In this document: positions 1-44,527 of the stretch, piece after piece | How the letters are laid out: each line of letters starts with the position of its first letter | Position numbering within the stretch: position 1 is the first letter of the stretch | Assembly (NCBI RefSeq): GCF_000331305.1 | Contig: NZ_KB217483.1 | Coordinates: 1,112,796-1,157,322 of the forward strand | Reading direction: 5' to 3' | Length of the DNA stretch: 44,527 nt | Origin: Calothrix sp. PCC 7103 | Lineage (GTDB): Bacteria > Cyanobacteriota > Cyanobacteriia > Cyanobacteriales > Nostocaceae | The notes under the pieces: generated by a model | The model's input: the letters and a program-made list of their open reading frames with translations, nothing else | Database searches by the model: none | What the model was told of the DNA's origin: nothing | Position numbers and translations under genes: made by a program

Positions 1-66
1 TAATAGCTCTCAAGCAGAAATATCAAAACTTGCAGTAAGCAGCAGCCGTGCCAAACAGTATTCTGC

Positions 67-1381
67 CTGACTGCCTGACAGATTTATGTGGAAAGCAGTG
101 AAATCAAGGTCTGCACTCTTTTGAATAGATGCGAGAAAAGCATATCCCATAACTTATATCTTGACGAGTTTTTTTGGAAGCAAAACAAGGTTCTGGGTCT
201 TCGGGTAACAAAGGAATTGGTGTTAGCAATTGTCGCCCCTTATGAATAACACCTTTAAGCCAATTAATACCAATCTTAAGATAGCTCAAACCACGATTCC
301 AATGGGGGTCAACACTTGAACGAAGACCGGCGACTTGCACAGCCATACCCTGTGCTGTACTATAAAGTAAAGTTAGAGCTGCAACTAAATACAAACGCTC
401 CAATGATTTGGCATTTCTAAGACGAGAATCCTGTAGTTCAAAAGCACCTGATTTACTGTCAAGAAATAATTCCTCCACTCGAAATCTCAAAGCATACTCG
501 TGTAATGTCTTTAAAGTCGGGGGTTCATCAGTAATGACCGCCCAATGCTCGGATACCCCTTCTGGATAAGCAACTACCAAGTTACAACGAAGCAACCCGT
601 CTTGCCATAATCCAACATTACGATAAAAAGCAGCTTCACCTTTGTTTGGATAGATTGAAGAAGCTTCTATTGTATGGCGCCTAATTCCATGTAACTGTGT
701 GTCGCATGTTATACGTATGCAATAATGCCAGCTACTTGCTTGCAACCAACTTAAAAAATCATGATTACTAAAACCTCGATCTGCAAGCATCATTACATCG
801 GGGTGATGGCGTAGTAACCATCTAGCTTTACGTAACATTGGTTCATATTCTTTAAACGCTACTGTCGCGCTGCCATGTTCCAGTACACGCCATAGTAGTG
901 GAATTGCTCGACCACAGCATACTACTGAGATATGAATCATACAGAAACGATTCCATAACATAGTTGTATCAATGGCTAAATACAATCGATGGTTCTGCCA
1001 ATCTTTTAGTGCTACTATTGCTAGTGGGACATATAATTTTTCGACACAAACCCTTTTATTTTCAAGAAATCTACGCCATCTACGCTCAAGACTTTGAGCT
1101 TGTTCTGCATTACTTTGTACGTATGGTTCCCATGCACTCAAACTTAGTTGCCCACTATATATTAATCCATTAATCATCCAAGCTAAAGTTTTTAGGTGAC
1201 GTAAGTCACAGTAGTTACCGTATTGACGTAGGTATCCGAATACCTGACTATAGAGTTGGGTTGAGTTTGACATGATGCACAATTGGTATAAGTCTGGTAA
1301 CTTTACCATCTCATGTTTCTTGACCCTTTTATTAAATTCCCTTATTTTATAAGGTTTTTCAGACTTCTGTCAGGCAGTCAG
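67..1381 (-). mobile_element. Complete IS4-family insertion sequence with 9-bp target duplication
   Basis: The ends carry perfect 15-bp inverted repeats: ctgactgcctgacag at 67-81 and its complement at 1367-1381. They are flanked by the direct repeat gtattctgc at 58-66 and 1382-1390. The pre-insertion site survives at 18483-18491, where gtattctgc occurs once in the sister gene. Because the outer base pair is symmetric, the boundaries could be shifted to give a 7-bp duplication. The element is about 1.3 kb with a single transposase on the minus strand. It looks intact and recent. Confidence 0.93.
104..1309 (-). CDS. IS4-family DDE transposase
   Basis: This 401-aa protein is the transposase of the element at 67-1381 and would cut and rejoin its ends. 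The catalytic aspartates are visible as LAID (Asp114) and LADRGF (Asp177). The IS4 signature Y-(2)-R-(3)-E-(6)-K is perfect at Tyr272, Arg275, Glu279 and Lys286. The frame is uninterrupted and fills most of the element, so the gene is probably functional. It lies antisense to the exported gene it disrupts. The element carries one GGCGCC (676), so it may have resided in this genome for some time. The family assignment is firm; the subgroup cannot be decided from sequence alone. Confidence 0.93.
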   Translation of the reverse strand: MVKLPDLYQLCIMSNSTQLYSQVFGYLRQYGNYCDLRHLKTLAWMINGLIYSGQLSLSAWEPYVQSNAEQAQSLERRWRRFLENKRVCVEKLYVPLAIVALKDWQNHRLYLAIDTTMLWNRFCMIHISVVCCGRAIPLLWRVLEHGSATVAFKEYEPMLRKARWLLRHHPDVMMLADRGFSNHDFLSWLQASSWHYCIRITCDTQLHGIRRHTIEASSIYPNKGEAAFYRNVGLWQDGLLRCNLVVAYPEGVSEHWAVITDEPPTLKTLHEYALRFRVEELFLDSKSGAFELQDSRLRNAKSLERLYLVAALTLLYSTAQGMAVQVAGLRSSVDPHWNRGLSYLKIGINWLKGVIHKGRQLLTPIPLLPEDPEPCFASKKTRQDISYGICFSRIYSKECRP

Positions 1382-1940
1382 GTATTCTGCTTCTTCTAAA
1401 AATTCAAATGGTAATGGATGTTATAGAAGTCAAGACAACAAAGATAGCTTATTGTACACAAGCTTTGATGGTAGCTATACTGCCTTATTTCCTGGCAAGC
1501 CAAAAGAAGAAGTTAATAAGTCTACCCAAACAAAATTTATTACTACAAGAGTAGCCTATCGAACCCCAGACAATAAATATTATTACACAATAGAAACTAA
1601 TAAGTATTTAAAAAAATTATCTAAAAAAGAAATAAATGCACTACTGAAGTTTCTTTATGAAGATAATAGTACTGGTACAGAAGGATTTGAATATAAAAGG
1701 AGATTTATTTTCAATGATTATGATGCTCATGAATATATAACTTATGATAATAAATGGAATGGAGCAGTTAAAACAAGAATCTTTTTTGATGTACGCCAAT
1801 CAACTTTATATAAAATATCAGTTGGCACAGGAGGAGAAGGTATCCCATCTGGAAGTTTAGATACTCCGGAGATAGAATCTTTTCTTGATTCGTTAAAATT
1901 AAAGAAATGAGATAAGGTGAAATTTGTACTAGAGTTAAGA

Positions 1941-1986
1941 GCGCCAAACCATATTACACTAATACTATTGCATTAGTGTTGGCGCC
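1941..1986 (+). terminator. Nested hairpin after the disrupted exported gene
   Basis: A perfect inner stem, ACACTAAT (1956-1963) with ATTAGTGT (1972-1979), is enclosed by an outer pair, GCGCCAA (1941-1947) with TTGGCGC. No T-run follows, so it may act as a transcript-end structure or be a repeat. Near-identical copies are at 19042-19087 and, in part, 9590-9613. Confidence 0.5.
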
Positions 1987-2042
1987 GTCTAAAAATGACT
2001 ACAATCAAATGGTAAGTCAAAGTAAAACAGGCGCCGATAATC

Positions 2043-2507
2043 ATGTCAAATATTTTACTTGAAGCTTCCGATATTAACACTACTCCTGAAAGGTTAAAGG
2101 AACTAGCATACAAGGATACAAATCTTGAACTTACGCGCGCTGTTGCTTTGAATCCAAGTGCCCCACCAGATTTACTTGAAGCATTGGTTTATTTAGAAGA
2201 CGAAGAATTACGTAGAAATATTGCTACAAACCCGAATACGCCTGTTGATATGTTATTTGAACTCGGCGCCGAATTTCCAAGAGAATTAATTAATAATCCG
2301 ATATTTCCATTACTATTACTTGAAAACCCGTCTTTATTTCTAAATATGCCGTTCGATACAATCGCCAGTATATTAAGTTTAAACGATGTTCCTTTATCAT
2401 ATTTGACGATGGCTGTAGAAGATTATGAAGACGACCAATTATTAAGTATTGTCGCTAACCGAATTGTACGAGCAGCAGCATGTGGTAGAAATATTGGCGC
2501 CCTTTAA
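2043..2507 (+). CDS. Leucine-rich repeat variant (LRV)-like protein
   Basis: This 154-aa cytosolic protein has no signal peptide. It consists of short helical repeats with the pattern seen in leucine-rich-variant proteins: LKELAYKDTNLELTRAVALNP, then PPDLLEALVY, RRNIATNPNTPVDMLFEL and further Leu-rich units. The repeated N-P-x-x-P/T-x-x-L-L-x-x-L spacing supports an LRV-type alpha solenoid, which would bind a protein partner; the partner is unknown. Start: ATG at 2043, supported by the same ATG and upstream sequence in the fragment at 9669. Relics of the same gene are at 9669-9860 and 27625-27717. In the 27.7-kb copy the downstream order (short repeats, then the 434-aa gene on the opposite strand) is kept. 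Confidence 0.6.
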   Translation: MSNILLEASDINTTPERLKELAYKDTNLELTRAVALNPSAPPDLLEALVYLEDEELRRNIATNPNTPVDMLFELGAEFPRELINNPIFPLLLLENPSLFLNMPFDTIASILSLNDVPLSYLTMAVEDYEDDQLLSIVANRIVRAAACGRNIGAL

Positions 2508-2625
2508 GAAAGATAATACGGCGCCTGAAACAACACAAAAAGCGTATGTACTACTAACTGCATATCTAAATAATTAAGTTATTAATGGCGCCACTGAACC
2601 CGTTGTTTAACCATATACATTCGCG

Positions 2626-2667
2626 CGTACCTAGAAATTTAGATACTTAAATACACAGGTATTTGAT
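2626..2667. repeat. Degenerate short tandem repeat (STRR-like)
   Basis: This AT-rich tract contains loosely repeated units such as tacctagaaatttagatac followed by ttaaatacacaggtatttg. Related tracts with TATCTAGATACTT-like units occur at 9975, 11396 and 27733. Three of the four lie just downstream of LRV-like genes or relics. They resemble the short tandemly repeated sequences known in heterocystous cyanobacteria. Confidence 0.5.
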
Positions 2668-2692
2668 TAACCGATGATAGGCAGGCGCCAAA

Positions 2693-3997
2693 TTATTTCG
2701 CGCTCTGATTTACAAGGCGCCCAAGATATTCTTCAACTCGATACTCAAAAACAATATCCCACATAAAACTGCCATTTTCTCGGACATGATACACACCTTC
2801 ACGCTCCATACGGAACTCCACAATTAAACCTTCACGTTTAGCACAAGATAGCCTTCTGATAGTGGGAGGAGTCATTTCTAGAATTCGGCGCCGTTCCACA
2901 TCTTTAAGAGCATTCCAAGCTTCATGCTTATATTCTTCATATGTATGAAATGCTACCGATATTTCTTGCCAACTCTTAGCAGCTTGCAATGCTTGAACTA
3001 ATTCCTCATATGGCGCCATTTTAGGAGTGGGGGAAGTAGAAACGACATTCTCCCCAACTCGAACTCTTCCCATTGTCTCCACCTCTTCACAGACAGGCGC
3101 CGTAGTCACAACAGATTTTGCTCCTACTGTTGTTAACATTTCATAATCTTCTATATCGTCGTCGTTCTCTTCGAGTTCAAAACTCCAATTATCTTGAGAA
3201 TCTTCGTCCACATCATAATCAAGCTCATAGTTCAAGGTTTCGGAGTTTAAATCTTCTTCCACAACCACTTGGTCAGCATCCCAATAATCGTATTTATTTA
3301 CTGTCACTTCAATTGGTGCCTCACAAGTAGCTGTTTCTGTAATGGTCTCTACTACATCTATAATCTCTGCTGATTTTTTAAATTCATTATTATAAAAATA
3401 TATTATTGCTTGCTCGGTAATTGCCTCTCCAGTTTTGCCTTGAGCCTTGACCATCTCTTCTAGCATCACACCCGCTGCCTGATTATAGATAGGCCCAATA
3501 ACACACGCGCGTTTCTGATCTGGCATCATTCTCCAAATAGTTGCTTCCTCGGATTCCTTTTTCGCTCTTGGTTTGTGGCATTTTTTCATCAGAGAGCGAA
3601 CTTTGTCCTGAGTGATTATAGGCAAGGAAAGCATCTGGGTGATAACAGACTGGTACTTTTTAAGGTTTAAAGCAATTAAAAAGATTGTGCGTGGTTCGAT
3701 TTGAGCTAGTTGATATGGAGCAAACATGTTAAAAGCTGCATCTACCTTCAGGTAAGCCTTTTCCTCACTTTCCCAACCCAGTTGTTTTAACAAATCTTTA
3801 TATTCTTGTTTGGTCAGTTTTGCTTTTTGCTCCGCTAACCAGAACGAATAACGTAGAAGCTGCACGGTTGATGTATATAAGGCGCCGACTGGGTGTACAA
3901 CATCATTTGCATCGTTTATGAAGTCGATGAACAGGGAAGGAGAAATGACTAGTTCATCCAAACTGGTAATGCTTAATTTTTGGAATTGTGCGAGCAT
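2693..3997 (-). CDS. Conserved cyanobacterial protein of unknown function, 434 aa
   Basis: I cannot assign a function. Three regions are visible. Residues 1 to about 205 are mainly helical and contain an EYKDLLKQLGW segment and a run of basic residues (KKCHKPRAKK). Residues about 215-310 form a very acidic, low-complexity linker (for example ELEENDDDIEDYE). Residues about 325-434 form a compact C-terminal module with W-Q-E-I-S, AWNAL, ER-R-I-L and FMWDIVFEYRVEEYL. The C-terminal module and part of the linker recur in the broken copy at 27815-28417, where they are the best conserved part. There is no signal peptide or membrane segment. Several GGCGCC sites lie inside. It is convergent with the LRV-like gene and followed upstream by a small XRE regulator in the same direction. 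Confidence 0.7.
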   Translation of the reverse strand: MLAQFQKLSITSLDELVISPSLFIDFINDANDVVHPVGALYTSTVQLLRYSFWLAEQKAKLTKQEYKDLLKQLGWESEEKAYLKVDAAFNMFAPYQLAQIEPRTIFLIALNLKKYQSVITQMLSLPIITQDKVRSLMKKCHKPRAKKESEEATIWRMMPDQKRACVIGPIYNQAAGVMLEEMVKAQGKTGEAITEQAIIYFYNNEFKKSAEIIDVVETITETATCEAPIEVTVNKYDYWDADQVVVEEDLNSETLNYELDYDVDEDSQDNWSFELEENDDDIEDYEMLTTVGAKSVVTTAPVCEEVETMGRVRVGENVVSTSPTPKMAPYEELVQALQAAKSWQEISVAFHTYEEYKHEAWNALKDVERRRILEMTPPTIRRLSCAKREGLIVEFRMEREGVYHVRENGSFMWDIVFEYRVEEYLGRLVNQSAK

Positions 3998-4021
3998 CGT
4001 AGTACGTTTTTTTTGTTTGTA

Positions 4022-4071
4022 GGCGCCTGTTTTAAACCCTTTGGGGAATGTCGCAGGCGCCTTGTTTTTTT
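4022..4071 (+). terminator. Rho-independent terminator-like hairpin
   Basis: The stem GGCGCCTG (4022-4029) pairs with CAGGCGCC (4054-4061), followed on the plus strand by ttgttttttt. A near-identical copy at 30352-30391 directly follows a TPS gene stop codon, so this one may be a displaced TPS-gene terminator. Here it lies between two minus-strand genes, where it has no obvious plus-strand client. Confidence 0.65.
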
Positions 4072-4094
4072 GCTTGTACTAAGATTATACAACT

Positions 4095-4445
4095 TTATTC
4101 TGGCAACTTAGCAACTGACAGTACAAATAATGGCGATAATTTGACTCTTAAACCAGGCATTATTTGAGCTAGGTCTACTTCAAGTGTTTGTGCCAGTGCA
4201 ATAACTATTTTTGTTGAAACTACGGTTGCTGTTCCTTGCTCCAACTTTCTTATGTATTCTTGTGAACATTCGATACCACGGCTTGCTACCCTGCGGGCTA
4301 TTTCACGTCTTGACACATCACCTCGTATATGTTTTAAGTTTTCACCGCATTTAGAATCCCAAGCTATCATTACAACTAAATCTAATGGAACCATAAATAT
4401 TTCCGAACCTTGAGATGACTCTTCGTGTGAACTGCTAGTTGACAT
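4095..4445 (-). CDS. XRE-family helix-turn-helix regulator
   Basis: This 116-aa protein has a Ser/Glu-rich N-terminus of about 30 residues and then an XRE/Cro-C1 type DNA-binding domain at about 34-97. The sequence NLKHIRGDVSRREIARRV leads into the recognition helix (SQEYIRKLEQGTATV) and the final helix (IVIALAQTLEVDLAQIMPG). It is probably a repressor. It is divergent from the small XRE gene at 4729, and the intervening 283 bp contains a dyad that could be its operator. An internal Met (residue 18) is an alternative start. The targets are unknown. Confidence 0.78.
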   Translation of the reverse strand: MSTSSSHEESSQGSEIFMVPLDLVVMIAWDSKCGENLKHIRGDVSRREIARRVASRGIECSQEYIRKLEQGTATVVSTKIVIALAQTLEVDLAQIMPGLRVKLSPLFVLSVAKLPE

Positions 4446-4728
4446 TATATATAAGGTTTTGTACTATAGACAGAAAATAGGCCAGTCTATTTATAAAACA
4501 AAAAAAGCGGATCAACTCATGATTGCCGCTCTTGTTTTCATGGCAAAATTTCAATACGCCGGAGTAAAGCTTCATTCTGTTGAGAGTAAAATGGCGCCAA
4601 TTCAACAAGAAGGAAACCAAACAAATTTACTAATCGCTTCGATTCTGTAAATATGATTGGTACTAGGCGCCTATATATACTTTTGTGCTAATTGCTTTTA
4701 CTGTGTGAACAAACATATACAACAAAAC
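4446..4728. promoter_or_regulatory. Divergent intergenic region with a dyad
   Basis: No convincing gene lies in this stretch between two divergent XRE genes. An extended inverted repeat lies near 4452-4500: TTTTGTAC-TATAGAC on the left and GTCTATTTATAAAACAAAA on the right. It is suitable as an operator or overlapping promoter region. GGCGCC occurs at about 4593 and 4666. Confidence 0.4.
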
Positions 4729-4962
4729 ATGCGGATAAAATGGCGCCTCGCGGTGTTGATGGCGGACAGAGAAGTTGACTACAAGGAACTCGCATCGATG
4801 ACTGGGATGCATCATGTCACTATAAGCAGGCATAAAAATATGAGAATCATGCCGGAGAGACTGGAGAGAGATACGCTTTTAAAGTACTGCCAAGCTCTTA
4901 ACTGTCAGCCAGGTGATTTGCTTGTTTACGTACCAGAACCTCCAAGTAACGAGGCTAAGTAA
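4729..4962 (+). CDS. Small XRE-family helix-turn-helix regulator
   Basis: This 77-aa DNA-binding protein starts at the ATG at 4729. Features are MRIKWRLAVLMADREV, the turn ELASMTGMHHVTISRHK, and a closing helix ending in LNCQPGDLLVYVPE, the typical Cro/C1-type end. An in-frame start upstream (4657) would add a non-homologous, Cys-rich N-terminus. The relic at 31029 begins at the equivalent of 4729, which supports the shorter form. It lies just upstream of a second XRE gene in the same direction, probably as a unit. Confidence 0.75.
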   Translation: MRIKWRLAVLMADREVDYKELASMTGMHHVTISRHKNMRIMPERLERDTLLKYCQALNCQPGDLLVYVPEPPSNEAK

Positions 4963-5035
4963 AGCTTTCTTCTCGTTCATGTACGGGAAAAAACGTTTTG
5001 TCAGCTACCTTTATTAATACCAGAAAAGTTTAAAT

Positions 5036-5218
5036 ATGATTCGATGGAAACTCAAAGAACTAATGGCTAGATATAACATTAAATCCAAATATCTAGCTTC
5101 ATATTTGGATATCAGTCCAAATGCTGTATCCGTACTTAGAAAGGCTAAAACGATGCCACGTATCGATGGACTCGCACTGACTTTAATGTGTAATGCTTTA
5201 AATAAACTAGCTAATTGA
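5036..5218 (+). CDS. Short XRE-family regulator, truncated relative to its paralogue
   Basis: This 60-aa Cro/C1-type protein contains KELMARYNIKSKYLASYL, SPNAVSVLRKAKTMPRI and the start of a third helix (MCNALNKLAN). The paralogue at 30622-31005 is nearly identical over this stretch but continues for about 65 residues. Here a TGA comes directly after the equivalent of NELAED, beside a GGCGCC site. It may still be a working minimal HTH protein or a recently truncated one. The following intergenic DNA (5220-5280) matches 31290-31350 next to the paralogue, so the pair arose by block duplication. Confidence 0.65.
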   Translation: MIRWKLKELMARYNIKSKYLASYLDISPNAVSVLRKAKTMPRIDGLALTLMCNALNKLAN

Positions 5219-5318
5219 TTGGCGCCTTTTATTTAAATCTTTTTACTAATTAAAACACATGTTTTGAAACTGGCGCCAATTAATTCCTTAAGAAAAAATT
5301 GCATAAGTTTACTGTAGG

Positions 5319-5338
5319 CAGAAATACTGATAAGTATA
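5319..5338 (+). promoter_or_regulatory. Conserved upstream element of exported genes (copy 1)
   Basis: The core cagaaatactgataagtata lies 48 bp before the TPS start at 5387, with TTGCATAAGTTT (5299-5310) just upstream of it. The same two-part arrangement precedes 18337, 21888, 33412 and 36238, and the core alone is clear before 12220. It is probably a promoter or activator site. I cannot assign -35 and -10 boxes with confidence. Confidence 0.65.
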
Positions 5339-5386
5339 AGTTTAATAACAAACTTTGATTATCATTATTATCTGGGGTAAAGTGCA

Positions 5387-8300
5387 ATGAATAAAAACTA
5401 CTGTTTAGTTCAAAAGCTTCTGCTGTGTGCCTTTCTCTCGCTTGGTAGTACTTCAGTTCATGCACAACTTACACCTGATAATACTTTAGGGACGGAAGCA
5501 TCAAAACTTACTCCAAATGTACTAATAAATGGTGCCAGTGCTGATTTAATTAATGGAGGCGCCTTACGTGGTAGTAATCTATTTCATAGTTTTAGTGAAT
5601 TCAATATTAAAGATGGACAAAGGGTTTATTTTGCCAATCCGTCTGGAGTTGTAAATATATTAACGCGCGTTACAGGTAGCAATGCGTCAAGTATTTTAGG
5701 GACGTTGGGTGTTGATGGCGCCGCAAACTTATTTTTGATTAATCCGAATGGTATTTTATTTGGTCAAAATGCGCGCCTTGATATAGGAGGTTCGTTTGTT
5801 GGGACAACAGCGAATGGTGTGCAGTTTGGTAATCAAGGTAACTTTAGTGCGACAAATGCGGAGGCGCCTGGGTTATTAACTATTAATCCTTCGGCATTGT
5901 TTTTTAACCAGATTAATCCTTTAGGCGGGATTCAAAATAATTCGGTGGCGCCTGTAGGTTTAGACCCGACAAATTTATTTGATGTTTTTGGCTTGCGAGT
6001 ACCCGATGGTAAAAGTTTGCTGCTAGTGGGAGGAAATGTCAACATGGATGGCGGTCAATTAAATGCCTATGGTGGAAGAGTTGAGTTAGGAGGTGTTTTG
6101 GAAACTGGGAATATAAATCTTCTCTTTGATGAGAATAATTTAAGGTTGGAATTTCCTGCTCAGGTGACTCGCGCAACGGTCGCCCTAACAAATCAAGCCA
6201 CGGTATATGCACCTGGTGCTGGTGGTGGTGATATTGTAATTAATGCTCGAAATATAGAGATTTCAGGAGAAAGTCGTCTTTTTGCTGGTATTAGTCAAGG
6301 TTTAGGAACACCTGAAACTTTTGCGGGAGACATTACCCTAAATGCGATTGAAGAAATTAAAGTTGCTGATTCTGGGAGTGGAATTGGTAATTTAGTGGGT
6401 TTGGGTTCAAAAGGCAATGGAGGTAACATTATTATTGATGCGGGTTCCTTGAAGTTACTGAATGGCACTCGAATTTCTGTCTCAACTTTTGGAGAAGGGA
6501 ATGCAGGGAATGTGACAGTGACTGCGAAAGATACTGTACAAGTTGCAGGTGCTGACATCTTCAGCACTGTGGAAGAAGGAGGTATAGGTAAGGGTGGCAA
6601 TATTAATATCAATGCTGCAACACTCTCACTGGCTGATGGCGCTCGAATTTCTGCCTCAACTCTTGGACAAGGGGATGCAGGAAACGTGATAGTGACTACG
6701 AAAGATGCTGTACAAGCTACAGATGCTACCATATCCAGCACAGTAGAAGCGGGGGGTGTGGGTAAAGGTGGTAATATCGATATCAATGCTGCAACACTGT
6801 CACTAAATGATATCGCTCAACTACAAACTGCTACTCGTGGTGCATCTGATACCCAACCAGCAGGTAGGGGAGATGCAGGAAATGTAAATGTGAAAGTTAC
6901 AGGCGTTGTTAATATTGCTGATAAAAAAGATATATTTCCTAGTGGGATTATCAGCAGTGTGGAAATCGGTACAGTAGGCAACGGGGGAAATATTACCATT
7001 GATGCTGGTTCTCTCAAATTACGAGATGGCGCCCGACTTGATGCCTCAACTTCTGGACAGGGGAATGCAGGAAATGTGAGGGTGATTGCAAAAGATGCCG
7101 TTTTCCTTACAGGTGGTGCTTTCATTTTTAGCACAGTTGAAACCGGGGGTGTCGGCAAGGGTGGTAACATTGATATCAATGCTGCAACACTATCACTGGC
7201 TGACGATGCCGAAATAGCAACTGCCATTCGTGGTGCATCTGATATTCAAGGGGCAGGTAAAGGAGATGCAGGGGACATCACCATTGATACAGGTTCCTTA
7301 AAGTTACAAAGTGGCGCTTCACTTGTGACATCAACCTATGGACAAGGAAATGCGGGAAATGTGAAGGTGAGTGCAAAAGATGCTGTTTTCCTTACGAATA
7401 ATTCTCTTATCGTTAGTACAGTAGAAGCAGGGGGTGTAGGAAAAGGTGGCAACATCGATATAAATGCTACTTCGTTAACTCTACAAGATGGCGTCAAATT
7501 ACTAACTGCTACTCGTATTGCATCTGATACTCAACCACCAGGTAAAGGGAATGCTGGGAACGTTAATTTGAATGTGACAGATGTTGTTGACATTCTTGGT
7601 GCAAAAAATGAAGATTTCAGCGGAATTTTTAGTCGTGTGGAAACAGGAACAGAAGGAAATGGAGGGAATATTACTATTGAAGCTGGTTTTATTAACTTAA
7701 GAGATTGGTCTGCACTTCAAGCTTCAACTTATGGACAAGGAAATGCTGGGAATTTGAAAGTGAGTAGTTCATCAGCTATTTCCCTCACAGATGAAGCTTA
7801 CATCCTTAGCACAGTGGAACCAGGAGGTGTGGGCAAGGGTGGTAATATCGATATCAACGCTGCAACCCTCTCGCTACAAAGGGGTGCCCAACTACTGACT
7901 ATTACTCGTGGTGCCTCTGGTACTCAACCAGCAGGAAAAGGGGATGCGGGGAACGTAAATGTGAATGTAACTGGTGTTGTTGATATTGCTGGTGTGGCGA
8001 CGAAAAATGGATTTCCCAGTTCGATTGGCAGTGTGGTAGATAAGGGCACAGCAGGCAATGGGGGTAATATTACTATTGATGCTGGTTCTTTCAAGTTGCA
8101 AGATGGAGCTTTACTCGCAGCCTCAACTTTAGGACAAGGTAATGCTGGTGTCATCAAAGTTAATGCTAGTGACTTTTTTACCATTTCTGGAAAAAGTGAT
8201 AGTTATATCAGCGGTATATTCGTTACATCCGGAAGTACAACAGGTAATACTGGAAATATTGGTGATGCTGGAAATATTATTGTAACCTCACCCAAAATCA

Positions 8301-9028
8301 CTCTAGACAACCAAGGTCTTCTAGCTGCCGATTCTGCATCGGGTAGCGGTGGTAACATCAACCTCAACAGTGATTTACTTTTATTAAGAAGAGGCGCCCA
8401 AATCTCAACCAACGCAGGTACAGAACAACTTGGTGGTGATGGAGGTAACATTGGTATTGATTCCCGTTTTATCGTCTCTGTCCCCAACGAAAACAGTGAT
8501 GTAACAGCCAATGCCTTTGCAGGTAAGGGTGGTAACGTAAATATCCGCGCGCAAGGTATCTTCGGTATTGAACCGCGCCTTCGAGAATCTCCAGAAACTA
8601 GCGATATCACTGCAAGCTCTCAACGTGGTGTTCAAGGAGAAGTTTCGATTACAGAACCAGATGTTGAGCCAGAACAAGGATTAATCGAACTACCAGAAGA
8701 AGTTATTGATGCTACTCGTCGAGTTGCTCAAATATGTCCAAGAGAACCCGGCGCCAAACCACTCGGAGAATTCACAATCACAGGACGCGGCAGTTTACCA
8801 CCCAGCCCCCTCGAACCATTACCTGGCGCCACTAACACAACCAAACTAGCAACTTTAGATAACAACAATACCAATGTATCAAACACAGCCCCTAACAAAG
8901 TGCCAAACGCAATAGTTGAAGCACAAGGCCTCGTTAAGAATGATGATGGGAGTTTTGAGCTTGTTGCAGTGGCGCCACAAACCACACTCAACGCGCGTGT
9001 CATAGCATCTGCATGTCCAACGAATTAA
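5387..9028 (+). CDS. Filamentous haemagglutinin-type TPS exoprotein, 1213 aa
   Basis: This large secreted or surface protein is of the two-partner secretion class (TpsA). A Sec signal peptide (residues 1-26, ending SVHA) leads into a TPS domain (about 27-190) with the hallmark NLFHSF, LINPNGILFGQ and LLTINPSALFF motifs. TPS domains are recognised by a TpsB outer-membrane pore. The centre (about 230-1000) is a Gly/Asn-rich right-handed beta-helix built from units such as GKGGNIDINAATLSL and GQGNAGNV. The conserved C-terminal region has ITEPDV, ELPEEV, CPREPGAKPLGEF and GRGSLPPSP and ends near a second Cys (ASACP). Start: ATG 5387, with GGGG 9 bases upstream. Its first 185 residues are almost identical to the copy at 33412, after which the two diverge. 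No TpsB gene is in the window. The role (adhesion, sheath or surface layer) is unproven. Confidence 0.9.
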   Translation: MNKNYCLVQKLLLCAFLSLGSTSVHAQLTPDNTLGTEASKLTPNVLINGASADLINGGALRGSNLFHSFSEFNIKDGQRVYFANPSGVVNILTRVTGSNASSILGTLGVDGAANLFLINPNGILFGQNARLDIGGSFVGTTANGVQFGNQGNFSATNAEAPGLLTINPSALFFNQINPLGGIQNNSVAPVGLDPTNLFDVFGLRVPDGKSLLLVGGNVNMDGGQLNAYGGRVELGGVLETGNINLLFDENNLRLEFPAQVTRATVALTNQATVYAPGAGGGDIVINARNIEISGESRLFAGISQGLGTPETFAGDITLNAIEEIKVADSGSGIGNLVGLGSKGNGGNIIIDAGSLKLLNGTRISVSTFGEGNAGNVTVTAKDTVQVAGADIFSTVEEGGIGKGGNININAATLSLADGARISASTLGQGDAGNVIVTTKDAVQATDATISSTVEAGGVGKGGNIDINAATLSLNDIAQLQTATRGASDTQPAGRGDAGNVNVKVTGVVNIADKKDIFPSGIISSVEIGTVGNGGNITIDAGSLKLRDGARLDASTSGQGNAGNVRVIAKDAVFLTGGAFIFSTVETGGVGKGGNIDINAATLSLADDAEIATAIRGASDIQGAGKGDAGDITIDTGSLKLQSGASLVTSTYGQGNAGNVKVSAKDAVFLTNNSLIVSTVEAGGVGKGGNIDINATSLTLQDGVKLLTATRIASDTQPPGKGNAGNVNLNVTDVVDILGAKNEDFSGIFSRVETGTEGNGGNITIEAGFINLRDWSALQASTYGQGNAGNLKVSSSSAISLTDEAYILSTVEPGGVGKGGNIDINAATLSLQRGAQLLTITRGASGTQPAGKGDAGNVNVNVTGVVDIAGVATKNGFPSSIGSVVDKGTAGNGGNITIDAGSFKLQDGALLAASTLGQGNAGVIKVNASDFFTISGKSDSYISGIFVTSGSTTGNTGNIGDAGNIIVTSPKITLDNQGLLAADSASGSGGNINLNSDLLLLRRGAQISTNAGTEQLGGDGGNIGIDSRFIVSVPNENSDVTANAFAGKGGNVNIRAQGIFGIEPRLRESPETSDITASSQRGVQGEVSITEPDVEPEQGLIELPEEVIDATRRVAQICPREPGAKPLGEFTITGRGSLPPSPLEPLPGATNTTKLATLDNNNTNVSNTAPNKVPNAIVEAQGLVKNDDGSFELVAVAPQTTLNARVIASACPTN

Positions 9029-9058
9029 TCTTATAGCAAAAATGCTGAAAACCCTTGA

Positions 9059-9093
9059 GGTTAAGAACCTCGCACTTGCTACGGTTCTTAACC
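9059..9093 (+). terminator. Hairpin downstream of the first TPS gene
   Basis: A perfect 11-bp stem, GGTTAAGAACC (9059-9069) with GGTTCTTAACC (9083-9093), lies 31 bp after the stop codon. No T-run follows, so it is either a non-canonical terminator or an mRNA 3' stabiliser. Confidence 0.55.
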
Positions 9094-9220
9094 GTACTTT
9101 AGGCAAGGGATGAAAGCTATTTGAAAGCGTTTACGCTTTTATAACATTAACTATTCGTATTCCGGTTTTTAACCCATATTGCAGGTTTTTACATCAGTTT
9201 TGATTTGTGATACCAAATCT

Positions 9221-9496
9221 TTAGTTTGATGGCAAAACACTTATATCCACTTGGTTTTCGGTGAGAATATTGATTAAATTAGGGTCATTGGACAAATTTA
9301 CCTTCTTTCGGTTAGGGTCAAGCTTAACCTTTACTATTGCTATCGTCCTATCTGCACTTAAACTTACTCTTTCTACTCTGCCATCTTTAACAGATTGAAT
9401 AAATTTACTATATTCCCAAGTTTCTCTTGGTAGAACTGGTTCTTGAATACATCCCATTAATACTAGGGAAATAATAATTGTTTTTATTTTATGCAT
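9221..9496 (-). CDS. Lipoprotein resembling the FtsH periplasmic (extracellular) domain
   Basis: This 91-aa protein begins with a lipoprotein signal peptide (MHKIKTIIISLVLMGC, lipidated Cys16; the -2 Met in the lipobox is unusual). The rest resembles the small N-terminal extracytoplasmic domain of FtsH proteases: YSKFIQSVKDGRVERVSL, then a strand region (TIAIVKVKL), then NDPNLINILTENQVDISVLP. There is no AAA or protease part. A free-standing, lipid-anchored version could interact with FtsH or prohibitin-like partners, but that is inference. It is convergent with the TPS gene and monocistronic. Alternative: an unrelated small lipoprotein with a similar fold. Confidence 0.68.
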   Translation of the reverse strand: MHKIKTIIISLVLMGCIQEPVLPRETWEYSKFIQSVKDGRVERVSLSADRTIAIVKVKLDPNRKKVNLSNDPNLINILTENQVDISVLPSN

Positions 9497-9668
9497 CTTT
9501 ACTATCTAATTGCTATAGGAATACTACTATAGCGTAACCACTCGTTAGTAACATAACAAGAAGTTACTCATGGTAAAATCTTTTACCAATACCATTGCAT
9601 TAATGTCGGTGCCGTATAAAAATAACTACAATCAAGTAGTAAGTCAAAGTAAGACAGCGCCGATAATC

Positions 9669-9860
9669 ATGTCAAATCTTTTACTTGAAGCTTCCGATAT
9701 TAACACTACTCCTGAAAGATTAAAGAGGTTAGCATATAAGAATATAGAACTTGCGTGCGTTGTTGCTTTAAATCCAAGTGCCCTATCAGATTTGCTTGAA
9801 GCATTGGTTTATCAGGTGGTATTGCTGCTGTTGTTGAAAATATTAGAAGTGTTACCCTAG
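9669..9860 (+). pseudogene. Truncated LRV-like gene copy
   Basis: From ATG 9669 to about 9813 the sequence is a close copy of 2043-2187, and the preceding 80 bp match 1966-2042. At the codons for EALVY it is joined to unrelated DNA and the frame ends at 9860. In another frame the joined DNA reads LSGGIAAVVENIRSVTLARERL and stops at about 9894, as if it were the C-terminus of a different protein. It is a duplication fragment and is unlikely to be functional. Confidence 0.75.
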
Positions 9861-9974
9861 CTCGTGAGCGTCTCGCTTCTAGAAAGGATATGTAAAAATA
9901 AATCAACTGCGCTTCGTCAATTAATGAATTAGCAGTAGCATTAAACGTCTTGGCGCCGTTGATACTCATGCATT

Positions 9975-10010
9975 AAATACTTGAGTATCTAGATACTTGG
10001 ATATCCAAGT
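9975..10010. repeat. Short repeat with perfect 16-bp palindrome
   Basis: The tract reads acttgagtatctagatac followed by the perfect palindrome acttggatatccaagt (9995-10010), and is flanked by GGCGCC at 9951 and 10014. It belongs to the STRR-like set at 2626, 11396 and 27733. The surrounding 9897-10097 holds no gene that I can see. Confidence 0.55.
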
Positions 10011-10097
10011 AATGGCGCCCACTATTAAATTGCTACCTTATTGCTCGACTTAACCTGAAGATTGAATTTACCTCTAAACAGGCGCCTAAACATTCAA

Positions 10098-10694
10098 CTA
10101 TTCTTTCGTTGCTTCTAAAAACTTATTAATAAACCAGCCTTTAATTGTACTGACAATAGGAAAAACAAGTAATAATGGAGGAAACAGAGTACCGAAAAAC
10201 AGAACAGCAAAACCTGCAACCCATGAGAGAACACCTATAAATAACCAGAGTAGATTTAATTCAACTTCATTTGATTTAAAATTAGGCTTATAACGGTTTC
10301 GGATAAGCAAGAATTGAGCAAAAGCTAATATAAATCCACCAGAAACTGCCAAGCTAGGTAGAGTATATAATAAAATGATTGCTCCCTGTCCTCCAGTATT
10401 TATATCCATTACTTTTACAACTATAAAGTCATGTATAAACATAACTAAAAAGCCAACTATACTTGTTGTAAAAAACCATCTAGAAGCAAATTTTTTATTT
10501 TTGAATTTCCCATCTAGCGCTGTTGCTTGTAAATTTGCTAATAAAATCCAATAAACGAAATATATTATAATCGACCGAAGTATATTATGATTAGCGGGCA
10601 GCCAGTTAACTGAGTAAAATCTAAGCACACTTGCAATGGCGCCTGTACACAAAGTACTCATCAACCCCCAAAAAATAACAAATCGATTTATCAT
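10098..10694 (-). CDS. Polytopic membrane protein of unknown function, 198 aa
   Basis: I do not recognise the family. About five to six hydrophobic stretches are visible: residues near 6-25 (IFWGLMSTLCTGAIASVL), 38-56 (SIIIYFVYWILLANLQ), 72-95 (RWFFTTSIVGFLVMFIHDFIV), 103-130 (AIILLYTLPSLAVSGGFILAF) and 148-185 (two segments around LLWLFIGVLSWVAGFAVLFFG). Short basic loops (RNRYK, FKNKK) would face the cytoplasm. It looks like an inner-membrane protein. The gene stands alone, and its neighbours give no hint of a substrate. Confidence 0.7.
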   Translation of the reverse strand: MINRFVIFWGLMSTLCTGAIASVLRFYSVNWLPANHNILRSIIIYFVYWILLANLQATALDGKFKNKKFASRWFFTTSIVGFLVMFIHDFIVVKVMDINTGGQGAIILLYTLPSLAVSGGFILAFAQFLLIRNRYKPNFKSNEVELNLLWLFIGVLSWVAGFAVLFFGTLFPPLLLVFPIVSTIKGWFINKFLEATKE

Positions 10695-10856
10695 TGCTTG
10701 AAATTTTCTCTCGTGCGTTCTATACCAATAAACAGCGACGCCTCACAATATTTCTGACTATTAAATAAAATATACAAAAATTAACTGCATTAATCATACT
10801 TGAAGTACGGTTTACCGAATAAGCCGAACCTTTTATTAACAGGCGCCAACCATAAA

Positions 10857-11030
10857 TTACGACTTAACCTTTATAACAAGTTCGGCGCCTAATATTTCAG
10901 CCAATTTCTTCACCGTATCGAAGCGCGCGTTTTCTGGGTTACGTACTGCTTTACGAACATTAGTACTGTTTTTTGACTAACTCAGCAGCAGATAGCTCAG
11001 GATGCTCTAACTTACCGTTAGAAATTATTC
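10857..11030 (-). pseudogene. Frameshifted HTH antitoxin-type gene remnant
   Basis: On the minus strand, ELSAAELVKK is followed, after a frameshift, by NVRKAVRNPENARFDTVKKL and then AEILGAELVIKVKS and a stop. This is the pattern of HTH antitoxins of addiction modules (HigA or probable-antitoxin type). The shift falls where the codons for the Ser-Thr-Asn turn should be. No matching toxin gene is adjacent. It is a relic of a toxin-antitoxin system or of a solitary regulator. Confidence 0.62.
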
Positions 11031-11032
11031 AT

Positions 11033-11397
11033 ATGAGGAAACCATATTTAACTATAGCTAAGAACTCGAAACTTAAGGGACTCCTAAAAATTGCTACGAA
11101 AATTGCTTTAATATCATCAAGAAACGCCCAAATTTAACTTATTGTGAAGGTTACGCTACCGATAATGAGGTATCGCTTATATTTACACACGCTTGGCTTA
11201 TCAACGATAAAGGGGAAGTAATAGACCCTACCTGGAGAGAACCACCAAATCCAGCATACTTCGGCGCCGCATTTAATCGTGACTTCATTATAGACTTTGT
11301 AACTAAATTTAAAGAGTACAGTATCTTAGAAAGTGACTACCGTCAAGAGCATAAATTCAAGATTGAAGGATTTCCAGAAGGCGCCTTAATTAACTAA
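11033..11397 (+). pseudogene. Frameshifted conserved hypothetical gene (CEGYA / HAW / IDPTW motifs)
   Basis: An ATG at 11033 opens MRKPYLTIAKNSKLKGLL. Near an A-run at 11086-11090 the coding frame changes, and continues as NCYENCFNIIKKRPNLTYCE, then GYATDNEVSLIFTHAWLIN, then GEVIDPTWREPP, to a stop at 11395. The second frame has an in-frame stop just upstream and no start of its own. The HAW and VIDPTW motifs resemble a widespread uncharacterised bacterial family with a similar Cys-Asn/His layout; its activity is unknown to me. One indel restores a protein of about 120 residues. Slippage during translation at the A-run is possible but less likely. Confidence 0.6.
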
Positions 11398-11428
11398 GTA
11401 CCTAGATACTTAGATATTTAAGTACTTG
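11396..11428. repeat. STRR-like short repeat
   Basis: The tract aagtacctagatacttag, followed by atatttaagtacttgatg, overlaps the stop of the preceding relic. It is related to the tracts at 2626, 9975 and 27733. Confidence 0.5.
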
Positions 11429-11576
11429 ATGTTGGGTGCCTGTAATGCCTTAGAAGAGGGATAAGCACTTACACTTTGAAGTTATAAATTTAACATTGAT
11501 GTAATTTTCTGCATAAACAGGGGAATAATAGCTATAACCAGATATGCAATAACACTATTATCAGTTTCTACAACTT

Positions 11577-11909
11577 ATGAAACAGAAACAAGATGATTTA
11601 TCGTCGGATAGAAATGAGCCTCTCCTATATAAACATAATGGTGAACTTACTTCTGAATCATTAAAACAACTCATATTATTGCATAAACAAGGCTATATAA
11701 AAGGTGGATACAGTTTGATGATTTACGGGGGAAATCAGTTTCATCCTGCGGATACTTTTGCAGAAATTGAAGAATTTAGTTATAGTGCAGACAATAAAAC
11801 TCTATTACTAAATGTATGGATGTATGGTCATCTTTCTATACTTAAAATAGTATCTCAGCGTGGATTTAAAGTTTATAACGAATCATTTGAAATAGAAGTT
11901 TCCTTCTAG
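11577..11909 (+). CDS. Hypothetical protein, 110 aa
   Basis: I do not recognise this soluble protein. It has no signal peptide or membrane segment. It has a charged N-terminus (MKQKQDDLSSDRNEPLLYKH), a helix (ESLKQLILLHKQGYIKGG) and an alternating strand-rich C-terminal half (for example TLLLNVWMYGHLSILKIVS and FKVYNESFEIEVSF). Single-gene unit; ATG at 11577 with no clear ribosome binding site. Codon use is AT-rich like its surroundings. It could be a small immunity or regulatory protein, but nothing in the context supports a specific role. Confidence 0.5.
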   Translation: MKQKQDDLSSDRNEPLLYKHNGELTSESLKQLILLHKQGYIKGGYSLMIYGGNQFHPADTFAEIEEFSYSADNKTLLLNVWMYGHLSILKIVSQRGFKVYNESFEIEVSF

Positions 11910-12083
11910 CAAAATACCATTTTCGCAAACATGATGGGTCGGTTTAAGAGCTATAATTACTGTTGTATCCGTCTCATGTTCAATTGTACCAATTACAGTT
12001 TCTGTTGAAAACGGCTGGACATAAGCAATATCCACCAACCAATGTTTTTCGTTACAATATATGTAAGATTCAGCGCCTGTTAA
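11883..12083 (-). pseudogene. Minus-strand coding remnant of unknown family
   Basis: The minus strand carries an open stretch of about 66 codons with protein-like composition: YIYCNEKHWLVDIAYVQPF, then TETVIGTIEHETDTTVIIAL, then HHVCENGILLEGNFYFK and a stop. It has no start codon, and a stop lies just upstream. It overlaps the end of the gene at 11577 by 27 bases. It is probably the C-terminal fragment of a lost gene. Otherwise 11910-12150 shows nothing. Confidence 0.35.
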
Positions 12084-12156
12084 TCAAACGAGTTCGGCGC
12101 TTGGTGTTACAGTTGTTTAAGAGCGCCTGAATTACCTGCATATCTAAGTACATACC

Positions 12157-12176
12157 CAGAAATAGTGATATATGTA
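12157..12176 (+). promoter_or_regulatory. Conserved upstream element of exported genes (copy 2)
   Basis: The core cagaaatagtgatatatgta lies 43 bp before the ATG at 12220 of a collapsed TPS gene. It agrees with the core at 21813-21832 except for one base. The upstream TTGCATAAGTT part is not clear here. Confidence 0.6.
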
Positions 12177-12219
12177 GCAATTAAAGCCGCATCTATCTGG
12201 TTTCCCTAGGGTCATACTA

Positions 12220-12703
12220 ATGAATTCAATCCTCAAAACACTCTTATCATCTTTGGTATACAGTTTTTTATTACTGACCGCACCAGCGAAAGCGCAAGTT
12301 ACGCCAAATACAACGTTGGGGAATGAAGCATCTCGTCTTACACCGAATCAAGTAATTAACGGCGCCAGTGCTGACCGTATTAATGGAGGCGCCCAACGCG
12401 GTATTAACTTGTTCCACAGTTTTGGCGAGTTTAATATTGGTAACGGGCAGAGGGTATATTTTGGTAATCCAGTTGGGGTAGAGAATATATTGACACGAGT
12501 AACAGGCGCCAGTACATCAAATATTTTGGGGACTTTGGGGGTGGATGGCGCCGCAAATCTTTTTTTAATTAATCCGAATGGGATTTTTTTTGGTCAGAAC
12601 GCGCTGGGTTAAGAATCAAGATGGGAGTTTGGAGCTTGTTGCAATGGCGCCCTCTTCTACACCAAGCGCGCGTATCTTAACACCTGTATGCCCAGATAGT
12701 TAA
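12220..12703 (+). pseudogene. Collapsed TPS exoprotein gene: 5' and 3' ends joined
   Basis: The first 128 codons are a complete TPS start: signal peptide (ending PAKAQ), NLFHSFGEFNIG and LINPNGIFFGQN. At about 12600 this is joined to the last 30 codons of the same gene type (VKNQDGSLELVAMAPSSTPS and a terminal PVCPDS with stop at 12701). The frame is lost at the junction, giving an early stop at 12610. Roughly 2-5 kb of beta-helix and C-terminal sequence is missing compared with intact members. The promoter element and start are intact, so a short exported TPS fragment of 130 residues could still be made. It is most likely a deletion derivative. Confidence 0.85.
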
Positions 12704-12811
12704 TTTTATAATGCACAGTCCCGCCAAAACTAGCATAAAAAATCAACCTCAAACATATAAGCGAATGAAGGGTTAGCGCCCTAGTACAATATAAACTTCA
12801 AAGGATTGAGT

Positions 12812-13123
12812 ATGAACATTCCCAAGTTTTTATCTTCGCGTCTTCTTTTAGTATTGCTTGCAGTCGCACCATCAATTTTTATTTCTGCTCCATCACGAGC
12901 CGATTCATTAAAAATAACACCTGCGATAAATCCAACAAACACAACATCTGAAATTAAGAAGCAAAATATCGTTAATACTAACGATTCATTGAGGAAGCCA
13001 CAAACTAATTCAGACATCAAAAAGCCAGTATTTCAAATTAAAATAGACCCAATAAAGACATCTGTTCCACCAATGCATCCGGCTGATTTACCAGTTGTCT
13101 ATGGTCAACAAATTCGCAAATAA
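12812..13123 (+). CDS. Small exported protein, 103 aa
   Basis: ATG 12812 is chosen because AAGGA lies 6 bases upstream; a TTG two codons earlier is less likely. A clear Sec signal peptide (MNIPKFLSSRLLLVLLAVAP to PSRA, about 31 residues) is followed by a polar, Thr/Asn/Lys-rich, probably disordered chain with several Pro (KITPAINPTNTT and VPPMHPADLPVVYG). There are no cysteines and no recognised domain. It lies 117 bp upstream of the SagB-type dehydrogenase in the same direction, with a hairpin between them, so co-transcription is uncertain. The role is unknown; it could be a periplasmic or secreted peptide. Confidence 0.65.
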   Translation: MNIPKFLSSRLLLVLLAVAPSIFISAPSRADSLKITPAINPTNTTSEIKKQNIVNTNDSLRKPQTNSDIKKPVFQIKIDPIKTSVPPMHPADLPVVYGQQIRK

Positions 13124-13170
13124 TTAATTTCCCGGCTCTTGAATACAATTATTTTTGTATCCTGAATTAT

Positions 13171-13190
13171 ATCCCCCGCTTCTGGGGGAT
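13171..13190 (+). terminator. Terminator-like hairpin
   Basis: ATCCCCC (13171-13177) pairs with GGGGGAT (13184-13190) around a 6-base loop, followed by ttagcaaaat with only a weak T stretch. It lies between the small exported gene and the SagB-type gene and may separate or attenuate them. Confidence 0.6.
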
Positions 13191-13240
13191 TTAGCAAAAT
13201 AAACACAATTCCATAATTTTAATTCAATCAACAAATATTT

Positions 13241-14386
13241 ATGAGCAAGAAATACTTCGTTAATCCTGAAATAATTTTATCATTCAGCAATGGAATTTCA
13301 TTAACACTGCCAGATTTACATGAAAGTTTTAACATTGATACGGCAACTCTTAATCTAATAACTGCAATCTGCGATGAAACTGGTCAAAAGATGGAAGTTC
13401 TTAAGCAAAATTTTAGTGAAGAGAGTCTTGAAGAAGCACAAGCAATCTTAGCAGAGAAAAAGATATTGCTCGATGAAAAGCCAAAACTAGGAATTGCTCA
13501 AGCATGGAAAGATTGGGGTGATGCAACTTGGTTTTTTCATAAAATGACTACAAATATCAAATTTGCAATCAGCGAACAAGAACAACTTGAGATTGCAAAA
13601 GAAATTACAGAAGTACCCAAGCCGCAACGTTTTAAATGTTTGTGTAATCAATGTAAAATTTCAATTAAGCTTCCTCAAGCAAGACCTATCTCTACAGATT
13701 CATTTTCACAAATTTTATTAAATAGGCGTACATGTCGTAATTTTATAGATATCGACATTAAATTAGCGGAATTATCTGATATACTTTTTTATACAGGTGG
13801 ATTAGTGTTTGAAAATGATACGGTCTATTTTGGTCAAGTCTCTAAAAAATGTGCGCCTTCTCCAGGTGCAATTCATGGAACCGAAATTTATTTAGCAATT
13901 CGTAAATGTCAAAATGTTGAGCCTGGTATTTATCACTATTGTGTCGAACACCATACTTTAAATCAAATATCCAGTCAAAACCCTGATAGTTTTATTCATT
14001 CTGCACTATTAGATCAAAATTATTTTGAATCTGCTTCGGTAGTTTTTATTTTTACTTGTGTTGCAGAACGATTTATGTGGAAGTATAAAACAGGCAGAAT
14101 TTACAGGCTTGCACATTTAGAAGTTGGACATTACTGTCAAAATCTACTTTTAACTGGTACTGCTTTAGGCTTAGGGGTATTTAGTACGGGTGCTTTAAAC
14201 GATGAATTAATTACCTTAACTCTTAATCTAGACCCAGTTAAAGAATTTGCGATGTATGCTGCGGGAACTGGTATTGAGTCAGAAGGAATTCCTTACTACC
14301 GTCCAGGTGTTGCAATGTCTACACACTTACCAGAAGGAGCAAGTCCCAAACTACCATATGCTGAAGGAGAGCTTCCGGGAAATTGA
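13241..14386 (+). CDS. SagB/ThcOx-type FMN-dependent dehydrogenase, 381 aa
   Basis: This is a nitroreductase-fold oxidase of the SagB type. Known members use FMN to oxidise azolines to azoles in ribosomal peptide maturation, although many are orphans. The N-terminal 100 residues form a separate small domain (ILSFSNGISLTLPDL onward) as in other SagB-type proteins. The catalytic part (about 155-350) shows LLNRRTCRNF (flavin-phosphate binding Arg), the diagnostic APSPGAIHGTEIYLAI, KYKTGRIYRLAHLEVGHYC and a QNLLLTGTALGLG helix. Two CxxC-like cysteines (KCLCNQCK, about 132-138) are an extra feature. No YcaO cyclodehydratase or precursor peptide with Cys/Ser/Thr core is next to it. It has no GGCGCC, unlike most of the window. 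Start: ATG 13241. Confidence 0.85.
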   Translation: MSKKYFVNPEIILSFSNGISLTLPDLHESFNIDTATLNLITAICDETGQKMEVLKQNFSEESLEEAQAILAEKKILLDEKPKLGIAQAWKDWGDATWFFHKMTTNIKFAISEQEQLEIAKEITEVPKPQRFKCLCNQCKISIKLPQARPISTDSFSQILLNRRTCRNFIDIDIKLAELSDILFYTGGLVFENDTVYFGQVSKKCAPSPGAIHGTEIYLAIRKCQNVEPGIYHYCVEHHTLNQISSQNPDSFIHSALLDQNYFESASVVFIFTCVAERFMWKYKTGRIYRLAHLEVGHYCQNLLLTGTALGLGVFSTGALNDELITLTLNLDPVKEFAMYAAGTGIESEGIPYYRPGVAMSTHLPEGASPKLPYAEGELPGN

Positions 14387-14587
14387 CGGAAGTGCATTGA
14401 ACTTAAAGCTGGACAAAGCACCTTTAAATCAAAATCTCTTAACTAGAATAATCGGCGCCTGCAACCTATTTTTAAATTTTGAATGTTTTAAGTAAGTTGG
14501 CGCCAATAATCAAATTAGTTACAAGGCTTATTTCAGTTGTAATGCTAATCAGGGCGCCATCTTAAAATTTCAGCCAACTTCCTAGTA

Positions 14588-14913
14588 TCAGTAAATCACA
14601 AAGTTTTTTAGAAGCTTTGATAGTTGAGTATTTATGTATTTCAGTCAAGATTTGTAGAAATTGGAGCTTCAATGTTTAAGCCAAAGGTTCCAGCTTTACT
14701 AGAGAGTACAAGGTTAAGAATTTTGTTAGCATCATCTTGGGAAAACTCATGCTGGGAGTCCCATTCCCCAAGCACTGATAGGAACTTTACATTGTTTATC
14801 TTGGCTAAAGAAACTAAACACCCCCAGAATGTTGGAAAACTTTCCCGTTTATATAGCTTACTTTCTTTTTTGTTTGCTTCAAGAGCTATCTTTGCTTGAT
14901 CAAGGGCAACTGA
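14588..14913. repeat. 326-bp duplicate of the 3' end of the DUF4157 gene
   Basis: 14588-14913 matches 28418-28743 with a single difference (A at 14820, G at 28650). It contains, on the minus strand, the last 90 or so codons of the DUF4157 protein and 50 bp beyond its stop. It has no promoter or start, so it is not a gene here. The preceding 14387-14587 holds only GGCGCC sites (14454, 14499, 14553) and no gene I can support. Confidence 0.92.
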
Positions 14914-14914
14914 T

Positions 14915-14959
14915 GAAGTTACACCAAACGCGCGTGCTGTAATATCTGGATGCCTGTAG
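14915..14959 (+). pseudogene. TPS gene 3'-end remnant
   Basis: Fifteen codons, EVTPNARAVISGCL and a stop, match the last residues of the TPS family (TPNARVVASAC). They are fused directly to the duplicated DUF4157 3' end. This is a very short relic that marks a lost TPS gene or a recombination junction. Confidence 0.65.
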
Positions 14960-15091
14960 TTTTCAAGGAAGAGAATTCGATCAAAGTGAGTGTTTACCCT
15001 TAACTTCGAGGTTTGTTTATATGCTACCCTAAGTTCCGTCTACGGAGACATCACAATGAACTACTGATGATTCTTGAACATAAAGCGCAAT

Positions 15092-16510
15092 ATGAAAAAA
15101 CTCCGAAAATTTCTACTATTATCCCTTTTCCTATTAATGTTTGAGGGATTTAGTCTGCTTACTAGCCCGCCTGCTTCGGCTAAATCCCTCGTTCTCATTG
15201 GAGGTGGGTTAAAGCCAGTTCTAGAAAGTTGTACTGATGACCTAGGTACGAACGATCCCGGCTTTGTTCATACTCAAGCTATTTACCAGAAAATGATTGA
15301 ATTGGCAGGGGGTTCGTCCGTGGCAAAAATTGGGGTGATTACAGCAGCATCTGGCTCTCCTAACGATGACAAAAATGCTGGCGACCCCTGTAAAGCGAGT
15401 AATTACCGAGATAATGGAATCTATTACGTTAAAGTTTTCAAAAAATTGGGAGCTATCGATGCGACTGTGATTCCCATCGACATAGACCACATTTCTAATA
15501 AAAATAGCCCAGAAGTAGTTAAACAAATTAACAGCATGACGGGCTTTTTCTTTGGTGGTGGCGACCAATCCCGCCTTATTGATGCTTTCCTTAATAAAGA
15601 CAACACTGATAGCTCCGTACTAGCGGCTATTCGTCAAAGGTATGATTCGGGAGCGGCAATTTTTGGGACTAGTGCTGGGACGGCTATTCAAGTAGGTGGC
15701 AGCTACGTCAGGAATAACACCGTTAAGCTTCCCATGATTACTGGTGGTGAGAGCTATGAAGCTCTTGTAGATAAAAAACTGTGTGAACAGAACAGAGAAG
15801 CCCTCTCTAAGACAAACTACTGCCCCCATCAGAATGACCTTTCCTATTATCCTTTAGGAGGCTTTGGCTTCTTCAAATATGGCATTCTTGATACCCACTT
15901 TGCCGAACGAGGTCGGCAGGGGCGGTTCGTGCGATTGGCCTCATACAACTCGATTGACGATGCTTATGCACCAGACGAGAATACGGCCCTAGTCGTCACC
16001 GATGTTGACACCCCCAACGTTAAAATGTCTGTAGTCGGACAAGGAGGAGTCAATATTTTTGACCTTTCCAACGCCAGCCAAACGGGTGGTGCTTGTAGCC
16101 GTGCCGATGTCGATTATTGGAAAGTATGTGGGGTTAAATATACTTACCTGACTCTTGACGACCAGTACAACCCCCTAACAAAGACCGTCTCTATCGCCCG
16201 CTGGAAATTTTCCTTGACAGGTTTAGAACACTATGACCGAACCAAGTCTCCTAGCCAAGACATATTAAGCAGCCCCGACAATAATCACCGCTCCTTACCG
16301 CGTGAGTTGATAAAAGTGGCTGACGATTTATTCGACAGTCGCTCCACCGAAACTTATGGAGAGACCTACGAGCATAACCCTATCTTTCAAGTCACCCTGA
16401 CTAAAAACACAAGTTCTGGGTCAACTGGGTATTATGGCACTCAAGATAAGGAGAAGTTTTACTCCTTCAAAAATCTGTTGCTCGAATTTTATGTCGAGAA
16501 GCATAGTTAA
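15092..16510 (+). CDS. Secreted cyanophycinase-like serine peptidase (S51 family)
   Basis: This peptidase belongs to the family that hydrolyses cyanophycin (multi-L-arginyl-poly-Asp) to beta-Asp-Arg dipeptides. Starting at ATG 15092 it has 472 residues; a TTG six codons earlier is also in frame. A Sec signal peptide (to PPASA, about residue 30) makes it extracytoplasmic, unlike the cytosolic CphB of cyanobacteria. The nucleophile elbow GTSAGTA (Ser about 194), the GGGDQSRL loop (about 155-162) and ILDTHFAERGRQGRF (catalytic-type His about 269) are present. A C-terminal extension of about 130 residues contains paired cysteines (GGACSRADVDYWKVCG). Base composition is richer in GC than the neighbours and there is no GGCGCC, which suggests transfer. 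It sits where the 5' half of a TPS gene should be. Confidence 0.87.
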   Translation: MKKLRKFLLLSLFLLMFEGFSLLTSPPASAKSLVLIGGGLKPVLESCTDDLGTNDPGFVHTQAIYQKMIELAGGSSVAKIGVITAASGSPNDDKNAGDPCKASNYRDNGIYYVKVFKKLGAIDATVIPIDIDHISNKNSPEVVKQINSMTGFFFGGGDQSRLIDAFLNKDNTDSSVLAAIRQRYDSGAAIFGTSAGTAIQVGGSYVRNNTVKLPMITGGESYEALVDKKLCEQNREALSKTNYCPHQNDLSYYPLGGFGFFKYGILDTHFAERGRQGRFVRLASYNSIDDAYAPDENTALVVTDVDTPNVKMSVVGQGGVNIFDLSNASQTGGACSRADVDYWKVCGVKYTYLTLDDQYNPLTKTVSIARWKFSLTGLEHYDRTKSPSQDILSSPDNNHRSLPRELIKVADDLFDSRSTETYGETYEHNPIFQVTLTKNTSSGSTGYYGTQDKEKFYSFKNLLLEFYVEKHS

Positions 16511-16599
16511 AGAGTATCTACCAAGAAAATGGTAAGCGAGATTCTTTGCGTGGCTGTGCCTAAATATAGTTGAACAAAAAGGTGAAGGGAGGAGTTCTC

Positions 16600-16721
16600 A
16601 TGCGAGATCAACTACCACCCGAAAACCAATATCATTGCCACGGTTATCTGGCTGCGGTTGGCACTACGGCAATCTTCCGGAAAGTTAGCCCAAGAACTGC
16701 CACGCAGCAGCCTTTTAGTAT
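16600..16721 (+). pseudogene. 5' fragment of an unrecognised gene, cut at the TPS junction
   Basis: A strong ribosome binding site (gggaggag, 5 bases before ATG 16600) precedes MRDQLPPENQYHCHGYLAAV and about 20 further residues. The sequence then runs into TPS coding DNA in a different frame. It follows the cyanophycinase-like gene by 90 bp and was probably its operon partner before truncation. I do not recognise the family. Confidence 0.4.
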
Positions 16722-18182
16722 GGAAATTTTAGTGCGACTAACCCGGAGGCGCCAGGTTTGTTGACTATTAATCCTTCGGCATTGTTTTTTAATCAGATTA
16801 ATCCAAATGCTGCTATTCAAAATAATTCGGTGGCACCAGCGGGAAAAGACCCAGCAGGGTTTAATGCGTTTGGTTTGCGAGTAAGAGATGGAAAAAGTTT
16901 GTTACTGGTGGGTGGTAATGTCAGCATGGATGGCGGTGAATTAAACGCTTCTGGTGGAAGAGTCGAGCTAGGAGGATTGACAGAAGCTGGTAGGGGGGAT
17001 GCAGGGAATGTAAATATCAAAGTTACAGGAGAAGTGGATATTGCTGGTGTGAAAAATGGATTTTCGACTGCGATTTTCAGCCGTGTGGAAACAGGAACAG
17101 AAGGTAATGGAGGTAACATTACCATTGATGCTGGTTCTTTTAAACTACGAGACGGCGCCTTATTAGACGCAAGTACCGCAACTAATTATAGTGGTGGCAA
17201 TATTACCATAACTACAAATGTCTTTGAAGCATTCACTGGGGGGCAGATTACTATTACTAGCGCGGGCTTTGGACGCGCGGGTAAAATCACAGTAAATGCG
17301 ACTGACAAAGTACTTATCAGCACTAACGACCCCAATTATAATGACCGAGTTGCTAATTTTCCTGATACTACTGGAAATATCGGTGCTTCCTCTGGCTTTT
17401 TCGTTAATTCTGTAGGATTAGGTACAGGTGACATTGAAATTAACTCACCCAAAATTACCTTAGACAACCAAGGAAAACTTCAAGCTAATTCTGCATCTGA
17501 TAACGGCGGTAATATCAACCTTAACAGCGATTTACTTCTACTCAGACGAGGCGCCCAAATCTCAACAAACGCAGGTACAGAACAACTTGGTGGTAATGGA
17601 GGCAACATTGATATTGATTCCCGTTTTATCATCGCTGTCCCCAACGAAAACAGCGATATAACAGCAAATGCTTTTACTGGTAGAGGTGGTAACGTTAATA
17701 TCCGCGCGCAGGGTATTTTTGGTATTGAACCCGCGAAGAGCGAATCTTCACTCTTCAGCGACATCACAGCAAGCTCTGAAAACGGTGTTCAAGGAGAAGT
17801 TTCTATTACAGAACCAGAAGTTCAACCTGTACAAGGGTTAATCGAATTACCCGAAGAAGTAGTTGATGCTACACGCAAAGTCGCTCAAATTTGTCCAAGA
17901 GAACCCGGCGCCAAACCATTAGGAGAGTTCACTATCACAGGACGCGGCAGTTTACCACCCAGCCCACTCGAACCATTAACCGGCGCCGCTAACATCACTA
18001 AGCTAGCAACCCTAGACAACAATACTTATGTATCAAACAGAGTTCCCAACAAAGTGCAAAGTGCAATAGTTGAAGCACAAGGCCTCGTTAAGAATAACGA
18101 TGGAAGTTTGGAGCTTGTTACAATGGCGCCAGTAACTACACCAAACGCGCGTATTGTAGCATCTGCATGTCTTGGTGGTTAA
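16722..18182 (+). pseudogene. TPS exoprotein gene lacking its 5' end
   Basis: TPS-family coding sequence starts abruptly at codons for GNFSATNPEAPGLLTINPSA, equivalent to about residue 158 of intact members, so the signal peptide and most of the TPS domain are gone. A TAG lies two codons upstream and there is no good start. Downstream it has a very short beta-helix (KVTGEVDIAGVKNG and NGGNITIDAGSFKL) and a complete C-terminal region (ITEPEV, ELPEEV, CPREPGAKPLGEF) ending at 18182. Without export signals it cannot be a functional exoprotein. It may still donate sequence to intact copies by gene conversion. Confidence 0.85.
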
Positions 18183-18273
18183 TATTAACTATTTACAGGG
18201 CGCCTATACACGTTTTGAAATTGGCGCCAAATTATTTTAATATAGACCGAGCAATGCATAAGTTAATACTACT

Positions 18274-18293
18274 TAGAAATAGTGTTATACGTA
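18274..18293 (+). promoter_or_regulatory. Conserved upstream element of exported genes (copy 3)
   Basis: The core tagaaatagtgttatacgta, with ATGCATAAGTTAA just upstream (18254-18266), ends 43 bp before the ATG at 18337. This gene is not a TPS protein, so the element is shared beyond the TPS family. Confidence 0.55.
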
Positions 18294-18336
18294 ATTTAAA
18301 AAAATGTGATATTATTATCAATAAGGATAAAATGTA

Positions 18337-19011
18337 ATGAGTAAAAATCTAGCTTTGCTGCAAAAGCTTTTATTATGTGTTTTTTTCATAACTATTAGTA
18401 CATCAGCACGAGCGCAAACACTCAATAATAGCTCTCAAGCAGAAATATCAAAACTTGCAGTAAGCAGCAGCCGTGCCAAACAGTATTCTGCTTCTTCTAA
18501 AAATTCAAATGGTAATGGATGTTATAGAAGTCAAGACAACAAAGATAGCTTATTGTACACAAGCTTTGATGGTAGCTATACTGCCTTATTTCCTGGCAAG
18601 CCAAAAGAAGAAGTTGATAAGTCTACCCAAACAAAATTTATTACTACAAGAGTAGCCTATCGAACCCCAGACAATAAATATTATTACACAATAGAAACTA
18701 ATAAGTATTTAAAAAAATTATCTAAAAAAGAAATAAATGCACTACTGAAGTTTCTTTATGAAGATAATAGTACTGGTACAGAAGGATTTGAATATAAAAG
18801 GAGATTTATTTTCAATGGTTATGATGCTCATGAATATATAACTTATGATAATAAATGGAATGGAGCAGTTAAAACAAGAATCTTTTTTGATGTACGCCAA
18901 TCAACTTTATATAAAATATCAGTTGGCACAGGAGGAGAAGGTATCCCATCTGGAAATTTAAATACTCCGGAAATAGAATCTTTTCTTGATTCGTTAAAAT
19001 TAAAGAAATGA
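18337..19011 (+). CDS. Exported protein of unknown function, 224 aa (intact copy)
   Basis: A Sec signal peptide (residues 1-26, ending SARA) precedes a Ser/Asn-rich linker (about 30-65) and a folded part (about 72-224): LYTSFDGSYTALFPGKPKEE, then YYYTIETNKYLKKLSKKE, FIFNGYDAHEYITYDNKWN, TRIFFDVRQSTLYKISVGTG and the ending IESFLDSLKL. The FPGKP, Tyr-rich strand and FLDSLKL pattern recurs in many cyanobacterial exported proteins that I cannot name further. AAGGA lies 9 bases before ATG 18337. Its signal peptide resembles those of the neighbouring TPS proteins and it has the same upstream element, so the two are probably co-regulated. A sister copy at window start is broken by an IS. Confidence 0.8.
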   Translation: MSKNLALLQKLLLCVFFITISTSARAQTLNNSSQAEISKLAVSSSRAKQYSASSKNSNGNGCYRSQDNKDSLLYTSFDGSYTALFPGKPKEEVDKSTQTKFITTRVAYRTPDNKYYYTIETNKYLKKLSKKEINALLKFLYEDNSTGTEGFEYKRRFIFNGYDAHEYITYDNKWNGAVKTRIFFDVRQSTLYKISVGTGGEGIPSGNLNTPEIESFLDSLKLKK

Positions 19012-19041
19012 GATAAGGTGAAATTTGTACTAGAGTTAAGA

Positions 19042-19087
19042 GCGCCAAACCATATTACACTAATACGATTGCATTAGTGTTGGCGCC
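19042..19087 (+). terminator. Nested hairpin after the 224-aa exported gene
   Basis: ACACTAAT (19057-19064) pairs with ATTAGTGT (19073-19080), nested in GCGCCAA/TTGGCGC. It differs from the copy at 1941-1986 by one loop base. It is followed by no T-run. Similarity to the first copy ends at about 19094. Confidence 0.5.
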
Positions 19088-19094
19088 GTCTAAA

Positions 19095-19538
19095 TCATTA
19101 ATACATTGATTATCAGTTCGGCAGTATTATTGTACTCTAAGTTACTGTTCATAGGCGAATTTGCCTAGTAGTTTTCTTTTATGGTAGCGAGTGGCGCCTG
19201 TTTTCGCTGGGCGTTGGCAATTACTCCGAAGCGTTAAGCTAAAACTATCGGAAATATCTCTTACCGTAACGAATCGAGATAACTTGGTATAATTCAGTAG
19301 TCATTTATTAAAACACTAGTACTATATTTTGCTTACTAAGAAACGCAAATCAGTAGTTTACTTGGTGCGCTTCCTTAAAGCATCATCAACTATGTTAGAT
19401 ACCGCTAGATCAAGATTTTTGTAAATTTAGATGCGTTTGTCTTGATTCTTATAGTAAGAGACTATGCAGGTAAGAATGTAGACAAATCCTATAATTGATG
19501 CTCTACCGCAAGGACTATTGTAATAGAGTAAAGAATTT
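19095..19538. other. Intergenic region without a gene
   Basis: No coding region is convincing on either strand. It holds one GGCGCC (about 19194) and a near-palindrome at about 19153-19168 (taggcgaatttgccta). It presumably contains the promoter of the VWD protein. Confidence 0.5.
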
Positions 19539-21503
19539 ATGCCTAGGATTCGCTTTGCCATTTCTGCCATCATCAGCTTTATCGTTGTTATAGTAGCTTC
19601 TTTCTTCACTCCTAGCACCTTATTAGCCGCTCGCACAATAGCGACAACTCCATCTGCTATACAGATTGAACCTGGTTATCATGACACACAAAATGCACTT
19701 GACTTTGCGTCTCAAAAACTTTCAAAACCATCAATCCAAAATAACACTTTTTCTATTTCAAATTCAACCTACTTAACTCAAAACAACAATAAATCTAATT
19801 TTGATCCATGTAATTCTGAATCACACAAACGGTTATTGCGATTAAGCAGACCTAATGGTCTTCCTGACAAAGTACAAACATCTCTTACAGGTGAAAAAGC
19901 TGAACTACAGCCAATCGCAGACGGTTCAGGGGAATATGTATATGATGAATATAAAATTGTCATCGATAAAATGCCCCCAGGAATGACACCGGAAAAGTTT
20001 CTTAGCGAAATGCTGAAAAACATTAACGGAAAGGTCAATGACTCAGAATTCAACGATATTAACGAATTTAAGCGCCGAAGCAATAAGATTCCTAAGCTTG
20101 GAGATATCTATGATATCGACATACTTGGACCAGATAACGGCAGCGTCGTGTTAAGCGACCGCAGTGACTCATACTTTGTGTTTAGCACTATTAAAACACC
20201 TGAAACTGGCTCTCATCCAGAACATGGTTCACGCGAGTTTGGGTTTGAACGAAATTCTGATGGGAGCGTAACTTTTTACACTAGAGGCGTGTCAAGACCC
20301 GAATATGAAGTGAGCGGCTTGGTAGGAAGTTTTTTCCAAAAGCGTAGTTGGACAAGTTTAATGCGCGGGATTGGTAATACTATTAATAATGCAGGTGGTC
20401 AAACACGCCCAAGCTCATTTAAAGAATTTAAATATGAGCAGCAGAACCCTCCTAAATGTAACAATAATGGAGGGAGTAACCCCAATAAAAAATTAAAACA
20501 AGGCAAGAGTTATGGTGATCCTCACTTAATTACTTTTGATGGATTAAGTTATAGCTTTCAGACAGTTGGGGAATTTATCCTTGTTAAATCCAACGACGGT
20601 AAATTTGAAGTTCAAGTACGCCATGCACCTGTCAATTCATCACTATCACTGAATAGCGCTGTAGCCATAAAAGTGGGTAATGACCGTGTGACATTTTATT
20701 CAAAAGACTTTCCTGACTCTAATATCAGCACTCCCCTAAGAATTAATGGCAAACCTACTCTAATCCAAGGTGATTCTCTATCACTATCAGGTGGTAACAC
20801 TATAGCTAGAAGTGGTAATACCTATATAGTTAATTTATCTACGGGTGAGAAGGTTGTAGTAGACACAGCCAAATTTGGAGATAATTTTTATTTCAATGTC
20901 TCACCTTTTGTCTTAGATTCACAACCTGAGCGCTATAGTGGCTTACTCGGTAATGTTAATGGTAATCCCAAGGATGACCAACAAATTCGTGGTGGTGCTA
21001 TTTTATCTTCAAAATCAACCTATGGAGATGTAAAGCAGGTGTTAAACTTAGTCGGAGTTGGGCAACTTCCTTTTTCTCTAGATGCAGCTGAAAAACTTTA
21101 TTTTGACCAACTTTATAAGGATTTTGCCAACAGTTGGCGCCTTAGCCAAAAAGAGTCGCTGTTTGATTATTTGCCTAATAAGACCACAGAAAGTTATACA
21201 AATCGCAATTTCCCAGATAAGTATCTCAAACTAGAAATGTTATCCACAGAACAGATAAAAAAGGCACGTTCTAAATGTGAAGCAGCTAAGGTTAGTGAAG
21301 ATACGATGGAGGGGTGTATTTTTGACGTTGGATTTACAGGATTTTCTGAGTTCGCTTACGCTACAGCGGAAATAAATGGTTACCTAGAAACCGTTAATAA
21401 ACTTTTCCCTAGTTTAAATATTCCTACACCTGAAAGGGCAGTTGATAATGTAATAAACCGGGTTAAACCCAAAGTTTGCTTACCTTTTGTAGGCTGTTTA
21501 TAA
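19539..21503 (+). CDS. Exported protein with von Willebrand factor type D (VWD) domain, 654 aa
   Basis: The N-terminus (IRFAISAIISFIVVIVASFF) is a signal peptide or membrane anchor. Residues about 60-310 form a region I cannot assign, with a conserved-looking core (PGMTPEKFLSEMLKNINGKV) and a Pro/Asn linker (PPKCNNNGGSNP). Residues about 321-490 are a VWD domain: YGDPHLITFDGLSYSFQTVG at its start, EVQVRH, and SGLLGNVNGNPKDD at its calcium-binding end. VWD domains act in extracellular assembly or adhesion. The last 160 residues contain two cysteines in a short loop (SKCEAAKVSEDTMEGCIFD) and a second pair at the very end (VCLPFVGC). It has only one GGCGCC (21136), unlike the TPS genes around it. 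Surface or extracellular location is inferred. Confidence 0.85.
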   Translation: MPRIRFAISAIISFIVVIVASFFTPSTLLAARTIATTPSAIQIEPGYHDTQNALDFASQKLSKPSIQNNTFSISNSTYLTQNNNKSNFDPCNSESHKRLLRLSRPNGLPDKVQTSLTGEKAELQPIADGSGEYVYDEYKIVIDKMPPGMTPEKFLSEMLKNINGKVNDSEFNDINEFKRRSNKIPKLGDIYDIDILGPDNGSVVLSDRSDSYFVFSTIKTPETGSHPEHGSREFGFERNSDGSVTFYTRGVSRPEYEVSGLVGSFFQKRSWTSLMRGIGNTINNAGGQTRPSSFKEFKYEQQNPPKCNNNGGSNPNKKLKQGKSYGDPHLITFDGLSYSFQTVGEFILVKSNDGKFEVQVRHAPVNSSLSLNSAVAIKVGNDRVTFYSKDFPDSNISTPLRINGKPTLIQGDSLSLSGGNTIARSGNTYIVNLSTGEKVVVDTAKFGDNFYFNVSPFVLDSQPERYSGLLGNVNGNPKDDQQIRGGAILSSKSTYGDVKQVLNLVGVGQLPFSLDAAEKLYFDQLYKDFANSWRLSQKESLFDYLPNKTTESYTNRNFPDKYLKLEMLSTEQIKKARSKCEAAKVSEDTMEGCIFDVGFTGFSEFAYATAEINGYLETVNKLFPSLNIPTPERAVDNVINRVKPKVCLPFVGCL

Positions 21504-21693
21504 AAAATTTCTAGGAACTTCTATTTTATTGTCTCGATTAGTAAATTATGGCAGTAAAAGTGAAATAAAACGAGCGTGGTTACGGCGCCGTGAAATAAAA
21601 GATTAATTGACATCCCTACTCGAAACATAAAAAACGGCACCACTGCACACGTCCCTCTTGTCAAGAATACGTATAATTAGGGACATTTGTGTA

Positions 21694-21762
21694 GATGGCG
21701 CCCAAATCTCCACAAATGCAGGTACTGAAAACAAGGTGGTGATGGAGGCAACATTTTTACTC
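21694..21762 (+). pseudogene. Short internal TPS gene fragment
   Basis: About 20 codons, DGAQISTNAGTE followed after a one-base shift by GGDGGNIF, match the region before the C-terminal domain of the TPS proteins. It is an isolated relic in the 384-bp gap (21504-21887) before the second intact TPS gene. The rest of that gap has two GGCGCC sites (21584, 21769) and no gene. Confidence 0.7.
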
Positions 21763-21812
21763 CTATTGGCGCCCTTTAATTATTAAAAAAAACTGTATAA
21801 GTTAGTTCTAGT

Positions 21813-21832
21813 CAGAAATACTGATATATGTA
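21813..21832 (+). promoter_or_regulatory. Conserved upstream element of exported genes (copy 4)
   Basis: The core cagaaatactgatatatgta, with CTGTATAAGTTAG at 21793-21805, ends 55 bp before the ATG at 21888. Confidence 0.62.
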
Positions 21833-21887
21833 AGTTTAATAACAAATTTTAATAATCATTTTTATAATCACTAGGGGTATAACTGCG

Positions 21888-24800
21888 ATGAGTAAGAAAC
21901 CGGGTTTTGTACACTCGCTTTTGATATGCACCTTTTTATCGCTTGCTAGTACTAGAGTTGATGCACAGATTACACCTGATAATACCTTGGGTGCAGAAGC
22001 ATCTAAACTCATTCCAATTGGCGAACAAGCTGGTATCTCTCTAGATTTAATTAATGGTGGCGCCAAACGGGGTAATAATCTCTTTCATAGTTTTACAGAA
22101 TTTAATATCAAAGATGGACAAAGTGTGTATTTTGCCAGTCCCTCTGAAGTAATTAATATATTGACGCGCGTTACAGGTGGGAACGCATCAAATATTTTAG
22201 GGACGTTGGGTGTTGATGGTGGTGCCAATCTATTTTTAATTAATCCCAACGGTATTTTATTTGGTCAGAACGCTTCTTTGGATATTCGAGGTTCTTTTAT
22301 AGGGACGACTGCAAACGGCGTACAGTTTGGTAATCAGGGAAATTTTAGTGCAACTGACCCTGTTAACCCTGGTTTATTAACTATTAATCCTTCTGCATTG
22401 TTTTTTAATCAGATTAATCATAAAAGCGCGATTGTAAATAAATCGGTGGCGCCTGCGGGTATAGACCCAGCGGGTTTTGATGCATTTGGTTTACGAGTTC
22501 CAGATGGTAAAAGCTTACTGTTGGTAGGTGGTGATATCAGCATGGAGGGAGGGCAGTTAAATGCTCTTGGTGGAAGAGTTGAGTTAGGAGGTGTTTCGGA
22601 AGCTGGGAATATAAATCTTCTTTTTGATGGGAATAACTTCAGCTTGGGATTTCCTGAAATAGTGACTCGTGCATCGGTATCCTTAACAAATCAAGCCAGA
22701 GTATATGTAGAAGGTGCTAGTGGTGGTGATATTGCTCTTTATGCTCAAAATATAGAAATTAGTAACGGAAGTCGTCTTATTGCTGGTATTGCTGAAGGTT
22801 TGGGGGCGCCTATATCTATTGCAGGGGATATTACGCTGAATGCAACTGGAGAAATCAAAATTACTGATTCTGGGAGCATAATTGGTAATTTAGTACGATT
22901 GGGTTCACAAGGTAATGGAGGTAACATCACCTTTGATGCTGGTTCTTTCTCATTAAGAGATGGCGCTCAAATTACTGCCTCAACCTTTGGAAATGGTTCG
23001 GCTGGTAATGTAACGGTGAGTGCAAAAGGTGGTGTTTCCCTTACAGCTAATGCTAGTATACTCAGCACAGTGGAATTAGAGGGTACGGGTACTGGGGGCA
23101 ATATCAATATCAATGCTGCAACCCTTTCACTACTTTCGGGCGCCCAACTACTGACTACTAATCGTCGTGTATCTGATACTCAACTAGTAGGGCAAGGGGG
23201 TGCGGGAAATGTGAATGTTAAGGTTGCGGGTGTTGTCGATATTGCTGGTGTCAAAAATGGATTTTCCAGTGGAATTTTTAGCAGAGTCGGAATAGGTGCA
23301 GTAGGGAACGGCGGTAATATTACCATTGATGCTGGTTCTTTTCAGTTACATTCGGGAGCTGTAATCACTGCCTCAACCTTTGGAAATGGTTTGGCTGGTA
23401 ATGTAACGGTGAGTACAAAAGGTGGTGTTTCGCTTGCAGATGCTAACATCTTCACCACAGTAGGAGCGAACGGTGTGGGTAAGGGTGGCAATATCGATAT
23501 TAATGCTGCAACACTATCACTACTTTCGGGCGCTCAACTACTAACTGCTACTCGTGAAGCATTTAATAATCTACCAGCAGGTAGGGGGGATGCAGGGGAT
23601 GTGAATATTAAGGTTGCAGGTGTTGTTGATATTGCTGGTGTCAAAAATGGACTTTCCAGTGCAATTTTCAGCAGAATGGAAACAGGTACAGTAGGTAATG
23701 GCGGTGATATTACCATTGATGCTGGTTCTTTCTCATTAAGAGATGGCGCTCAAATTACTGCCTCAACCTTTGGACAGGGGAATGCAGGAAATGTGACGGT
23801 GAACGCAAAAAGTGCCGTTTTGCTTTCAGATGCTAACATCTTCACTACACTCGAAGCAGGGAGTCTGGGTAAAGGTGGTAATATCGATATCAATGCTGCA
23901 ACATTATCACTACTTTCGGGCGCTCAATTACTAACTGCTACTCGTGAAGCATTTGATACTCAAATGGCAGGACAAGGAGATGCGGGAGACGTAAATGTTA
24001 AAGTAACAGGTGTTGTTGATATTGCTGGTGTCAAAAATGGACTTTCCAGTGCAATTTTCAGCAGAGTGGAAACAGGTACACAAGGCAATGGGGGTAGTAT
24101 TACTATTGATGCGAATTCCTTCTATTTACGAGACGGCGCCTTATTAGACGCACGCACTGAAAATAACAATAGAGGTGGCAATATTACCGTAAATGTAAAT
24201 CTGTTTGAAACAACCCAAGGTGGACAAATTACCACCAATACATTAAGCAATGGACGTGCGGGTAAAATCACAATCAACGCTGCTGAAAAAGTACTTATTA
24301 GCAGCAATGACCCAAATTATAATAACCGACTGACTAATTTTCCCAGCAGTATCGGAAATATCGGCGCCAACGCTGGATTTTTCGTTAACTCCACAGGTTC
24401 AGGAACCACTGGCGACATTGAAATAAACTCACCCAATATTACCCTAGACAACCAAGGTAAGCTTCAAGCTAATTCTACATCCGGTAACGGTGGTAACATC
24501 AACCTTAAAAATAACAATTTACTTTTATTAAGAAGAGGCGCCCAAATTTCCACCAACGCAGGTACACAACAACAAGGCGGTGATGGGGGTAACATTGATA
24601 TTGATTCCGGTTTTATCGTTGCTATCCCAAAAGAAAACAGTGATATAACAGCCAACGCTTTTACTGGTAGAGGTGGTAACGTTAATATCCGCGCGCAGGG
24701 TCTTTTTGGTATCGAACCGCGTGCGTTACCATCTTCGGAAACTAGCGATATCACTGCAAGTTCTGACCGTGGTGTTCAAGGACAAATATCTATTACAGAA

Positions 24801-25175
24801 CCAGATGTTGAACCAGAACAAGGATTAATTGAGCTTCCTGAAGAAGTAGTTGATGCTACACGTCGAGTTGCTCAAATTTGTCCAAGATTTCCCGGCGCCA
24901 AACCGTTAGGAGAATTTACCATCACTGGACGCGGTTCTTTACCACCCAGCCCCCTCGAAGCTTTACCTGGTACAACAAATACTACCAAGCTGGCGACTTT
25001 AGATAGTAACAATACTCATGTATCAAATATAGTTCTTAACGAAGCGCAAAATACGATAGTTGAAGCACAAGGGTGGGTTAAAAATGATGATGGAAGTTTA
25101 GAGCTTGTTGCAATGGCGTCGAATACTACACTCCTTTCACCTGTTGTAACATCTGTATGTACAAATATTCACTAG
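21888..25175 (+). CDS. Filamentous haemagglutinin-type TPS exoprotein, 1095 aa
   Basis: This is an intact TpsA-type protein. The signal peptide ends near RVDA (about residue 26). The TPS domain (about 27-195) has NLFHSFTEFNIK, LINPNGILFGQNASL and LLTINPSALFFNQ. The beta-helix (about 240-880) is a mosaic of DAGSFSLRDGAQITASTFG, VDIAGVKNG and NIDINAATLSLLSGAQLLT units that recur three or four times at unequal spacing, unlike the strict lattice at 37261. The C-terminal region has ITEPDVEPEQGLIELPEEV, CPRFPGAKPLGEF and GRGSLPPSP, and a final Cys (TSVCTN). GGGG lies about 10 bases before ATG 21888. It needs a TpsB pore that is not encoded here. Confidence 0.9.
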   Translation: MSKKPGFVHSLLICTFLSLASTRVDAQITPDNTLGAEASKLIPIGEQAGISLDLINGGAKRGNNLFHSFTEFNIKDGQSVYFASPSEVINILTRVTGGNASNILGTLGVDGGANLFLINPNGILFGQNASLDIRGSFIGTTANGVQFGNQGNFSATDPVNPGLLTINPSALFFNQINHKSAIVNKSVAPAGIDPAGFDAFGLRVPDGKSLLLVGGDISMEGGQLNALGGRVELGGVSEAGNINLLFDGNNFSLGFPEIVTRASVSLTNQARVYVEGASGGDIALYAQNIEISNGSRLIAGIAEGLGAPISIAGDITLNATGEIKITDSGSIIGNLVRLGSQGNGGNITFDAGSFSLRDGAQITASTFGNGSAGNVTVSAKGGVSLTANASILSTVELEGTGTGGNININAATLSLLSGAQLLTTNRRVSDTQLVGQGGAGNVNVKVAGVVDIAGVKNGFSSGIFSRVGIGAVGNGGNITIDAGSFQLHSGAVITASTFGNGLAGNVTVSTKGGVSLADANIFTTVGANGVGKGGNIDINAATLSLLSGAQLLTATREAFNNLPAGRGDAGDVNIKVAGVVDIAGVKNGLSSAIFSRMETGTVGNGGDITIDAGSFSLRDGAQITASTFGQGNAGNVTVNAKSAVLLSDANIFTTLEAGSLGKGGNIDINAATLSLLSGAQLLTATREAFDTQMAGQGDAGDVNVKVTGVVDIAGVKNGLSSAIFSRVETGTQGNGGSITIDANSFYLRDGALLDARTENNNRGGNITVNVNLFETTQGGQITTNTLSNGRAGKITINAAEKVLISSNDPNYNNRLTNFPSSIGNIGANAGFFVNSTGSGTTGDIEINSPNITLDNQGKLQANSTSGNGGNINLKNNNLLLLRRGAQISTNAGTQQQGGDGGNIDIDSGFIVAIPKENSDITANAFTGRGGNVNIRAQGLFGIEPRALPSSETSDITASSDRGVQGQISITEPDVEPEQGLIELPEEVVDATRRVAQICPRFPGAKPLGEFTITGRGSLPPSPLEALPGTTNTTKLATLDSNNTHVSNIVLNEAQNTIVEAQGWVKNDDGSLELVAMASNTTLLSPVVTSVCTNIH

Positions 25176-25233
25176 GTTGTAGGGCACGATGAAATAAAAC
25201 TTTACCGTTAACGTTTTTGTCTCGTAATTCATC

Positions 25234-25258
25234 CCAACACCATACATGCAAGTGTTGG
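25234..25258 (+). terminator. Hairpin after the second intact TPS gene
   Basis: CCAACAC (25234-25240) pairs with GTGTTGG (25252-25258). No clear T-run follows. The rest of 25176-25474 has a further small repeat, gtagagacgttacgatgtct at about 25383, of a type common in cyanobacterial spacers, and no gene. Confidence 0.5.
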
Positions 25259-25474
25259 TGTGGGGCTTCTTAGTGCTTGAATCGCTCTTAATAATTAGTA
25301 CTTGTAATGATAATCTTTATAGGTCGTGTAATAAAAATATTCTGTACTATACTTAGCATACAACACTGCTCGGTTAACATATGTAGAGACGTTACGATGT
25401 CTCGGAGCGAGGTTTTACGTTTCGCAATTTACTTAACCTCAGCAGTCTTGGCTGTATAGTTGGATATTAAATAA

Positions 25475-27595
25475 ATGAACTTTAATAACATTATTAAATT
25501 AAAATGGTTCTATAATTTATCTATTCGGCGTAAACAGCTAATTGCATTATTGATTTCAGAAGTAATTTCTATTGTTGGATTGGTGGGAACAGGGTCTATT
25601 TTAATTATCAGTAGTGGACGAAATATTATAGTTAATCAGGCGAGGTCAGAACTTGCTGTTACCGAGATTAACTATAATATTAAAATCAATCAAATGGGCT
25701 TTGGATTTCGAGGACAATCTGATAACTTAGCAATTATTAATGTCGCAAAAAAACATAATCAGTCGCACTATTTAAAACCTGACTTGCAGGAAGTTAATAA
25801 AATATTGCAAAATGAAATTAAAGCTAGAAAAATAGAATATGCAACGTTAGTGGGTAAAAATTTACGAATTATTGCAAATGCTAATCAAAATCGCATAGGA
25901 GAAATCTTTAACCCCCAAAATTTGGTCACGGAGGTTTTTCGTAAACCGGAGCAAATCAAAACTAGCGAGATTGTTACTAGACAAGAATTAGTTAAAGAGA
26001 ATCCTGACTTTGCACGTTTACTTGCGGGGAAAGAATTTTTGATTCGTTACACAGTCACACCAGTCAAAGACCTACAAACTGGTGAAGTTATTGCTGCTTT
26101 GTTATCTGGGGACATTGTTAATCAAAAACTACCGATTGTTAGTCAAACCTTGGATTCACAAAATGGTGGTTATAGTGCAGTTTATTTACAATCTTCTCAA
26201 GGAAAATTTGAGTTAGCGACTTCTGCAATTGAGATAAATAATCGCAATCTCCTTCAAAGCGAAAAAAACAAATATTTACTAAATATACCATTACCAAACA
26301 CATCGCTATTAAAAAGCGCAGTTACTGCAAATAATAAGATTTTGACTGAGCGTATTGATATCCAAGGCAAAACTTACACTGTTGCTGCAAAAAAAGTTGT
26401 CAATTATGCAGGAAAATCAGTGGCAGTATTAATAAGGGGTACACCAGAAACAGATTTAAATACCTTGCTTAGAGAGAGTTTGTCATTACAAGCAACGATA
26501 GCTGTATTTACATTAATCATTGATATTGTATTAGCTGGAATTTTAACAAGAGCAATTGCTCGTCCTGTCAGATATCTTATAAAAGCATCTCAAAAGTTTT
26601 CCCAAGGAGACATGACAGAACGAGCAAAAGTGTTCTCTCAAGACGAAATTGGAGAACTTGCAATAAGTTTCAATCAAATGGCAGAACAATTGTTATTGAG
26701 ACAAAATATTAATCAACAACAAATGCAGCAATTGTCAGCTACTGTACAAGAATTAACAAATACTCAATCCCAGCTTATTCAAGCAGAAAAAATGTCTAGT
26801 TTAGGTCAAATGATAGCAGGAATAGCTCATGAAATTAATAACCCGACTACTTTTATTTATAGCAATATATCACATTTAAATACATATGTAAATGACTTAA
26901 TACAACTATTGCAATTATATGAGCGTTACTATTCTACAACAAATACAGAAATTAGTCAGTTTATTGAAAAAATCGAGCTAGATTATTTACGCCAAGATTT
27001 ACCGAAATTGATAGATTCTATGAATGTTGGTAGCGTTCGCATTCAAGAAATAGTTCTTTCACTTCGCAATTTTTCTCGTTTGGATGAATCAGAGTGTAAA
27101 TTAGTAGATATTCACTCAGGAATTGATAGTACATTAATGATTTTGAATCATCGTTTGAAAGTCCAACCTCATCGATGTGCAATCTTAATCACCAAAGAGT
27201 ATGCAGATTTACCTCTGATCGAATGTTACCCTGGACAATTAAACCAGGTGTTTATGAACATTCTTAGTAATGCAATTGATGCTTTAGAAGAAGCGATAAA
27301 AAAATGTTCCGTTCAACCTCATATTCACATACTTACTCAACAAATTAACCCAGAAACAATCACTATCCATATTAAAGATAATGGATTGGGAATATCAGAA
27401 ACACAACTTGCCAAAATATTTGACCCCTTTTTTACTACAAAACCTGTAGGGAAAGGTACTGGAATTGGTTTATATATCAGTTACCAAATCATTACAGAGA
27501 AGCATCATGGTCAGTTAGAATGTTTATCGACTCCAGGCAATGGTACGGAATTTATCATCAAAATACCCATCACTCAACAATCTAATACCTTATAG
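25475..27595 (+). CDS. Membrane-bound sensor histidine kinase (Cache-like sensor, HAMP, HATPase)
   Basis: This 706-aa two-component sensor has TM1 at about 21-46 and TM2 at about 338-362, enclosing an extracytoplasmic double-Cache-type sensor (about 47-335). A HAMP domain follows (about 362-415; RPVRYLIKASQKFSQGDM and DEIGELAISFNQMAEQL), then a coiled coil, the phospho-acceptor helix (MIAGIAHEINNPTTF, His452), the N box (NQVFMNILSNAIDAL) and G boxes (DNGLGIS, GKGTGIGLYIS). The HEINNP form is typical of cyanobacterial kinases. No response regulator is adjacent, so the partner is encoded elsewhere; control of the exported genes is possible but unproven. The gene is free of GGCGCC, and the 2.6 kb around it looks different in history from the TPS genes. 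Confidence 0.92.
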   Translation: MNFNNIIKLKWFYNLSIRRKQLIALLISEVISIVGLVGTGSILIISSGRNIIVNQARSELAVTEINYNIKINQMGFGFRGQSDNLAIINVAKKHNQSHYLKPDLQEVNKILQNEIKARKIEYATLVGKNLRIIANANQNRIGEIFNPQNLVTEVFRKPEQIKTSEIVTRQELVKENPDFARLLAGKEFLIRYTVTPVKDLQTGEVIAALLSGDIVNQKLPIVSQTLDSQNGGYSAVYLQSSQGKFELATSAIEINNRNLLQSEKNKYLLNIPLPNTSLLKSAVTANNKILTERIDIQGKTYTVAAKKVVNYAGKSVAVLIRGTPETDLNTLLRESLSLQATIAVFTLIIDIVLAGILTRAIARPVRYLIKASQKFSQGDMTERAKVFSQDEIGELAISFNQMAEQLLLRQNINQQQMQQLSATVQELTNTQSQLIQAEKMSSLGQMIAGIAHEINNPTTFIYSNISHLNTYVNDLIQLLQLYERYYSTTNTEISQFIEKIELDYLRQDLPKLIDSMNVGSVRIQEIVLSLRNFSRLDESECKLVDIHSGIDSTLMILNHRLKVQPHRCAILITKEYADLPLIECYPGQLNQVFMNILSNAIDALEEAIKKCSVQPHIHILTQQINPETITIHIKDNGLGISETQLAKIFDPFFTTKPVGKGTGIGLYISYQIITEKHHGQLECLSTPGNGTEFIIKIPITQQSNTL

Positions 27596-27624
27596 ATATT
27601 AGTTAGAGTATCTTTAAACTCAAG

Positions 27625-27717
27625 AAGAATACAGAACTTGCGCGCGCTGTTGCTTTAAATCCGAGTGCGCCACCAGACTTACTTGAAGCATTGGTTTATT
27701 TAGAAGACGAGGATTAA
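27625..27717 (+). pseudogene. LRV-like gene fragment
   Basis: About 30 codons (ELARAVALNPSAPPDLLEAL and VYLEDED) match residues 28-58 of the protein at 2043, ending in TAA. It lacks a start. It is the left edge of a decayed copy of the 2.0-5.4 kb block. Confidence 0.78.
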
Positions 27718-27732
27718 TGCCTTGATTTAAAA

Positions 27733-27785
27733 ATAAGTATCTAAGTATCTAGACATTTAAATACTCAAAAAATTGAGTATTCAAT
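27733..27785. repeat. STRR-like short repeats and hairpin
   Basis: The units taagtatctaagtatctag are followed by a small inverted repeat, aatactcaa and ttgagtatt (about 27760-27782). The tract lies, as at 2626, between the LRV-like and 434-aa-type genes. Confidence 0.5.
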
Positions 27786-28089
27786 TTTGAAACGGCGCCC
27801 TACGAACTGCCCTATCAAGTTACAAGCCGTGCAAGATATTCATCAACTCGATATTCAAAAACAATATCCCACATAAAGCAGCCATTTTCTCTAACGTGAT
27901 ATACACCTTCTCGCTCCACACGAAACTCCACGATTAAACCCTCACGTTGAGCATATTTAAGCTTTTTGATCGTGGAAGGAGTCAGTTCTCTAATTCTCGA
28001 ACGTTCTACGGGAGTAAGAGCATTCCAAGCTTTCTGCTTATATTCCTCATTATTTTTGAGCGCTTCACTTATTTCTTCCCAAGAGCTAG

Positions 28090-28265
28090 AGCGCCGGTCC
28101 AGTAATATATATTGACGGAAGCGTAAATTTATGGGTCGGGGCAAAACGCTTATTTTTCGATTAAATTATTTATCCTTCGCATCGTACCAAGGCGCCTAAA
28201 TGCTCGATTGAAGCAACACGCATAGCTAGATTTTTCTGTCAACCACTTCTACGCTCTCTGGCGCT
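28090..28265. mobile_element. 176-bp MITE-like insertion with CTAG target duplication
   Basis: The insertion is flanked by CTAG at 28086-28089 and 28266-28269. Its outer ends are AGCGCC and GGCGCT, so with the flanks the inverted repeat is 11 bp (gctagagcgcc and its complement). Precise removal restores the interrupted reading frame. There is no coding capacity. A non-autonomous element or a structured repeat would fit. I saw no second copy in the window. Confidence 0.68.
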
Positions 28266-28320
28266 CTAGCAGTTTGCAATGCTTGAACTAGTAGGTCAAC
28301 AGGTGAACCACTTGGTAGTG

Positions 28321-28358
28321 TTAGTTTCCGTCCTGCCAAACTGATGAACCCGGAGGGA
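28321..28358. repeat. Small interspersed repeat (REP/MITE-like)
   Basis: The tract tttccgtcctgccaaactg, then atgaacccggaggga, is related to 42688-42722 (ttccgtcccgccaaactggc, then gaacccgaaggg). This type of sequence is widespread in filamentous cyanobacteria. Here it lies inside the linker of the broken 434-aa-type gene, in frame. Confidence 0.55.
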
Positions 28359-28417
28359 GTTATTTCTTTTGGCTGAATATCTACCACTGCTATTGGTTCG
28401 TAATCTTCAATCAAATC

Positions 28418-28743
28418 TCAGTAAATCACAAAGTTTTTTAGAAGCTTTGATAGTTGAGTATTTATGTATTTCAGTCAAGATTTGTAGAAATTGGAGCTTC
28501 AATGTTTAAGCCAAAGGTTCCAGCTTTACTAGAGAGTACAAGGTTAAGAATTTTGTTAGCATCATCTTGGGAAAACTCATGCTGGGAGTCCCATTCCCCA
28601 AGCACTGATAGGAACTTTACATTGTTTATCTTGGCTAAAGAAACTAAACGCCCCCAGAATGTTGGAAAACTTTCCCGTTTATATAGCTTACTTTCTTTTT
28701 TGTTTGCTTCAAGAGCTATCTTTGCTTGATCAAGGGCAACTGA
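28418..28743. repeat. 326-bp repeat, source copy
   Basis: This is the partner of 14588-14913. It covers the 3' end of the DUF4157 gene and 53 bp beyond it, and forms the junction with the broken 434-aa-type gene. This copy is probably the origin because the whole gene is present here. Confidence 0.9.
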
Positions 28744-29910
28744 GTTCTGTAGGTCTTCTCCTCTATTAAGATTTATGTTTAGCTCTTTCATAGAAATATG
28801 AGCGCTGAGTGGATTGACTAAGTTTAGGGAAATCTTTTCTGCATTGCTGGTTAGTTGACGTAGAACAGGTAATCGCATTGCTATAACTGCATATTGACCT
28901 AATGCGGCACCGTAACCTAACCCCTGTTTATTGCCTGGAACTTCTAGTCCATCTGGCTTCAGAATTTTTTGCTCACTATAGTAGAATATTGAAATGTGCC
29001 CTTTTTTCTCACCATCTCTATCTCTTAAAGTTAATAACCAAGTACGATCGCTCATCGCGCTGGGTTCTACTTCGTTGATGTCTATATAATTTCCTTCTAA
29101 ATTTCCTGACAATTTCCAAGTGTAAATAGGGTCACTACTTGATTTCAATTTTGGTTTTGTCTTTAAAATTGCCCTTTGTATAACTCCGTCGTGTTGTTGC
29201 ACCACGTGTGTTAATTCATGAGCAATTAACTCTTTCCCAGCATGACTTTGAGGGTTATATTCTCCTTGGCGAAAGAAAATATCTTGCCCTGTAGTAAATG
29301 CTTTTGCCTGAATTGATTGATTCAACTGGTCAGATTTTGCATCACTGTGAACTTTTACTTTGCTAAAGTCAAAACCAAATGCCTGTTCCATTGGCTTGCG
29401 GATGTCATTTGATAAAGCTTGTCCGTTACCCCGTGATTGTTGAATTGATGCTTCCAAATCCGCTGGTACAGATGTTTCGTCTATTATACCTACCTGTGTG
29501 GTTTTTTTGATTAGTTCTTCAGGCTTTTGTTGGCGCCGCATATAACCTGAAATTGGTTTCATCAAGACCATTTCCTCTTCTTCTGGTAATAAGTCCCGTT
29601 GAATGGTTTTGCCGCTTTGAGGTGAGTTGATTTGCTGTACTACTTGGTGCCCTACAGAGTCTGCTTCTTCTTCGTATCTATCTCCTGCCTTTCCAATTGT
29701 TAATTTAGTCTGAATTGGTAAGTAAGTACGCGAATTTTGTACAGGTGTTTTAGTAAAATCGTGTGCAAATTTAGACTCTTTTAACTGATAATTTTCTGGC
29801 TCTGGTATTACTTGAATATTTGTGGTATTACTTCGAGATACAATAAATGAGTTATTATGTACTAATGTAGATATTTTAGAGCTATCAGCTTGAACTTTTT
29901 TAAATGTCAC
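28471..29910 (-). CDS. DUF4157 (eCIS core domain) protein, 479 aa
   Basis: Residues about 150-241 form a DUF4157 domain, with DIRKPMEQAFGFDFSKVKVH, AFTTGQDIFFRQGEYNP and the metal-binding HELTHVVQQ (His231, Glu232, His235). The domain is common in bacteria and is often found in proteins linked to extracellular contractile injection systems (eCIS). The first 150 residues are polar and disordered (with KLTIGKAGDRYEEEADSVG, the typical pre-domain motif). The C-terminal 220 residues are an unassigned module (NKQGLGYGAALGQYAVIAM; SLNLVNPLSAHISMKELNIN), which could be an effector. The start is GTG at 29910. No contractile-tail genes are in the window, so it is an orphan here. Its 3' end has been copied to 14588. 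Confidence 0.82.
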   Translation of the reverse strand: MTFKKVQADSSKISTLVHNNSFIVSRSNTTNIQVIPEPENYQLKESKFAHDFTKTPVQNSRTYLPIQTKLTIGKAGDRYEEEADSVGHQVVQQINSPQSGKTIQRDLLPEEEEMVLMKPISGYMRRQQKPEELIKKTTQVGIIDETSVPADLEASIQQSRGNGQALSNDIRKPMEQAFGFDFSKVKVHSDAKSDQLNQSIQAKAFTTGQDIFFRQGEYNPQSHAGKELIAHELTHVVQQHDGVIQRAILKTKPKLKSSSDPIYTWKLSGNLEGNYIDINEVEPSAMSDRTWLLTLRDRDGEKKGHISIFYYSEQKILKPDGLEVPGNKQGLGYGAALGQYAVIAMRLPVLRQLTSNAEKISLNLVNPLSAHISMKELNINLNRGEDLQNSVALDQAKIALEANKKESKLYKRESFPTFWGRLVSLAKINNVKFLSVLGEWDSQHEFSQDDANKILNLVLSSKAGTFGLNIEAPISTNLD

Positions 29911-29959
29911 AGTTATACCCTATACACTTTATGTATCTTAGCTCAAATAGATAAATTCA

Positions 29960-30185
29960 CTAGTCCTTAAAATTTCCATTCATAAACCTATCCATACTAC
30001 GCTCTGCCAAAGCCGCAATCATTAAAGAAGGATTAGTAGAAGCACAAGAACCAGGAATGAAGGCGCCGTCAACAACAAACAAGTTAGAATAGCCTTTGAC
30101 TCGCCCATAAGGATTACACACGGTGCCGATTGTGGCACCACCAAGGGGATGAGCAGTTAAGCTCGTGTCAGGCGCACAACTACTT
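29960..30185 (-). pseudogene. GMC-oxidoreductase C-terminal fragment
   Basis: The minus strand reads SCAPDTSLTAHPLGGATIG, then GRVKGYSNLFVVDGAFIPG, then NPSLMIAALAERSMDRF and a stop at 29960. These are the C-terminal FAD-binding and active-site His region motifs of glucose-methanol-choline (cholesterol oxidase-like) oxidoreductases. A stop upstream and the lack of the N-terminal FAD motif show it is only the last 70 or so residues. It is the remnant of a gene that once preceded the DUF4157 gene. Confidence 0.85.
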
Positions 30186-30235
30186 ATATATCAATTGGAG
30201 TTTGACCAAATAAAGCTAGTGTAGTTGATTAATGC

Positions 30236-30352
30236 GTTCAACCTGCACAAGGCCTCGTTAAGAATAAAGATGGGGGTTTAGAGCTTGTTCCATTGGCGCC
30301 ACAAACTACACTCAGTAAATCGCGTGCTTTTGTAACGACATTTTGTTACTAG
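30236..30352 (+). pseudogene. TPS gene 3'-end remnant with internal deletion
   Basis: In frame, VQPAQG from before the C-terminal domain is joined directly to LVKNKDGGLELVPLAPQTTL and the final residues (FVTTFCY, stop at 30350). The join lies at gcacaagg, an 8-bp sequence present at both positions in the intact gene (for example 41762 and 42009). About 250 bp were lost at that repeat. Confidence 0.82.
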
Positions 30353-30391
30353 GCGCCTGTTTTAAACCTTTTGGGGAATGCCGCAGGCGCC
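30352..30391 (+). terminator. Terminator-like hairpin (second copy)
   Basis: GGCGCCTG (30352-30359) pairs with CAGGCGCC (30384-30391), followed by ttgtttatt. It overlaps the stop codon of the TPS remnant. It is nearly identical to 4022-4061, including the loop. Confidence 0.65.
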
Positions 30392-30621
30392 TTGTTTATT
30401 GGGAGTTTTCGATTTTTCTGCGGTTGAGCGTACAGGTAGTACAGTTCGTTTCTTGAATGTGCTACTCCTTACTCTTTACAGAAAATTATAATACAAGTCT
30501 GACTTAGATTTACTTGTTTTAACTTAATTTTACAATTCAAACTAAATCTATGGTTATAGTACAATGTAAAAGACGATTTATGTCTAGTTTGAAATCCAAT
30601 ACATTGGAATGGCAGATTTAT

Positions 30622-31005
30622 ATGTATCAAATTTTGATTAGGTGGAGACTTCGAGAAGTTATGGCTAGGTATAACATCAAATCTAAAGACCTAGCTAAGG
30701 AACTGGATATCAGCCCCAACGCGATGTCCGCACTTAGAAAAGCCAAAACAATGCCACGTATAGATGGGTTGGCATTAAACTTGATGTGCAATGCCTTAAA
30801 TGAACTAGCAGAAGACTTGGAGGCGCCAATTACCCCTGGAAATTTGCTTGATTATTCTGTTGACCCAAAAAATCCACCGGAAGCCGACAAGGTATTTAGC
30901 CTCATAAAACGGAAGAGAGCTAGGCGTAAAAATTTACTTGAAGAGCAAGAAAATGAAGACTTATCCTCTTCAAAATTGGCTTCTCCCAAAAAAGAAGTAG
31001 CTTAA
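30622..31005 (+). CDS. XRE-family regulator with charged C-terminal tail, 127 aa
   Basis: The Cro/C1-type HTH domain lies at about residues 4-75: IRWRLREVMARYNIKSKDLA, then SPNAMSALRKAKTMPRIDG and MCNALNELAEDLEAPITPGN. It is followed by a basic and acidic tail (KRKRARRKNLLEEQ) absent from the copy at 5036. ATG 30622 is the nearest start; the paralogue begins at the equivalent of TTG 30634, and an ATG at 30550 would add 24 unconserved residues. It is probably the full-length version of the regulator, with the 5036 copy truncated. Its likely target is nearby DNA. Confidence 0.78.
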   Translation: MYQILIRWRLREVMARYNIKSKDLAKELDISPNAMSALRKAKTMPRIDGLALNLMCNALNELAEDLEAPITPGNLLDYSVDPKNPPEADKVFSLIKRKRARRKNLLEEQENEDLSSSKLASPKKEVA

Positions 31006-31028
31006 AAAAATTAATTTATACAAAAAAC

Positions 31029-31148
31029 ATGCGGATAAAATGGCGCCTCGCGGTGTTGATGGCAGACTCTTAAGTTGATTACAAAGAGCTTGCATCAGTC
31101 AACCTGGCGATTTACGTACCAACAGCGACAAGTAGCGAGGGTAAGTGA
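31029..31148 (+). pseudogene. Relic of the small XRE gene
   Basis: It starts like 4729 (MRIKWRLAVLMAD), then has an in-frame stop, VDYKELAS in frame, an internal deletion of about 100 bp, and the tail AIYVPTATSSEGK. The order with its neighbour is reversed relative to 4729/5036, so the block has been rearranged. After it, 31149-31353 carries no gene. Confidence 0.78.
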
Positions 31149-31353
31149 AATTCTGCAAAAAAAGATGCAAAAATCTGCTGAAACATAAGGACAACAATGA
31201 TATATTGGCGCCTGCTTTGTATTAATGGCTGAGAAAAGTTTATTCTAAAATTTAGTAGTAAATGTATAAAAAAATATAAGTAATAAGGGCAGGCACCTTA
31301 TATTTAAATCTTTTTACTAATTCAAACACACGTTTTAAAACTGGCGCCCTTTA

Positions 31354-33304
31354 CCCGGATTTCTCACTTGTGAGAAAAAATGACTAATTTGAGTAAAATT
31401 TAGGATGCCTTAATTGATACATTGGTAAATGACATTCAAAAATAAAATATCTTCACGTATAAGCCGAAGCGATTAAGATAAATTAAACACATTCAAATTA
31501 CAACAATACTGAGAAATAACTTATTAGTCAAAAAACTAGACATGTTAAAGCTAGGGTTAAATTAAGAAAACTTACCCGAATTGCAAGCTAATAACTGTAA
31601 CGGCATATTAAATCAAAATCAAGGGGAGCATCCAATGGGGCAAGAAGCGTAATTATTAAGGCGCCTGAAACCCTTATCTAATACAATAGTCGTGAAAAAA
31701 ACATCACTTGGCTTTCATTGAATGCTCCTAAATCAAGCAAATTTTGGAAGCCGAGATAAATAATTGTAAGCTGTTGCAAAAATATCTATATAGGGACAAG
31801 CACAAGTAATAGCAATTAGAACCCGTTGGCTATTAAAACTAATAATTGCCCCTAACTTCAGTAGCTTTGTACGAATAGTTCCAACAGTAGCATTTTTAAG
31901 CTCAGTTTGTGCCAAACATTTCTCTCTGAAAGCATTCATTAAAATGTAAGCGATAGAAGAGAACCATAAGCGTAATTGATTTCCGGCAAATGTGTGTGTA
32001 CTAGTTCTGTCACTTTTTAGGTCTAACTTTTGCTCCTTAAGACTGTTTTCCATATTGCCGCGCGGACAATACTTTTCAGTATAAAGTCGCCCAGGAGGAA
32101 CATTTTTGGTAGAAAGTGATGTGACAACAAAACGAGTTTTTACTTCTTCACGACTATACTCAATCTTTGATACAACACGACGGCTGCGGCTCCACGAATC
32201 TGTGGTTTGATAGTCAAGCGAACAATACCAAACCGAATTTTTAACTAATGCTGCTGCTTGTTTTTTTAATTCTTCTGATGGAGTAAGCAGAGTTTCTAAA
32301 AAACTGGTTACAGGCTGAAGTTTTTGCAAATATTCTTGAGATGCTCGGTGTTGAGTTGGTTGTATAAGTTGAAGTAACCGACTGTTTTGAGCTAACCCAA
32401 AAACGTAATCGATGCCGACTTCAGATTCACACCATGCCATAATCTCTTCTCGTGCATAAGCGCTATCTCCACGAACAAGAATTTTAACTTTAGGCCAGCG
32501 CGCACGTATTTGTTTAATAACCCTTTGTAACTCTTCTAATGCTCCTCCTGCTGGGTCTGAATTAGAGGCACGAAGTTTTGCCGCTAATAAATGCTTTCCA
32601 CAAAAAAGATAGAGTGGAGCATAACAGTATCCTTTATAATAAGGATTATAAAAACTTTCTTCTTGATTACCATGTGTTAAATCATCGGTAACATCTAAAT
32701 CTATGGTTATTTCTCGTGGCGGTTTTAAATAAGATTCTAAAAAAAACTCCACCAATAGTGTTTCTATTGCTTTTGGGTCATGGTCGATACGATGATATCT
32801 ACTATCAGCCCTTGAATCAACGTTTTCTGGGCAATGTTCAATACGATTTAAAGTACTTTTTCCTGCCAAAGTTACTGACTCTTCTGATGAGTTAATTGCT
32901 TTTCCAACTGCAAGCGCAAATATTGGGTCATTACGTAGAGTTTCATGGTCATTTATATCTTCGTAACCCATGACTAAGGCATATACTCTTTGTGCAATTA
33001 AGCTTTGAACTGGATGTAAAATTTTATTTGGCTCTCGGTAGTCTTTGAAACATGCTGTCAGTCGTGATATGATTTCTCTTTTTCTGTCCAGTTCCGCAAT
33101 TAGTGTTAACCCTGCATCCGATATTACAGGCTTACCCTTAAAATTAACTACAATTGGACATGACTTTACTTGTTCAAATACGAACTGTTCTGGTATACAA
33201 TGATTTTTATTTGGGGTCATACTTGAAACTGCTGGAATTGTTTTGCAATATACATTTTGGCAGTTTTTGACCCCTCTTTTCTAAAATCTTGTGAGAAATC
33301 CGGG
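31354..33304 (-). mobile_element. Complete IS1380-family insertion sequence, TTTA target duplication
   Basis: Inverted ends cccggatttctcac (31354-31367) and gtgagaaatccggg (33291-33304) are flanked by TTTA at 31350-31353 and 33305-33308. This 4-bp duplication fits the IS1380 family. The pre-insertion arrangement can be read at 5271-5290, where ctggcgcc is followed directly by the attccttaag of the TPS upstream region. The element is 1951 bp, with about 380 bp of non-coding DNA at the left end, one GGCGCC (31661) and one transposase. Confidence 0.93.
31733..33220 (-). CDS. IS1380-family DDE transposase
   Basis: This 495-aa transposase belongs to the surrounding element. The catalytic acids are seen in EITIDLDVTDD (Asp174), LVRGDSAYAREE (Asp252) and PRGNMENSLKEQK (Glu391), matching the IS1380 pattern. 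The insertion domain, with RYHRIDHDP and ETLLVEFF, is normal for the family. The frame is open throughout, so the element may be active. It points away from the TPS gene at 33412, and its right end lies 39 bp upstream of the conserved promoter element of that gene. Confidence 0.93.
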   Translation of the reverse strand: MTPNKNHCIPEQFVFEQVKSCPIVVNFKGKPVISDAGLTLIAELDRKREIISRLTACFKDYREPNKILHPVQSLIAQRVYALVMGYEDINDHETLRNDPIFALAVGKAINSSEESVTLAGKSTLNRIEHCPENVDSRADSRYHRIDHDPKAIETLLVEFFLESYLKPPREITIDLDVTDDLTHGNQEESFYNPYYKGYCYAPLYLFCGKHLLAAKLRASNSDPAGGALEELQRVIKQIRARWPKVKILVRGDSAYAREEIMAWCESEVGIDYVFGLAQNSRLLQLIQPTQHRASQEYLQKLQPVTSFLETLLTPSEELKKQAAALVKNSVWYCSLDYQTTDSWSRSRRVVSKIEYSREEVKTRFVVTSLSTKNVPPGRLYTEKYCPRGNMENSLKEQKLDLKSDRTSTHTFAGNQLRLWFSSIAYILMNAFREKCLAQTELKNATVGTIRTKLLKLGAIISFNSQRVLIAITCACPYIDIFATAYNYLSRLPKFA

Positions 33305-33343
33305 TTTATTCCTTAAGAAAAAATTGCATAAGTTTACTGTAGG

Positions 33344-33363
33344 CAGAAATACTGATAAGTATA
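33344..33363 (+). promoter_or_regulatory. Conserved upstream element of exported genes (copy 5)
   Basis: The core cagaaatactgataagtata is identical to that at 5319, with TTGCATAAGTTT at 33324-33335; it ends 48 bp before ATG 33412. The IS1380 element ends just 39 bp upstream, so anything further upstream has been cut off. Confidence 0.65.
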
Positions 33364-33411
33364 AGTTTAATAACAAACTTTGATTATCATTATTATCTGG
33401 GGTAAAGTGCA

Positions 33412-36013
33412 ATGAATAAGAACTACTGTTTAGTTCAAAAGCTTCTGCTGTGTGCCTTTCTCTCGCTTGGTAGTACTTCAGTTCATGCACAACTTACACC
33501 TGATAATACTTTAGGGACGGAAGCTTCTAAACTTACTCCAAATGTACTAATAAATGGCGCCAGTGCTGATTTGATTAATGGTGGCGCCTTACGTGGTAGT
33601 AATCTATTTCATAGTTTTAGTGAATTCAATATTAAAGATGGACAAAGGGTTTATTTTGCCAATCCGTCTGGAGTAGTAAATATATTAACGCGCGTTACAG
33701 GTAGCAATGCGTCAAGTATTTTAGGGACGTTGGGTGTTGATGGTGCCGCAAACTTATTTTTGATTAATCCGAATGGTATTTTATTTGGTCAAAATGCGCG
33801 CCTTGATATAGGAGGTTCGTTTGTTGGGACAACAGCGAATGGTGTGCAGTTTGGTAATCAAGGTAACTTTAGTGCGACAAATGCGGAGGCGCCTGGTTTG
33901 TTGACTATTAATCCTTCGGCGTTATTTTTTAATCAGATTAATCCTAGTGCTGGAATTCAAAATAATTCGGTGGCGCCTGCTGGTGTAGACCCAGCAGGTT
34001 TTGACGCATTTGGTTTGCGAGTCTTTGACGGTAAAAGCTTACTGCTAGTGGGTGGAGATGTGAGTATGGATGGGGGACAATTAAATGCTCTTGGCGGAAG
34101 AGTTCAGCTAGGAGGTGTTTCGGCGCCTGGAAATGTTTTTATTTTCTCTGACGGAAATAATTTGAGATTAGGATTCCCTGAAAATGTAACTCCTGCTTCG
34201 GTATCCTTGATAAATCAAGCTGGGGTATATGTAGAAGCTTCGGGTGGCGGTAATATTGCAGTTCATGCTCGAAATATAAAAATGGACGGAGGAAGTCTCT
34301 TAAGTGCTGGTATTGGGGAAAGTTTGGGGTCACCTGATACTAGTGCAGGAGATATTACTTTGACCGCAACAGAAGAAATAGTTATAAATGATAGGAGCGG
34401 AATTCGCAATTTAGTGCGTAAGGATTCACAAGGCAATGGAGGCAATATTGGCATTAATGCAGGTTCCTTAAAATTACAAGATGCAAGCTTATTCGAGTTA
34501 CAAGATGGTGCCCAAGTTTTTACTTCAACCTCTGGAAAAGGGAACGCAGGAAATGTGACGATAACTACAAAAAATACCATTTCACTTACAGGTAATGTTA
34601 ATATCTCCAGTGCGGTGGAAGCAGGGGCTGTTGGTAAGGGTGGTAATATCGATATGGGTGCTGCAAACGTAACACTACTCAATGGTGCCCAAATTGCAGC
34701 CTCAACTCGTGGACAGGGGAATGCGGGGAATGTGACGATAATTGCAGAAGATACTGTTTCCCTTGTTGCAAATCCTTCTTTAATCTTCACTACGGTAGAA
34801 GCAGGGGCTGTTGGTAATGGAGGCAATATTGATATTAATGCTGCAAACCTAATACTACAAGATGGCGCCCAACTAGCAACTGCTACCCGTCGTGCATCTG
34901 AGACTCAAGGAGCAGGACAGGGAGATGCAGGAAATATAAATGTAAAAGTTACAGATGTTGTTGATATTACTGGTATGAAAAATACATCTTCCACTGGAAT
35001 TTTCAGTTTAATGCAAACTGATACAAAAGGTAGTGGAGGTAATATCACGATTGATGCTGGCTCCCTCAAGTTACAAGATGTCGTTCAACTTTCTGCCTCA
35101 ACCGATGGGCAAGGAAATGCCGGAAATGTGACAATAACTGCAAAAGATACTGTTTTCCTCGTAGGTGAAGCTGACATCTTAAGTACAGTAGAAAAAAGTG
35201 GTGTGGGTAAGGGTGGTAATATCACGATTGATGCTGGCTCTCTCAAGTTACAAGATGGCGCTCGACTTTCTGCCTCAACCGATGGGCAAGGAAATGCCGG
35301 AAATGTAATAATAACTGCAAAAGATGCTATTTCGCTTGCAAGCAATGTTGATATTTTTAGCGCAGTGGAGACTGGGGCTATTGGTAAGGGTGGTAATATC
35401 GATATAAATGCTACAAACATAACACTACGTGATGGCGCTCAAATTGCAGCCTCAACTCGTGGACAGGGAAATGCAGGGAATGTAACGGTAGTTGCTAAAG
35501 ATACTGTTACAAGTGCAAATAGTTCTCTCATACTTAGCACAGTGGAAGCAGGGGCTGTTGGGAAGGGAGGCAATATTGATATTAATGCTGCAAACCTGAT
35601 ACTACGAAGTGGCGCCCAACTAGCAACTGCTACCCGTCGTGCATCTGAGACTCAAGGAGCAGGACAAGGAAATGCAGGAAATGTGAATGTAAAGGTTACA
35701 GGTCTTGTGGATATTGCTGGTTTGAAAAGTACATCTTCCACTGGGATTTTTAGTTTGATACAAACCGATACAAAAGGTAATGGAGGTAATATTACCATTG
35801 ATGCTGGCTCCCTCAAGTTACAAGATGGCGCTCGACTTTCTGCCTTAACTAGAGGACAAGGGAATGCCGGAAATGTGACAATAAGTGCAAAGTGCAATAG
35901 TTGAAGCACAAGGCCTCGTTAAGAATAAAGATGGGAGTTTAGAGCTTGTTCCATTGGCGCCAGTAACTACGCCAAACGCGCATATTGTAGCATTTGCATG
36001 TCCAACTAATTAA
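33412..36013 (+). pseudogene. TPS exoprotein gene truncated by a deletion frameshift (830 codons)
   Basis: The signal peptide, TPS domain (about 27-190; NLFHSFSEFNIK, LINPNGILFGQ) and a long beta-helix (units such as GKGGNIDINAANLILQDGA and GQGNAGNV) are intact for 830 codons, to a stop at 35904. The C-terminal region is missing: at about 35888 the sequence jumps to the last 40 codons of the family in another frame, IVEAQGLVKNKDGSLELVP, ending at 36013. The junction agtgcaaag is a sequence shared by the helix repeats and the C-terminal part. The first 185 residues are nearly identical to the gene at 5387. It could still be exported as a truncated protein lacking the conserved Cys-containing end. 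Confidence 0.87.
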
Positions 36014-36171
36014 ATATTGAAGTAATCATTGCAAAGAATGGCGCCCTTAAACTTACAACAAATTTAATTTCTTTAAATACGTATAAACAATCTTTACGCT
36101 TACAGAATACAATCGTACAATCGACAAATTTTTTTCATTCCTTAAGAAAAAATTGTATAAGTTTGTTCTAG

Positions 36172-36191
36172 CTGAAAATACTGATAAATAT
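36172..36191 (+). promoter_or_regulatory. Conserved upstream element of exported genes (copy 6)
   Basis: The variant core ctgaaaatactgataaatat, with TTGTATAAGTTTG at 36154-36166 and attccttaagaaaaaattg before it as at 5283, ends 46 bp before ATG 36238. Apart from it, 36014-36237 has only a GGCGCC at 36040. Confidence 0.6.
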
Positions 36192-36237
36192 AAAGTAACG
36201 TTTTAGTAACCGCCGTTAAAATAATCAAGTTATTAGC

Positions 36238-39200
36238 ATGATGATTAAAAATCAGGCTTTGTTTCACAAGCTTTTATTTTGTTTTGTAGTATTAATTAAC
36301 GCTCCTGTTCAAGCACAAATTATACCTGACAATACTTTGGGGACAGAAGCTTCCTTGCTTACTCCAATTGTCGAGCAACCAGGCACCTCTATAGACTTAA
36401 TTAACGGTGGCGCCCTACGTGGTAATAATCTTTTCCATAGTTTTAGTGAATTTAATATCAAAAATGGACAAGCAGTTTATTTTGCTAATCCCGTAGGAGT
36501 AATAAATATACTGACGCGCGTTACAGGTAAGAATGCGTCGAATATAAGAGGGACACTGGGTGTTGATGGTAACGCCAATCTATTTTTAATAAATCCCAAC
36601 GGTATTCTATTTGGTCGGAATGCTTCATTGAATGTGCAGGGTTCATTTATAGGGACGACTGCAAACGGTGTGCAATTTGGTAATCAAGGCAATTTTAGTG
36701 CTACTGAACCCTCGGCACCTGGATTGTTGACTATTAATCCTTCTGCATTGTTTTTTAATCAGATTAATCCAAATGCTGGGATTCAGAACAATTCAGTGGC
36801 GCCTGCAGGAAAAGACGCTACAGGTATGAATGCATTTGGGTTGCGCGTCAAAGATGGTAGTAGTTTATTGCTGATTGGTGGTAATGTCAGCATTTCGAGG
36901 GGGCGGGTTGTTGCAAATGGTGGACACATCGAATTAGGAGGATTGATAGAAGCAGGGAATATTAGTATTCAAACTAATGGAGATAAACTGAGTTTAAGCT
37001 TTCCTTCGGGGGTTCAACGGGGAGATGTTGTTCTTGCCAACAGGAGCGTGGTTGAAACTTTGGCTACAGATAGGGGTAGCATTGCAGTAAATGCTAGAAA
37101 TATTGATATTTCAGGAAGGAGTGTAATTTTTGCGGGAATAGACACAGGTTTGGGAACAATTGATAGTCAAGCAGGTGATATAACCCTGAACGCAACGGGA
37201 GAAGTTAATATTACTGACTCTGGGAGTGGAATTCGTAATTTAGTAAGAACAGATGCAAAAGGCAGTAGCGGAAACATTATTGTGAATGCAGACTCTTTCA
37301 ACTTAGGGGAAGATACTGCACTTTCTGCCTCAACTTTTGGTCAGGGGAACGCCGGAAATGTGACCTTAACTGTAAAGGATACGATTTCTTTGACTGGTGG
37401 TGATATCCTCAGCACAGTAGAGGAAGGGGGTGTGGGTAAAGGAGGCAACATTGAGATCAATGCAGCAAACTTATCTCTCAAAAACGGCGCCCAGCTACTA
37501 ACTATTGTTCGTAGCGCATCTAATAATCGATCCTCTGGTAAAGGTGATGCGGGTTCGGTGAATGTCAATGTTTCTGGAGTTGTTGATATCACTGGCTCTT
37601 CAGATACATCTCCTAGTGGGATTCGCAGTCGGATGCAAACAGGAACAGAAGGCAATGGTGGAAATATTACTGTGAATGCAGGCTCTTTCAACTTAGGGGA
37701 AGGTACTTCACTTATCGCCTCAACTTCTGGAAAAGGAAATGCGGGAAATGTCACCTTAACTGTAAAGGATACGATTTCTTTGACTGGTGGTGATATCCTC
37801 AGCACAGTAAATGCTTCTGGTGTGGGTAAAGGAGGCAATATTGAGATAAATGCAGCAAACCTCGAACTTAGTGATGGCGCCTCACTAATAACTAGTGTTC
37901 GTAGCGCATTCGATAATAAACCAGCAGGTAAAGGTGATGCGGGTTCGGTCAATATCAATGTTTCTGGACTTGTTAATATTACCAGCGGAAGAAATGGGTT
38001 TCGAGGTGGAATTATCAGCGAGGTGGAATCACAAGTTGAAGGTCATGGTGGAAATATTACCGTCAATGCTGGCTCTTTCAACTTAGGAGAAGATACTACA
38101 CTTAATACCTCAACTTCGGGTATTGGCAATGCTGGGAATGTGACTTTAACTGTAAAGGATACTATTTCTTTGATTGGTGGTGATATCCTCAGCACAGTCG
38201 AGTCAGGGGGTGTAGGTAAAGGAGGTAATATTGAGGTAAACGCAGCAAACCTCTCACTCCAAAACGGCGCCCAACTAATAACTAGTGTTCGTAGCATATC
38301 CAATACTAAACCACCAGGTAAAGGTGATGCGGGAAACGTTAATGTCAATGTTTCTGGACTCGTTGATATTACTGGGCAAAAAAATGGGTTTTTCAGTAAT
38401 ATCATCAGTGAGATTGAATCACAAGTAGAAGGACAGGGTGGAAATATTACTGTGAACGCAGGCTCTCTCAACTTAGGAGAAGGTACTGCACTTAATACCT
38501 CAACCCTTAGTATTGGCAATGCTGGAAATGTGACTTTAACTGCAAAGGATACTATTTCTTTAACTGGTGCTAATATCTTCAGTACACTACAAGCAGGAGG
38601 TGTAGGTAAAGGAGGCAATATCGAGATAAATGCAGCAAACCTCTCACTCCAAAACGGCGCCCAATTAGTAACTATTGTTCGTAGCGCACATGATAATAAA
38701 CCAGCAGGTAAGGGTAATGCGGGAAACGTTAATGTCAATGTTTCTGGACTTGTTGATATTACTGGCACCAGTGGAACATCCCCCAGTGGGATTAGCAGTC
38801 TAATGCAAACAGGAACAGAAGGCAATGGTGGAAATATTATTGTGAATGCAGGCTCTTTCAACTTAGGAGAAAACGCTGCACTTAATACCTCAACTTCGGG
38901 TATTGGCAATGCTGGAAATGTCATCTTAACTGTAAAGGATACTATTTCTTCGACTGGTGGTGATATCCTCAGCACAGTAGATGCACTCGGTGTGGGTAAA
39001 GGAGGCAATATTGAGATAAATGCAGCAAACCTCTCACTCAATAATGGTGCCCAAATAATAACTAGTGTTCGTAGTACATCCAATAATCAACCACCAGGTA
39101 AAGGTGATGCAGGGAACGTTAATGTCAATGTTTCTGAACTTATTGATATAAGGGGCGAAAGAAATGGGTTTTTCAGTGGAATTATCAGCGAGATTGAATC

Positions 39201-42126
39201 ACAAGTAGAAGGTCATGGTGGAGATATTACTGTGAACGCAGGCTCTCTCAACTTAGGAGAAGGTACTGCACTTAATACCTCAACCTTTAGTATTGGCAAT
39301 GCTGGAAATGTTACCTTAACTGCAAAGGATACGATTTCTTTGACTGGTGGTAAGGTCTACAGCACTCTACAAGCAGGAGGTGTGGGTAAAGGAGGCAATA
39401 TTGAGATAAATGCGGCAAACCTCGAACTTAGTAATGGCGGCTCACTAGTAACTAGTGTTCGTAGCGCATATGATAATAAACCAGCAGGTAAAGGTGATGC
39501 TGGGAACGTTAATGTCAATGTTTCTGGACTTGTTGATATTACTGGGCAAAGAAATGGGTTTGTTAGCGGAATTGTTAGTGAGGTGGAATCATTTGCAGAA
39601 GGACAGGGTGGAAATATTACCGTAAATGCAGGCTCTTTCAAATTGGGAGAAGGCACTGCATTTAATACTTCAACTTCTGGTTTTGGCAATGCTGGAAACG
39701 TTACCTTAACTGTAAAGGATACGATTTCTTTGACTGGTGCTAGTATCTACAGCACACTACAAGCAGGAGGTGTGGGTAAAGGAGGCAATATTGATATAAA
39801 AGGAGCAAACCTCTCACTCCAAAACGGCGCCCAACTAGTAACTATTGCTCGTAGCGCATATGATAATAAACCAGCAGGTAAAGGTGATGCTGGAAACGTT
39901 AATGTCAATGTTTCTGGACTCGTTGATATTACTAGTAGGACGGAAGCATCTCCCAGTTTAATTAGCAGTCTAATCCAAACAGGAACAGAAGGTAATGGTG
40001 GAAATATCACCGTTCTTGCAGGCTCTTTCAACTTAGGAGAAAATGCTGGACTTAATACCTCAACTTCGGGTATTGGCAATGCCGGAAATGTAACTTTAAC
40101 TGTAAAGGATACAATTTCTTTGACTGGTGGTAATATCCTCAGCACAGTAGATGCTTCTGGTGTGGGCAAAGGAGGCAATATTGAGGTAAATGCAGCAAAC
40201 CTCGAACTTAAAAACGGTGCCCAACTAATAACTAGTGTTCGTAGCACATCCAATCATCAACCACCCGGTAAAGGTAATGCAGGGAACGTTAATGTCAATG
40301 TTTCTGGACTCGTTGATATTACTGGGCAAAAAAATGGGTTTTTCAGTAATATCATCAGCGAGATTGAATCACAAGTAGAAGGACAGGGTGGAAATATTAC
40401 CGTTAATGCAGGCTCTTTCAAATTGGGAGAAGGTACTGCATTTAATACTTCAACTTCTGGTTTTGGCAATGCTGGAAATGTGACTTTAATTGTGAAGGAT
40501 ACGATTTCTTTAACTGGTGCTAGTATCTACAGTACATTACAAGCAGGAGGTGTGGGTAAAGGAGGCAATATTGATATAAAAGGAGCAAACCTCTCACTCC
40601 AAAACGGCGCCCAACTAGTAACTATTGCTCGTAGCGCATATGATAATAAACCAGCAGGTAAAGGTGATGCTGGAAACGTTAATGTCAATGTTTCTGGACT
40701 CGTTGATATTACTAGTAGGACGGAAACATCTCCCAGTTTAATTAGCAGTCTAGTCCAAACAGGAACAAAAGGCAATGCTGGAAATATCACCGTTCTTGCA
40801 GGCTCTTTCAACTTAGGAGAAAATGCTGGACTTAATACCTCAACTTCGGGTATTGGCAATGCTGGAAATGTGACTTTAACTGCAAAGGATACTATTTATT
40901 TGATTGGTGGTAATATCCTCAGCACAGTTGAGTCAGGGGGTGTAGGGAAAGGAGGCAATATTGAAATAAACGGAGCCAATTTATCTCTCAAAAACGGCGC
41001 CCAACTCATAACCAGTGTTCTTAGCGCATCCAATAATCAATCACCAGGTAAAGGTAATGCGGGAAATGTTAATGTCAATGTTTCTGGACTTGTCGATATC
41101 ACTGGCAAAACAGGAACGTCTCCCAGTTTAATTAGCAGTCAAGTGGAAACAGGAACAGAAGGCAATAGTGGGAATATTACCGTTCTTACAGGCTCTTTCA
41201 AATTAGGAGAAAACGCTGCACTTTCCGCCTCAACTTCTGGTCTGGGTTCGGCAGGCACAATTAAAGTTAATGTAGCTGATGTTTTCACTATCTTTAGTAA
41301 TAGTCCTAACTTTTCTACTGGCTTGTTTGTTAACTCTCAAAGTGCAACAGGTGCTGCTGGGGATATTATCGTTAATTCACCCCAAATTCATTTGGGCAAT
41401 CAAGCTAAACTCAGCGCCGAATCCGCATCAGGGAACGGTGGAAATATCAACCTCGACGGTAACTTACTTCTAATGCGTCGCGGTGGTCAAATTACCACTA
41501 ATGCAGGTACCAGACAAAAAGGTGGCGACGGTGGCAACATATATATAAATTCAAATTTTATTGTTGCCGTACCCCATGAAAACAGCGATATCACAGCTAA
41601 TGCTTACAGTGGTAAAGGTGGTAACGTTTTCATCCGTACACAAGGTATTTTAGGTATTGAACCGCGCGCAACAGAATCTCCACTAACTAGCGATATTACA
41701 GCATCTTCTGAACTTGGTGTACAAGGTCAAATTTCCATTACTGAACCTGACGTTCAACCTGCACAAGGATTAATTGAACTACCAGAAGAAGTTGTTGATG
41801 CAACTAAACGAGTTGCTCAAATTTGTCCAAGAGTTCCCGGCGCCAAACCACTCGGAGAATTCACAATCACAGGACGCGGCAGTTTACCACCCAGCCCCCT
41901 CGAACCATTACCTGGCGCCACTAACACCACCAAGTTAGCAACTTTAGATAGTAACAATACTAATGTATCAAACACATATCCTAACAAAGTGCAAAACGCA
42001 ATAGTTGAAGCACAAGGTTGGGTTAAAAATGTAGATGGCAGTATGGAACTTGTTGCGATGGCGTCAAATACTACACCCAACGCGCGTGTTGTTGCATCTG
42101 TATGTCCATCTCAAAACAGTGAATAG
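36238..42126 (+). CDS. Giant TPS exoprotein with ten 130-residue repeats, 1962 aa
   Basis: This is the largest intact TpsA-type protein in the window. It has a signal peptide (to about residue 26, PVQAQ), a TPS domain (about 27-195; NLFHSFSEFNIKN, LINPNGILFGR, LLTINPSALFFNQ) and a pre-repeat helix (about 230-341). Ten repeats of exactly 130 residues span about 342-1641. Each contains GNAGNVTLTVKDTISLTGG, STV/STLQAGGVGKGGNIEI, NGAQL, PAGKGDAGNVNVNVSGLVDI and one of two alternative linkers (NGFFS-type or TSPS-type). The C-terminal region (about 1660-1962) has ITEPDV, ELPEEV, CPRVPGAKPLGEF, GRGSLPPSP and a final Cys (ASVCPS). Two adjacent ATGs (36238, 36241) can start it. The repeats should extend a right-handed beta-helix, giving a long fibre. 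It needs an unlinked TpsB pore. Confidence 0.92.
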   Translation: MMIKNQALFHKLLFCFVVLINAPVQAQIIPDNTLGTEASLLTPIVEQPGTSIDLINGGALRGNNLFHSFSEFNIKNGQAVYFANPVGVINILTRVTGKNASNIRGTLGVDGNANLFLINPNGILFGRNASLNVQGSFIGTTANGVQFGNQGNFSATEPSAPGLLTINPSALFFNQINPNAGIQNNSVAPAGKDATGMNAFGLRVKDGSSLLLIGGNVSISRGRVVANGGHIELGGLIEAGNISIQTNGDKLSLSFPSGVQRGDVVLANRSVVETLATDRGSIAVNARNIDISGRSVIFAGIDTGLGTIDSQAGDITLNATGEVNITDSGSGIRNLVRTDAKGSSGNIIVNADSFNLGEDTALSASTFGQGNAGNVTLTVKDTISLTGGDILSTVEEGGVGKGGNIEINAANLSLKNGAQLLTIVRSASNNRSSGKGDAGSVNVNVSGVVDITGSSDTSPSGIRSRMQTGTEGNGGNITVNAGSFNLGEGTSLIASTSGKGNAGNVTLTVKDTISLTGGDILSTVNASGVGKGGNIEINAANLELSDGASLITSVRSAFDNKPAGKGDAGSVNINVSGLVNITSGRNGFRGGIISEVESQVEGHGGNITVNAGSFNLGEDTTLNTSTSGIGNAGNVTLTVKDTISLIGGDILSTVESGGVGKGGNIEVNAANLSLQNGAQLITSVRSISNTKPPGKGDAGNVNVNVSGLVDITGQKNGFFSNIISEIESQVEGQGGNITVNAGSLNLGEGTALNTSTLSIGNAGNVTLTAKDTISLTGANIFSTLQAGGVGKGGNIEINAANLSLQNGAQLVTIVRSAHDNKPAGKGNAGNVNVNVSGLVDITGTSGTSPSGISSLMQTGTEGNGGNIIVNAGSFNLGENAALNTSTSGIGNAGNVILTVKDTISSTGGDILSTVDALGVGKGGNIEINAANLSLNNGAQIITSVRSTSNNQPPGKGDAGNVNVNVSELIDIRGERNGFFSGIISEIESQVEGHGGDITVNAGSLNLGEGTALNTSTFSIGNAGNVTLTAKDTISLTGGKVYSTLQAGGVGKGGNIEINAANLELSNGGSLVTSVRSAYDNKPAGKGDAGNVNVNVSGLVDITGQRNGFVSGIVSEVESFAEGQGGNITVNAGSFKLGEGTAFNTSTSGFGNAGNVTLTVKDTISLTGASIYSTLQAGGVGKGGNIDIKGANLSLQNGAQLVTIARSAYDNKPAGKGDAGNVNVNVSGLVDITSRTEASPSLISSLIQTGTEGNGGNITVLAGSFNLGENAGLNTSTSGIGNAGNVTLTVKDTISLTGGNILSTVDASGVGKGGNIEVNAANLELKNGAQLITSVRSTSNHQPPGKGNAGNVNVNVSGLVDITGQKNGFFSNIISEIESQVEGQGGNITVNAGSFKLGEGTAFNTSTSGFGNAGNVTLIVKDTISLTGASIYSTLQAGGVGKGGNIDIKGANLSLQNGAQLVTIARSAYDNKPAGKGDAGNVNVNVSGLVDITSRTETSPSLISSLVQTGTKGNAGNITVLAGSFNLGENAGLNTSTSGIGNAGNVTLTAKDTIYLIGGNILSTVESGGVGKGGNIEINGANLSLKNGAQLITSVLSASNNQSPGKGNAGNVNVNVSGLVDITGKTGTSPSLISSQVETGTEGNSGNITVLTGSFKLGENAALSASTSGLGSAGTIKVNVADVFTIFSNSPNFSTGLFVNSQSATGAAGDIIVNSPQIHLGNQAKLSAESASGNGGNINLDGNLLLMRRGGQITTNAGTRQKGGDGGNIYINSNFIVAVPHENSDITANAYSGKGGNVFIRTQGILGIEPRATESPLTSDITASSELGVQGQISITEPDVQPAQGLIELPEEVVDATKRVAQICPRVPGAKPLGEFTITGRGSLPPSPLEPLPGATNTTKLATLDSNNTNVSNTYPNKVQNAIVEAQGWVKNVDGSMELVAMASNTTPNARVVASVCPSQNSE
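37261..41160 (+). repeat. Ten tandem 390-bp coding repeats with no length change
   Basis: Unit starts lie at 37261, 37651, 38041, 38431, 38821, 39211, 39601, 39991, 40381 and 40771, with the next partial unit at 41161. The phase never shifts. GGCGCC falls at the same place in units 1-4, 7, 9 and 10 (37486, 37876, 38266, 38656, 39826, 40606, 40996); units 5 and 8 have GGTGCC and unit 6 has GGCGGC. Units 7 and 9 are nearly identical, and unit 8 resembles unit 3 closely, so recent duplication of one or two units is likely. Confidence 0.93.
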
Positions 42127-42279
42127 GCATCTATTTAGGGTTTGCTGAAAAAGAGGGAAAAACAGGCGGCATCAGATTATCAGACCAAAGAAATATATCC
42201 AGATGCAAGAGAAGAAGGTAAAATTACTTAAAATCCTTGCATCTACGTGACTAGCAATCAGGGGCACTTATTGGTAATT

Positions 42280-42756
42280 ATGTACCGGAAACAGGAGCAG
42301 CCTCCAATTCTACCTGAAAACTTTCAACTTCCATTTGAGGGGAAGCTAAGAGAAGATAATCGTTGGGTAATCATGGCTTCTTTAATGCCTTGGGCAGAAT
42401 TTGAGGACGAGTATTCTTCTTCTTTCTCTGTAGAAATGGGGGCGCCAGCAAAGCCATTTCGGATGGCATTAGGGGCATTAATAATTAAAGAAAAATTAGG
42501 CATAAGTGATAGAGAAACAGTAGAGCAAATAAAGGAAAACCCTTATCTACAATACTTTATAGGAATGTCATCTTATAGTAATGAAGCACCATTTGATGCA
42601 TCGATGCTAGTTCATTTTAGAGAAAGAATTAGTGTAGAATTAGTCAGGAAAGTAAATCAAGAAACGGTGAGTCCAGTTGGCGGTGTCGGCTTCCGTCCCG
42701 CCAAACTGGCGAACCCGAAGGGTAAAGAAGATGTTAGACTCTGCATCTTCAATTGA
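42280..42756 (+). pseudogene. IS5/IS1182-type transposase, N-terminal fragment
   Basis: About 130 residues of a transposase N-terminal (DUF772-type) domain are present: MYRKQEQPPILPENFQLPFE, WAEFEDEYSSSFS, FRMALGALIIKEKLGISDRE, QYFIGMSS and FDASMLVHFRERI. It then runs into a small interspersed repeat at 42688, and the frame ends at 42756. The catalytic DDE part is missing. A possible left end, gggtttgctgaaaaag, is at about 42138. Downstream to 42850 there is only decayed sequence. It is a dead element. Confidence 0.82.
42688..42722. repeat. Small interspersed repeat inside the transposase remnant
   Basis: The tract ttccgtcccgccaaactggc, then gaacccgaaggg, is preceded by ccagttggcgg (42673), which can pair with ccgccaaactgg to form a hairpin. 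It is related to 28321-28358. Confidence 0.58.
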
Positions 42757-42893
42757 TACTGAAAAAAAACAGAACTATCAGAAAAAGAAATAAGTGAGCT
42801 AAAAAATCTTGGGAAATTAGTACTGGCACAATCTAAGGTATTTAGTATCTAATCAGAACATTGTTACTAAGCGTGTAACCTAGTCAAATAAAG

Positions 42894-42963
42894 GGTTAAG
42901 CTTTGTAAATCAAGTTTAACTTGAATAAAATAGGTTATGATTAGGTAAAACAAGTTAAGCTTG
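42894..42963 (+). promoter_or_regulatory. Palindromic operator-like sites upstream of the recombinase
   Basis: The perfect palindrome CAAGTTTAACTTG (42911-42923) and the near-palindrome CAAGTTAAGCTTG (42951-42963) have centres 40 bp apart. A half-like site, GGTTAAGCTTTG, is at 42894-42905. The last site ends 17 bp before ATG 42980. The spacing is near four helical turns, as expected for a dimeric repressor that loops or binds cooperatively. It could be bound by the XRE regulator at 44138 or by the recombinase itself. Confidence 0.55.
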
Positions 42964-42979
42964 AAGGGGGAGACTAAAT

Positions 42980-44119
42980 ATGAGTCGTCCACACCTTGCC
43001 ATAGTTCATAACATGTCGATAGTTTCTGCTCCTATAACTTTTGCAGAGAAACTAGCAGACCACGAAGCTATCTTACAGGGGTATTTAGATACTCATGTTA
43101 CGCGTAACCATAGCGAGCTAACTATTGAATCAGAACGCAGGTTCTTAAAGGGTTGGTTCGAGAACTTAATAATAAAAGACGACTTACATCCACTGGGTGA
43201 AAGACAATTATTGATTTGGGAAGCAATGAGTCCAATTACAGGACGACAGAGGATTGTGGAGTTTGGTAAAGGGCTGGTAAGCGCTGATTTAAAAGTGCGT
43301 ACAGTACAAGGATACCTAGGTAAACTCAGACGATTATTTGAGTACGTGCTTGAATGTCCGTATATACCAGGAGAAAATACTCAGTTATTGGTAGCAAAGT
43401 ATGGTCGTATTGAGCAACCAGTCTTGGAATATGACTATCCTATACATACACTTGATTCGGATGAAGAAGGTTTTGTACTGACGGGCGAAAGGCTGATTGA
43501 GTTTTATGAGTTTATACGCACAACATATATTAGTAATAATCAAAAAAAGCTACCAGTTTCAAGAGATTATACGATGATTGTATTGGCAGCAGAAAGCGGT
43601 TTAAGAGCTTCGGAGATTTTACATTTAGATGCATTAAAACCACATCGAGACCTATTTTATCAACAAAACAGTATTCAAACGCGCTTTGGTAAAGCAGCGT
43701 CTGGTTCTGGAAAACGAGTACGTAAAACAATTTTTACGCCTTTTGCTCAGGCGACGATGCGTGTTTATGAGGAGCGGATTCGACCAAACTTTCCTTGTTC
43801 AAAGGAGAATCCAGCACTGTTTTTAAGTGAGAGTGGTGAGAGAATTTCATATCAGACGATGTGGCGTAACTTGCATGTAATTGCAATTGCAGCAGTGAAA
43901 GTAGGTTTAGACCTACCACAACATTTAAGCTGGCACAGTTTGCGTAGGTCATTCGCAACGAACTTTATGGAAAAGCAACCGGATAAAGTATGGGTATTAA
44001 TGGATTTAATGGGTCACTTGAATCCAGGTACATTACACCGCTATGTTAGGCATAGTCAGTCATACTATGAGAAAGCGATTGAAGAAATTGTAGGTTCGCT
44101 TACGAGTGAGACTAGTTAA
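42980..44119 (+). CDS. Tyrosine recombinase / phage-type integrase, 379 aa
   Basis: This site-specific recombinase has a SAM-like core-binding N-terminal domain at about 27-150 and a catalytic domain at about 165-370. The catalytic residues are visible: Arg209 (SGLRASEIL), a Lys near 238 (TRFGKAASG), His319 and Arg322 (WHSLRRSF), His346 (GHLNPG) and the nucleophile Tyr355 (TLHRYVRHS). The start ATG 42980 has AGGGGGAGA about 8 bases upstream. It is followed 18 bp later by an XRE gene, probably in the same transcript, and preceded by operator-like palindromes. I found no att sites. It could serve an integrative element whose boundary lies beyond the window. There is no GGCGCC in this region. 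Confidence 0.92.
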   Translation: MSRPHLAIVHNMSIVSAPITFAEKLADHEAILQGYLDTHVTRNHSELTIESERRFLKGWFENLIIKDDLHPLGERQLLIWEAMSPITGRQRIVEFGKGLVSADLKVRTVQGYLGKLRRLFEYVLECPYIPGENTQLLVAKYGRIEQPVLEYDYPIHTLDSDEEGFVLTGERLIEFYEFIRTTYISNNQKKLPVSRDYTMIVLAAESGLRASEILHLDALKPHRDLFYQQNSIQTRFGKAASGSGKRVRKTIFTPFAQATMRVYEERIRPNFPCSKENPALFLSESGERISYQTMWRNLHVIAIAAVKVGLDLPQHLSWHSLRRSFATNFMEKQPDKVWVLMDLMGHLNPGTLHRYVRHSQSYYEKAIEEIVGSLTSETS

Positions 44120-44137
44120 GTGTAAAGGAGAAATTTT

Positions 44138-44494
44138 ATGCCAGTTGTGTGGAAGCTAAAAAGTGGCTAGCAGTAGAACGGGATATCTACCGAGCTTCTG
44201 AACTACAAGCATTACTAGCTTCTAAAGCAGGAGTACAATTATCACTTCAGGCAGTTTCCGCACTAATTAATGGCAAACCAAATGCTCTAAGACTTCAAAC
44301 AATTCAAGCTCTTTGTAATGCTTTAGATTGTAAACTAAGTGACTTTTGTGAAGTGCAGCCTGACCCGGTTGAAGTAACTATCAAAAAACTAAAACAAAGG
44401 CTAGTGTTCCAGAGCGTTTATACGGTGGTAAAAACAAGTTTCATCGGATGAAAGTATCTTTCCCGACCCGCATGAATTTACAAATCGTGGTTGA
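44138..44494 (+). pseudogene. XRE-family regulator with two frameshifts, downstream of the recombinase
   Basis: A good ribosome binding site (aaaggag) and ATG 44138 open MPVVWKLK. At the A-run ctaaaaagtgg the frame must change to continue as KWLAVERDIYRASELQALLA, the HTH (VQLSLQAVSALINGKPNALR) and the final helix (TIQALCNALDCKLSDFCEV). A second shift near 44400 is needed to read VPERLYGGKNKFH and then a third for FPDPHEFTNRG and the stop at 44492. An uninterrupted start from GTG 44149 would keep the HTH but lose the ribosome binding site context. It is probably a decaying gene. Sequencing errors at homopolymers are an alternative. Confidence 0.7.
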
Positions 44495-44527
44495 ATAACT
44501 TTCTTCAAAAGCTATCGGATGAGTAAT

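Follow-up and report, generated by a model that had tools for sequence, protein, structure and literature searches.

A rigidly spaced two-box element upstream of TPS exoprotein genes and other genes in Calothrix sp. PCC 7103, and its reading as the putative promoter of a secretion and competition regulon

Described promoter elements and the six sites of the window

Among the described systems closest to the element discussed here, the SigF promoter of Synechocystis takes the form TAGGC-N15-GGTAA, and two-component systems of the NarL/LuxR type can be autoregulated. In the available excerpts of the respective sources, the J-Box of SigJ promoters is given as GGGaAtacT with an absolutely conserved GGG and a weak, AT-rich -35 region (PMC6495340, PMC7204071), and the SigF promoter is likened to it (PMC6495340). 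The NtcA box is GTAN8TAC (PMC3898017). In NtcA-activated promoters it lies about 41.5 bp upstream of the transcription start.

The window, i.e., the whole stretch of 44,527 nucleotides of Calothrix sp. PCC 7103 analysed here, carries a two-box element at all six of the places reported in the initial annotation, with cores at 5319, 12157, 18273/4, 21813, 33344 and 36172/3. The cores had been described as lying 43-55 bp ahead of an ATG, and all six are indeed found there, the distances from core end to ATG being 48, 43, 43, 55, 48 and 45 bp in the same order. All boxes and genes are on the forward strand. The first TPS exoprotein gene (5387..9028; PF05860, E=2.4e-50) is preceded by box A TTGCATAAGTT at 5299..5309 and box B AGAAATACTGATA at 5320..5332. 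Ahead of the truncated TPS gene at 12220..12612, which encodes 130 aa and comprises the first 102 of 252 domain positions, box A is degenerate (CTGCATATCTA, 12136..12146) and separated by one extra spacer base from box B AGAAATAGTGATA (12158..12170). The third site, with box A ATGCATAAGTT at 18254..18264 and box B AGAAATAGTGTTA at 18275..18287, belongs to a 224-aa exported gene (18337..19011), which combines a TPS-type signal peptide with a body that has lipoprotein-looking relatives elsewhere. The remaining three TPS exoprotein genes are those at 21888..25175 (PF05860, E=2.9e-52; box A CTGTATAAGTT at 21793..21803, box B at 21814..21826), at 33412..35904 (E=9.1e-50; box A at 33324..33334, box B at 33345..33357) and at 36238..42126 (1962 aa, E=8.3e-52; box A TTGTATAAGTT at 36153..36163, box B GAAAATACTGATA at 36174..36186). 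The upstream box had been given as TTG[CT]ATAAGTT in five cases, which is exact in three (5299, 33324 and 36153), while the first base differs at 18254 and 21793.

Several further features of the window may be recorded. Genes for an eCIS-core protein (28471-29910), a nitroreductase-family protein (13241-14386), a peptidase S51 family protein (15074-16510) and a VWD-domain protein (19539-21503) are interspersed with the TPS genes, and GGCGCC occurs 100 times, as opposed to about 2.4 occurrences expected from base composition. Between the element and the ATG of several TPS genes lie GATTATCATTATTATC-type stretches (e.g. 5356-5376), which we take to resemble Fur/Zur boxes.

Genome-wide matches, spacing and the promoter reading

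Throughout the host genome (11.58 Mb, 12 contigs), the pattern TTGCATAAGTT-N10-AGAAATA with at most two mismatches is matched 27 times, compared to one match for the reversed pattern. In 60 genomes, host included, the corresponding figures are 225 and 24. When the gap between the boxes was left free from 4 to 24, 97 matches were obtained in 120 genomes as opposed to 11 for the reversed control, 73 of them with a gap of 11, five with 10, one with 12 and 18 scattered. The sites, their enrichment and their spacing are direct observations. Gaps of 18-23 hold 14 of the 97 matches, with five at gap 21; these may belong to an alternative arrangement of the boxes or to an unrelated repeat. Since the search pattern was derived from the window sites, any site that it retrieves is bound to look like it; a matrix trained on the non-TPS sites puts five of the six window sites at top rank, a ranking that is not independent proof, these training sites having been collected with the same window-derived pattern.

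With respect to gene context, seven of the 27 host sites lie before TPS genes, one before each of the two copies of the 224-aa gene, ten before other codirectional genes, and eight are without a clear codirectional start, three of which overlap ORFs of 124-276 aa. A codirectional start is found within about 170 bp at 19 of the 27 sites, counted for forward-pattern sites only. Among 40 further sites in relatives, of which that at L476 was not located, five have no ORF of at least 45 aa starting within 350 bp and five more have only ORFs of less than 80 aa. At L110, L145, L249, L254 and L265, the element is common to five genomes of the genus with no ORF of at least 60 aa downstream, and may be a remnant there or belong to a gene for a small RNA; an Rfam scan of L110 gave no match.

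Taken together, the element most plausibly constitutes a promoter of the -35/extended -10 type belonging to an undescribed secretion and competition regulon, a reading to which we assign a probability of roughly 0.7 on the basis of sequence. In this directional, rigidly spaced promoter, box A TGCATAAGT would occupy the region around -35 and box B AGAAATA that around -10, with 11 bp separating the two, and genes across the whole genome would form its regulon in this cyanobacterial family. From the end of box B to a clear start codon there are as little as 30-32 bp, which must accommodate the predicted transcription start and any ribosome site; transcription would thus start shortly past box B, and box B is for this reason probably located near -10 and box A near -35; nearer ATGs occur in two relatives (9 and 14 bp), where likelier starts lie further down. 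The layout at 5387, TTGCAT-N18-AATACT, conforms to the sigma70 type, as do the fixed gap and the proximity of most host sites to codirectional starts. Against this reading, the T with which a -10 hexamer should end (-7 T) is kept in the TPS sites and not in the wider set. The sequence aAtacT is present in most of 14 aligned host sites and not in the wider set. We infer that a single alternative factor reads the element as a core promoter, and that the regulon serves surface attachment and competition.

A simple palindrome, or a single transcription factor reading of box B (ATACTGATAAGTAT at 5387), was considered and discarded, as the right half differs among sites. In the relative G002, a group II intron (L266, about 152-2400; Rfam RF00029) is located in a TPS 5' leader about 10 bp past box B, and the same intron start follows just after the element in another TPS leader of this genome (L128). 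The position of the intron gives a hint of a predicted transcription start before the insertion point.

Descent and constraint at TPS genes and the 224-aa gene

The host genome contains 64 TPS-domain matches, 62 of them above the curated cut-off, and most TPS genes are devoid of the element. The whole-genome search with a site profile (R1, for which five window sites were used) that had been suggested in the initial annotation gave 14 sites at E <= 1.4e-4, namely 12 ahead of TPS genes and two ahead of the 224-aa gene and its broken twin. When upstream regions were picked by protein alone, nine of 61 host TPS upstreams matched the two-box pattern with at most three mismatches, compared to a mean of 0.01 and a maximum of one match in a Markov control of 200 resamplings. 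In a tree of 60 TPS domains, which left out three matches shorter than 300 nt and L093, the 12 element-bearing rows require three changes, while shuffled rows require 11.3 on average and none of 500 shuffles was as low; the element-bearing TPS genes thus form nearly one clade.

The upstream DNA of the window genes had been described as otherwise different, which is only partly true: the upstreams of 5387 and 33412 are the same sequence over 104 bp before the ATG, which makes the sites at 5299 and 33324 copies, and several TPS genes have common short flanks. Judged by sequence, element sharing inside the window is largely a matter of descent, and the TPS genes of one clade would have inherited the element through duplication. 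Just upstream of the 33412 promoter lies a transposase element (PF13701, 31348-33305; presumably IS1380-like) with TTTA on either side, and the flank beyond it resembles the upstream region of 5387.

Conservation beyond descent was assessed in 35 aligned upstreams from several genera. In the 183 gene pairs whose fourfold sites have diverged furthest, to 30% identity, the identity of box B is 73%, compared to 30-34% for the flanks and 40% for box A; these figures are inflated by the selection of rows for having the element, while the ungapped alignment on box B lowers the value for box A and leaves spacing shifts unaligned. Box B would have persisted although changes in the flanks and at silent sites reached saturation. 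Among 79 TPS loci of named genomes, 14 score at least 9 bits with the host matrix, the next score being 1.7, and at four of these 14 no matching box A accompanies box B.

The 224-aa gene had been regarded as unrelated to TPS genes, and this holds for its body, which is non-TPS, but not for its signal peptide. The N-terminus of the protein (MSKNLALLQKLLLC) resembles that of the TPS protein 5387 (MNKNYCLVQKLLLC), and the first 81 nt of the gene are 57-63% identical to three window TPS genes and 38% to 12220; for the next 319 nt, the sole comparison, with 5387, gives 29% identity. Relatives of the protein in other genomes have lipoprotein-like N-termini (six readable from a start), and within 200 bp upstream of their genes even the most similar stretch departs from the element at 7-9 of 18 positions. 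Because the N-terminus is of TPS type here while the relatives are lipoprotein-like and without the element, the gene probably gained the element and the TPS-type signal peptide together, as a captured 5' module. A non-TPS gene would in this way have acquired promoter and signal peptide as a single unit. A second, IS-broken copy of the 224-aa gene is located at the left edge of the window (1-1910), with the same element upstream, just left of the window (C12:1112515).

Members of the putative regulon, candidate readers and known systems

The recurrence of a particular gene set behind the element is directly observed. In the host, the ten other genes comprise those for a HisKA_3 kinase, an exported-type 190-aa protein, a Tll0287-like protein, a protein of about 450 aa, a CAP protein, NHLM ABC2, NHLM ABC1, a TPR protein and a tiny ORF, as well as a CTB-family bacteriocin gene, which is followed by a bacteriocin-transport-associated gene. 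A CHAT/TPR protein adjoining the host kinase has a weaker site upstream (gene L365:4907-7618, E 0.053). Genes behind the element in relatives encode a VWA protein, TPR-repeat proteins, two subtilases, a glycosyl hydrolase, an AAA-like protein and more TPS proteins. The notion that the exported proteins of relatives are CHAT-like was rejected, since Pfam assigned the ten tested proteins, several of which are incomplete because their stretch ends within the gene, to TPR (six), subtilase (two), glycosyl hydrolase and AAA-like families and none to CHAT; a CHAT domain is shown for the host gene L365:4907-7618 only. At L362, L109/L363 and L251, sites lie ahead of a TPR gene and a tiny exported-type ORF, followed in the host by a GTPase-like gene. 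Beyond the TPS genes and the 224-aa gene, the regulon would thus include the operon of the HisKA_3 kinase and a LuxR-type regulator, CTB bacteriocin and NHLM export, TPR, CAP and other exported-type proteins and the protein of about 450 aa. In the initial annotation, one transcription factor or sigma factor had been proposed to run a whole exported-protein set. Enrichment over the reversed pattern, rigid spacing and conservation ahead of unrelated genes in other genera support one factor acting on a secretion-type set that has non-TPS members; on the other hand, the sharing within the window largely reflects descent, most TPS genes lack the element, and the set also has the kinase/regulator operon, transporters and the protein of about 450 aa.

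The latter, a conserved cyanobacterial protein, is the boldest candidate for the reader of the element. The element is found 164 bp upstream of its gene in G000 and G003-G006 and 165 bp upstream in G001, where the gene was found by protein first and the element has three mismatches; motif-found sites at this gene occur in G002, G009, G018, G061, G076 and G085, that of G076 being read as a 75-aa ORF only. The predicted fold is weakly sigma-like. No sigma model was among the Pfam matches listed for the family, and with NCBIfam, sigma70-ECF was hit in four of 48 members, at an E of 0.018 or weaker, while a further pair of sigma models hit two members and one, respectively, all below the cut-off. 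Similarly, hhalign of the family against four E. coli sigmas gave 0.3% probability, a PDB sequence profile search yielded no sigma, and an RpoE homolog search returned nothing useful. It is conceivable, though doubtful, that the protein is a divergent sigma70-like factor that reads the element and drives its own gene as well as a secretion and competition regulon of TPS adhesins, CTB/NHLM export and TPR proteins, with the two-component system among its targets.

A second candidate emerges from the kinase operon. The kinase ortholog is present in 10 of 60 genomes by protein search (E of at most 2.2e-94, the next hit being at 4.9e-64); in all ten the element lies 32-98 bp upstream of the matched kinase start with 0, 1, 1, 0, 0, 0, 2, 3, 1 and 3 mismatches of 18, as opposed to 6-8 mismatches at all ten paralog-only loci scored (20 of 30 kinase loci were covered by the scoring). 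A LuxR-type regulator follows the kinase in nine of the ten genomes, the exception being G005. The boxes could accordingly be an operator of this response regulator, which would activate the set along with its own operon, and kinase-bearing genomes have on average 15.8 matches, whereas the 50 genomes without the kinase average 1.34 (p 3e-7, Mann-Whitney), or, outside the genus, 10, 4 and 6 matches against 26 genomes of the family (p 0.005), in tests that ignore relatedness while seven of the ten kinase genomes are of one genus. However, G018 has eight matches (reversed 0; four inspected, each with one mismatch and three with a codirectional gene) without an ortholog of kinase or regulator, G017 is devoid of the kinase ortholog and nevertheless has a site before the same gene as G009, G085 and G090, and G005 keeps sites though no regulator ortholog was found there. 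Moreover, no clear inverted repeat is discernible by eye in the element, and we consider this explanation unlikely. Far less credible still is a similarity due exclusively to shared descent of duplicated, functionless 5' ends, a possible refutation named in the initial annotation. It would account for the 104-bp identity of 5387 and 33412, the three changes on the TPS tree and the TPS-type signal peptide of the 224-aa gene, but not for the same boxes with the same spacing ahead of unrelated genes in several genera, nor for the persistence of box B past saturation of flanks and silent sites. Pure duplication was rejected in view of the element at unrelated genes in other genera, even though much of the similarity within the window is descent.

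A variant of the SigJ J-Box or of the SigF promoter of hormogonium development must be weighed as well. The aAtacT of the J-Box GGGaAtacT (PMC6495340, PMC7204071) recurs within box B at the TPS sites, and adhesin and surface genes would suit hormogonia. Yet none of the 35 aligned sites has GGG at the position of this trio, 25 of them having AGA instead, and box A is conserved, in contrast to the weak AT-rich -35 region of the J-Box. Exact J-Boxes furthermore form a separate enriched set in the host (88 vs 31), and among the 30 of these 88 sites that were inspected, a box-A-like stretch (2 of 11 mismatches) was seen at one, the others having at least three mismatches; such a variant is consequently improbable. 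The NtcA box was rejected, as GTA stands at the relevant place in three of the 35 aligned sites. The initial annotation knew of no named element with this sequence, and none was found among the literature matches listed: motif strings searched in the PMC literature, and TGCATAAG combined with a cyanobacter word, returned no cyanobacterial promoter paper among the matches listed, the latter judged by titles and abstract starts, and topic searches returned no such regulon among the matches listed.

If the promoter reading is right, large cyanobacteria of the filamentous type have one promoter class that joins adhesins and TPR proteins with the export of peptide bacteriocins and with a sensor system. 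The element would then serve as a search key for the regulon elsewhere. Two specific proteins would be candidates for its control, and a conserved protein annotated as hypothetical would gain a testable function.

Compared with known systems, the element resembles autoregulated NarL/LuxR-type systems in lying before a kinase/regulator operon and before likely target genes, and is unlike them in that it also occurs in genomes without orthologs of kinase and regulator. Like the SigF promoter of Synechocystis, it would be a two-box promoter of the alternative-sigma type, whereas neither box matches. Its likeness to the NtcA box consists of GTA-N8-TAC over spacer and box B at 5387. Of the described elements considered, the SigJ J-Box comes nearest, its aAtacT being shared by the TPS version; like the SigJ-dependent promoter of Nostoc punctiforme (PMC6495340), the element would represent a cyanobacterial promoter class with a widely distributed regulon, but it has no GGG extended -10 and instead features a conserved upstream box, a rigid 11-bp gap and a -7 T that is variable in the wider set.
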